Shown here: positions 1 to 64,000 of the stretch, piece after piece
Position numbering within the stretch: position 1 is the stretch's first letter
How the letters are laid out: each line of letters opens with the position of its first letter
Source of the DNA: Diphasiastrum complanatum
Taxonomy: Eukaryota; Streptophyta; Lycopodiopsida; Lycopodiales; Lycopodiaceae
Direction: 5' to 3'
Assembly: GCA_029204225.1 (NCBI GenBank)
Contig: CM055107.1
Span: forward strand, 10,546,868 to 10,610,867
Length of the DNA stretch: 64,000 nt
Program-made: the position numbers and the translations under genes
The notes under the pieces: model-generated
Seen by the model: the letters and a program-made list of their open reading frames with translations, nothing else
What the model was told of the DNA's origin: nothing
Database searches by the model: none

Positions 1-496
1 TTTGGAGACGGGATGATCTGGAGCTTTCGTATAAAGTATGTTGTCCCGCTCCATGGTTGTCGCATCCAATTCACTTAAAATTCTTTCTTGTTAAGTTGTG
101 CCATGTCCAGTTGTCCTTGCAATAAGAGAACCTGCTGCTTGGCATCCTGAACAACTTTGTCAACTAGATCTTGCGCAGTAGACAGTGCATTCTGGAGAGT
201 GGAAACATATTTCTCAAGGCATATGTGTGTTGTTGTGTCTTCTTCAGCTCCGCTTCTAACTTATCTTCATGTTGTTTGGCTATCTTCAACTATCGGTTCA
301 GCTGGATGAGTTTCTGACTGATAAGAGTGTCTTCCGATCCCAAATCTGCAATTCTCTTTTCCGTTGACGTCTTTTGTTCAAGCATATTCTAGATCATTTG
401 TCCAAGGTGTGAATGGATTCTAAGGACGTCACCAGAATCCAAGGGAATAGACGTGGTAGCAACAGTAGCACGAACATTACCCGATCCAATAGGTTG

Positions 497-1255
497 TCAA
501 GATTGGCCTTGAAGATTTGCCCGTGGATCTTTCTCTTCAAAGATATCTTCTCCTTCAAAACCTTCTAGAACCTGTGCATCAAATTGCTTCAGAGATACAA
601 CCACAAGAGCGACTCTAATTATGTCTAGTGTCTGAATTGTTTGATCTACTTGTTGGCCTTGCTGGAAGGCTGGTATTGAATCAACAGTACCAAATGTTTC
701 ATGGAATTGATCGAATCCCATTTCGGGGGATTTTGGTTCAAAGGGTCCTGGGCTCAAAGGCATCACATAATGTTCATATGCTTGTAAGGGGTCGGAATCA
801 TCGATCAAATTCATAAACTGTTGGGTGTTTGGTGACATAGTTGAAGTTTGTGGGGGTGAGGTGGCTTGGGTAAGTGTGATTGGAATGGTAGATCCAATTG
901 TCATAGATGGCCCTTACGAGGAATCAGAGGCGAGGGTGGTTGTAGTGGCTGAGGGAACAAGTAGTGCAAAGTGAGTCACAACAGGGGCTATAGGCACAAT
1001 TGACGGTGGTGGCTGAGTACGATGTTGAGACTCGGGAGGCGAGGTGGGTGCAACAATCTCACTGCGTACTCTACGATGACTCTGAGATAAGGATGCTTGG
1101 CAGGATGATTCTACTGGTGCTACTTCGAAGGTGGCTAGCACTGAATCAACATGAAATTTGTGGACCTTGTTGACTAAGTGTGAGGGGGCCAAGTAGGACA
1201 TAAGAGAGCCCACAACAAACTGTTGTTTGGTATTACTCTTGCTCTCTACCCCCAA
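497..1255 (-). pseudogene. Unknown Ser/Thr/Pro-rich ORF with one internal stop
   Basis: A single frame runs 1255 to 497 with one TAA near 913; the parts are 113 and 135 codons. The protein is rich in Ser, Thr, Pro and Gln and has no domain I recognise. Further down the strand (1-490) broken frames encode charged, heptad-like peptide such as AKQHEDKLEAELKKTQQH, suggesting a coiled coil. It may be the structural ORF of a retroelement, given the surroundings, but that is a guess. Confidence 0.35.
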
Positions 1256-1299
1256 AACTCATGATAGATAACTTTTACTAATTTTCACAAGAAGTAGGC

Positions 1300-2650
1300 A
1301 TTTCTTTTGTCATTAAGGCATACTATAAATTAACAATATACAAACAAATATCCATTTCTAGATTTTGTAACAAGAACATTTGAATTTCTATCGAGGACTA
1401 ATGTACACTCATTTGCTAAAAATTTGATAGCGTATTCTCAATCTACAATTCTTTTGATGGATAGTAGGCTCTTAGTAAGTCCTAAGACATACAACATATT
1501 TTTAATAGTTTTGAAAAAATCATTCTTGAAATATAATGTGATGGTGCTTGGGCTTCCACCTTATGGCTGATAGAGTCTCCAAGATAGGTGTTCTTGTTTC
1601 AACTGGATGTGTTAAAGACACAAACCAATTGACATGATATGTGATATATTGTGAGGCTCCAATATCTAAGTACCAACATTGGTTGTTTGGTACTTTTTTG
1701 TATCCATCATGAATAAGTTTGGTCCTTCCTTCTCTTTCTATGAATCATATAGCTCAACAATATTGTTTTGTTGTTGGTCTTGTTGGTCTTGTCTTGACTC
1801 ATTCAATATTCTGATTCTATAGTTTTTAATATCATCATTGGTCCTCTTGTAATACTTGTCAAAAAGTTTGTTCTTCAAATTTTTATGACTACGTCCTGCC
1901 TCCGACTCTTGGAAATTAGAAATAGCTTGAATCTTAGATTTTGTTTTTCCTACTTTTCTTGGAGAATAAGGCTAATGACTTATCTTTGAGAGGCAAGTCT
2001 AAAATTTTCTTCCACATTTCTTCTTGGAGAAGAATGGATGTGACCTGCTATACTGTTAGTCCAGCTTGGGTACTGATTTACATTATGAAGTACCTATATG
2101 ATGATGATAGGATCGATAATAAGGTAACTATTGCATAACTATAAGATATAAGATAGTCTAAAACTGCTAGTTGATCCATTAATGCTTTAAGATTGTTAAT
2201 ATAGTCACACATAGAAGTATTGTCATGCCTTTTTAAGGAGAAAAGAATATTTTTGTTCAAACATTTTGTATCTTGTAAAGAGAGATTAGAATTTTCCATG
2301 CTTCTTTGGTTGACTTGCAGGAAGTCACATGATAGATCTGAGAATCCTTGAGATTAAGGGTGATTGTGGCAACTGTCTTGCTATCTCTAATTTTTCACCT
2401 AGTAAGTGAATCATAATTATCAAAACCGATGGTTGTGGAATATATCAATCTACCACTCCCAATAAATCTCATTGAATGAGTATCATTTCAATCTTGAATG
2501 TTCACATATAAATATTCTCACCATTGAACTTGTTGTAATTTTTAGTCTTCAGTACTTTCATTTCACTTAAAAAAGAATGGAGTCATCCACAAATATTCTT
2601 AGAATCATAGTGTAAAACCTTATTGATATGATATTGGAAATTAGTGTGGA
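1300..2650 (-). mobile_element. Ty1/Copia gag-protease remnant (F)
   Basis: Minus strand. 2078-2299 reads NNLKALMDQLAVLDYLISY, the usual Copia gag UBN2-type segment. 1621-1680 reads WYLDIGASQYITYHVNWF, a decayed protease site where DSGA has become DIGA. Between them frames are broken and no intact CCHC knuckle is seen. Integrase and beyond are absent; the unknown ORF at 497-1255 takes their place. Confidence 0.65.
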
Positions 2651-3290
2651 ATAAATGCAGCTGAATTAAGAGTTCTAGTTGCCTTCATGATTTTGTAACT
2701 CAGTTTCAGTACATTCAAATAAATTTACAATATCGTTGATGGGCATCTATGACAATCATGCTCACAATTCGTCTGAGTTGTCTAAGACAACCATGGAATA
2801 ATACCTAATGATATATTGTCAATTCTTGCAAGAAGTAGTGAAAGAATACATACGGTTCATGCATTAAAAAATACATGTGATACTTCATCAACACCAACAA
2901 CATTCATGATGTTAGAGTATCAAGGATTGTGAACTAGAAGTGAAGGTCTCCTAAAATTCTAAAGTTATGTCTTTAACATTGTGTCTTTAAAAGAAACAAG
3001 TCAACAAAACATTGATGAACATATCCAAAAAGAACTCATGGCTTATCAAAGAAATATCATCATTCAATCACAAAGCATTCAATCATGAGACTTGATGAGA
3101 GGTCAAGATGCCCCCCCCCCACCCCAAAGGTCCTAGCTCAAGATCTAACATGCTATCAAATTCAAAATAGGTTCCCATAACGAGGCCCCTTACGATTCTA
3201 TTGATTCTAAGACTTTTCCAATGCTCCCAAGGGTTGGGGGTTTCAGTTCCTTTTTCAAGGATCCAACTAGGATGCCACAACCAATAGACA
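2650..3290. other. No gene seen
   Basis: AT-rich sequence with short frames only. A run of ten C lies at 3111-3120. Possibly the leader or LTR of the Copia remnant to the left, but no LTR mate was found. Confidence 0.4.
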
Positions 3291-3299
3291 CAAAGAGAG

Positions 3300-3670
3300 T
3301 GGATCCAACCCAACCAAACCTAGATCGAATGGATCTAGCCCCCAAGCTATGGAATGCTTGCCATGTCTCAATAGTGGAAGGAGTAAGAGCGCACTCCAGC
3401 AACATGTCGTCCACCACTCCAAAAAAGGAGGCCTATGGGTATACTTATACCTTCCAAGGCCCTCCCTAGACTGTGTATACTAAGACACCTCACTAGGACA
3501 CATCATCCAATTACCGGTGAGTCACTGCCAGTTCCATATAAATCCACCATCATGGGTTTTAGGCCTCCAACCATCAATTATAGCTTTTTGCCATGAGAGA
3601 CCCAACCTCCTCATAATCATAATTAACTTACGAGTTGAGGTAGGCCTTCTAACCCCCTTATGGGATATAA
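3300..3670. repeat. Dispersed repeat, copy 1
   Basis: Shares long blocks with 27181-27560: caacccaaccaaacctagat, tctagcccccaagctat, gagtcactgccagttc and accatcat(g/a)ggtttta(g/t)gcctcca, in the same order and orientation. No coding sense; likely a non-coding part of a retroelement. Confidence 0.75.
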
Positions 3671-3859
3671 ATCCAGAGTCAGAGCCACGATATTATTTCA
3701 TTATTCAAGTTTTGACCTTAGAACTTAAAGTTGGGAAAGTCCGCATCCTAAGGCTCTCAAAGAATCATCATCTTATGTATGATAATTATGTGAGAATTAT
3801 GCAAAAATAGCTTGATGTAGGCCAAAATTATGTACATAAGGTCATCCCACAAACGTGGA

Positions 3860-6800
3860 GGCTGTTCACACATGTGAAAGGTAGACATGCATTGACTCAT
3901 GCAAATTTTTTGGTGACATGCATGTAGAAAACCATGTAATATAGTCAAAAATTGACATTTGGCAATTTCTAGGTTTCTCGGGTGGTGCAAAATCAATGAA
4001 TGATGATGAGGCACTAAAAGTGGCATGCATGCAAATACATGCAACATCACCACACGTGTGAAAGAGTCCATATCAAGTCATGCTCCCTCCATCATGTAAA
4101 TAACATTGTAAAATCAAGCATGCATAAGCTTTCAAGTCTCCTACTCACATATGTGATTATTATAATTTGCATGGTCACAATCGAGCATGCAGTAGCCAAA
4201 TAAATTTGCTTGCTTTTTTTTCATGCATGCAGACTATGCTCTTTTTTCCATCTATGTAGGCTCACTTTGGTGTTGGGTAATTGAGCCTCTTGCCAAAAGT
4301 CCAAATCTCAAAAGTGGAGATGCCTACCACCATTTATCATTTAACATTGATTTTTTTTCAAACTCCACTAACCGACCTCAACAATTGCCTTTGGCAAGGC
4401 AAAAACTTAAGGCCACCATCATAATTTGTCCTTTTAACATTGACTTTCTATTAAGAATGTTATGGAATCTTCATGGAAGCTTTTTGATTTCTTGGCAATT
4501 TTTTGATCGATTCTTGTAGGCACAAGGCCTGGCTGCTACTCGCCCTAGATCGGAATCTGAAATCGCTGGCTTTCTAGCAGAAAAATTTGTCTTAAGGCAA
4601 ATCCTTGAGCTGTAGATCACACACATGAATCTCTGCTTGTTTACATTACAATGGGCTTCACTTGGTTAGATTTGAATGCAGTAATAGTTTCTCATTGATG
4701 ATATCGATATATAAGTCTACAATTAAAAAAAAAGAAATGTGGCTAGCAAGGCTGCTTTCAGTGCAAGACAAATAACTTCAGGAGACCTAAGTTCTTGTTT
4801 GTGTGCGCCCTTCTTGTTCATTCTTTTTCAGATCTGAGTTCTTGGTGTAGGCTCACGTATATGAGCGCGAATTTGTGGTCATGGCAGCAAACATCAATCC
4901 TCTTAGCAGTATGTCTTTGTTCCATCCAAGCATAAAACGTGCTTGGTGTGCGTTAGGTTTCTTCATGAAAAAGCAGAGTGTGCATGCAAGTCACTTTTTT
5001 TTTCCATTCACCAAATGTGTTTATTTTTCATGCATGCATGATCAATTACATGTGGGGTAGTTGGGCCTTTAACCAAGGTCCAGGAAAACCACTAGTAAAA
5101 ATAAAACAGGTCTAGCATCATACATAAATGAAGATCTGAATGCTCTAAAAAGTGGAGAACATCCTCCCTTGGCAAGAAAAGTGCTCTGCAACCAGGGCAA
5201 AATCAACACAACAAAGTAGAGAAGAAAAGACAATTACATTGATGAATATCGGTCCAATTAAGCTAGTTGACACTCAACCAAGGAGCTTGAGTGAACTGAA
5301 CTAAGCATTCTCATACACAATTCACTGGTAACAAGGTCTACAAAACAGTTGATAGTGTTTAAGAGCCTGCAAGTGGCCAATAAATACCCTACAGATTTGG
5401 CAGTATGGTTGTGCCAATCTGTAGGGGGCCAATAAAGGCTGAATTACCAATAAGGCTGCCAAACAAAAACAAGGGGCCCAAATTCCCAAACCATATGGTC
5501 CACATGCGAGATAATCTGAAGTGCTGACCATTGTTCCATAGAGATTTGTCCTGTCAGTATTTGGCAGATTAGTGTAGTTATACCAGACTCATGTGACTTT
5601 TGTAGCCCCGTCGTGTTATTTTGGGGGGGGGGGGGGGGGGGTAGTCGTAGTAGTAGTTACCATGAGGTGGTACAGCCACCCATACACCAACACGTACACT
5701 GCACATGGATGAAAAAATTTAAATGTTCTAAAAATCATCAGAAAAGGAAGGTAAAATATATAGTTTGAAAAATAAATTGGAAAATCTAACAGACAGCAGA
5801 CTACATATGGGATCTTACAGGCTCAAATTTGAACTGAGGGCAGCAGGCCTAGAACCCGACATATGCATAGTCATCATATTTGACACATCAACTTTCCAAT
5901 GCTACAGGTTTGAATTGTAAAGTGTTTAAATTAGTGTTGGCTGTTTGCTGCAGGCTTCTACAATATTTTTTAGGATCATATACATTTCAACATACAGGTA
6001 TGACAAACTTTGGCATGCTCAAATTATTTGCACATGAGTGAGACACATTGGGGAGTACGATGGCAACATTGGTAGGGGATAACATAAGCTGTGTTGGCAG
6101 TGTCTTTAACCAAAGAATAAGATTTTTGTATTCAAAACTACAATTGTAACGTCAAAAACGTGTGCTTTGACAATTTGAAACCGTGAAAAGATGTGGATGC
6201 CTTTGCCAAGTCCTACAAAAGAAAACACATTATAAAATCACAACATATTGCATCGTAGTTTACATAATTTCTGGTTCATTACAATCAAACCTTTGTAATC
6301 CATGTCAGGGGTCTTAACATTCAAGAACAGTATCAAATAAGGTCACAAGTAACCTTTAAATTGTTAAATTTTTAAAGCTCATTACCACTGACGTCATTGC
6401 ACGCAATAAGGTAATGGAAGCAGTTTCAAAATCGACACATGGAATCTTGGCCTGTAGAGGCATGAAAATGGCTCTCGAGTCAACAAACTTCCAAGAACTA
6501 ATTGTCCTTGCAACTACAATAAGAACAGACTTCACTAAATTAAATACAGAATTTCTATGTCATTTTAGGCTTGCCAACAAAGCATCAATAAGTGTAGGCC
6601 ATTTCGAAGCCATACTCAAAGCTCATTCTCGTCACAGGCAGCAAGGTTTTGCAGGACATTATCTTTTATGATTAAAGCTGATAAAAAATGAGTCTAAACT
6701 GTCCTAAACTGTCTCCAGCTGTTGAAAAGAGCAATAAGAATTATGTACAAAGTGTAGGTGCATGCGCACATGTATTTGTACAGTTGTATTTGTGTGTGTG

Positions 6801-7190
6801 TGTGTGTGTCTGTATCTGTGTATGTGCACGTGCACTCACATGCCCTTTCAAGCCATTTCACATGATGGGTGACATGTAAGAAGACACATTGTCAAACAAG
6901 GCAAAAATAACGGTGCGCACCAAACGGCAACTCAGGTATCAGCCTCATACGTCAAGATTCCTGATTTGAAAAAAAGGCTAATGTTCACTCAATTCTGCAT
7001 AGTTACGCGTAGAGGAACCTAATAGTGTATAGAACAATAGTCCTGCTTTGAAACATATACAACCAAACGTTGGCGCACTAGATCCTTGCTTCAACTTGGT
7101 CACTATCAGTTATGTTAACATATGCCTTTCAGCCTCAAAGTAGGCTTTCAGCATGGAATGAGAATTTTAAACCCTACAAGAATCCACCAA
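3860..7190. other. Intergenic, no gene seen
   Basis: Downstream of the BAR gene. It holds several CATGCATG-type motifs at 3.9-5.05 kb, a run of 19 G at 5623-5641 and a (TG)n tract at about 6790-6808. Short frames here show no recognisable protein. Confidence 0.5.
6790..6825. repeat. (TG)n microsatellite
   Basis: A pure tg run followed by interrupted tgtatctgtgtatgtg. Encoded Cys/Val frames are artefacts of the repeat. Confidence 0.8.
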
Positions 7191-7394
7191 CTACACAGGC
7201 AGCTGCACCGTTGATTGCTCAGAAGATACAGGTATAAAAGGTGACGAAGAAACTTCATCTCCTTCCATTGGCTCTACCACTTGTGGATATGTTGCTGATT
7301 TAACATGCTGTATGTCCCATCCTCTCTGAGGGGGAACTTCAAAAGAAGGTTTGACTTTAAGATATCTGCGGTGGTAGGGGAAGAGGAGCTGCAT
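7191..7394 (-). pseudogene. Out-of-frame conserved tail of BAR gene
   Basis: An open frame overlaps the end of exon 9 in another phase and reads through KPSFEVPPQRGWDIQHVKSA, then EGDEVSSSPFIPVS, to a stop. Family C-termini have an SFSIP-like motif followed later by a VSSPPLTPISL-like motif at this distance. One base too many near 7365-7370, or an unrecognised splice, would account for the break. As shown, the annotated protein lacks roughly 55 residues. Confidence 0.55.
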
Positions 7395-8334
7395 GTGACA
7401 AACTGGAACCAGAAGGAATTTGAACAGATTTTATTGGTACTCCAGCAGCTGAAACAAGGCTTTGCTTTTTCGACTTCTCAGAATCAGAACAAGGAGGGGG
7501 AGCAGGAAGCTTATAAAGTTCACTTATATGAGGAGGTGAACAGGAAGGAGGTGTTCTGGGTAAAATGAAAGGATGAACTCCGGCAGGCAGACCTAAAGGG
7601 CCTGACTTGAAAAAAGCCTCTAAGTGCACATTTGATGTGGGTGGTAGCACAATAGGCTTTGGTATACTGACCTTGCCAGCAGACCAATAATTCCCCATAG
7701 GAGTCAATGGTCCTGATTGGCTGTATCTTTTATTAAGTAGACGAGCAGGGCCAGAACCATGTCTCTGGGAAACCTGTGACAGGATAGGACCATCAAGCTT
7801 GAAGGATGCCAATTTTTCGTGTGCCAATAAAGGTGGCAGAGGCACTGATGCACTTACAGAAAATTGTGGTGGAAGGGGTTGCAAATTGTGTCCTGACATG
7901 CTGACGTGGCTCTTTATGAGAGCTGAAGAAGTACCAGATTCAGCCTTGGTTAACATCTCTGTATTACAGTCTTCTGCCACTGAGCGTTTAACCATGCCTT
8001 GATCCTCTGGGTACTCTATGTAAGAAGTCTCGAGCTCACCAGGCAGCTCTCTTATGGTTCTTCTGATAGTCAAAGGAGATGCAGATGTGCCATAAGTGGT
8101 AATAGAATGTGGAAATTCTTGGTCTCGTTTGGGATTTGAACTCACTTGTGTAGAAGATTTTAGATCAGAAGCCTTGATATTCTGGAATGAGCTTTCTCTC
8201 AACAAGTTCTGAAATGTCTTGACTATATCACCTTGAGGGAACTCAACAGAAGTAATAGGAACGGATTCGCTGCCATCATGATCCAACCAAGCTGCTAGGG
8301 ACTCATCGTCAATGATCTTTTCCTGAGTAATTGT
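7357..8334 (-). CDS. BAR gene exon 9, Pro/Ser-rich C-terminal region
   Basis: 978 bp coding 325 residues and stop. The region is low in predicted structure, with poly-Pro patches, [10 protein letters not shown], two SGPL repeats and [11 protein letters not shown]. It ends PLPLPPQIS*. In Arabidopsis homologs a further tail beginning SFSIP follows this Pro patch; here a similar tail (PSFEVPP, then EVSSSPFIPVS) is present one frame away at 7191-7394. Confidence 0.85.
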   Translation of the reverse strand, partial: TITQEKIIDDESLAAWLDHDGSESVPITSVEFPQGDIVKTFQNLLRESSFQNIKASDLKSSTQVSSNPKRDQEFPHSITTYGTSASPLTIRRTIRELPGELETSYIEYPEDQGMVKRSVAEDCNTEMLTKAESGTSSALIKSHVSMSGHNLQPLPPQFSVSASVPLPPLLAHEKLASFKLDGPILSQVSQRHGSGPARLLNKRYSQSGPLTPMGNYWSAGKVSIPKPIVLPPTSNVHLEAFFKSGPLGLPAGVHPFILPRTPPSCSPPHISELYKLPAPPPCSDSEKSKKQSLVSAAGVPIKSVQIPSGSSLSHAAPLPLPPQIS

Positions 8335-11300
8335 CTGCAACAGAAAACCCAAAACTATCAGTTCTGACTTCTAACATATAGAACTGGCTTAGGGCATTGC
8401 AAGCTGTTGGATAGCTTGTTTGGAAAAGATTCATAATTTCAACAGCCAGATCTAGCTGCAACAGTTAAGGGCATAACAAAATTTTCTACTCTGTTATAGA
8501 AAACTTTGTGAAAAGTAACTGAAGTGAAATGAAATATTCCTCAGCCTTTCACAGAAAACTTAAACAAGTATAGCTCAAGGAAGCCAGGCTACAGAAACGT
8601 CTGAGCAAACTGACAACTAGATGCTTTGCCCAAAAATGAAAAATAATGTGAAAAGCCATTTGAGGAATGCCTATCATAGCAGTAGGTTGAGTAGCTTATC
8701 AGTTTCACTAGATAGCCTTCAGTTGTACGGTAGGCATAAATATCCTGGTACTTAGAAAATTCACATGTACAAATAAATCAGGAGGTTCAGAAAGGCTTAC
8801 GTAATTTTTGCATGCATTTGTGTACATGAGAGGGGCAAAGAGAGAACCTGCTCCAGGCTACTCGAGCTTATTGAGTCATCATGTTCATTTGAAGTTGCCA
8901 TCACATTGCCAGTTGGATCCCTCCCATCATCCGAATCGTTATTATGGTTGTTGAAATAGATTCGGTGATCTATCTTGCTTTCTTGTGCCACTAAATCGAT
9001 GTAAGGTTCAATTTTACTCACAGATGCAAAAGCCTTCCGAAATAGATGCACCTGCACAACATATCCTATGTCAGACATCAATGCCGAATACATATGTTTT
9101 GGCTAAGGAGTTCTCTAAGGCAAAGTTAGGTGCTCAAGCGCTTGACTTCCTGGTGCATAATCTACTTCTACAGGCTAATTTGAAAGCCAATAATTTTCTA
9201 GATTTTTTGATAGTTAGTTACTGCGAAAATTTATGGGTTCCACTCTCTCGAGTACCAATTCATGCCCTTAAGCATTCAAGGAAAATGAGTTAGTTCAACC
9301 ATGGGCATAAATGTAAATGTGACACAGACATACCACACATTGATTCTGTTCTTTATCCATATTGAAAGAACAGCGATGAAGAATTAGGAAATCTTCACCT
9401 GATAACTTGTGGAAGTTGACAGATAGTCATGCCTTCAAAAGTAGCTGAAGTTTCAATGTAATTGTCAACCACAAAAACATAAGGAGTTTCTTTTTCAAAA
9501 TTAGGAAGAGAAAGCTTGCATAACAAACAATCAATTTGTGTGACGATGTACAGTTGACTAGCGAACTTATAAATTTGTATAAGATTGGCACATGCCATGA
9601 ACAAGTACTGAAGAACCCATTGAAGGTTCTTTAACAGAAATGCCTTCACCTTATTTGCAATGGTAGGTTAAGACTGAAAAATGGATAGAGAAACTATGTT
9701 CAGCTGTCATTCAAAGAGATGGGCTAGCCTTGAAGACTGATCTGTGCATTCACTCAAAGAAACAGGCCAGAAAAAGATTCATGCAAATAATAAACCTAAT
9801 TCCATTGCAAATGAGTGGTCAAACGATCAGTCACTTCTTAAGTTGCACCTCTCAAAGGAACTGTGTTCCTAAATTTGACCAAAGTTCCCCAGCTCCTTCC
9901 CATTCATTAAAGTTACAAGAACAAAGACGTACTGGAAACAAGCTACAAAGGTTATCTGAGTGACCGCATGAAAAGTATAGCTGGCAACAACAGGAAGATT
10001 GCTTCAACAATCTTTTCTGTGTGAAATATTTTTTAAGTAACATCAAAAGGGAATAGTCTCAAGTGCTTGTGCCAGTAGTTATTGATGTTTCGATTAAACG
10101 TGTGAAACTTTTATTGCTATGTAGCTAAAACATGCTCACTGAACAAATGCTGGCAACCAAGTCTATCAACTAGCAATAGTAATATCACAGTTGCTACATT
10201 AACATACTTTGGCTTATAAGTTTTCAAATTTGTCACTTGAAAGTTGAGCCGCTTCATTTGTGTCTATTCTGTTCAGACTTCATAGCCAATTCTTGTTGAA
10301 CCAGATCATATATGCTAATGTGATCACTGTATGAAGTTTGAACTTGCGACAGAAAAAATATTTTTCAAGCGGGAGCTCCTTAGACAGTTCACACATTCTT
10401 AAACTTTGACATTAGCAAAGGAATAAACTCCATATACAAAGAAAATGGATCTACGTTGATTGCAGGTTCGGCATTGAATTTTATCAGCAATCATCAACAG
10501 AAACGAACCAGCAAGTAAACCACGAATAACATGAAAACGTAGTTCCCATCTATATGTAATAGGTTCATTTCAAACAGTGCATTTGTTTCTAATCTATTGA
10601 AAGTGAAAAATAAAAAACCACAAGAATTGATTGAATGTTCCACGCCTACAGAATGTGTTTTGCTTTGTATGTACAGAATAAATGTGGAACCAAAAAACCC
10701 TAGAACAGGTATCAATAAAGAAAATGATCTACCTGAAGCTGTTAAGTAATGATAAGATCAGTCAACTATTTGGAAAGTAGACATATAGCTCTAATTGGCT
10801 TGCTAGGATTCTAACCTGTGCAGTATGATGCCGTGACACCTTTGTAATGATGTTGTGGAATCGTCCCTGTTCCAGGGAGAGCACACGACAATCCACAGAC
10901 ATTGCCAGTTCATCAAACTGATGCTTTGCTGTCTGTAATTGCTGTTCAGCAAAAATTTCACTCTTTCGATTCTTAGGTCTCCCCTTCGTAAGTTGCAAAC
11001 GAAGATGATCATAAACACCCCTGCAAACATTCTAGTCAACGACAGTACTAACTACATGTATCCAGTTGCTTCCTAAAGCCAAATACAAGCATGGGCTTAC
11101 CAAAATGGATCAAACACACTTTGCTTAGGAAATTTTTTTGGACTGACCTTTTTTCATCATACTTGAGCTTTGTTTCCTGCAAAATCATAATGAAAGTTCA
11201 ATAAAACATAGGAAAGGCGGTATTTCAGAAAAAAAGCCACAATGTTGGCATACTAAATAGCCAAGATCCAAAATAGCATGCTTCCTTGCCGGAAGCATAA

Positions 11301-14300
11301 ATTCTAGCCATTCTAATCAAGGATGTTTCAAAATGTTCCATTCTAAACTCTGTAGACCCACCCCTAACATTCAAACCAACTTTCTCTTATTTTAACTTAA
11401 GTCAGTCTAGATTCAGCTGGTACTACTTCATTGCATGACTAAATAGTAGAGCAAGAAGCATGGATACAACTTTTAGTACAGTTTAGACTCTGAACAGAAA
11501 CTGAGCATGTCCATAACTTGAAAGATGTGCAGCCACATGGAGGTTGGTATGTATATGACAAAAAAAAACCAGCCAATAACAGAGAATGGGACATGTGACC
11601 AGTGGCATGGAAGTCTGCCATTATAAGTAGAAAATCATAGAAGCTAAACCAACTTGTACTGCTCCTCACAATAACATACCAAAAGCAATAGTTTCATAGC
11701 ATTGGAACATCGTTCCGTACACGTCCCATATCTACTTCAATTTATTTTAAGTTCGTAACAAGCTGCATGTGTCCATGATCATCCACGCTAATGGATTGTG
11801 GGCTTCTCACCTACCCTTGGGCCTCGTGCAAACCCAGTTTATCATGGGTTTGTTTTTGGCAGAAAGCTAATCACCACTTCAAATTTTCAAATAATGAAGC
11901 CTTCATCTTTGTTCATGCAGCAAGAAATGCCTCCACACACTTCATCAAAAGGGTTGAGAGATTCGATTGTATGGAAAACATGGAGTTCCAAACAGTCCTA
12001 TGGTGTGCAGTTCAGAGCTTCTTCAGCTAATGGGAGACAATCAACATGAGGTACTTCTTTGTGACTTACAGTTTGTTTTCAATGACTCTGCTTTCAATAA
12101 TGTGCATCATGAAATTAAAAATTTAGATGTTTTGTTAACTGAATTTAATGATTTTTTTTTATAATCTACCTAACAATCAACATGAGGTACTTCTTTGTGA
12201 CTTACAGTTTGCTTTCAATAACTCTGTTTTCAATAATGTGCATCATGAAATTAAAAATTTAAATGTTTTGTTAACTGAATTTAATGATTTTTTTTTATAA
12301 TCTACCTAACAATTTGCCGCCCAATAGAGAAGTAGATCATGCAATTAACCTAGTAACCAGTACAACACTTACAGCCAAGCCACCTTATCGGGGTTATAAA
12401 TAACTAAACAGTTAATTGAATATCTAAATAAGGGTGAAATTAAACCAAGTAGTTCACCTTGAGTAGCACCCCCATCCTGTTAGTTAAAAAGAAAGGGTGG
12501 GGGTCTATGTGCTTATGTGTAGACTACATAGCTTTAAACAAAGTCACAATTAAGAATAAGTACCTTATGCCTCGGGTAGACGAGGTATTTGATCAACTCG
12601 ATGGGGTTAGATATTTCAATGAAATATATTTGAGGTTGGGATATCATCAAGTCCACATCAAAGTGGAAGATGTCCCAAAAACAGCGTTCAGAACTCGTCA
12701 CGGTCATTATGAGTTTAAGTTGATGTCGTTTGGGCTCACCGATGCTCCGACGACGTTTATGACCATGATGAACAATGTTCTTTAGAGATATTTAAGATGA
12801 TGATACTTTAGTTTATAGTAAAACTAAAAAAGAGCATCTGGCTCACCTCAGAAAGGTGTTCCGTTTGCTCATAAAGCATAAATTTGCAAAGAAACCTAAA
12901 TGCAAATTCTTTACCAGAGAAATAGCGTATTTGGGTCATATAATCTCAAAAGATGGGATTAAGATGGATCCTAATAAGGTCAAGGCCATATTCAATTCGC
13001 CAAAACCGACTAGTATATCAGACGTTCAGCTTTTTCTTGGTCTTTCGAGATATTACCGATGATTTGTCAAGGATTAAGCTCAGATAGCAGTTCCCATAAC
13101 AAATCTTCTTAAGGGGAAGGGAAAGGAGTTCATTTGGGGGCCAAAGCAACAAGAGAGTTTTGACGCTCTCAAAACAGCTTTGGTTACGACACCAATACTC
13201 AAAGTCGTAGACCCAAGTCAGCCTTTTGTGGTCAAAACATGTGCTAGTGACTTTGCGGTATGTGCGGTGTTGAACCAAAATGGAGGGCGAATGGCGTTCG
13301 AAAGTAAAAAGCTCGAGCCAGCCCAAACTAGATACAACGCTTATGAAAAAGAACTTTTTCCATAATTCACGCCCTTAAGACTGGAGACACTATTTGTACG
13401 GGCTAAATTTGAGATTCTGATTGACCATGAAAGCCTTTGGGAAAAGCTCGATGGGCTAAATTAATGCAAGAATTTGACTTGTCTGTCAGATATAAGACGA
13501 GTAGAATTCAACACAGTGGCATATGCTCTTAGAAGAATGCCAATGGTAAATGAATTAAGTTTTACCCAGAAAGTAATGAGTTACTCAAGTCCTTGAGAGG
13601 GAAATGTAAAAATGATGTGTATTTCTCCATAGACTAGGAAACAATCCAAGACAAAGATGTACAGACTTCTACACCAATTCCTAGGGCTAGGAAAGATTCA
13701 TATGACAACTTTCGTTGAGGATGGAGAATACGCCATATTGCGTTGAGGATTCTGAGTCTATAGGACCCAAGCATAACATCATGGTTGAGGGATCTAGTTC
13801 TCAAGGATTTGAATGGAAACAATATTCCATTCAGGATGAGTATCTAGTTTACAGAAACAAAATATGTGTTCCCAACTCTGCTACACACTACAATCTAACC
13901 TCTTCCAAGCTACTGACTGACACTGCAATTCTGATAATAAAAAACAAACAGTAGACAATGTTTAACAGCATACAACATCTGAAAAACAACGGAACTTGTA
14001 ACTATTGTAATCAAGCTTTACATCATTCACAGATTGCACACGTCGGGCAGAATGCGGAAATCATCTATTATCATCAATAAGTTTTACATCATAACTTTGG
14101 AGCGCTATCCACAAGAGAGTCTCTCTCTCTCAAGAATAGCGAGTGTCGCTTACTAGCTCACACTCCTCTTTAATCTCATCAAGTTTCTCTCTCTCGTTGA
14201 TCCTATATATAAAGGAACGGAGAGATGATTAATTTAATCAGCAGTAGTCAAAAGAAGTGTTTTACGTTAATCCTAACTACTTCTTGTTGCCCGTTGTTGT

Positions 14301-17300
14301 CGTCCGTGCTTCGTGTTGCTTGCTCTGGTGCTTCGCTGTCCATTCACGTACTGGGAGAGTGAAGATGCGGTGCTATCGCAACCACATGTTGACCGCAGCT
14401 AAAGCCATTGCGGTTCCTTCGGCGTCGTGAACTTTTGCTGCGTGAGCGTGAAGTCTTCATTGAAAGTTACCACAACTGTATACTGACCGCAACTGACGCT
14501 TGTGCGGTGCCTGGGCGGTCCATTTCCTTCATGTGTTGAAACCGCACGTAGACCATATGGGTTGACCTGCGGTGTCCCGGCGGTGCCTCGGTGGTATGTC
14601 CACTTCGCATAGTGACCGCAGATAGACCGAATACGAAACTCCTACGGAGTCTGAGCGGTGCCTCGACGGTGTCTTGCGGTGCGTTAGCGGAGCCTTGGCA
14701 GTATCCTGACGGTATTGCCAATGTAGAAAAATCAACATCTACTCCATGAAAGAGATGCAAACTCAACAAGAACATGAGCAAACATCAAACATAAGATATG
14801 ATGCTGTCGTACAAAAACAGTAAGCTACTGTATTTCACATGTGTGGATCCGAAAATAGCATAAAATAAGCATTCTACACACAAGCTTGCAAGATATCACA
14901 AATATAGTGCACCAATGGATAGATGAACCCAAGAGAACTCATGTATAAGCATGAAGTAAGATAAGAGAGAGAGAATGTGTCTCTTCCCATGAGTGTACAA
15001 CTATATATAGCAGATCCATGACTCATTAATGAGTTTGGTTTCCCTCCATAACAAAAACCCTAGCATTAATGTGGACTAGATTCAAATGTCTCCACATTCA
15101 AATTGAATCTTCTAAAACTTGTGTACTACACTTTCCCACACTTTCAAAAAGTGTTTATTGAAATGCTTTTAGACTAATATAACTTTGAAAAGTCAAACTC
15201 TAAGTCTAATAAGAAAATTGGCCTCAATTGCCAAATATACAAATATGACCAAAATAGCAAAACTAGTTGAAATTTCTCACACTCCCTCTTCAACTAGTTT
15301 TAGCATAGACTTTGAGAACACTCCAAGTGAAGTCCTATGCTTCATGAACAAGTCCTTTCCCAATGCTTTGGTAAAGACACAAGACTTTGCATCTACCATA
15401 TGAAATCTTTCTAGAATAAAATTAGCATACTTCTCTTGACAAATGAAAGTAGATTGAGAAGATCTAATCACTTCTATTTCTAAAATGTAACGCAAATGAC
15501 CAAGATCATGCACCTCAAACTCCTTGTTGAGAGCACTCTTGATATCCTCCACATCTTGGTTGTCTCCACACTCAAGATGATATCATCCACATAGATTAGC
15601 AAAATGGTAACATCATTTCCAGCAAACCTATAATAAAGTGAATGATCATACTCACTCATAACAAAGCCTTGAGAGAGTAAAAAAGTGTTAAGCTTAGCAT
15701 ACGAGCTCCTTGGTGCTTGCTTAAGGCCATATAAACTCTTTTGTAAAAGAAACACATGATTTGGCTTTGTAGGTGAAATGTAGCTCTCGGGTTGCTCCAT
15801 GTACACTTCCTCCTCAAAATCACCATTCAAAAAAGCATTTGTGATATCCAATTGCCATAGATCCCATCCACAAAGAGTAGCAAGAGAGATGATGACCCGA
15901 ATGCTTAGGGTGAAAAGGTTTCATCATAGTCAATACCATGTTCTTGAGCATATCCTTTTGCCACCAACCTTGCCTTATGCTTATTGATAGATCCATCTTG
16001 GTTTGTCTTCACCTTGAAGATCCATTTACATCCAATAGCTTTCTTGTCCTTAGGTAACTCCACCAATCTCCATGTTTCATTCTTCATAAAAGCTTGATAC
16101 TCAAGATCCATTGCTTGGATCCACTCCTCTTTGTTCCTTGCTTCATTTACACAAGTAGGTTCATCAAAAGAGGAAAGCAAAGTGTGTACCTCCAACAACT
16201 TGCTTACCTTTCTCATCATATGTGAGCCTCAAAGGCATATGTTTTTTCCTTGATGTTTTCCTTGGCTTTGGACTTGATGAAGGTTCTTCATCATCACAAT
16301 CTAAAGTAGGATCCTTTACATCATCATCAAGAATGTTAGATCCATCCACACCATTATCACTTGAAGACACCTTTGGAATATTCTCCTCATAAAAAAAGAC
16401 ATTTCTACCAATAATCACCTTATTAATAGTAAGAATGTAAACCTTGTAGGCTTTACTCACCTCACTATATCCAACAAATATACCTTTCCTTGAAGATGGA
16501 TCCTCCTTTGTTCTATCATCAAGAGTTATATTGACATAGCACGTACATCCAAAAGTTTTAAGAAAGACACTCGGCCTCCTCTTGAATAGCATCTCAAAAG
16601 GTGTCCTTCCATCCAATATAGCACTCGGCCATCTATTGCATAGAAAGTTAGCACACAACAAAGCTTGATCCCAAAATGGTTTTGGAAGATTAGCACCTAA
16701 CCTCATGGCTTTGGCACTTTCACATAAAGTTCTATTCTTTCTCTCGGCCACTCCATTTTGTTGTGGGTGTCCTTGGAGTTGTGTACTCCCTCTCGATCCC
16801 ATGCTCATCAAAAAAAGCCTTGAACTTGGTAGATATGTACTCTCCACCATTGTCACTCCTCAAGCACTTGATCTTTGTCGAAAATTGGTTCTCCCTTGCA
16901 TTCTTGAACTTCACAAAGACATCATACACTTCATCTTTGTTCTTTAGTAGAAAATCTACTAAAATCATTAATGAAAGTTACATACATCTTAGCTCCACTA
17001 TTGCTAATTGTAGTAATTCCATGAATATCCAAATGTACAAGGCTTTGTAGATCTAGATGTAGATCTAGTATAAGGTAGTCTATGTGACTTTGACAAAGCA
17101 CAAGACTCACAAACATGATTGATGCTAATTAAGGATCTTGGAAGATCAATCACAATTTGCTTCTTAGCTATTACCTCCAATGACTTGAAGTTGAGGTGCC
17201 CCATCCTTTTATGCCAAACTTCTTGAATAAGTATTTGCTCACTTGCCACAAATCCAACTTAGTTAGCAATAACACAAGAAACTAGTTTGAACAACTTCTC

Positions 17301-20300
17301 TTGTCTTTTACCTTTTGCAATCAAGACATCCTTCCTTTTGATCATGCAAGCATCTCCATCAAATTCAACTTTGAAACCTTTACTTAGCAATTGACTCACA
17401 CTAAGTAAATTCTTGGTAATGGAAGGTATGAACAAAACATGAACATTCCTATTTGTAGAGAGAGAACTAAGAATTGTGCCAATCCCTTTGATTGCACACT
17501 CACCATCATTGGCCGTGTAGATCACCTTCTTGTCATCTTCATATGCCAACAAAGAAGTGAAGTACTCTTTGTGAAAGTCATGTGTGAGCTTGCACCACTA
17601 TCAATCCACCATGGATCTAGATCTCCATCATTAGCAAGCATACATGAAAGCATCATCATTTGAATTTTGAACATTCAAACCATCTTCATCATGAGTAAGA
17701 TTACTTTGCTTGTCTCCTTGATCTCTCTTCTTCTTGTAGCACTCACTTGCAGAGTGTCCTTTGATGCCACAATAGAAGCACTTTAGCTTTGACCTATCTT
17801 TCTTTTTGCCATTTGAAGAAGCCTCCCCTTGATCTTGCCCTTTAGACCAGTTACTTTTGCTTTTGCCCTTGATGAACATAGCCTCCTCTCCAACTTGAGA
17901 TGTTGATGTAGATCCACCTCTTGCTTGAAGCCTATATTCTTCATTGATCAAGATTTCTTGAAGATCCATCAAACTTAGCAAAGTTCTTTGAATGCCAAGA
18001 CTTTGTACAATGTTAGCATGAGCATGCAACAAACCATTAAGAATAACTTGAACAAGCTCTCCTTCCTTAATGCTTTCATCAATTCAAGATTACTCATCAT
18101 TCAAAGCTTTCATTCTCAAAACAAAATTATTTGGACTCTCTTCATTCTTTTGTAAACTTTGAAAGATTTGTTTTCTTAGAGTCAACGCTCTAGAAGTAGA
18201 CTTGGATTCATAAAGCTTTTTCAAAGCTTCCCAAGCCTCACTTGATGAAGTACATTTACCAACTTCTATAAGAAGTTCATTGGTAACATTCATCTTTATC
18301 ATGTGTAGAGCTCTTTTAGCTCTCTAATCATACCTCAATTGTTCTTGTTGTGTTGATGGCCTCTCCTCCAAACCTACAACAATATCCAAAACATCATTCA
18401 TCTCAAGAAGTGATTCCATCCTGACTTTCCACAATGAATAGTTGCTTGAGGTAAGCCTATCATTGCCTTCCAACATGTATCCACTTGATGTAGCCATGTT
18501 GCAATGACTTGATCCTTCTCTTTCAACCTGATCCACTGCACAAAATACTCTTTTGAAATACAACAAATGTTTCCAAAAAGAAATCACAAAGATATGGAAC
18601 CTCTCAATTCTCTTCTAGCACTTATATCTAGCAAATCAACACATAGAATGTAGAAATCTTGATCAACCTATGATCTATCCTCAATCTAATGACTCTTGCC
18701 ACTTCCTAAAATTGAAACACACTCTAATGAAGTTCAATAACCTCAAAAAATAGAGATAGGGTTTTGACAAAATCACAAAAGGTTGATTATTTCAAATTCT
18801 ACATGCAATTGCTAAAAACTTGATAGAAAATCTTGCCTCAAGTGAGACCTTTCTAATGCATCCAAAATCGGCTATTTCCAGCAACTATGGTGTGAAATCG
18901 GAAATCCTCAAGTTCTTTGAACTGAAATGAGTTTTGATCTACAAAAGATCCAATCTACATATGCAAGAAACTTGATTTTTGAGTAGAAGTCAATCTAGCA
19001 TGCTCTAGCATCGATATTGTTGGAATATAAATGGAATTGCTTACATTACCATAAGTTACTTTGACCCAAAAGGTCGAGAGTTGTGTAACCATGGTCATTT
19101 ACTATATTAGGCCTACTAAACTTAGAGTTAGCTAAGTTAGTATGAAATTAACTTGGTAGGGACTCATGGGTCCACTAGGCCTAATTGTGACACTAAGTAC
19201 CCCAACTTGACATATTGGAGGTACCTTATTCTTTCTATGTAACTTATAGAAAGTAGGATAGTCAATAGTCAAGTAGTTGGATAGCCAATAGTCATGAAGT
19301 TAGATAGTCATCTTGGGCTATATATATGTGTGCATCCCATTTGTATGAGACACTTTTGTAAGCAATACTGACTATTCTCCTTGGCTATCCACGAGTTTCT
19401 ACAAGAGGGTTTCTAGCCATCTCTCTCTTTCTTTTGAGAATGCTTTGTGTGATTGAATAGTTAAGATCCTGGATCCTTAGGCTTCTATTTCCTACATGGT
19501 ATCAGAGCCTTTAGGTGATCATATCGCTTGCAGGAGGGCGCCCAATAGGAAGCTATCTTCTTCCCCTTTTGGTAGCAGAAAATCATCAAGCTGCTGATAT
19601 TTGCAGGAGAAGAATCTGTTCATCTTCTTATAGCTTTTTTGCAGAAAATTGCAAGGCACCTTCACCTATTTGAGAGCTAGCAGTAGGGCGCCCATGCTCA
19701 AACCAATTGCATGTGATCTTGACTCAATTACATGCTGAAAATTTCATATTTACTTCTTAAATGAAGATACATGTGTTTTACACACATTTACTTGTTGAGA
19801 AAATTGCATGTGGAGTATTGCAATCTATTGTGCTCATACTTTCAGCTGTGAGGTTGCTGCCTTTAGTAGATTTTGATTTGAAAAGTCTATTTCCTATTTA
19901 CTACAAGCTGATTTTTCTGTTATGGCTAAAGAATCGGAGTCTATTGGTTCTTTATTTAATGAAAATAGGCTAGATGGCACAAACTATTCCTTGTGGTGCT
20001 ACATTATAAAGAACCTTCTAATTGCTAAAGGTTTGTGAGAAGTAGTTAAGGGTGACGAAGAGAGGCCGCCTACCTTGGCACCTATTACACCATCTAGAAC
20101 AACTATTTCATCATCTACGGAGGTGTCTTCCGATGAGCAAAAGAAGTGGGATCGACGAGATGCACAAGCACATTCCGTCATTGCATTATCAGTGAAGAAA
20201 ACTATCCTTCCTCATATTAAATCATGCAAGACTTCCAAAAGTGCTTGGGAGACTCTTGCCAAGATGTTTCAAGTAAAGAATGCGGCAAAAGTGGTATATC

Positions 20301-23300
20301 TTCGAAATCAACTTTCTATCTTGAAGATGCATGAAGGTGATTTGCTTACAAACCACTTGACGAAGATCAAGGATCTTCGAGAGGAGCTTCTTAGTATTGA
20401 TGAGGTGTTTGAGAACTCACAAATACTCTCAACTCTCTTCCTAATTCTTACCTTTCATTTGTGTCATCATTGAGCATTTCTCTTAGGGGACAACAAATCT
20501 CCTTCGACGAACTTGTTGGCTTACTTCTTCAAGAAGAGCAAACAAGGATCAACTTTGGTGAACAAGAAGATCAAGCTTTCTTTGCAAAAGACAAAGGCAA
20601 AGGCAAGTGTAAATGGAAGCCTTCTTTCAAAACTTCCAAAGATGATCAAAAATCTAAGGAAGCTCAAGATCAAGGCTCCAAGAAAAAGGGTAAGTGCCAC
20701 TATTGCAAGAAGTTTGGGCATCACATCAAAGAATGTAGGAAGAGGCTTGCAAAGGAAAAAGAGAAAGGTAACGATACAAGTACCGCAATCATTACTTCGG
20801 AACAACAATTTGGAAAGAAGGATAATCTTTTCAATAATGATTATGCTTTGTCACTAATAATCTCATCTCTCCTCAAGACGAGATTTCTGCCACTTCAAAT
20901 CTTGCTGGTTTTTTAGCAGGAAACAACTCATCTTCAGCTTTACAAGTTGCGGTTTTTTCATCTATTGATTGGGTGATTGATAGCGGTGCCACACGCCATA
21001 TGACTTATCACAAAGAAGTCTTCACAAAGCTTAAAAGTGCATGATGGAAGCAAAGTTCAAGGTGTTGATAACACCTCTTATCCTATCAAAGGTATTGGAG
21101 TGATCCCCATTATCTTACCCAATGGTGAGGAGAAGTACATTCGTAATGTACTTTATGTTCCAAAAATAAAAAAGAATCTCATTTCGGTGTCTACAATTAT
21201 GAACCAAGGATTGGTTGTGGAATTCAAAGAAGACAAATGTCTTATCAAAGACCCAAAGAGATCTCTTATGATCATTGCTTCGGAAACATTACGTGGTGGA
21301 TTGTTCCTTATGGATACCTATGAGCGAAGAGCTTCATCATCTTTTTGTCTTGTTGCATCAAGTTCACATTCTTTGGAGTTGGCTGAATTATGGCATGCTA
21401 GGTTTGGATATCTCAACTTTGCTAGCTTGAAGATGTTGAAGAGATTCAATATGGTTAAAGACATTCCTAATATTGAGCATCCCGAAGGACATGTATGGAA
21501 AGGATGCATACTTGGAAAATTTCAAAGGCAAGCTTTTCCAATTGATGGAACTATTCGAGTTGATGGCAAATTTGATTTGGTTCATAGTGATGTATGTGGT
21601 CCAACGAGGACCGAATCCATTGGAAGGTGTAAGTACTTTGTTACTTTTAATGATGACCTTTCAAGATTTACATGGATTTATCCTATGAAGGCAAAATCTG
21701 AAGTTTTTCAACGCTTTAAGGATTTTCTAGCAATGATAGAAAATCAGTTTAGGCACTCTTTGAAGATCTTACGTACCGACCGAGGAGGGGCACTATATAA
21801 AGAATACGTTCGGTACTTATCTTCAAAGCAAAGGTATCCATCATCAAATGACAACCCTTACACACCTTAACAAAATGGTGTTGTCGAAAGAAAGAATCGC
21901 ACTATCATGGAGATGGCTCGATGCATGCTCAAGGCGAAGGGCCTACCTCACAAGTTTTGGGCTGAAGCGGTTATAACGGCGGCTTACATTAGTTATCGGC
22001 GTCCTACTAAAGCCTTGAAGGTATTAACTCCTTATGAAGTTTGGTATGGTAAGAAGCCTACTGTTTCGCACTTACGCATCTTTGGTTGCACGGCTTATGC
22101 TTTCATTCCCGATAAGCTAAGAACCAAGCTTGATGATAAAGGAGTTAAATGCATATTTGTTGGCTATAGTAGCGAAAGCAAGGGCTATAGGTTGTTTAAT
22201 ATGGATACTAATAAAATCATAGTGAGTCGTGATGTTCATTTTGATGAAAAGACCTCCAATGATGTTGCGCCCACTCATGTCATGAAAGGGGACTTCCCCC
22301 ATGATGCATATCTTGAAATATTTCTAGATTTGGTTTTGCCATCTGATCATGAAGATAAGGGACTGCTATCTACTTATAGTGGACAGCCCACTGGGCATAT
22401 GCTACACATCCAAAGATGCGTACATGAGCCAGACTTGGCTTGTTGCCCCACCACACTTCATGTAGAGTAGTATAGGGAATGCCAACTTTCCCTGTCCTGT
22501 TTTGCATGTAGTTGGCTGTAGCTACTGCCTTAGCCCATAACCATTTTGATGCCTTTGAATAGGCCATCATGCATCTCGCAGCCTCCATGAGAGTGCGCTT
22601 TCTCCTCTCTGCAACACCATTTTGCTGTGGTGTGTATGCGCTGCTGTCTTCAAATGAAGGATGCCTCGACTGGTACAAAACTTTGGAGATGTACTCGCCA
22701 CCTCTGTCTGTCCTTAGCTGTTTGACTTTCTTGTCAGTCCATTTCTCAGCCCAATTTACAAACTTTGTAAACTTGTCCAGTGCTTCTGACTTGTTGTGAA
22801 TGAAGTACACAGTTGCAAACTTGCTGAAGTCATCAACGAAGGTGACATAATATCTTGAACTTCCCAAAGAGACTACATCAAAGGGTCCACAGATGTCTGA
22901 ATGTACGAGCTGCAGTAGTTCTTTAGTCCTGAATGAGTTCCTGGTAAAAGGTGTAGATGACATCTTGCCTTTGTTGCATGTGTCATAGGACTTCAGACCT
23001 GTTGCATCCTTGATGCTAACGCCTGTGAATCCTCCATTCTGGCTAGCGTTGTACAAAGCTACTGTATTCATATGACACAGTCTCCTATGCCATAGAATAT
23101 CCATTGTCTCATGGATCTGATGAGCTTGTTGTAGGAACTCGTATCTGTAGGTGATACAGATTGCTCTTGCACTTGCCTTCTGTAATAAGACGAGTGGTTT
23201 TAGATTCAACCACTGTACATGAGTCACCTGTGAATGTGAGAGACATGCCTGGATCTACGATTTGTGCCACATATAGCAGATCTTTCTGAAGAGTAGGCAC

Positions 23301-25000
23301 GTATAGGACATCATCGAGTATCCGAGTATCCTTTCTTTGCTATTGGTGTCAGCAACAGTACTCTTGTTCCATTGACTTGATGTCTGGAACCATCTCCTAA
23401 AATTATATATCTGGAGGAGTCTGTTTCCTCAAAATCAGCAATTATATGCTTTGTTGTCACGAAATGTGACGTAGCTCCTGAATCAAGAATTACTTCTTGT
23501 ATATCAGCTTGTGATGTGGCACACACATTAGCGCACAAATAAGCAGCTGGATTTTTGTTGACTCTTTCTTCAGCCAACTCTGAGGATTCTGGTTCCTCTA
23601 CGTAGGATGAGTTGTTGGAGTTCTCCCTTCTGCTTTGTGCTTTCTTGTTTCTTGGATTCTGATAGCAATCCACGGCAGCATGACCCATCTTGTGACAATG
23701 TATGCACTCTATCTTGGGATTTAGCCAACATGTGTCAACTGTGTGACCATCACGTCTGCATCTCATGCAAGTCTTGTTCTCACCACCTTGTTGTTTGTGC
23801 TTGCTCCTTCCTTTCCATCTGCCTTCCTGATCTCCCTCTTTCTGCTGACTCCGTTCTCGTCTCTGATCTGACTCCCTCTTAGGTTGAAACTTGTTCTTCT
23901 GTTCTTTGTTGCTGTAGAGAGCTTGATCTGACTCGTTCTTGTCATCATAGTGCTCACTAGCCTCTACTTCTTCTTTGATCTCAATTATAGCCTTCTCAAG
24001 AGTCATGTCAAGATCTTTGGCTAGTAGCATCCGGGTTGTCTGGAACGATCTTGGTAGAGCACGCAGGAGGTATGTGAGCTGCTTCTCTTGTGAAACAGCA
24101 TGTTTTGTTCCAGCATTGTGTAAGGAGAGGAACAGATTCTTCATCTTCCTGACGAAGGTTGTGAGTCCTTGCAATCCCATTGTAGATAGGTAAGCTGGTC
24201 TTCCAAGTGCATGATCTGATTACGTGACTAGGTTTCAAACCTTGCTTGCAGTGCATTTCACATATCTCTTGCATAATGATAGGAGCGAGGTCAAGAGTGA
24301 TGCTATCTTCTATTGAAGATGATATGACAGCTACTGCTCTCTCATTTTTCTCCTTCCATTCACGAAGTTCTTTGCTTGTGCTGGCAGTCCCGTCTACCCG
24401 GGGCCATAAACCTTCTCCTCTCAAGATGAGGGAAGTCTTCACTTTCCAGGCCAAATAATTTGACCCGTCTGCCTCAAGAACTGTGCAAATCTTCAATTGG
24501 ATGCTGCTGATTGAAGCCATAGTTTTGAATAACCAGGCTCTGATACCACTGAAGGAATCTTTTTGCAGCGCTTTGGCGTTTATGCTTTGATACCACTGAT
24601 GGAAAGCTTTGAAGTGCACTGCTCTGATTCCTGATGTAAAGATTAGATAGAGTCGATATTGGAGTTGCAGCTACTGCTACATACTACAACCTAACCTCTT
24701 CCAAGCCACAAACTGACACTGCAGTTCTGATATTAAATAACAAACAATAGACAATGTTTAACATCATACAACATCTGAAAAACAGCGGAACTTGTAACTA
24801 CTGTAAGCAAGCATCACGTCATTCACAGATTGCACACATCGGGCAGAATGCGGAAATCATCTATTATCATCAATAAGTTTTACATCAAAACTTTGGAGCG
24901 CTATCTGGATCCCAAACAGTGCGTTACTGCAAGAGTGTCTCTCTCTCTCACGAATAGCAAGGGTCGCTTACTAGCTCACACTCCTATTTCATCTCATCAA

Positions 25001-25085
<85 letters not shown>

Positions 25086-28000
25086 ATCCTATATATAAAA
25101 GAACGGAGAGATGATTAATTTAATCAACAATAATCAAAAGAAGTGTTTTACGTTAATCCTAACTACTTCTTGTTACCCGTCGTCGTCGTCCGTGCTTCGC
25201 ATTGTTTGCTCTGGTGCTTCCCTGTGTCCATTCATGTACCAGGAGTGTGAAGATGCAATGCTTTCGCAACCGCATGTTGACCACAGCTGAAGCCATTGCA
25301 GTTCCTTTGCGTTCCTTCGACGTCGTGAACTTCTGCCGTGTGAGTGTGAAGTCTTCATCAAAAGTTACCGTAGCCGTATACTGACTGCAACTGACGTTAG
25401 TGCAGTTCCTGGGCGGTCCATTTCCTTCATGTGTTGAAACTGCACGTAGACTATATGGGTTGACCTACGGTGTCTCAGCAGTGCCTCGACGGTATGTCCA
25501 CTTCGCATAGTGACCGCAGATAGACTAAATATGGAACTCCTGCGAAGTCTGAGCAGTGCCTCGGCGGAGTCTTGCGGTGCGTTAGGCGGAGCCTTGGCAG
25601 TATGCGGTGCCTCTGGCGGTATCCTGGCGATATGCGGTGCCTTGCGGTGCCTCTGGCGGTGCGGTTGCGGCCAAAGCCTGTTGGGCTTTTGCGTGTATTT
25701 CTGTAGACTGGTCACAAGATACGAAGGCTTTGACATTAGAAACCTTTAGTTTCTTCAAATTCTTCTGGCCCAATATAAAAAGGGACGTCCAACTATATGT
25801 AACTAGTTGCCACAAATGTCAAATTAACAAAGCAAAGCGTCTAAAGGCAAGCGGGTGGGTTGTTATAGCCATTAAAAATACCAGCTGGTAAATGGGAAGG
25901 TATTTTCATGAATTTTATAGTAGGTTTGCCCAAGACCCAAAAAGGTTATGATGTTATATGGGTCATAGTTGACCATTGACCAAAATGGCTTATTTTATTC
26001 CGACCAAAACAACCGTTACAGCTCCAAAGTTGATGAGGTTGTTTATAAACGGACTACTATCCCAATCATAATCAGTGATGGAGATAGTAAGCTTGATGGG
26101 GTTTTTGGAGATCAATAATCCATCACCTCCACACCAAACTGAATATGAGTACTATAGACCATCCACAAACAAAAAGAGTAAACCAAGTGTTGGAAGATAT
26201 GCTTCGAGCATAGATTAGCAAAAAGCAGACTAACTGGGAGTAATATCTTCCAATATTAGAATTTGCTTATAACAATTCCAAACATTCAGCTACGGGATAC
26301 AGCCCATTTATATTGATGTCTGATTTTTAACCACACTCACCCAACTATAGGGTTCAAACAAGAAAAAGTTGAAGCAACAAAAAACTTTTCGTAGAACATG
26401 CTAAAAGAAGCATTAAGCAAGCCCAGGATCAAGCAAAGCATTATGCAAATCTACGTAGAGGGGATATTTGGTTCTCTCTTGGCGAGAAAGTCTTCCTTAG
26501 ACTTCCAGCTAACTCTTTGTAGATTCCCTAGGTTGGCTAGCACATCTCCCAATATTCAGTTGAAAAGCAAGACAGATCAAAAGGTCTGCCGACCTCATAA
26601 AAGTTTTTAACTTTGCAACTATATATTTAATGAAGCAATTCAATAACTATTTCTGGTTTATATGGGGTACAATGATTTGCCTAGGATGGCCAACCTTCCA
26701 TTCGCATTGGCATGGTCATCTATGGAGATCTAGCAATCGTACACCCAATAACGACTATAGTACTACTACGTACAAAAATGCCAGACTATGACTTAAAGAC
26801 ATTAGCACTCAAGAGGATTTGTCAAACCAAGGAGAAATGTTTCTTTAAAAACAAAAAGCGTCACCCCATTAGTTTTTTTTAACAAATTTTCAGCAATATT
26901 GAATTTGATTGATGTAACTTCACAAGTAGAACCAAATCACAAAGATTGTTTTTGTGAAAAGAATATAATGCAAATAAAAGAGTCATCGAAACATCACAGG
27001 CTATTGAGATCATCATACATAAACTTATGGGAATAAGTCTTAACTAGATGTAGCCACCTAGACAGGAAGAGAAGCTTCGAATCTACGTACTACTGTCTAC
27101 ATATGCTTCTATAAAAGACCACCAAGGACCTTAACTAGAAGGCTGAACTACAAGAGGACAATAAGGATCTTATGGTGGAACAAATCAACCCAACCAAACC
27201 TAGATCAATCGAATCTAGCCCCCAAGCTATAGACAACTGGCAATAACTCAATGGCAATAGGAGTGTGACCGCACTCTAAGAACATCTAGCCACCAAGCTC
27301 ATCCCAATGATCCAAGTGAGAGGGTAACACCCAAGATTCTCCCTAACTAGAAGTGAACCAGGAAACATTTGTAGCCTAACTAGGCCACATCGGCCACTAC
27401 CAGATGAGTCACTGCCAGTTCTATGCAAAATACACCATCATAGGTTTTATGCCTCCACAAGCCATTAGTTAAGATAATATGTCACAAGGGCCCCAATCCT
27501 CACATCATCACATTTAATATAGAGGCTGAGGTGGCCCCCAATCACTTATAGGACTAACTCCATGGTCAGGTATGGCTAACTACGGTTAGTGCATGACATA
27601 TTTCCCCCCTTAAACAAAGTTTTCTCCTCATAACCTAAAGTTAGAAGTTGTACCTAAGGCCATTCCACTGTTCCTTGAATCATCACTATTCAAATGGTCC
27701 TTCCATCAAACCAAATACTTATACAATTACGTAGTCGTTTATTACATAAATCAAGTATCCTTTCAAGTTCAAAAGTGATCCATTATTTGATTCCTCTTAC
27801 AGGTCCAATTGATCTCCATCAAGATGGTGCTCTTCATGTAGATTCTTTTCGAATCTGTTTACATGAAAAACAAGCTCACTTGAGTTCCAATTGGTAAGCC
27901 AAAGTTTTGATCACGAGTTGACAATTTGTAATGCTTGTTGATACACATTACTCTGAAATCCTTCAAAATTTTCAAATACCCAATTTTCATCAAGTCTAGC

Positions 28001-31000
28001 TAATCCACATTAGTTTCAATTTAGAATACATCTAGATAACTTCACCCTAAAGTTCCAATCTAGAACAACTTAAGGTTTCCCAAAATTTCACTACGTGAAG
28101 CTTTGAATTTTGGTCTGTGCTAAATATCCAACTCCATCTGAGTTTGTAGGGAGTGTAGATTTATTGGTGAGCAGCCCTCTGCCTGTCAAAAAAAGTTGGA
28201 ACAATAGATAGGTACCTAACTATGCCAAGTTGCTAGATTTAGATGCTTTCTACTCTTTTTCCTAACACTACTCCACTTTAACACTACCCATTCCTACACT
28301 AACCACACACACATCATGATTTTGAGTGAAAGAGAGGAAGAGAGATAGATAGAAACTATGGTTAGTTAAGGGCATGACACTTTCCTTCTGCTACAACCTG
28401 TTTTCCAGATGACTTGATCAATGTTTCAGCCTACAACCAATGAAACATGCAACTTTCTTTTTTGAACGACCCTTTTTCTTTCTCAAAAAAGCTTTTCTCT
28501 CTCTAAACGTAGCTTAATTCTTGGGCTTTGATACCATAAGTTGGAAGCCTGTCCTCCTTCACTCATGAAACCAAAAGAGCCATTGCAAAGAATAAGACTC
28601 CTCCCTACCATAGCTCCCTCTGAATTTTGAATTGTCTTATAGCTCTACCTCAGACCATATCAATGTTTTTTCAACCCGTTTGGTACATAGTTTTGAAACG
28701 CGTTTTGAAAAACGAGAGTTCCAAGTTCGAAACAAGAAACGTTTTTAGGGTTTTCTTTTTTTTTGAGAATGTGCTTTTATGGGTTTTCGAGGTTTAGACA
28801 TGTCATAGAAAGACTAGTACTAAGTAGATACATCCAATTTCTATCTCCAACTTAGTGGCTTTAGTGCTTCCTGCGATAACGTTAAGTCATTTATCTTTTT
28901 AAGAAGCATGAACTTCTGGAGGGTTTTTTTTCGTTTTTTTTATATGTATCTATTTAGACATGGAATTTTGAACCATTTTTGTAACGTTTCCGGTTGTAAA
29001 ATTTGTGTACTTGTTTTGTGAATTGGGGCATTCATACAGGCATTTTTTGGGGTGCTAGCTAAGGGGTGGGAAGGTGAGAGCTTGATAAAGACTCTTGGGC
29101 TGGAAAAGCCTACCCTACTAGCTTAGCAATGCTGCTGCACACGAGGAATGAAGTACATAAAGCACTGTAGCATAAGGAATCTTTGTTTATGATTTTCAAG
29201 TTTCACCAGTCTTATAGACGAATCCTTGCTTTGGTGTAGATTGGGTTAAACGCATCCATGTTTGGTATTTTCTCTGTTGATCCGAACAGCATATATAGTC
29301 CCTCTCGGAGGTTCTCATTTCAATTGTTGGCCTGTTAGTTGCAGTTTTTGCATGTGTCATTTCCAAGTCCTCCTGAGTACTTTGCAAGCAATGTGCATAT
29401 TTCTTGTTGTTACTAGTGGTTTCCCATTCATTCACACCTAGTTTGATGTGCTCAAAATATACGAGAGGTACCTCTGTGTCCTTTTTTTGGTTTGTCTATT
29501 TTGGCTTTGCAAGTTGCAATATTGCCTCTAACTTGAGGTCGTATATGGTCCAATGTTGTATCGAAACGCGTTTCGAACAATGAAACTCGTTCAAAAGACC
29601 ACGTTGGGAACGGGTCCGTTTTGAAATGTCAAACAGACATTTCAAATGACTGGAAAATAAACGAACTTTTTTGCATTTCCGCGCGGTCCCGAGAGGTGAG
29701 TGTGAGAGAGTGTTTGCAGGATAGAGATAGCTCATATACTTTTGCACAGTCTCCTTTTTCTTAACTCAAACTCATGCTGATTTTGAATTACACGTTTCAC
29801 AACAGACACCTTGTTTGCATGGCTGAATTTGCTTTAATATCAACATCACAATAAAACTTCAACAAAACATTGATACCTCAGCAACCTGAAGCTCGTGCAG
29901 CATGCTTTCAGTGGGAATTGTTAGGGTATTTGAAACATGGGCAGCCTGCATCGTCAAACTGGAAATTAAGGCACTACATTCATATAGAAAACCCAACAAC
30001 CACTACACCTAACAAAAAACCCACTATCAAGTTTCAAATTGGTTCAAATTACAGACATAAAGATCAAGGGATTGGGAAATGTCGAGTTGCACTTTGCCAA
30101 CCATCCTCAAGACGTTACCTGAAGGCACCAATCATAACTGTGTTAACAATACTCATATACCAACAATTAAGGCACCCAAGTCCTCAAAAGTTGTTTTCAT
30201 AATGACATATCTCAAGCATGTCATTTCCAAACATTTCATTTAAAAATGATCTCTTGCAGAAGATTATGGGCTTGCCATTAATTCATAAAGCATACTGTCT
30301 TACAGCTTACCAGCATTTTCATCATCCATCGGGCCATAATTGTTTATGAGATATTTCCCCATGTCTTGAACAGCCTCAGCGAAACCTGTAAATGTGAATA
30401 GTTAAGCGTTTGAGAGAAAATTTCTGCATGATGGACTATAATGCATAAAAACATTTACTCTCTACAAAGATGAGAGAAAACTACGATATGATTGATATCC
30501 CACGACCACAGAAACAACTGAAATATAAAGGTGAATGACCACTTTTGCTAGAGCATGAACCAAACCAAGTACTTGATTGGATTTGATAAGGTGAAATAAG
30601 ATGTTTTAATACAATTGGCACCCTCAAGAAATCTCCATATTTGAGAACACGGAAACATCATATCAAAACTTCAAAAAGCACATAGATACACCTACATTCT
30701 ACGCAAGAGTTTCAAGCTAAGAGAGGAAAGGAATCATCTTGCCCTATCTATGAACATTGTGACACAAACATGAAGCACTAGAGAAATCCCATAAGGAAAT
30801 AACAAAAGAGAAATGATACAAGATTACTAACTATACCAATGGTAGGCACAAATACTTGGCATATGCACCCTTAGAGATGGGACAATCTACTTGTAGAATC
30901 AAAAGTAGAGAGCAACAGAATTCCTCCTCTCTAGCACACTCTTTCCTCACCCTGCACTTAGATAGGCACAAATACTAATGTGTCTCCCTTCTCCCTAAAC

Positions 31001-34000
31001 CCTACATATATAGGTAGATAGGAGGGATGAGCTAGAGCATTGATTGTGTAACTGAATAGAACCGTAGACATCATGGAGAAGTGGGCCCTACTATGCTAGT
31101 CCCAAACATGCATTCATTTTTAGCAAAGATGCCCTAGTTTGCAAGAACAACATATGCAAAGTTGTTCAAATGGCCTAAACATAGCACTTTCAGCCATATC
31201 TTCATCTCATCTATGATTACCACACATGACATGCGAAGACACATTAAAAAGCTCTCAAGCTTCTCTTTCCAACAATCTATAAGTCACTCTAATACAATTT
31301 CAATTAATGGATTCTATTCTCCTAAATGACATTCTTTTACATGCTTTATGGCACAAACCCTAATAGCATAAAGTGCCAACTAGGGCATCGGGTCTCTCAA
31401 ACTCTAAAAACATCTGAATGATCAATCCCTTCGATAAATTTGATGTCCCATTGAGTAGACAATCCCGTCATTTATTCAAGTAGTCAATCCCTTCAACTAC
31501 TCAACTATCCTACTGAATAGCCAATACAATTGTCTACTCTAGATAGTCAATACAATTGACTATCTAAAGCTATTAGAAAGATAAACAATTTATAGTCATC
31601 TATTTGTGTAGTCAGTACAATCGACTAATAAAGTAACCAACAAAAGTCCTTGGCAATGTGGCAAGGATTTTTGTGCATACACACCCTTATAATTTAGGGC
31701 ATTGCCTTTGATGTCGACTTTTGCAAAAACTCCATTGACCAACTTGGACACATAATGTTGCCTTTTGCAAGGCAATGACAAAAAGTGTTGTAATACGAGA
31801 TAATTGAATTGTATTAAATATTTGAAGAAATCCATAGGATACCAATAATATCTTCCTCCAAGCAGATTACTAGTTGTTTCAGCCATATTTGACTTGAGTT
31901 TAAGTAGCTCGCACAATAGGAATGCTGCTACTTCAACCAAAGGCATTGGTGGAGACTGATTTTACATTGCAAAACTACCTATAAGTAATTGAACTGTTGT
32001 TGCAACCTTCTTTAAAAGATGACCTAAAGGATGCTAGTAAACTAATCGTCCTTTGCCACAAAACCCCCAAAGTTTCTTCTACTTCAACCTATCATTGGTT
32101 TTCTTCTCTAGGATGGAAGGAATCTCATCACTTCACAGAGTTTATTGCTCCATCTAGTAGTAGTAGCCTAAATATTCTTCTACATAGCCAATATATCTTC
32201 TTCAAGAGCAGGAAATCTCGTTCTCCTAACATAAGACCCAATTCTCCCAAATAGTATCTTGCAAGTTGTCTTCTAAGCTCAACAATATCAACTCTCATTT
32301 AGTCAAGATGTATACGAATAAAAGGGTGCATGGCCAGAAATGGATATGAATGAATACAGGCTCCATAATCCATGCAGTCTATGGACCCAGTAGTCTATAA
32401 CTCATCAAGGTAAGCAAAACTAGGTCAAATGCTTTTTCGCACCAATATATTTAGAATGCGTAGAATGTATCGAATAGAGACAATATATCTAGAAAAGTTA
32501 TTTTCTGATACAAATTGGATGCCATAACCAAGACTTATGTAAGTTGTTAGCAGATCTGCTTATTAGACAAGATTCCGTATTGCAAACAAGAGAGCATATC
32601 CCAAAAAGCACATTAGCTACATAACTCACCATAAGCACAAACAGAAACATGCGACGACAATTTGTGGAGACCCTCATAAAAATTGCGCATTTCTTTCAAT
32701 TTCTGCAATATTGCATACATTTAGTGCCATCAGTTAATGTCCAACTATATTAACATGTTAATTGAAAAGATAATCGTCAAATACATTAAAGCCAAAACCT
32801 AACAATACTTTTTCCATGTTTCGTACCATTGGCTCAACAATTTGTTTTGTGGCAACAACCAATTTCTCCAAGTAATAACGATTAATAATTGTTCACATCA
32901 TATTCAAGAGCACATAAAAAATGTACAGTTTTCTTATGGCAAAAATCAATATGCATGTGCAGAAACATATGAGCCGAAGATAAGATAACATGCTCGCCAT
33001 AAGTCTCTCAAGTAGTTTTGAGGTCTAAATTACAAAGGTCTCCAAGCCACAAAAACTTGAAGGAAGCCATGCTAGGCTACTAAAACCTATAGGCTATCAA
33101 GCCTATGTCAGCTTTTGAAACTTATAACGATCAAAACAAGCTTCCAAACTAATAATCGAACTAAGATCAAAAGAAAATCTTCCTAAATCAACGTGAGCAC
33201 AACACAAGAAGGATTGGCATCAAATAGCACAATCAAAGTTCCCCCTCATCCAAAGTACTTGTTCCTACTTAGCTACTACTAACTAGCTATTGGAGCATTG
33301 AAGATAGATAATAAAAGTCTATAATTTTGACATGTTATCAATTACCAAATGAGTAAATGATGTGAAATAAGCATAATAGTATATATGGCAAGTTTACCTT
33401 CAAATGCCAGTTTCTTGACAGCATCTCTTGGTCTAACAAAACATGTTCCTTCGACAAGGTCACACCTCTTCAATAGTGGGAAAAGGATCATACTCTTTAG
33501 TCAACAAACATGTCACTTGAAATGTAACTACACAATAACATGTCCCTATCATGCCCCTCTAAGCCTCCAAAAAAGACCTTTGGGCCACAAATCTTGTTAT
33601 ACTGCATCTATAGCTACTTTGCCCTTGTTATAATTTCATTGCAAAAACTCTTTCTTCTCCATTCTTTGTCTAGCTTAACTACATTTGCTAGAACGCAAAT
33701 CAATAGTAGAAATTTGAAGCAATCTAGCTCTAAATATAAGAAAAAATATGTGAACATGAATTTCCATTTTGCAAGATGCGAACGAAGCGACTTACAAAGG
33801 ACTTGTTAATGTTGTGTGGAACTATGTAAACCTATGCACATGCTTAAACCCAAGATCATCGACTCAAAACAGAAAAAGTTGAATATAAATTCATTTAAAA
33901 CATTTCAAAGGTGGAAAAAAGTGCTTATCAACCTTGACAACATAGGGTTTATTCAATAGCCCTATAATCCATACCTTTGATGTTGGACTAATAAAATGTC

Positions 34001-37000
34001 AAAGCAAAATTTTACTGAGATGATATCCTTGAGGCCTAACAAGAAGTCATGTGCTCAGTTCACTTTGTCTTGACTAACTATTGATTTATATAGATTGTCG
34101 ATGACATAAACGAGGGGATAGCAATAACAAAATTTATTTGTGCACAAAGTTAATGGTCTCGTACTTTGTGCATGGAAATTAGTAATCAAATAGAATCAAA
34201 ATTGATATTAGTGTGAGAACATAAACAATAGAATAATCTATGCTACACATAATGGAATCAACCATCTATACTTTAAGGAAACTTGGGTATCCTCCATCTC
34301 TTAAAGAATGTAGGTTATGATGGTTAAAACGCGATTCTTACATTTGAGTCGTCCATCCAAATTAGGGTTTGGACTTACTTTGACCATTGACTTATCTTGA
34401 CCATAAAATGAAGTATTGTTTGACCATAAGTGAAGTATTGCTAATTATGGTTTTGACTTACATTAAGCATCTTCACTTTCCCAGGCTGCCCCAATATGGA
34501 GGACGTTGCTTGTTCCTTCGTAGCCCGTATAGTATAAGGGCTCCTTCGTGGTTGGTCCCGCCTCAGAATTGAGCCAATCTGTCAGAATACTTTTAGCTTG
34601 TGGCGCCATCCGCATGAGTTCTCCGAGGGATATGTCCATGCGACTAGCTAGCAAACTTGCAAGCACTCCCGATTGTGGAACCTCATGCTCACCCATGTGA
34701 AATTGTTTTTCGTGATGGTGCAAACAGTCGTTTTGATCTGATTGCAATGGGAAGTCGACTGGTGTTACTGGTACTTCTGATGGTAGAGGCGCTATCGATT
34801 TTTGTCAGTTGAGAAAGAGAGACTACAAAGAGAAATAAGAAATGGAGCACGAAGCTAGGAAATATGACGTTACATGTATATCAAATGATTGCTATAACCA
34901 ATGTCGCAACTTTTGAATCAAACCCGAGAAACTTTTGACGAGCATCCTACTCGATATGTATGCAGAAGACACACTAGCAAGCGACCTTGCAAATAAAAAC
35001 ACCATGCATTCAATTGAGAAAATAATAATGGTTTGTCGAGTGGCTCTCAAGTTGTAGAGTAATTTGCAATTTCAAATTCTTGATCTTGAAGCTATAAGCA
35101 TACAAGTTGTTCCTTTTTACCGAATTATTCTACTTTGATGCTTTGCTAGAAGAAATTTCAAGTGTTTTTCACCCACCAATTGAACTAACAAAAAGTAGTC
35201 AGATTTTTTTCGTGTTCTTACAACTTTGAACTTTTTTGTTCTTACACTTGAGAACTTTTTGATGTTCTTAAGACTTGCTTTTTCATTTGAATTTTCCTTC
35301 TCTTTCTATTGCATTGCATTCTATGAAGTTCTTAAGAGCGGTATAGCTTGTAGTATTATTTCAAACTGACTTCTTTGAATCAAATAATCACTTTCAAGGC
35401 ACATATTCTAAAGAAACCTAATCAAAAAGATAAATCAAGTGGGAATTAAAAGGGTTTACAGGATAAATCTAGCTATTGAAGCTTTTGATAAACATCTTGT
35501 ACATCAAAAGTAAAAAAAGACACTATCACTTCAGCGTAATGATATGCACTATGCACTAAAATTATAAATTTTTCAAAAATACCTAGAAAAGGTGGTTCTT
35601 TTTAGCCAAAATCTTTGAAAATAAGTCACAACTCTATGCTTTGGAGGTTTAAATAGATACTATGCACTTTGTGTGTTAGAAATTGATGTTTATTTGCACC
35701 CCTAATGTTGGTTTGGCCATGCTTGCAAGCTAATTTAGGACCCATTGTTTTATTTTTAGTGATTCCTAAAGTCAATTTAGTTGTTCATGCATGTAGGCAG
35801 GCGCACTAGTTATAGGATAGAACTTGGTTTTATTACCTAGTAGTTCATTATCGGTCTTTACCCAAAATAGGTAGCAATAATAGTAATCAGCTATTTGCCT
35901 TTAGCTTTAGTTGTATGCTTTTGGCTTTTCACAAGGAGCAAAGAAAGTATTTAAGAAGGCTAGCGCCCCACCACAAATCCATTCCATTATATGGAGCTTT
36001 GCTTATTCCTCTACAATTAGAGTTCTCTTAATATGTTATGCTGGTCTTGGTGTGTGTGATGTAGGAAATAGAAGCCTACGGATCCAGGATCTTAACTATT
36101 CAATCACACAAAGCATTCTCAAAAGAGAGAGAGAGATGGCTAGAAACCCTCTTGTAGAAACTCGTGGACAGCCAAGGAGAATAGGCACACATATATATAG
36201 TCCAAGATGACTATCTAACTTCATGACTATTGGCTATCCAACTACTTGACTATTGGCTTTCCAACTACTTGACTATTGACTATCCAACTTTCTATACGTT
36301 ACATAGAAAGAATAAGGTACCTCCAATATGTCAAGTTGGGGTACTTAATGTCACAATTAGGCCTAGTGGACCCATGAGTCCCTACCAAGTTAATTTCATA
36401 CTAACTTAGCTAACTCTAAGTTTAGTAGGCCTAATATAATAAATGACCATGGTTACACAACTTTCGACCTTTTGGGTCAAAGTAACCTATGGTAATGTAA
36501 GCAATTCCATTTACATTCCAACACCCTCCTTAAATGGAAATGCATAACATAACATGAAGTAACTTCTCGAAAAAGAAAAATGCAACTTGTTGTCCGAACT
36601 TCATGTCGCCAAATAAACTTCGCATCGAAGTAGTCGAAATCTCATCCCCAATCATGTCCAACATATAAAAGGAAAAGAATGCGTAATAATGAAGCATCAA
36701 GTCGAAGGGTGAGGATTTGCATGCTCCATCCGAAGTAGGGAACCAACCTAAACTCGGCAATAAGTTGAAACATGGACTTGTAATCCATCATAGGCTCCCA
36801 CATTATTCGAAAATACTTCTTATCATAAGGACAATAAAAAAGAGTACCAAACTCTTTTGACATCACATCCTCCCGAACCTTACCATCAATGACTTGCTCA
36901 CATAGAATAGGCAATGTACCAACATCATGATGAAGAGTAAGTGTAGAACCAAAAATATCAGCAAGAGGTACTGATTTTAAAGAGGCATGTGCCTTCCTTC

Positions 37001-40000
37001 CATAGTAAGACATTTCTTTGCTGTCCTGCAAAGTCTCCAATAGCCGACAAGGAACTGTTATGGGCTGTTCAACACTTTGCTGCCCAAAAGTGTTCCCAAC
37101 ATGGACCATGTTGTCCATAATCTTCCGCAGGCTGTTCCTGAAGCATAATGGACTGCTCATGATGTAAAATGGGCTGTATGTGACCAAAAGAAGATGACTG
37201 AACCTGCTGTCCAACATCTTCATCATAAAAATTTAGCAAACTATCAAGAGATGCATCAACGATGGCGTCATCAAAGCTGTCCCTTGAAGAGGCATGGGAT
37301 GACATAGAAAATTTCAAATAATGAAAAATTCTCTCCAAACAAATGCTCACTCTTAACACTTTGAACAAAAGTACTAATTGAGACTCCCTCCTCGATTAGT
37401 ACAAAAAGGTTCCAAAGAGTGCTTGAATTTTTCAGCCTTTGCTAAAACATCAAATTGAAAAGGTTTCGCATGAAACTTTTCACTAATGCATCCATCATAT
37501 GCATCAACTTGCGGTGACTTGAAAAAAGAAGATTGTTTCAACATCTGCTCAATGTATCGTTGTTGAGAGATGAAGATTCTAGCCCCATGTGGAAGATCAA
37601 CAAGAACCCAAGTGTGGTTCTTCATGAGTGAGTTGTACTCCTCTTGCATCGCATCCTCCCAACATTTTACTCCTCTGGCCTGCTCATAAAAAACAAGTTC
37701 TACTGCACCATCCTCAATAGAAATAAGAGCAAAATCAGAAAAATCAGCAAATTCTTCTGATTTAGTAGAGGCACGAGTCTTCCCTTCATAGAAATGATCC
37801 ACTTTGCTGTCCTGCAAAGTCTGCAACAACCATTTAGGGACTGGTTTGGGCTGTCCAACAGCCTTTCCTTCGTCAACACTTTGCTGTCCAAAGTGTTTCA
37901 AACTTGGACCTTGCTGTCCAATGTCTTCAATAGGCTGCTCTTCACCATAAATAGGTTCTTCTTGATGAACTATGGGCTGCAAAATTGAAAACGTAGTGGG
38001 CTCTCCACTAGAAGTTGATGGCAGTCCCTTATCTTCATGATTAGATGGCAAAACCAAATCTGGAAATATTTCAAGATATGCATCATGGGGGAAGTCCCCT
38101 TTCATGACATGAGTGGGCGCAACATCATAGGAGGTCTTTTCATCAAAATGAACATCACGACTCACTATGATTTTATTAGTATCCCTATTGAACAACCTAT
38201 AGCCTTTGCTTTCGCTACTATAGCCAACAAATATGCATTTAACTCCTTTATCATCAAGCTTGGTTCTTAGCTTATCGGGAATGAAAGCATAAGCCGTGCA
38301 ACCAAAGATGCGTAAGTGAGAAACATTAGGCTTCTTACCATACCAAACTTCATAAGGAGCTAATACCTTCAAGGCTTTAGTAGGACACCGATTACTAATG
38401 TAAGCCGCCGTTATAACCGCTTCAGCCCAAAACTTGTGAGGTAGGCCCTTTGCCTTGAGCATGTATCGAGCCATCTCCATAATAGTGCGATTCTTTCTTT
38501 CGGCAACACCATTTTGTTGAGGTGTGTAAGGGGTTGTCATTTGATCATGGATACCTTTGCTTTGAAGATAAGTACCAAACGTATTCTTTATATATTTCCC
38601 TCCTCGGTCGGTACGTAAGATCTTTAAAGAGTGCCCAAACTAATTTTCTATCATTGCTAGAAAATCCTTAAAGCGTTGAAAACTTCAGATTTTGCCTTCA
38701 TAGGATAAATCCATGTAAATCTTGAAAGGCCATCATTAAAAGTAACAAAGTACTTACACCTTCCAATGGATTCAGTCCTCATTGGACCACATACATCACT
38801 ATGAACCAAATCAAATTCACCGTCAACTCTAATAGTTCCATCAATTGGAAAAGCTTGCCTTTGAAATTTTCCAAGTATGCATCCTTCGCATACATGTCCT
38901 TCGGGATGCTCAATATTAGGAATGTCTTCAACCATATTGAATCTCTTCAACATCTTCAAGCTAGCAAAGTTGAGATGTCCAAACCTAGCATGCCATAATT
39001 CAGCCAACTCCAAAGAATGTGAACTTGATGCAACAAGACAAAAAGATGATGAAGCTCTTCGCTCATAGGTATCCATAAGGAACAATCCATCACGTAATGT
39101 TCCCGAAGCAATGATCATAAGAGATCTCTTTGGGTCTTTGATAAGACATTTGTCTTCTTTGAATTCCATAACCAATCCTTGGTTCATAATTGCAGACACC
39201 GAAATGAGATTCTTTTTTATTTTTGAAACATAAAGTACATTACGAATGTATTTCTCCTCACCATTGGGTAAGATAATGGGGATCACTCCAATACTTTGAT
39301 AGGATAAGAGGTGTTATCAACACCTTGAACTTTGCTTCCATCATGCACTTTCACAAGCTTTGTGAAGACCTCTTTGTGATAAGTCATATGACGTGTGGCA
39401 CCGCTATCAATCACCCAATCAATAGATGAAAAAACAGCAACTTGTAAAGCTGAAGATGGGCTGTTTTCTGCTGAAAAACCAACAAGATTTGAAGTGGCAG
39501 AAATCTCGTCTTGAGGAGAGAACAAAAGCATAATCATTATTGAAAAGATTATCCTCCTTTCCAAATTGTTGTTCCAAAGTAATGATTGTGGTACTTGTAT
39601 CGTTACCTTTCTCTTTTTCCTTTGCAAGCCTCTTCCTACATTCTTTGATGTGATGCCCAAACTTCTTGCAATAGTGGCACTTACCCTTCTTCTTGGAGTC
39701 TTGATCTTGAGCTTCCTTAGATTTTTGATCATCTTTGGAAGTGTTGAAAGAAGGCTTCCCTTTCCACTTGCCTTTGCCTTTGTCTTTTGCAAAGAAAGCT
39801 TGATCTTCTTGTTCACCAAAGTTGATCCTTGTTTGCTCTTCTTGAAGAAGTAAGCCAACAAGTTCGTCGAAGGAGATTTGCTGTCCCCTAAGAGAAATGC
39901 TCAATGATGACACAAATGGAAGGTAAGAATTAGGAAGAGAGCTGAGAGTAATAGATACAAATTGTGAGTTCTCAATCACCTCATCAATACTAAGAAGCTC

Positions 40001-43000
40001 CTCTCGAAGATCCTTGATCTTCGTCAAGTGGTTTGTAAGCAAATCACTTGCATCTTCAAGATAGAAAGTTGATTTCGAAGATATACCACTTTTGTCGCAT
40101 TCTTTACTTGAAACATCTTTGCAAGAGTCTCCCAAGCACTTTTGGAAGTCTTGCATGATCTAATATGTGGAAGGATAGATCTCTTCATTGATAATGCAAT
40201 GACGGAATGTGCTTGTGCATCTCGTCGATCCCACTTCTTTTGCTCATCGGAAGACACCTCCGTAGATGATGAAATAGTTGTTCTAGATGGTGTAATAGGT
40301 GCCAAGGTAGGTGGCCTCTCATCGTCACCATTAACTACTTCCCACAAACCTTTAGCAATTAGAAGGTTCTTTATCATGTAGCACCACAAGGAATAGTTTG
40401 TGCCATCCAGCCAATAGACTCCGATTCTTTAGTCATAACAGAAAAATCAGCTTGTAGTAGATAGGAAATAGACTTTCCAAGACAAAATCTACTCAAAGGG
40501 CAGCAACCTCAAAGCTGAAATTATGAGCACGATAGATTGCAATACTCCACATGCAATTTGCTCAACAAGTAATGAAATAGGTGGCTGATTTTTACACAAA
40601 AAAACAGAATGCTTACAAATAGGTAGACTTCAAATGAAGCCAAAACCAAAACCAGAAATTTGTGGCTGAAAAGAGTGCACACTATGTGCATATAGAGTTG
40701 ATGGTAGCGCCCTACTCCAAGCTCACCAACAGGGAAATTTCAGCAAGAAATGTGTCCAAAACACATGTATCTTCATTTAAGAAGTAAATCTGAAATTTTC
40801 AGCATCACATGCAATTGGTTTGAGCATGGGCACCCTACTACTAGCTCTCAAATAGGTGAAGGTGCCCTGTAATTTCCTGCAAAAAAGCTATAAGAAGATG
40901 AACAGATTCTTCTCCTGCAAAAATCAGCAGCTTGATGATTTTCTGCAACCAAAAGGGGAAGAAGATAGCTTCCTATTGGGCGCCCTCCTGCAAGCGATAT
41001 GATCACCTAAAGGCTCTGATACCATGTAGGAAATAGAAGCCTAAGGATCCAGGATCTTAACTATTCCATCACACAAAGCATTCTCAAAAGAAAGAGAGAG
41101 ATGGCTAGAACATAAGATCCAAAGAGAGAGGGAGAGATTGTTTGAAGATGTGCAAGCAGATTATTCAAGGAGCTGAAGCTGCACCATGTTGTTAGGAAGG
41201 GACTGTGAGTTGCTTTTGACATTGACATCTTCTGGTGACTTCTCGAATCTCGAAGGAAGAGGCGTGTTGGTTTATTGAATCAGGATCGAAAAATATGACA
41301 CCTAGGCGAGAGTGGTTGTCTAGTTTTCATTAACTAGATGATGGAACATATTTGACATTGGGAGATAGGGAGTTGAAAAAGTACAGATTCAACTACCTTC
41401 AAGGAAGATTGTAGACATTGCAGACGTGCTTTATGTATCAAGAATTAGAAAGAACTTACTCTCAGTATTGGCTAAGCAACATATGGTTGTGCAGTTTGAT
41501 GAAAAGTGGTGTCTCATCAAAAGGAAAGACAATGAAGTAGTAGCTGAGGGCATACTTGCAAGAAGGTTGTACAAACTTCAGGCTCAGTCATTGCGGAAAG
41601 GAAGAACCGGCCTATTGTGGAAACTGCGAGGAGTATGCTCAAAAGTAAGAATCTTCCAAATATGTTTTGGGGTGAAGCAGTTAAGACGACGATTTTCTTT
41701 TGAATCGAAGTCCTACAAAGGTTGTAGAGAATCGAACTCCAGAGGAAGCTTACATTGGTCAGAAACCTGAAGTGAGTCATTTGAGGGGTTTTTGGAAGTA
41801 TTGCATATGCTCACATACTTAAGGATTCGAGGAGCAAATTGGATTCAAAGGCGACCAAGTGTTTACTTCTTGGATATGATAATCAAGAGTAGGGATACAG
41901 GTTGCATGACTTGGAGGATAAAAAATTCATCATAAGCAAGGATGTGATCTTTGATGAGGATGGATCTCATAAAGATACAGAGTTATCTTATGATTGGAAG
42001 CAAGATGGAGGAATTCCTATCATGTGTGACAAGTCATTACAGGAGCCTGAATCAACACGTGTGCCGCCTACACCAATCCAAGTATCTAGAGTGACCATTG
42101 ATGAGAAAGGAAAAAGGAAGGAGAGATAAAGTACATGGGATACTTATTCACCTCCTACTTCACCAGGTAGGAAGCATCCTACTTCAGATACTGGAAGATT
42201 GCCTAGATGGTACTATGAAACTATCAAGGATAGTGTCATTTTGGAACAGGGAGACTCCAGTACAAAGGAAATTAGATTTGCCAGACTTGAAAAACATCAT
42301 GAAGATCAGGATGGACAGGAGGATCATCATGTGGATAAGGATGCACACTTTGCATATATGGCCACAATGTTGGAAACCAAGGAGGCTGAAAAAGAGGATA
42401 TGTGGAGGAAAGCTATGGATGAGGAATACAACTCAATCATGAAGAACAAGACTTGGAGACTTGTTCAATTGCTTACAGGTGAAAAGGCCATTGGATTCAA
42501 GTGGTTCTATAGAACTAAGTATAAATCAGATGGTTCTATAGATAAACATAAGGCAAGGTTGGTTGCAAAAGGGTATGCTCAATAGGAAGGGATTGACTAT
42601 GAAGAACTTATAGTCAGGTTGCTATGAGGATGGTTTTGTTACTGGCAGCTCAGTTTGGATGGGATATTCAACAAATGGATGTGAAGAGTGCATCCCTAAA
42701 TGGATTTCTAGAAGAGGAAGTCTACATGGAGCAGCCAGAGGGATACATAGTAGCAGGACATGAAGACAAGGTTTGCAAGTTGGACAAAGCATTATATAGA
42801 CTTAAGCAAGCACCCAGAGCATGGTACACAAGGATTGACACATACTTTGAGGAGCTTGGTTTTCAAAGGAGTATTTCGAAGCCTACACATTATGTTTTGA
42901 TCAAGGGCGATCATATTGTGATTGTAGTGATGTACGTGGATGACCTTGTTATCACAGGTTCGGATCATCGTGTGATCCAGAATATCAAGAAAGATCTCAA

Positions 43001-46000
43001 AAGTTCGACATGAAAGATCCTGGTTCACTACAATACTTCCTTGAGATTGAGGTATGGAGAGTAGCACACCGACTATTTATTTCTCACTCTAAGTATGGTC
43101 ATGAACTTTTTGAGAAGCTCAATATGTTAGTGCAAGCCTATTTCTACACCATATGATAGTGGATGTAAGCTTACTAAGGCTCAGGATGATCAGGATGTAG
43201 ATGAGACGTTATATAGAAAGCTTGTTGGAAGCTTAATCTATCTAACTACTACGAGACCAAATATTGCTTATGTTGTTAGTATGACTAGACAGTTTATGGC
43301 TAAGCCTAAGCAGGTCCACTGGAGAGCTGCTAAGCAAGTACTTGGATATATCCAGGGTACATTGAGGTTTGGTATTCTCTATGGGAGACAAAATGTTTTG
43401 CAATTACAGGATATGTGGATGCTGATTGGGATGGAGATGCAGAAGACTAACGATCTACTACAAGTTATGTTATTAGTCTTGGTTCCGGTGCTATATCTTG
43501 GAGTTCAAAGAAACAACATACTATTGCATTATCATCTACAGAGGTAGAGTATCGGGCTACTATGAGTGCGGCAAGTGAAGCAATATGGTTACGAAGGATT
43601 CTACAAGATCTTCATATGGACATGATACACCTACAATACTTCAGTGCGAATATCAAAGTTGTATTAAAATGGCAACGAATCCAGTTTTTCACAGCAGCAC
43701 AAAGCACATCGAAGTACAACAACAGTTCATCAGAGAGAAGAGAAGATTCAAAGTGATGACATGGAGCTTATATATTGCCCTACAAAAGAGCAATTTGAGG
43801 ATATCTTTACCAAAGGACTTGGCAAAGAAAAGTTTCAGAAGTTTAGAGAACTTCTAGGAGTGATAGATAACAAAGTAAACATTAAGGGGGAGTGTTAAAA
43901 ATTAATATTTATTTGCACCCCTAATGTTGGTTTGGCCATGCCTGAAAGCTATTTTAAGGGCTATTTTCTATTTTTTATAATTCCTAAAGTCAATTTAGTT
44001 GTTCATGCATGTAGGTGGGCACACTAGTTCTAGGATAGAACTTGGTTTTAATACTTTGCCCTTAGCTTTTGCGTTATGCTTTTGGCTTTTCACAAGGAGT
44101 AGAGAAAGTATTTAAGTAGGTTGGCGCCCCACCACAACAAATCCATTCCATTATATAGAGCTTTGCTCATTCCTCTATAATCAAAGTTCTCTTAATCTCT
44201 TATTCTGGTCTTGGTGTGTGTGAGTGCTATTATGATTGATGAACTCCTTTGAGGAGTTTATGCTATTTCTTCTTGGCTTGAGATTTTTGTTCTGATTCAT
44301 CTTTTATTAGTTGGTTATTGATTGAAAACTTATATCGGTACTTTCATGAACACAAACTATATGACTACCAAGTAGAGCTCCTAAATAACCAAAGGAAATA
44401 TTGAAGACTTATATGGGTGGAAAACTAAGAAAAATAGATGGTGGAAATGTGGGAGGTACATGTAGGCAAGGCGATACTTTAGTTCTAAAGGGCTAGTCGA
44501 GGACTTGACATGCCTATGTACGAATCATCTACCCGAGGGTTAGCCCACCATAAGCTACATTGACGACAGGTAGCCACAACTACTACTTGGCCCAAGCTAG
44601 GTCAAATGTGTCACTAGCTAAGCTTCTCTGATGAGTTTCAAGAGATCCAAGTTGGGGATGACAATCATAGATCTAGTCGTTAGAGCAAAGTTAGCAGGTA
44701 CACGACGAGAAGCTAATTAACAACTTGTCAAGCAAGTCAAATTGACAATTGCATCATGCAAGACTTGGAGTGATCATTTTCAATTGCCATAATACTATAA
44801 TGCTAAGTTAAGGACATGCGTAATTGATTACTTGAGGACCAAAATGAAAGGTAGAGAATATAAAAAGCAATCTAAGCTAAAGAGAAGATTCATTCTCACC
44901 ACCAATTAGTTGTAGTTCACAAGTTTGGAGGGCATAGTCCTCAAATAAGGAATCGTACCTTTGTTCTAGAGAGGAAGCCATGATCTCCACAAAGAGACTT
45001 CTTTTAGGAGAAAACTTCGCATTTAAGTATTTTGTTGAGAACCTGATGGAATCCTCAAGCAGAAGACTAACTTCTACTCTTTAAGAATTCATAGCAATGA
45101 TTTGCTAACTAGAAAATCTTCATTTACATTGTTGATTGGAGCATATCATTCATTGAATCGCTTTTTCCCCCACCTTTAAGAGATGAGTGCATAATTGATG
45201 CTCCTCATAACAAAGTTAATTTTTCATTCATGTCATTATCTTTCTATATCACTAAAATAATCAAAATTCTTTTCCTGTTATGGTTTATTTCTATCAAATG
45301 TCAATAAGATCACATATTGTAACATGCTACAAGAATCATCATCAAATTAGTTAATAGCCATTTATCACTAACCTTGATTTGGTCAATAGAATCAGCGGCT
45401 TGTACTCAATAGGATTCAACAATTTGACAAGCTCAAATGGAGGGCATAGGAAGATCAATTAGTTCATAACTTCATAGGAACCAAATAGACCACTAAGAAT
45501 CCTAAGGTCAATAGATCGAATATATCAATGATAGTAATTGTATCAAATGTATTATGCTATTAGTCCAAAAGAATGTAATTGACACCATCAAAGGATTGAT
45601 TAAGCATCTCTTCGAATGACTCTATTTTCAAACTTAACTTCTCAATAAGTTCTTATCCAAATAATATAAGAGATGGCTTCAATCATAGTTGTTTTTATTA
45701 CATTCTTTCTAATAAAAAACATGCCTTGTGAAAGTAATCAAATCATTGTACCTCTAGTCAACTCATAGACATTATGTAGCATGTTTTCATGAAACACAGT
45801 GCTGCAAATGTGCGCCTATCTAATGCAGAAGTGCGCTACTCAATGCATTTAGTTTATTGGATCTAGATACACCAAAACAAATCACAGACAATGGAACAAT
45901 TAATCAAGCAATAATGGATGCAACGCCGAAATCACAGTTGGAAGAACAGAATAGCCTTTGTATTTTGTTTCTCAGAGTAAGTTGGTAGTGCAACAACGCG

Positions 46001-49000
46001 ACATGGCGGCCTGATGCTCCTCTTACAATCTCGCTTATCTTCTATATATCATCCTCACCTATTCTATTGATTCCTGGTCTATACTTATGTCCCGCTAGAT
46101 GGGATTAAAAGATAGTTCAACTAATCGTTACAAGAGAGAATTACGTTAAACAATAAGTTAACTACATTCTCTTGTAACGTTCCTTTACGGCTGAGCGTGA
46201 CAGTTTCAAGCTTCACGTCCGACAGGCTAAGGCCCGATAATTTGAGTCGCCCGACGGCTCGTTTGCCCCAAAGTCAGTCTCAGCACTTGCATTGGAATTC
46301 GATAGTTCGGTTTCGATGCTGCGCCGATTTGTCGGCCGTTCAGGGAATGCTGGAGAAAAGTTGCATGAGTTCACCATCTCTAACACATAGAATACAATTT
46401 GTTTGCAAAATAAAATCACCTTTAACTTTCTCTATGTTATGGACATCATGTCTAGATTGGTACCCTTTGTTGATTCATCTTGTGCATATGGGTGCTCATT
46501 TTATGCATGTGTTGGCCAGGCACCCTTTTTATTCATGTAGAGGCTTGGAGGCCTTTTTATCATTTACATTTTATTCTAGAACTATTACTAATTGATTAGT
46601 TGAGGAGGTGACATACAAGAGGTGCACTTTTCTCTCTCTACATTTCCATTGTGGGACTTTATCTCCTCTAGTATTTAGAGGCTTCCATTTTAGGGCCTTT
46701 GTTGGGTATTATAGGGACTAGAGACGCTCAATGTTTAATTTTTCACTTTAGGAGAAATCATTGCTATTGCTTGTAGGGCATTAGATTTTGATTACATGGC
46801 ATCATTTGCCTTTCTACATGGGAGATTGCTATTGATTCTCATTCATGGTCTTTTATGCTTGATTGTTTTCATAACTTGGTATCAAAACACTTCTTGATCA
46901 ATGGGAAGACGTCGACTTGTAATTTTTGTTTGTCTTTCCTCTCTCTTTGGCCAATTCCCTCTCTCAACACCTAAATCGACATTTTGCCATTTTTCGTATG
47001 TGATCAAAATTGAATTATGTCAATCGCATTGGTTTCCTAGTCATCGGACACCTCTATAGTTTTCAAAAGACTTTGATTTTATACTTTAAAGAAGGTTATT
47101 CATTTTGTAATTTTTGGCGACAAAAGTTGGAAATAAACACATCACTGGAAGCGAAAGACCATGCCACACCTACAGAAGGAAGCAACACATTGAAGATCTT
47201 GAAGGTGAAATTTTGGTCAAAATAGGAAAGTATTATGTTTTATGCAAACAAATTTTTCTTTGATGTTGAGTGGATCTTTACATTCTTTGCTAACCAACAA
47301 GTGCAAAAAACTTTATGACTCATCAATCAAATGTCTCTATCTGAAGATATCCTACTTCAAAGTTCTTGCATCAAAGAAAAGTTTGCATCACAAAGGACAG
47401 CCATCTGTAGTCATTGGTGCCAAGTTTTAAAGTGATTTTGGACTTTGTACCACCTACATTGCTCACTGATTTTTACAACAGTAGTGCACAATCTATATTG
47501 GCATCTCCAACACTTACCTTTTTGAGGAATTCTCACACTTTTATTGCTCTATTTGCATGCCAATATTTACAACATGTGAATAGTCTTTAATGCCAAGTAG
47601 CGCTAGGATTTCTATACTAATTTTGCTTCATATATGCTTGTTGATTGTCAGCATACATTTATCATCTTTAGGTAGTCCTTTTCAGCCTATTAGTTTTTGT
47701 GTGGACCTAAGATCTACTTGGGGACAACAAGAGTCCAAATTCTCACTAGCTTCGTATTGCATACTTTTGCCCTAATTGTGCTTTTAATCCACTTATTGAA
47801 ATTTCCACCTTTTCAATATTCTCACTTGTTTCTCTCACTTTTTGTCACTTTATTGTTTATTTCGCTTGTTTTTTATTTTGTTCACAACATTTTTGTGCAT
47901 GTCAAAAAAGACAAGTTGACGTTTCCCACTTGCATTTTCTTATGGCATATTCTAACTCATGTAAAGGACCTGTCTAATATGGGTCCTTTGGGGACACTGA
48001 ATTGGAAAACTGGTTGAATAGATTAGAGTCCTATTTTAAGATCTATCCGACATCATGCTTTCAAACTTACATTGATTTCTTCATTCTAAATCTTGGAGAG
48101 AGGCATATAGACGTGATGCCACCCCTTCCGATAGGGATACTTTTCTCGAGCATGTTATTCATGCTATGTATCAAGTAGATGATTCACAAGACGTTCCCAA
48201 TGTGGTACATGACTAGGATATATCTCATCCACCACTTAATACTCCAGGTTCATGTAGATGAGGTCACAAATGTATGTCATGCTTAGAAGATATTAAAAAT
48301 GAGATTTTTGTACATAATCTAGATTATGTAGAGTTTCTAGTTGCAGCACAGGTTCAAGCTAGTACATAAGATGTTCCATTTTTGGCAAGGGTTACATATC
48401 CAGATGAAGAGGATCTTCAAGATTCTTTAAGTTTGTTCTAAAGCTCAAAATCAAGTCTACTTGGATACATCATTTCTTCAGCCTTCATCTCCGAGGTGCT
48501 TAGCTCTCCAAGCTCCTCAAGAAACCAACTAGCTTGATTCTTGACTCTTCTTCCATCCATAGGCAATCTTCACAAAAAACCAAATCACCCACTTCCAATT
48601 TACTATAGGTACGATGCTTGCATGCATGACTCTTTGTGCCTGAGCCTTGAAAAGGTTTAGCCTCACAACCTCAAGGATGTCTTGCATTTGAGTTTAAAAC
48701 TCGACGCCACTCAGTACCTTCCAAGGGAGGCTTACAATAATTGGACACGTCAACCAATAACCATAAATCAACTCGAATGGACTCATAACAATGGACACAT
48801 GTTTATTGTCATTATACACAAACTCAACTAAGGGCAGAGATACTTTGCCCAATCAATTTGTACCTCACTAACGTATGTTTTAAGCATGTCCTCTAAAACC
48901 TGGTTAACCTTCTCTATTTGCCCACCTATTTTGGGTGCTCACTACTTCTCTTCCGCAACGCAATTCCTAGACAAGAAAACATTGTGAACCAAAAAATTCC

Positions 49001-49884
49001 CATGAACTTAGGGTCTCTATGTTACGTCCATGTCCGGTTCAGAGGATTCGCAATAATCCTTGACATGGGTATTCGGCACTCCAACGTAGGTTTATTGGTT
49101 ATGCCTCACCTTTTGGACAAGGCCAGAAATATAATTAATAACCTTGTGAGCTCCTAGGCACTCCAATTAGGACATGTGGAGTAATGCATGGTGATTGACC
49201 ACGTTTTATGCATGTTGAGGAGATAAAAAACAATTGGATGAGACTTGAGATCCTGCAAGGAATATTCCTAGGCATCAGGGGTCTATATTTCTCGGCCTCC
49301 TCCACTTCCAAACTTCGATTTCCAGTTACCATCATACTGCCAACCTTACACATCCTAAAATCGACAAAAATTGTGCCACATTATCTAGTTAAGTGTTTTG
49401 TCTACATATTTCCCACATCTACTCATGCCATCAAATCTCACTGCTAGATTTTACAATAAAAAATTCAGTACTCTAAAACGCAACAGTTAGAGAAGGTTAT
49501 CTCAAGCCTTCAGAATTCTATAATATTAGCATCCTTGTAAGTCGTTTCTTAAATGACCAAGTTGCAACTAAGCATTCGGCTCTGGGACAATTGGATTGCT
49601 ATTTGGATGGGACTGCCATAGGCTTCTAACTACGAGAGTCTCATGCATTGGGAAATGAAATTTTCATTAACAAGCTACGTGAGCGGTATGTACTATGCAC
49701 ATCCAGCCAAAAAAACGATAATCAACAGGTGATAAAAGGCGAAGTCAAGTGAAAGTCTTTTGCAAACCTCCATCCTTTTGGCAACCTCTTCAAGATCCTC
49801 TGTCGGTTCCTCATAGCTAGACGCTGTCTTATCCTTAGCACGGTGTAGTGCAAATTTCCTTAATTTGTTCCAGGAGGATTTCAT
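7357..49884 (-). CDS. BAR-domain, proline-rich protein (At2g33490-like), 9 exons
   Basis: Spliced gene: join of 49768-49884, 32630-32702, 30311-30385, 30057-30118, 29877-29945, 11148-11176, 10816-11020, 8848-9051 and 7357-8334 on the minus strand, 1812 bp, 603 residues plus stop. Residues 1-245 match the helical BAR/IMD-like region of the plant family annotated as hydroxyproline-rich glycoprotein family (Arabidopsis At2g33490); the start [15 protein letters not shown] is its conserved N-terminus. From residue 279 the protein is Ser/Pro-rich, with SGPLTPMG near 485 and [10 protein letters not shown] near 549, both family hallmarks. BAR folds bind and curve membranes; the exact role of this family is not established here. 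All introns are GT-AG and reading frame is kept at every junction. Introns 1 (17,065 bp) and 5 (18,700 bp) are full of retrotransposons. The annotated stop lies early: the conserved tail continues in another frame at 7191-7394. Exon calls rest on family alignment from memory and splice signals, not transcripts. Confidence 0.85.
8848..9051 (-). CDS. BAR gene exon 8
   Basis: 204 bp in phase 0 coding [20 protein letters not shown] and an acidic, Asn/Asp/Ser-rich stretch to SSSLEQ. The family reads CFFKKALSSLEEVDPHV here. Acceptor gttgtgcag|GTG, donor CAG|GTTCTC. Confidence 0.9.
9052..10815 (-). other. BAR intron 7
   Basis: 1,764 bp between exons 7 and 8. No transposon protein or RNA gene recognised; AT-rich with short frames only. 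Confidence 0.7.
10816..11020 (-). CDS. BAR gene exon 7
   Basis: 205 bp coding [20 protein letters not shown] through VSRHHTAQ. The KGR-K and RHHxAQ motifs are family hallmarks at the end of the BAR region. Acceptor tttgcag|G, donor CACAG|GTTAGA. Confidence 0.9.
11148..11176 (-). CDS. BAR gene exon 6 (29-bp small exon)
   Basis: 29 bp coding ETKLKYDEK plus two bases of an Arg codon, equivalent to family EMKRQCDEKR. Acceptor attttgcag|GAA, donor AAAAG|GTCAGT. It sits at the far end of the 18.7-kb intron, 127 bp before exon 7. Confidence 0.85.
12030..13878 (+). mobile_element. Ty3/Gypsy left part: reverse transcriptase and RNase H (decayed)
   Basis: Plus strand. Before the ORF a frame reads [10 protein letters not shown], the RT approach motif. 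12459-12785 reads [20 protein letters not shown], a decayed D-x-x-x-GYHQ as [10 protein letters not shown], and [15 protein letters not shown]. The YxDD catalytic site is damaged by stops. 12856-13062 reads [16 protein letters not shown], and 13180-13365 the RNase H start [15 protein letters not shown] with YEKELF. The last recognisable part, KICVPN, stops where the GC-rich Copia LTR begins; the integrase resumes at about 25.69 kb. Confidence 0.8.
12036..12307 (+). repeat. 136-bp tandem duplication
   Basis: Two adjacent copies begin at tcaacatgaggtacttcttt (12041 and 12177) and each ends in ttttttttataatctaccta. I count only a few substitutions between them. It lies directly before the Gypsy reverse transcriptase, in the region that would link protease to RT. 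Confidence 0.9.
13879..14721 (-). repeat. Copia E 3' LTR (left copy)
   Basis: About 0.84 kb matching 24675-25673 in order and orientation: tgctaca start, ctaacctcttccaag, cacatcgggcagaatgcgg-type block, tatataaa, and a GC-rich part full of gcggtgcc. It stops at the first base of Copia A's LTR, so its outer end is cut or interrupted. Confidence 0.75.
14722..15281 (-). repeat. Copia A 3' LTR
   Basis: Minus-strand LTR starting TGTGAGAAATTTC after the polypurine tract GAAGAGGGAG (15282-15292) and ending TTTTTCTACA. The TGT...ACA ends are inverted repeats. No 5' LTR partner was found near 18.6-19.0 kb. Confidence 0.65.
15277..18587 (-). pseudogene. Copia A gag-pol remnant
   Basis: Minus strand, gag to RT. 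Gag starts near 18500 ([24 protein letters not shown]). A CCHC knuckle [14 protein letters not shown] is at about 17.76 kb. Protease [12 protein letters not shown] is at about 17.6 kb, with its DSG intact. Then comes the H...H...C...C pre-integrase part, the integrase core with RSDNGGEY and [10 protein letters not shown], and RT with [26 protein letters not shown] and an intact IYVDD. Many frameshifts and stops. RNase H is missing: the RT end joins almost directly to the polypurine tract. Confidence 0.85.
18590..19017 (-). other. Copia A leader, truncated
   Basis: Non-coding sequence between the A gag and the abrupt start of Copia B's LTR at 19018. No LTR similar to 14722-15281 is found, so A's 5' LTR is lost or was cut off. 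Confidence 0.5.
19018..19496 (+). repeat. Copia B 5' LTR
   Basis: 479 bp, TGTTGGAATATAAATGG...TTCTATTTCCTACA, followed by the primer-binding site. It is the sister of the LTR at 36060-36523. Confidence 0.9.
19497..19509 (+). promoter_or_regulatory. Copia B primer-binding site
   Basis: tggtatcagagcc, complementary to the 3' end of plant initiator tRNA-Met, directly after the LTR. Confidence 0.85.
19922..22390 (+). pseudogene. Copia B gag-protease-integrase, truncated
   Basis: Plus strand. Gag starts at 19922 ([19 protein letters not shown]) with an early TGA at 20036 and a frameshift near 20430. Knuckle [14 protein letters not shown] is intact at about 20.7 kb. Protease [12 protein letters not shown] is at about 20.97 kb. 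The integrase has [15 protein letters not shown] and GVVERKNRT, with a TAA before it. In the zinc-binding part HVWKGC replaces the HVCEGC seen in sister C, so a metal ligand is lost. Sequence changes abruptly at about 22390 into Copia E on the other strand; RT, RNase H and 3' LTR are absent. Confidence 0.85.
22385..24530 (-). pseudogene. Copia E gag-protease-integrase, truncated
   Basis: Minus strand. Gag starts near 24520 ([20 protein letters not shown]). It carries two knuckles, [14 protein letters not shown] and [14 protein letters not shown]. Protease [17 protein letters not shown] is at about 23.48 kb. The integrase has [25 protein letters not shown] and [12 protein letters not shown], and ends at [12 protein letters not shown] where it meets Copia B head to head. 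Several frameshifts. Its missing RT half would lie where A and B now are. A tRNA-Met-type site is at 24543-24555, next to a second, altered copy at 24586-24597. Confidence 0.85.
24675..25673 (-). repeat. Copia E 5' LTR (right copy)
   Basis: About 1 kb, partner of 13879-14721. It contains a (CT)39 tract, a TATA-like tatataaaag, and a GC-rich end with repeated gcggtgcc. Gypsy sequence resumes just after it. Exact ends are uncertain, since about 80 bp separate the LTR from the nearest primer site. Confidence 0.7.
25004..25081. repeat. (CT)n microsatellite inside Copia E LTR
   Basis: About 39 CT units without interruption. The same place in the left LTR (14184-14195) has only five or six units. 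Confidence 0.95.
25690..26600 (+). mobile_element. Ty3/Gypsy right part: integrase (decayed)
   Basis: Plus strand. [20 protein letters not shown] is the Gypsy integrase zinc-binding end. Then follow, with frame breaks, [12 protein letters not shown] and ISDGDSK of the catalytic core (the DDE region is damaged), and at about 26.4-26.5 kb the post-core tail. It continues the RT/RNase H part at 12.0-13.9 kb, from which it is separated by 11.8 kb of Copia DNA. Confidence 0.75.
27181..27560. repeat. Dispersed repeat, copy 2 (inside BAR intron 5)
   Basis: Second copy of the repeat at 3300-3670, same orientation, diverged by substitutions and indels. It lies to the right of the Gypsy remnant in intron 5. 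Confidence 0.75.
27600..29860. other. Part of intron 5, no gene seen
   Basis: AT-rich. Two palindromic motifs with the core aaacgcgttt occur at 28698-28707 and 29560-29569. No reverse transcriptase or transposase sense was found. Confidence 0.45.
29877..29945 (-). CDS. BAR gene exon 5
   Basis: 69 bp in phase 0 coding [20 protein letters not shown] and VAE, matching family HIFQTITIPSESLLNEL. The acceptor is gatgcag|GCT; a nearer-upstream AG at 29959 would break the frame. Donor GAG|GTATCA opens the 18.7-kb intron 5. Confidence 0.85.
30057..30118 (-). CDS. BAR gene exon 4
   Basis: 62 bp coding the end of a Gly codon then [20 protein letters not shown]. It matches the family signature RVLLMLGKVQFELQKLVDSY. 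Acceptor ccttcag|GT, donor TAT|GTCTGT. The downstream intron is only 111 bp. Confidence 0.85.
30311..30385 (-). CDS. BAR gene exon 3
   Basis: 75 bp, phase 1 in and out, coding [20 protein letters not shown] then DENA. It corresponds to the family segment FSESLREMG...DDEESG. Acceptor tttacag|GT, donor GCTG|GTAAGC. Confidence 0.88.
30386..32629 (-). other. BAR intron 2, 2.2 kb
   Basis: Contains degenerate short repeats around 31430-31570 with variants of tagtcaataca, and an LTR-like tatatatagg stretch near 31.0 kb. A 116-codon minus frame (31596-31946) and an 85-codon plus frame (31997-32254) resemble nothing I know. Confidence 0.5.
32630..32702 (-). CDS. BAR gene exon 2
   Basis: 73 bp coding [19 protein letters not shown] and the next five residues, plus one base of a Gly codon. 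Acceptor tattgcag|AAA, donor TATG|GTGAG. It aligns to the family helix that reads LDDMRDCYD-like and joins exon 1 in phase 0. Confidence 0.85.
34463..34800 (-). pseudogene. Unknown retroelement-like ORF
   Basis: A minus frame reads [20 protein letters not shown] within a Gln/His-rich context and ends WESEDA. The ELMRMAP part recalls the spacer before the protease in some plant Gypsy polyproteins, but this is weak. It stays open upstream of the first ATG. Confidence 0.25.
35674..36059 (+). repeat. Copia D 5' LTR, first part
   Basis: tgttagaaattgatgtttat through ggtcttggtgtgtgtga. It matches 43893-44224 with many substitutions and indels. Copia C's LTR begins at the next base, so D's LTR is interrupted here. 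Confidence 0.85.
36060..36523 (-). repeat. Copia C 3' LTR
   Basis: 464 bp, on the plus strand tgtaggaaatag...acattccaaca. Reverse complement matches Copia B's LTR closely. The polypurine tract TAAGGAGGG adjoins at 36524-36532. Confidence 0.92.
36642..40436 (-). pseudogene. Copia C gag-pol with deleted reverse transcriptase
   Basis: Minus strand. Gag starts at 40436 and shares the sequence of Copia B, with a small deletion near the start. Knuckle [14 protein letters not shown], protease [12 protein letters not shown], integrase zinc-binding HVCEGC and core VHSDVCGP are present but frameshifted. A 388-codon ORF (37374-38540) runs from [16 protein letters not shown] through integrase to the RT entry [14 protein letters not shown] and then jumps to [15 protein letters not shown], which is normally the end of RT. 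The RT body including YVDD is gone. 36642-37368 holds a second, diverged integrase-RT spacer. It cannot be autonomous. Confidence 0.88.
41012..41024 (-). promoter_or_regulatory. Copia C primer-binding site
   Basis: ggctctgatacca on the plus strand, i.e. TGGTATCAGAGCC on the element strand, matching initiator tRNA-Met and directly abutting the 5' LTR. Confidence 0.85.
41025..41110 (-). repeat. Copia C 5' LTR, truncated
   Basis: 86 bp matching 36060-36145 with three differences seen. It stops after gatggctagaa, where Copia D sequence takes over. The remaining 380 bp or so of this LTR are deleted. Confidence 0.88.
41111..43892 (+). pseudogene. Copia D pol remnant
   Basis: Plus strand. Gag is lost. 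A protease scrap ([15 protein letters not shown] altered to ESG) is at about 41.25 kb. At 41580 the frame jumps from the protease tail to [16 protein letters not shown], so the pre-integrase part and core are deleted. 42199-43013 carries RT with [10 protein letters not shown]-type start, [35 protein letters not shown] and an intact MYVDD; a TAG and a frameshift break it. RNase H scraps ([14 protein letters not shown], in shifted frame) are at 43.5-43.8 kb. The polypurine tract ttaagggggag precedes the 3' LTR. Confidence 0.85.
43893..44349 (+). repeat. Copia D 3' LTR
   Basis: Starts tgttaaaaattaatatttat after the polypurine tract; the first 330 bp match 35674-36059. The right end is set by the ca at gtactttcatgaaca and is approximate. 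Confidence 0.7.
44350..47900. other. Part of intron 1, no gene seen
   Basis: Mostly AT-rich. A more GC-rich, LTR-like block lies at about 45.8-46.36 kb, with an inverted repeat at 46126-46179. Frames up to 132 codons here match nothing I recognise. Confidence 0.45.
46126..46179. repeat. Inverted repeat in LTR-like block
   Basis: Arms cgttacaagagagaat and attctcttgtaacg flank about 25 bp. It may be part of a solo LTR or a small hairpin transposon. Confidence 0.6.
47990..48440 (+). pseudogene. Ty3/Gypsy gag scrap
   Basis: A plus frame at 47990-48060 reads [18 protein letters not shown], the common W-hydrophobic-E-YF motif of plant Gypsy gag. It is followed by broken frames. No protease follows; minus-strand Gypsy integrase sequence begins instead. 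Confidence 0.5.
48500..48935 (-). pseudogene. Ty3/Gypsy integrase scrap
   Basis: Minus strand, reading [20 protein letters not shown], then [15 protein letters not shown] and [15 protein letters not shown], typical of the integrase core end. Short and broken. It is opposite in strand to the adjacent gag scrap, so the two are not one simple element. Confidence 0.7.
49768..49884 (-). CDS. BAR gene exon 1
   Basis: Codes residues 1-39, starting [15 protein letters not shown] and ending VAKRME, in phase 0. The donor is GAG|GTTTGC. The start was chosen because family members begin with this peptide. An in-frame upstream ATG at 49950 follows a plausible acceptor (ctgtttcag), which would place an intron in the 5' UTR. 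The exon lies 17 kb from exon 2. Confidence 0.85.
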
Positions 49885-50249
49885 TGAATTCTTCAACGCA
49901 GTACAGCATCCGTAAATCTGAAACAGGCTATTAAAACCGCTATGTCGCAACCGGTAATCAGATGAGATGCACCAGCCTTCCTCTCAAGCTTAAGGAGCAG
50001 GAGTGATACAATAACAATCTCAAAGGATGTTCTGAAGCGCGTCACAATTTAAACCGGAAACAATGCAGCCTGTCCATCTATAATTGCTAACCGAAGGCAC
50101 CTCTTCTAAAGTTGTTCCTTCTCAATTGCCTGAAATCACCAATCCAGCGCCAACTTTTCAGCTTCGAAAACCTGTTTTCAATCCAGTCAGAAAAATAGGA
50201 TCAATCCGCTCACTCGTGCGTCTATTGATTATAATTTCACTTATGCTCG

Positions 50250-50760
50250 GAAATGGATCAGCGGTCCTTTGTTGTTGGTGCTGCTCTGCCTCCTTTTCCT
50301 TGAGGCGGTGGTGCGTGCCGGCTGAAGGCAAGAAAGAGCTCAAGGAAGAAAATTCTTCAAGTATAAGCAACACGTAGTCGAAATTATCAACGGGGTTTTT
50401 GACGAAACCGCAAGCGACCGCCTCAAAGCGGAGCACAAAAGAAAGCATTATACTGCCCTGCCGTGCGGGGGGCCTGGGCCCGCGCCATGATCTTCCTGCA
50501 TCACCTACGACGACACGCAGTAGCTCCAAAAACGGGCCATCGCCGAGGCTGCTGGCGCCCACGCTCGGATTTTGCAGACACGACAAGCCCGCCATAGCCT
50601 ACGAAATACAAGAAGAAGAAGACGAAGAAGAAGAAAAAGAGAGAAAAGAAGGCTTTCATTTTTGGCCTTGGACTGAAAGCTGGAGAGCTTCCACTCCACG
50701 AGCACATGCACATGAGTATCTTGGAGGGTGGGGCCTGGGCCTCCCCAAATACAACGGGAC
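50250..50760 (-). promoter_or_regulatory. GC-rich region upstream of BAR gene exon 1, candidate promoter/5' UTR
   Basis: This stretch is clearly more GC-rich and CpG-rich than its neighbours and is open on both strands for over 100 codons, but none of the translations resembles a known protein. It lies 0.4-0.9 kb before the BAR start on the minus strand. A 5' UTR exon plus a leader intron ending at the acceptor near 49926 would fit. No clear TATA box was identified. Confidence 0.4.
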
Positions 50761-50900
50761 CCTCCCCTCCAAAAACATGTTACAAGCAAGAGTGAGAATA
50801 TACCATATAATGTCATCAAAATGAGTATCCAAAAAAAATTTAGCTTCCGATCTAGCATGTGACTCACTCTATATAAAAAAATTGGGTTCTAATCTATCGT

Positions 50901-51160
50901 GTGGATTCACTCTAGGGTTGGTAATACGCATGTGCTATGTTTTGGTTGTCAAGCTTTGTCGTCGTAGCGATAAGCTGTTGTGATGCGGATTCACTCCATG
51001 GTTGGTTTGATAATACGCATGTGCTATGTTTGGGTTGTCAGCTTTGTCGTCGTAGTGATAAGCTGTTGTGATGTGGATTCACTCTATGGTTGGGTTTGGT
51101 AATATGCATGTGCTATTTTTTAGTTGTTAGCTTTGTTGTGATAGTGATAAGCTATTGTTG
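50901..51160. repeat. Tandem repeat, 3 copies of about 84-88 bp
   Basis: Copies start at 50901, 50985 and 51073 with g(t/c)ggattcactc. Each contains atgtgctat...ggttgt, agctttgt and ataagct. Copies drift by a few substitutions and small indels. It lies just upstream of the BAR gene's GC-rich region. Confidence 0.8.
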
Positions 51161-51169
51161 ACGATTTAC

Positions 51170-53150
51170 CAAAAGCGGAGTTGTCACTCTTAGATGATTT
51201 TGAGCATTAGAATGAGTCTTTATTGTTATTTTTATTCTTTCAAAATAATATCATTGTTTTTTTAGTTCTTAAACTATTCATATGTACCTTGAGCTCACAC
51301 GACAAAGTTTATCGTGATAATTTAGATCACCTTGTTCTTTACTCATTTGGGTATAGTTTAAGATTAGATTCAAGAGGACTTTATCCCATGTGGAAGTGTT
51401 GCATCATGGCGTTTTTTTGGCATGAAATCATAGCAAAGGCTCTTGTTTTTTTAACAATTTTTCACTTTGACACCATTTGTCAATCTACAAATTGCTGGAG
51501 TTATAAATTTCTATAAAAATCGTTATTATGGTTTTATGTTTGTTTTAGATCTATTTTTCATTCAATATCCTATTGTAATTTACACTTGCTTTTATCACGT
51601 GTTTATTTTAGTATTTTGTCTTGGCCTTCAAAGCTTGGTCCATTGTAATCATAAAATCTATAGCATGCTTGATATTGGTATTTATATTATACATTCTTAT
51701 TTCATTTCATTTTCAGAAAGAGGCCACATATGCATTCTTAAATAAATTCGAGTCATTATGGAAATGCAAAGAAAAAATTATTGGAGGAGAGAATGGGTCT
51801 TGCTAGCGGACATGTGCAAGACTTATTCTATGTGTGTTTCTTATTCCTACTTTTCCACATTGTCTCCATGCATGGCTTCCTTGACATGGCTTCCTTGGTG
51901 GACGATCTTCCCTTTGTGTTATGCTTTCATACTTTTGTTGAAATGAGGGTGTTCTTATTTCTACTTTGACATTGAATATCATAGTAGGGTTCTCATGCTA
52001 TAGAAAACGTATCTGTCACGTTTTTCTAAGTCGTTGATGTGGGTAGCTTAAACTCTCTACTTGTTGACTTACCAAATTTTACCATAAATGATCTTAGTTC
52101 ATTATCTATATAGTAAAGCGCAAAAAGTCAATATTTGAATCTTTTGTATCGCCAAGTTTATAAGAGTTGATCTATATTTTTATAGCAATGCTCAAAGAGT
52201 CAAAATCTATCAATGAAAAAATTCTATCTTCTAAATTGAATTTGTTGAGTTACATGCGAGTATCTCTTGTTGTTTTCATTTGTCATATGAAAACATTTTA
52301 TAAAGTGTTTTCCACACTTTTTGGACCTCTAATCAACTATATACAATGAAAATAGTTATAAACAAGTGAACTCAAGATGAAGCAACACAATACGATGATT
52401 AAAATGCGAAAAACCTTTGAGATTGATGTAGAAAGAGTGTCTAGCACCTTGACAATGCCATCAAATATTGCACTAATCTTTGCAAACTATGGATAGCTTG
52501 CACAAATGAGTATGATAGTAAGGGGTGTTGTGTGGTGTAGGGTGAGAAAATGAGAAGCCGTTTGGCAAGCTTAAATCACACCAAACTCACCAAGCAAGTA
52601 GAAAATGAAAAGCCTATGCACAACAAAATGGTATGAATATTAGAGAAGATTCAAGCATCTCACTATCTCTTTTTTTTTCACCATCACTAACTACAAGTAT
52701 GGTTTTCACCAGCTTCCTTACTAAGTGTACACAAATAAGCTTTTGTATGGGAGGTAGAAATGCCATCATTTGGTGCATAAATTGAAATGTGTTTAAAAGG
52801 TCTCGTTCAGAATTATGTTTTATTTAAGTGATTTTTTTTTAAAAATGTTAATATATGAGTTTTTACTTATATCAAACTCCAATTTATTAGAGTAGTTTGT
52901 CGTTATCTTGAATGAATCTTGTGTTTAAAAGTAATTTGTTGTTTTCTTTTTTACTATATTTTTGTTTTGCAACTTGGGATCTCCATTGCACTCTAAGAAG
53001 TGCTACTCCCATGTTTGAAGTTATCACATTTGAGGTCAATCAGATGCTTCAATGTTTCTTCTTTTTTATTTTCTTAATAACATAGGAACAAGAAAACAAT
53101 TTCATTTGCATGATGGAAAATAGAAGAAGAGGATAAAAATTGAATAGCCC
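51170..53150. other. Intergenic, no gene seen
   Basis: Very AT-rich, with hydrophobic short frames typical of random AT-rich DNA. No splice-supported protein recognised. Confidence 0.45.
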
Positions 53151-53164
53151 AAGGTAATCTACTT

Positions 53165-53535
53165 CCTCTCTTGTTGGATGCCATCAGAGTGTGGTTTGAG
53201 GAGGTTTGAGGAGGTCTGCAGAAGTTTTCTCTGGGGGGCAAAGTTTGATGGCAGTGGGTATGTGGGGGTGGCTTGGAGTACATGTATTCTACCTAAGCAT
53301 TTTGGAGGTTTGGGTCTCCTGGATCTGAAATAGTTGGCTACTAGGAGTATTGCCAAGTGGCTTGTGAGAGCAGTTGTGAGAAGGGAGGAGACCTGGGCTT
53401 GCCTTCTCCAAGAGGCAGCAAATTGTTGGGCCCCTGTGAGAGCTCCAGGCTGGAGAAATTGGATTAGAGCTCCCATTCTTTGGTCCCTCTGGAGATGGAA
53501 AAATTCGCAAATTTTTGGTAGTCCTATGCATCGTG
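53165..53535 (+). pseudogene. LINE reverse-transcriptase C-terminal scrap
   Basis: Plus strand, in broken frames: VAWSTCILPKHFGGLGLLDL, then ATRSIAKWLVRAV. The PK-x-GGLG-(I/L)-DL motif followed by AKW is characteristic of the end of plant LINE reverse transcriptases. A TAG interrupts it, and neither the catalytic RT core nor a poly-A tail is seen. Confidence 0.65.
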
Positions 53536-53929
53536 TCTCACATATGAACATGATAGTAGATCACAAAGATGGTGAAGTTGGTTGATTATATAAGAAAGGT
53601 TTACTCAAGAATGATTATCAACCTTATACTGATTTTGTTATACTTTATCATGTGAAAAAGTCACGTGGCACGCCTCACCAAACATTGCTACCATTTCAAA
53701 GTTCTAAGTTCTCAAGGCACATGAAAAAGGAATCATGGATCATTGTAGAAAATCTAAGAAAGTGTCACATGGGACCTTTGAAAAAGATTTAGAATAAACT
53801 AGACCTTAGTGCTCAAATAAACATCTTGTGACATAGGTCAACTTACAAAAGCTCATTGAATCAAAATAGGAAAACATCTATGTAAGGGGACCTTGGAAAG
53901 AGTGTTAGGACAACCAATAATCTAGGATA

Positions 53930-55194
53930 TTCTAGATGCGGTGTTGTTCTATGTGGTGGCGATACTTGAATGGGCAGCTAATAGTGTTGAATATCTTATT
54001 CATAGAAAGCCAAGTGAATCATTGACCAAAGTACATCAACGCAAGTTGATTTTGAAGTCATGATTGTATCAATTGATAGTAGGGCAATTGTATCGAAAGG
54101 GAGTTTATGACATTCTATGAAGATGCATTTTGCCACATGAAGCACCAATTATTATCATGCTATCTCATGATGCTATGGGTGGAGGTCACTTTTTAGCTAA
54201 TATGACGATTCAAAATTTTCCAATCAGGATAGTGGTGGCCAATCGTTCATAAATATACAAAGAAGTATATATACAAACTTGTGATGTTTGTCAACAGGCA
54301 CGACATCCTACAAAAGCAAATTATGATCCGTTACATCTAGTTTTGGTGCAATCATCTTTAAAAAATGGAGAGTCGATTATGTGGGATCGATACATTTGGC
54401 CACAAGGGGCACCTAGGCATGCTACATTATCATGGCTATTGATTATATGACCAAGTAAATTGAAGCAAGAGAAGTGCAAGTAGCAAATGGAAGGTCAACC
54501 ACAAAGTTCTTATGTGAAAATATTATGGTCAAATTTGGATCTTTAGTGAAAGATGTGAATTTCGACACTCATTTCATCAATGAAACAATCAAGGTTCCGT
54601 TGGAGGAGCTCTTTATCATACATCGATTTAGTACACCTTATTACCCAATGTAAAAATGAACAAGCTATATCTCCCAATAAGATATCATTATGGATAGTGG
54701 CAATAGAACATCTAGATGAAGCAAAATCAATACAATTACATCATGAAACTTTACAATAGTTATGTTGAGCAAGATTGGTGGTAGTTCATGTGTTAGTAGT
54801 AGAGAAAGCAGTAGAGAAATCTCAACAAAAAGCTTGGCATTATAGGACATTGCATAAGAGGGATTTAAGAGAGGGTGACTTGGTGTTGATGTATAAAATA
54901 AAGCTGATAAAAGAGAAGCTAAAGTTCCCCGGTTTCACCAGTGAAGGAGCATATTGTGATAAAGAAACTATGTCCTATGGAGTGGTCATTTTGAAACATC
55001 TAGATGGAACACAATTTGATACTCCAATCAATGGTTACCTCGACTTATTATGCACAAATGCTAGTGGAGCTCATGCCAAAAGTTTCTTGAAACTTTTTCC
55101 AACTTTCAATCCATCCTACTTTCAAACATTCCAGCCTTGTTCTCACACTTGTGATCAATTCAAAACAAATCATTTGTACTTAGTCTTCTTTTGA
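53930..55194 (+). pseudogene. Ty3/Gypsy integrase remnant
   Basis: Plus strand. YRKGVYDIL and HDAMGGGHFLANMTI, then YIQTCDVCQQARHPTKA make the integrase zinc-binding end. The core is unreadable in one frame. 54775-55194 gives the post-core domain with HKRDLREGDLVLMY and VVILKHLDGTQFDTPINGYL, the GPF/GPY-type tail. Many stops; no LTR identified. Confidence 0.7.
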
Positions 55195-55439
55195 GCTAAC
55201 GAATAACCCACTCTCAAATCAGTCATTCAGAGGTCTATGCCTCTTAAACATGATATTTTGGTGTTTCCTAGCAAAGAAAGGGTTACTAAATGACTTCAAA
55301 TTAATGAGCCAAAGCTTACTGAGCCTTCATGCAATTGTTTTTACAAATGTAATCAATTTGAAATTGATATACATGGCATTTGGTACTTGGGATGAGACCA
55401 AAAACCATTGTTTCATTCAATAATAAGAGGTAACACACA

Positions 55440-56480
55440 AGGTGCACATTTCTGAGGCCATCCTTGTAGCCATAGGCATAATCACAGGGACACATCATAT
55501 GCCATCCCATAGGTTAGCCATAGCCAACAATGGCTATCTAATCGATGACATCACAAAACCGGCTGTAGTGCATCTGATCAACCAATTCATTGTAGTAGGC
55601 AACCTCAAGAAGGAGCGGATCACATTATTCTTGCTTCATCAACTAGTTGAATCTCATTTGAAGTTTGTTGTTGGAACAATGGTGCCCTAAAAATGGCTTT
55701 CAACCATTATAGTGCAATTGAATAAGGTGTTTAAGCCTAATACTTGGAGGAAATTTGATGCAAGCCCACTCTTATTCGCCTTGGGACTTTGTAGAAATAT
55801 GTCCAACAATTGCAAGCTAGCCTACACAATGTGCAAGTGCAAGTAAATCAGACCGCCCTCGAGGCACAATATCATATCACATTACTTCAAGGTCATTTGG
55901 ACATGGCCCAAACTTTAGAATAAACGAATATTGAAAGAATTAGTTGATGTGAAAATTGAACAAGATTCAATTCTAGCAATCCAAGCCAAGGATAAACTTA
56001 GATTTCAATTTGAATTCATTTTGACTATTTCAATCATTTGGATGCATTTTTTGACCCATTCTGCAAATTGTCATCTTCGTGAGTGAATATGCAAACCTAC
56101 AGAGACCGGTTTACAATTTCAATCCCACATGGGATTAATTTCCATTATCTACTTGACAAATGACGTCTAAAAGTAATTAGGCTTATTGGTGTAGCTACAT
56201 ACAATGCATTTGCAAAGGTACTAAGTGAAAAATATGTAGTATATTGCTAACAAAGAAACTCCTAGTGCTGTAGTGGTATATTGTGTGACTCATAGGCATG
56301 CTTTACCTAATTTTGATGCATCAAAAATATTTTCTAGATTGGCATTTACTGAAAAAGTTTTCAATAGGGTGTATTTGTGGGTGAATAACTTGACAAAGAA
56401 AAAATTAGAACTTATCGCATTGATTGAAGAAATCGGCTTTGGATAGCCATGGCATGTCCGACACGTATATGTAGTTAAAT
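55440..56480 (+). other. Unknown coding-like stretch, possible coiled coil
   Basis: Broken plus frames give long readable peptide, e.g. HISEAILVAIGIITGTHHMP (55442-55690), then NVQVQVNQTALEAQYHITLL with heptad-like spacing, then SRLAFTEKVFNRVYLWVNNL. No domain recognised. It sits between two Gypsy scraps, so it may be their gag or an extra retroelement ORF. Confidence 0.3.
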
Positions 56481-56979
56481 AATTATCTAGGGGTAAACCT
56501 CTTAATTACTTGTGAATCATATGCACTGTGAAAAAAGGTGAAGATGGGATACTTGTTATGAATTTGAAAAAATTATTTTCAATTTATGCAACATATTCTT
56601 GTAAATTTTCAAAAGGAGCTCAATAAGCTCAACATTTCTTTTTGAAAAGATCATGTGTATTTGAAAATTCTTGGACTAACTATTGACAAGGTAATTAGCA
56701 AATCAAACATTATCAAGGGACTAAGCATCCACACAAGCTATTTTTTACATACAAAGATTCAAGGAGCTCCAAATGTGGGTATTTAGACTTTTAACATAAA
56801 GACTGCATTGTACATCATCTTAAGTTGTTGTATTGTCAAACTTTAGATAAAGATGAAGATAGTGGGGAGGGAAAATGTCAACAATGTCAATAATAGAGGG
56901 ATATTTGAAAAGCTATATCACTTTGATTTGCAAGTTTTGATCAACAACTTCAATGTGTGATTTATAGACATACCTCTAT

Positions 56980-57520
56980 TTGACGCAACAAAGCTAATTT
57001 GCCCAATTTACGTCTCAAGGTATGCTGAAGCCAAAACAAATGCGATGACAAAAACTTCTCTCGAAGTTCAACATAGATATTGTGCACACAGCGGGAAAGA
57101 AGAACATGGTTACAGCAAATGCGTTAAGCAGACAACAACACCTAATGGCAATGGTGGAAACCCACGTGACTGGTCTACTCCAAGAAATCAAAGAAAGTAT
57201 AGTGTAGACCCATTGGCTAAGAAACTAATGATAGAAATCCAACTAGACAAACTGCTCACACAATTCACTTGGAAGGATCAAATGGTTGTTTATAAACAAC
57301 ACAGAGTTTACATCCTAGACGACATCAACCGAAGCAAGAAAATTTTGAGAAAACATCGGACACCTAGGGGTGAACCACATGAATGAACTTCTCAAGAGAG
57401 GCTTCTATTAGCCAGATATGTGGGCAGATACTGAATCTTACGTACAAACTTGCGTCCTACATTCAACCAAAATGTGCATGTGCTATATGATAGCCTATGA
57501 TTGGCTTTGGAAATGCACAT
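56980..57520 (+). pseudogene. Ty3/Gypsy RNase H end and integrase start
   Basis: Plus strand. FNIDIVHTAGKKNMVTANAL followed by SRQ is the usual end of Gypsy RNase H. About 300 bp later RGFY*PDMWADTESYVQTCV is the zinc-binding part of integrase, with a stop at the usual Trp. Frames shift between. Nothing of the catalytic core follows. Confidence 0.7.
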
Positions 57521-57960
57521 TTTGCAAAGTGTGCAAGGCTCTATGTGTCAAATGCTCATCGTGATGTTCAAATAGGCTTAAATTCTTAGCACGATAAAAA
57601 AATTTGTTTCTAAATGTAACACCAAAATACAACAAAAAAGAACTAGTAATGTGCATTGCAATAAGTTGTCATTTTTTTATTTGTAGAGCTAGCGGGCCGA
57701 TGACATTTTGCTCGGAAATGAATCACGGGCTCTAGGCTCGGCCTAAACATAATCATCTTCTCTAAAACATAAAGCGAGGGTAACATGAGTGCTGCCTCTT
57801 CTGCTTTTTAAGTAGTCTAGAAAAGTGGGCAGGAAAAAGTCCTAACTATCCATCAAGCTTACAAGAATATGCTCATGAGTTCTAGCCTTTTGTTTGAGAG
57901 ATGTCCTGGATAATGAATTCAGACTCGAGTCAAACAATTGACGGGGGGGAAGGTCCTGCT

Positions 57961-58044
57961 CCGAGGCCTTTCCGCCCTGGAAGAGTGTGCGCCCGAGGGC
58001 GGAGGCCCGAGGGCGCACGGTCTTTGGCGGGCGGAAGGGCCGAG
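57961..58044. repeat. GC-rich inverted repeat (hairpin)
   Basis: Outer arms ccgaggcctttccgccc and gggcggaagggccgagg pair with few mismatches. An inner stem gtgtgcgccc / gggcgcac lies between them. It stands out as GC-rich in an AT-rich setting about 0.8 kb upstream of LPAT. Confidence 0.6.
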
Positions 58045-58254
58045 GAGCCGGCCCTTCCCTTTCGTGAATTCCGTTTTTACATTTTTTTTTTCTTCTTTTT
58101 TTGACGTAAATTTTTTTTTACACTCACCTTCCGGGCGGAAGGTGCATGTGAAAAACGTAAATTTTTTTACGTGCACCTTCCAATGTCCAAAAGGTGCCTG
58201 TAAAAAAAAAATTTGTCAAAAAAAAATTTGCCCCAGAGATTACGTTCAGTGAAA

Positions 58255-58325
58255 CATCACCATTTCCTTTGTAAAAATTTAAAAACTAAGGCATCACCAT
58301 TTCCTTTGTAAAAATTTAAAAACTA
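58255..58325. repeat. 37-bp tandem repeat, two copies
   Basis: A 34-bp stretch starting catcaccatttcctttg occurs at 58255 and again at 58292 with no mismatch seen. It lies in the upstream region of LPAT. Confidence 0.85.
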
Positions 58326-58558
58326 ATTTCACCTCAAGATGAGGTATGCGAAGTCGTTGCCAATCCTCCCTGCACTCATTGATGGAGCACGAGTATATAC
58401 TAAAGCTTATTGCTTTGTACTATATAGTAGGATACGGTATGGTGGGTGCTATGGTGATCTTTTCAGAACAAAGAAAAATATTTCTGCTATAAACAACAGT
58501 TATATAATAATAAACGTAAGAAAGAGAAGGGAAACAGATCGAGACTCTGGTGTGGGCG

Positions 58559-58687
58559 ATGGCCGCCTCTGAGACTCAGTCCACCGTCAGCCCTCGATCC
58601 ATGGCTTTCTTCCTCTTCTCTCCTCCACTTATCACGAGCCAGTGTTTAAGTGCTCATTCGGGAAACATTTGGGTGATACATAGTTAG
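58559..58687 (+). promoter_or_regulatory. Upstream ORF in the LPAT leader (42 codons)
   Basis: An ATG in a strong plant context (GCGATGGCC) opens a 42-codon frame starting MAASETQSTV and ending before the LPAT start, which has a weaker context. It is in a different phase from LPAT. If transcribed in the mature leader it would reduce LPAT translation; it could instead be part of an alternative first exon. Confidence 0.4.
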
Positions 58688-58809
58688 TGATCTCTAAGCT
58701 CAAGAAGGGAGGTTTTTGCTACTGTCGATGCAGTGAGAGATCGTGTTTCTGATGATCTTCGGTTTTTGACTAACCCAAGTGAGACATCTGTTTGCAAACA
58801 TCTGAAACA

Positions 58810-59115
58810 ATGGTGGACAATATTGTAGCTCAGTCAGAGAATTCGAGTTTAAGGCAGCGACACGGATCCACTGTTTCTAGTGCGAATGGATCTAAGCCAG
58901 GTTCTGCTGAAGAGATAGATTTTGGGCTGGATTCCTACGTGGATGATAATTCATTTTTGGCAATTGTGATTGGCGTTTCGAAAGTGGTTTTATGCTTGTT
59001 GGTGCTAGCTATCAACACCTCACTCTGGTTTGTTGTGCTGCTGCTGCTGCTCCCTTGGCCGAATGCCCGTCTTTACCAGGGCAATCTGTATGGCCGTGTC
59101 AGTGGCAGAATGTTG
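58810..59115 (+). CDS. LPAT exon 1
   Basis: 102 codons. A polar N-terminal tail of about 45 residues is followed by a long hydrophobic segment and the family motif LLLPWPNARLYQGNLYG. Donor TTG|GTAAAT. Confidence 0.92.
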
Positions 59116-61264
59116 GTAAATCTTTTTGATCCAACACTGCAGACAAATCTATCGTTTAACTAGCTTTTAAGCCACGTTCTTTAGGCCTGCTTTGAAGTTA
59201 CACGTGCTTTGTACATAAATTGATTGCATTGCTTACAGTAGGGGTCGAACTCTCCATTTTAATTGGCATCCTCTTCATGATCAGTTCCTTTTGAAGGAAG
59301 TTGATTGTCTTTTAGTTGATATCATGTTGGTTGCATTTAATCACTAGAGCTTACATGTCGTTGATCTTTGAAGCTATGCCTGTCCAAGTTCTGAGAAAAA
59401 TGCCAATCCGAGTTTCTTTATCCTTAAAATTTCTGTACAGATGTGGATCTGCGGAAATCCTCTGACGATCAGGGGACAAGAGTATGCAAACGATAAGGCC
59501 ATTTACATTGCAAACCATTCATCGATAATGGATGTGCCTCTGATGCTATGGCTGACTCCATTGCGGACAGTTGGAATAGGGAAAAAGGAGGTATCAAGTC
59601 AACTTCCTATTTGGACTAATATTTTTCGGTTTTCTGGTGGATTAGTTTTTGCATTGTTTGCTGTTTCCGTTCTGCAGTTCTTGCAAAAATGTAAAAGAAT
59701 CTTCATTTCTTTTTGCGCTTCACTAGTCTGCAATTTCTTGTTTATCTTGAAGTGCTACTTCACAGCTTTTACCAAATTGTCGAATACATGAGATGTGTTC
59801 TGTTAGGTTGATACTTACAATCTTTCCGGGAAGTAGATAACTAGCTCCTTCTTCTGAGAATATACTCCTTACTCATTTGCACATCAAATTTTACAAGCAC
59901 AAACGAAAGATGATCTGAGAGAACAGTAGCTTCAAGAGTTGATGTTTGTGTGTAATGGAATCAATGATGTTCTGAGAACCCAAATCAGAGGTATCAGATT
60001 ATTTATTACTAACTTAGTTATAGGCAGATACAAATGAAGAGGGCTTCAATTGCAACAAGCTTGTCTTTAACTGTTTAAGCTTCTGGCTGCAGGTGATTTG
60101 GTTCCCATTTTTTGGAATTTTATTCATGATGGCTGGTCATCTAAGGATAGACAGATCAAATCGAGAGTCTTCACATGCATCGATGACCGAGGTATAAATG
60201 ATATGTCTGAAGTGTCTTTGCAAATCTAGTCAGAAACAAGCATGTTCGCTGGTCATGTTTGTGTTCTGATTTGAGGCCTAATTTTTGCATTGACGAGTCT
60301 TGTGTTTCAGAGTCAGCTGCTCAAATGGGTAGGTCACGGTGTATGCTTTACTGAACTAATTGTATACTGCAAACATATGAATTCATATTGTCAAACAGAC
60401 AAATGGCATAACTACCTTTTTGGTGCGAAGACCCCTGATCTTTATGATGTTCATGGACCCAAAACTCTTGCATTAACGGCCGCTTTTGCATTCCTGCACT
60501 GCATTGTGTAAAAGTTGTTGCAAGATGAGCTGAGATTCACGTCTGGATCAAAAACATGTTTTCCTTGTTTCTTTGAAGCAAAAAGAATAGCTCATAAAAA
60601 CCATTGGAATACGTGAAAACAAGAAACTGTTGTTGAATTTGCCATCTGTGCATGTCAAGAATAGAGAAAATGGCTACTGTTGAAGTGTTGACATACGTTG
60701 TAGATTCTTACATGAGTCAAAGCATGCTTTGCTTAACAGATGAACTTGAATTCCATCTCATTGAGAAATCTCAACATAGAATTTGCTTTCAACAGGTAGC
60801 AAAAGAGATAGTCGAGAATGATCTTTCTCTTGGTATGTTTCCTGAGGGCACAAGGTCCTCAGATGGCAGGCTGCTGCCATTCAAAAAGGTGGTTATCTTT
60901 TGTCAATTATGGACCTTACATTTTACCCAATTTCATCTGCTGTTACTTGTGCATCCAAATTTTATTTGAGTTGACGATTAGTTTTATTTTTCAGGGATTC
61001 ATTCACCTGGCTTTACAAACAAAACGCCCAATAGTACCTGTGGTTCTGACAGGAACATACCTTGGCTGGCCCAAACATAGTTTTCATGTGAGACCAGCTC
61101 CAGTGAGTGTTACTTTCTTGCCACCAATCAAAACAGATGATTGGACTATAGACAAAGTAAATAATTATACTGAAATGATACATGACATATACGTGAAGCA
61201 TCTTCCTGAACGACAGAGACCTTTGGAGATGTCTCCAACTAAAGAGGGCCTATCCATAAACTGA
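58810..61264 (+). CDS. 1-acyl-sn-glycerol-3-phosphate acyltransferase (LPAT, Limnanthes/coconut type), 5 exons
   Basis: Spliced gene: join of 58810-59115, 59441-59590, 60093-60191, 60796-60888 and 60995-61264, 918 bp, 305 residues plus stop. The product adds a fatty acyl group from acyl-CoA to lysophosphatidic acid to make phosphatidic acid, a step of glycerolipid assembly at the ER (family knowledge). Seen in the sequence: a hydrophobic membrane segment at residues 49-82; catalytic NHSSIMD with H128 and D133 (HX4D); FPEGTR at 200-205, the acyl-acceptor binding motif; IVPVVLTG at 229-236. Length and motif spacing match the Limnanthes and coconut seed LPAAT class rather than the longer LPAT2/3 type. 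All exons are phase 0 and all introns GT-AG (325, 502, 604, 106 bp). The ATG at 58810 (ACAATGG) is the first that gives the conserved N-terminus. No disabling change seen. Confidence 0.93.
59441..59590 (+). CDS. LPAT exon 2 (HX4D catalytic motif)
   Basis: 50 codons with the catalytic NHSSIMD and the conserved GIGKKE end. Acceptor ctgtacag|ATG, donor GAG|GTATCA. Confidence 0.93.
60093..60191 (+). CDS. LPAT exon 3
   Basis: 33 codons, VIWFPFFGILFMMAGHLRID followed by RSNRES. The IDRSN motif is typical of the family. Acceptor ggctgcag|GTG, donor GAG|GTATAA. Confidence 0.93.
60796..60888 (+). CDS. LPAT exon 4 (FPEGTR motif)
   Basis: 31 codons, VAKEIVENDLSLGMFPEGTR then SSDGRLLPFKK, the substrate-binding motif block. 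Acceptor caacag|GTA, donor AAG|GTGGTT. Confidence 0.93.
60995..61264 (+). CDS. LPAT exon 5 and stop
   Basis: 89 codons and TGA. It starts GFIHLALQTKRPIVPVVLTG and ends EGLSIN, with the family-typical TDDWTIDKVNNY block between. Acceptor atttttcag|GGA. Confidence 0.93.
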   Translation, partial: GFIHLALQTKRPIVPVVLTGTYLGWPKHSFHVRPAPVSVTFLPPIKTDDWTIDKVNNYTEMIHDIYVKHLPERQRPLEMSPTKEGLSIN

Positions 61265-62500
61265 GTGCTGATTCACAGGATGGTTGATCCTTCACTGATG
61301 ATTGAAGGACTTTTTCGTTAACTTTGGTCAACAGATACAGTAATGTGCTGTGCTTTGTACTTGATGCAACATATTGGGCTTTTGAATCTGTTTATGTAAG
61401 GCTGCTGAACAATTGCCGTTGTTTTGTTGATTACCAAAACTGAATATTTCATGAATGAATGACATTTGAGAATATTATTCATTGTACATTAGACACATGA
61501 CGAAAGTACATTTGAATCTTAATATATATATATCAATTCTTGTATGTTCTCATTTGTGCTCTGGATAGGAGTTGGAACTCTTGATCTCAAAGAAAGGAAA
61601 GGAAATCCTATCAAATTCACAGCTTATTGGAGGACAAATCTTTTGATTTATTGACTGCGTGATTTTTTAAGGCAGCTTTTCTTTTCTTTTCTTTTTTCCC
61701 TTTCTTTTTTTTATTTTTGTGGGCAATATCAGTATCAAATTAAAGCGTTAAGGTCAATACATTTATGTAGGTTGCCGAATGTTTCGGGTAAAATGTGGTC
61801 CAGTACATCAATTCCTCCTGGAATCTGTCAATCCTTACTGATTTTTTAATATTTGTTTTTTCTTTTTTCGAGATTTTGAATTTAGAAACGCGTTTCTAAA
61901 AACTTTTTTTTTTTTTTTCCAAAAGTGAGTTTATGTGCAACTATGGGTTTGTAAACAATGATTGTGTTTTGTGGTTGGTGTTGTACCCAAAGGTTTAGAA
62001 ATCTCATGGTATTTGATCTTGTCAAAATAATGCCCCATGTCAGTAGATCTAGTTCATTTTGTGCCAATGCAATGCAATATCAGTCATCATACTACAAAAG
62101 ACTTAGTATTGTGATGGTGATGTTATTTATGCTCCAATTGCAATAAACATTTGTTGCAAGTAAATAGACATTTTGTTTGCACTTCATTGACATATTTTGT
62201 TTGCTCAAAAAACTACAATGCTCCCAGCATAGATATAAATTTCTTGTTGAGGTGCCTTGTACCCATCCCCTTCATGCCTTGGTGCTCACTTTGCTTCGTG
62301 GACATAGTTTACAAATGGGTCTCCACCGACCAACTGATGTTCACATATAATTATTTTCCATGTTCATTGAATTTCCCGACCGAGTGGAATTGCCAAATCT
62401 AAGAGGGCAAACAGTCATGTTCAATCTTTTAGCAACTAACTTTGAAATCATTAGTACTAAAATGATTTTGTAGCCAAACATTTTAGAGTGCGAAGTGATG
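61265..62500. other. Intergenic, 3' of LPAT
   Basis: AT-rich. It presumably contains the LPAT 3' UTR, but no AATAAA close after the stop was noted. A palindromic gaaacgcgtttc lies at 61886-61897. No gene seen. Confidence 0.5.
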
Positions 62501-63205
62501 TTTAGAATATTGAAGTATTCAACAGATCAGACGAAATAATAAGAGATTTATTAATTACAAATGATTACAGAGAAGCATACAGTCTAACATGATACTGAAC
62601 GCAATAAGAAGATCGATTGATTCAGTAAGTAGCATGTACAAATCAGATGATGAGAGCACAAAGCAATAGCAGATGAAACCGCGTACTCAAGTTATCTCTG
62701 AAATAATTGAAAACTTTATGTGATGCACTTCCGCTAATAAGCAGTAAGCACTAATAGCAATACTCTAATAGAGCTTTGAAAAACTTTCTAGAGACCATAG
62801 AAATCTTTAATGATCAACTATATATACTAAAGTAGTTAAAGCTCATCCGGTAGGATAGCTAATCAGGTCGTAGATCGCAATTGGCAGTTAGCCGTAATGC
62901 GTTGTCATCCATCCAGTTAGAACTTCCCAAATATTTACTTGCAACGCAGTTAGGGCAAGTCTTTAGCTTCATATCAGGCGGAACAACAACTATCATCCTT
63001 CGACATGTTTGACTCCTTTGACTTTCATCGGAGTCATCCGATATGTCGGAGGTTGTCCGATATGTCAGAGCCACTTGTTGAGCAATTCCCGAGTATTTTT
63101 GCAAACTGTGTAGAAACACGAATAAAACTGTAGAACTGGATAATGAATGGATGTAGATTAAAGATCGATTATTCGGATGAATCACTCGCGATAGTAGAAT
63201 AATCC
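62498..63205 (-). repeat. Copia K 3' LTR (approximate)
   Basis: Minus strand: the polypurine tract TTAAGGGGGA at 63211-63220 is followed by a segment starting TGGATTATTC that runs to about 62.5 kb. The left end is uncertain and the mate would lie outside the window. Confidence 0.5.
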
Positions 63206-63251
63206 AATACTCCCCCTTAATCTGAATCCATGAATGCCTTGACTCTCAAAC

Positions 63252-63689
63252 TTAGTTTTGCACAAAATTTTGTGTATCCAAGCTTAGTGCCTTGGTAAAT
63301 ACATCAACTTTCATATCTTGCGTTTGACAATACTGCAAGTTTACCTCTTTGTTGAGAACTTTGCTTCTGACATAGTGATACTTCATTTCAATGTGCTTAC
63401 TCTTAGAATGGAATCTAGGATTGGCTGATAAAGCAATAGCACTTTGATTATCAAAAAATAAAGTTGTCGAAGCATATTGTTTCAGACAAACATCTGAAAG
63501 TAAGTTTCTCAACCATATTGCTTCATTTGTAGCTTGAGAGGCTGCGATATACTCTGATTCAATCAAAGATAGAGCTATCGAAGTATGCTTGCGACTGTTC
63601 CATGAAATAGGACCGTTGTTAAGGAAGAATGTAAATTCAAAAGTGGATTTATGAGTGTCTATTTTTTTTTTTACATTGCATCCTTGCAT
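63252..63689 (-). pseudogene. Copia K RNase H domain, partial
   Basis: Minus strand, 145 codons: ISWNSRKHTSIALSLIESEY, then ASQATNEAIWLRNLL, FFDNQSAIALSANPRFHSKS and KHIEMKYHYVRSKV, ending just before the polypurine tract. These are the standard Copia RNase H motifs in order. The frame is open for the whole domain, so this is one of the better preserved copies here. Upstream (63.69-64.0 kb) the sequence is broken and runs off the window. Confidence 0.85.
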
Positions 63690-64000
63690 CTAATCTATAA
63701 GCAACTTGTTGCTTTGAGAAACCAAGTTGTTGCATTTCACTACATCATGTAATAACTTCCATTTCTAACAAATCAACATCATATTAAACTTCTCATGTTA
63801 CAAAGTCGTTTGCAAACTCACTGCTCATTGAAATCACATTTTGACAATCACCTATAAAGTAACAATCAACTCGACATACACTTATTCCTTTCTCACGTTC
63901 TGTCTATGATAAAACCATTACTAGTTCATCAACAAATCTTATCAGTTTGTCGTAAGTTTTGAATGTCTATTCAAAACTATCAACAAACCAATATCAAATT

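Follow-up and report, generated by a model that had tools for sequence, protein, structure and literature searches.

A nine-exon BAR-type gene model spanning 42.5 kb across two retrotransposon-filled introns in Diphasiastrum complanatum

Introns enlarged by transposons are a familiar feature of plants, and the stretching of genes that results is ordinary in large plant genomes. In Chloranthus spicatus, 876 of 2,184 orthologs are reported as long (>20 kb), with LTRs common in the long introns, and long LTR-filled introns are described for Chloranthus and the magnoliids (PMC8626473). Exceptionally long introns are reported for some genes of Magnolia biondii (PMC7917104), and in grapevine transposable elements account for ~80% of the expanded intron space (PMC3058033). 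In Arabidopsis, heterochromatic transposons are reported inside the introns of active genes, which are transcribed through them, and the state of these elements bears on whether transcription is proper (PMC4417168). The gene described here represents a new instance of this phenomenon. It is the same in kind as the genes of Chloranthus spicatus, Magnolia biondii and grapevine, with many-kb, LTR-rich introns set between constant exons; the gene itself is not described in the text consulted. It likewise shares with the Arabidopsis genes the presence of retrotransposons within introns, which may be silenced here as well.

The window, meaning the whole 64,000-nucleotide stretch of DNA that was analyzed, corresponds to C16:10546868-10610867 in a 1.74-Gb genome, and that genome was used to test the gene model. 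On the minus strand, nine exons running from 49884 to 7357 join in frame into 1,812 nt, that is, 603 codons plus a stop. Exon 1 (49768..49884, 117 nt), which carries the start codon, is followed beyond intron 1 (32703..49767) by exons 2 (32630..32702, 73 nt), 3 (30311..30385, 75 nt), 4 (30057..30118, 62 nt) and 5 (29877..29945, 69 nt), and beyond intron 5 (11177..29876) by exons 6 (11148..11176, 29 nt), 7 (10816..11020, 205 nt), 8 (8848..9051, 204 nt) and 9 (7357..8334, 978 nt including the stop codon). All eight introns have GT-AG ends, and their lengths are 17,065, 2,244, 192, 111, 18,700, 127, 1,764 and 513 bp, so that introns 1 and 5 together occupy 84% of the 42.5-kb gene and 56% of the window. 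The initial annotation had proposed nine in-frame exons of about 1.8 kb, starting at 49884, ending at 7357 and joined across the two large introns at 49768/32702 and 29877/11176; this structure was recovered, with all six coordinates exact.

Since assemblies fail in transposon-rich stretches, an erroneous join of unrelated pieces is one alternative reading of such a gene. A second contig of 86.8 kb (C591), presumably the other haplotype, is collinear with window positions 5725-64000 at 99.4-99.9% identity in five blocks and extends past the window. Throughout the gene its order agrees with that of the window, with all nine exons and their splice sites kept, and the same exon order is found in the two paralogs described below; although all of these sequences belong to one assembly, a misjoin is barely credible. 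Between the two contigs, the coding sequence differs at 1 position in 1,812 nt, a synonymous change, and the introns at 80 of 40,696 aligned positions; this exon-intron contrast taken alone is not significant, with one change seen against ~3.6 expected (calculated by hand). Intron 2 is longer by 1,277 bp in C591 (C591 26776-28052, locus L005; opposite window ~32306), which indicates that intron length still varies.

Of 49 candidates in a protein search of the whole genome, 35 were retained as matches. These fall in the window gene, in C591, in a paralog on C2 together with a further copy of it and in a paralog on C17, apart from one weak, unassigned match (C2:24138448, E 0.36, two stops). The further copy of the C2 paralog is split between C21:35311067-35342482 and C4677, and it may be an allele, a duplicate or an assembly leftover. 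Both the C2 gene, spanning ~59 kb, and the C17 gene, spanning ~39 kb, consist of nine exons with the same phases as in the window gene and without internal stops, the start of C17 exon 9 having been picked by frame and acceptor. In each of the three genes, the lengths of exons 1 to 7 are 117, 73, 75, 62, 69, 29 and 205 nt, and exon 8 measures 195 nt in C2 and 207 nt in C17. The donor of C17 exon 6 (L029 1317-1318) is GC, not GT. Over aligned positions, the C2 protein (605 aa) is 64% identical to that of the window gene and the C17 protein (659 aa) is 42% identical.

Selection was estimated as dN/dS against the C2 paralog with 2000 bootstraps; in the comparison with C17, synonymous sites are near saturation. 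Exons 1-8 (274 codons) are under purifying selection, with a dN/dS of 0.33 (95% 0.22-0.47) and none of the 2000 bootstraps at or above 1. Exon 9 (311 codons) evolves fast, its dN/dS being 0.75, with 66 of 2000 bootstraps reaching at least 1. When the blocks set apart by the large introns are taken singly, every point estimate lies below 1: 0.38 for exon 1 (54 bootstraps of 2000 at least 1), 0.41 for exons 2-5 (26 of 2000) and 0.26 for exons 6-8 (0 of 2000). The exon structure is beyond chance, because the exon order, the phases and the lengths of exons 1-7 recur in two paralogs and the dN/dS of 0.33 points the same way. The host exons that flank the large introns are thus conserved in order, phase and frame, as is apparent from the second contig, the paralogs and dN/dS.

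Regarding the encoded protein, residues 28-233 match positions 21-219 of the Pfam BAR_3 profile (PF16746) with E 2e-7 and a score of 31.4 bits, slightly below the curated cut-off of 31.7. The paralogs each pass one of the BAR profiles: the C2 protein scores 43.5 with BAR_3, above the cut-off, and 27.6 with BAR, below the cut-off of 28.5, and the C17 protein scores 33.2 with BAR (PF03114), above 28.5, and 24.2 with BAR_3, below the cut-off. The assignment as a BAR-type protein made in the initial annotation is supported by the profile match of the window protein. The Pfam scan found no other domain in the window protein at E <= 0.001, and a sequence comparison of its first 234 residues with solved structures gave no match. 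The protein may belong near the plant "uncharacterized protein At2g33490-like" family, which we take to be similar in its N-terminal MKSSWxKLR, its BAR-like region and its proline- and serine-rich tail. The At2g33490 locus is mentioned in three papers; a literature search by way of presumed relatives found none. From the domain, a membrane-shaping role may be envisaged.

The BAR domain is interrupted by intron 5. Exons 2-5 alone match BAR profile positions 70-134 weakly (E 0.11), and exons 6-8 alone match positions 144-232 (E 0.007), through the first 113 residues that follow the intron. The two halves correspond to successive parts of the profile, which supports their joining across 18.7 kb. 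This bears directly on the possibility that the gene has been broken by transposons into two or three transcription units (exon 1, exons 2-5, exons 6-9) whose products are no longer joined. In favour of that reading are the great length of the introns, the LTRs lying in them on both strands, and a short frame of 63 aa that results from read-on past exon 1. Against it, frame and splice sites are kept in each block, with dN/dS below 1 as a point estimate, exons 6-9 begin in the middle of the BAR domain and hold only half of it, and the same blocks are kept in C2 and C17 across introns of up to 25.1 and 15.5 kb, respectively. A gene broken in this manner is highly unlikely.

At its 3' end, the gene shows a departure from paralog C17. 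The reading frame of the window gene stops at 7359-7357, after PLPLPPQIS. Just beyond, 7191..7355 on the minus strand holds 54 codons and a stop in a frame other than that of exon 9, homologous to the C-terminal tail of C17; read from 7355 to 7191, it gives VKPSFEVPPQRGW...YPQVVEP...SSSPF... up to a stop. C17 carries the matching tail in frame (YPQIIEP...SSSP), and in C2 the PQRGW part is in frame and is then followed by a stop. The window gene and the C2 gene have thus lost the tail through different lesions. C591 is identical to the window over 360 nt at this region, so that both contigs share the out-of-frame tail. The description of the protein as full, made in the initial annotation, consequently applies to the BAR region and does not extend to the end, where a conserved tail lies out of frame past the stop.

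Taken with the recent transposon load, the lost tail could mark an early stage of decay, i.e., a pseudogene that still looks intact. The presence of the frame difference in both contigs, the dN/dS of 0.75 in exon 9 and the loss of the C2 tail by another route would all fit such a reading, and yet the 1,812 nt contain no internal stop or frame break in either contig, and exons 1-8 retain a dN/dS of 0.33. The latter value is a mean for the whole period after the paralog split and is compatible with a very recent loss of function; even so, decay is quite unlikely. Taking together the second contig, the two paralogs of like structure, the selection on the exons and the BAR match that spans the 18.7-kb intron, the claim of one host gene is well supported, and the locus is very probably a single functional plant gene of 42.5 kb, encoding a protein in which a BAR domain is followed by a long tail rich in proline and serine.

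The content of the large introns was examined by a Pfam scan of 28 proteins chosen from the listed frames, those of at least 95 aa totalling 79. Sixteen of the scanned frames lie in introns 1 and 5, and 13 of them carry a retrotransposon domain (E <= 0.01), those at 34466-34804, 43131-43544 and 46125-46595 being without one at this threshold; of the six frames scanned outside the gene and away from the neighbouring acyltransferase gene, none carries one. The description of the two introns as retrotransposon-filled is supported by these domains and by the LTR pairs; the further statement that they hold most of the transposons of the window fits the scanned sample and holds for that sample only. 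The acyltransferase gene itself lies at window 58783-61264 on the plus strand, with a PF01553 domain in two of its four scanned frames. A frame at 63255-63689 (minus strand) resembles a Copia RNase H by eye, without a Pfam match.

In intron 5, Gypsy reverse transcriptase and RNase H frames occupy 12453..13362 (plus strand), and a Gypsy integrase H2C2 frame at 25586..25888 (plus strand) is perhaps the rest of the same element. Between them lies Copia A (13878..25603, minus strand), with LTRs at 13878-14704 and 24674-25603 that differ by K 0.108 over 827 sites. Within Copia A are found the remains of Copia C (15280..18614, minus strand), with gag, integrase SH3 and reverse transcriptase frames and outer limits taken from the listed frames, and Copia B (19018..22392, plus strand), inverted relative to Copia D of intron 1. 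C591 has ~166 extra bases inside Copia B (window ~19788-19798). In intron 1, Copia E (35673..44224, plus strand) has LTR-like ends at 35673-36059 and 43892-44224, with K 0.123 over 329 sites, and Copia D (36059..41110, minus strand) lies between them, its LTR in the window being ~97% identical to the second LTR in C591. C591 has ~424 extra bases at the end of Copia D (window 41110). Judged from order, strand and LTR pairs, the Gypsy element was apparently split by Copia A, the Copia C remains and Copia B would be later insertions inside Copia A, and Copia E was apparently split by Copia D.

The synonymous divergence between the window gene and C2 (dS 0.42) exceeds the LTR divergence of E (0.123), A (0.108) and D (~3%), which places the insertion of these three elements after the separation of the two genes. 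Ordered by divergence, the sequence of events runs from the paralog split through A and E to D, and finally to the split of the two contigs (~0.2%). The initial annotation had further held that several LTR promoters and polyadenylation signals must be bypassed for correct splicing. The LTR pairs are indeed present; as to the signals, intron 1 contains 22 sense-strand AATAAA motifs, where base composition predicts 14.4, and intron 5 contains 6, where 15.8 are predicted, so that over introns 1 and 5 together no excess of this motif is found relative to base composition.

Comparison with the paralogs shows that the large introns are not the same ones from gene to gene. In the window gene, C2 and C17, respectively, intron 1 measures 17.1, 6.0 and 10.0 kb, intron 2 measures 2.2, 22.5 and 15.5 kb, intron 5 measures 18.7, 25.1 and 0.34 kb, and intron 8 measures 0.5, 0.9 and 7.4 kb. 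At least one intron above 15 kb is present in all three genes of the small family found in this genome. The sequence comparison took in 25,109 of the 25,113 bp of C2 intron 5; introns 1-2 were represented in C2 by search loci and one 800-base piece and in C17 by 20 kb. At E 1e-5, C2 intron 5 gives no match to window intron 1, and its matches to window intron 5 are confined to a Gypsy region (11941-13181), at ~72% identity. They come from two copies within C2 intron 5, an inverted Gypsy pair of 2,517 nt with 98.8% identity between its members (L047-L048 joined positions 2549-5065 and 16465-18981), so that no shared insertion is seen there. Near the pair lie frames that by eye resemble a hAT-type transposase. 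The LTR-like ends of Copia E have a relative in C17 intron 1, at 75.5% over 188 nt. A shared ancestral growth of intron 5 was considered and rejected as far as compared, the intron being 336 bp long in C17 and holding different transposons in C2. Intron enlargement has been repeated, with contents that differ between genes where compared.

The arrangement of the Copia elements raises one further possibility. Reverse-complementary repeats are present in the introns on both sides of exons 2-5: Copia B and D stand in opposite orientation and are complementary at 94.3% over 2,620 nt in the longest, gapped piece, with ungapped pieces at 95-97% and shorter matches beside them, and both elements lie in blocks shared with C591. 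Exons 2-5 would lie in the loop of a possible giant hairpin, and pairing of the two elements over more than 2.6 kb of the pre-mRNA could promote a circular RNA of exons 2-5 beside the mRNA. It is an unlikely product, and one that, if formed at all, would join 29877 back to 32702 and comprise exons 2-5, whose 279 nt are a multiple of three (93 codons). According to a review, inverted pairs are said to favour circular RNA, complementary flanks are given for 46 of 6,074 exonic circular RNAs in rice and 1 of 5,152 in Arabidopsis, and LINE1-like pairs occur at 17.3% of circular RNA flanking regions in maize (PMC11276256). In the present gene, however, 3.4 kb separates the nearest upstream arm from exon 2 and 7.5 kb separates exon 5 from the nearest downstream arm, and the Copia family is abundant, with 1,385 first-look candidates, of which the 40 scored stand at 98-100%. 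Given this abundance, and an inverted pair also inside the single intron 5 of C2, inverted pairs are expected by chance; on these grounds, circular RNA was rejected as the main explanation. If it were nevertheless formed, an old host gene would have gained through transposon insertion a second product, along with a means of reducing its linear mRNA.

The explanation that we favour for the locus remains a single gene, in which an ancestral nine-exon structure is kept while Copia and Gypsy elements landed in introns 1 and 5, some of them apparently nested, with A, E and the youngest insertion, D, arriving after the split from the nearest paralog. One 42.5-kb pre-mRNA is most likely transcribed, from which ordinary GT-AG splicing would remove the introns. 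We propose that the transposons are tolerated because of their distance from the splice sites and because, within the gene, they are probably kept silent.

The understanding of intron growth is unchanged by this gene, against which the annotation of genes in large plant genomes can be tested. The locus provides a clean and checkable example in which exon phase and protein sequence outlast repeated retrotransposon insertion: within one genome, the nine exons are retained in three paralogs, with the length of one intron varying between 0.34 and 25.1 kb.
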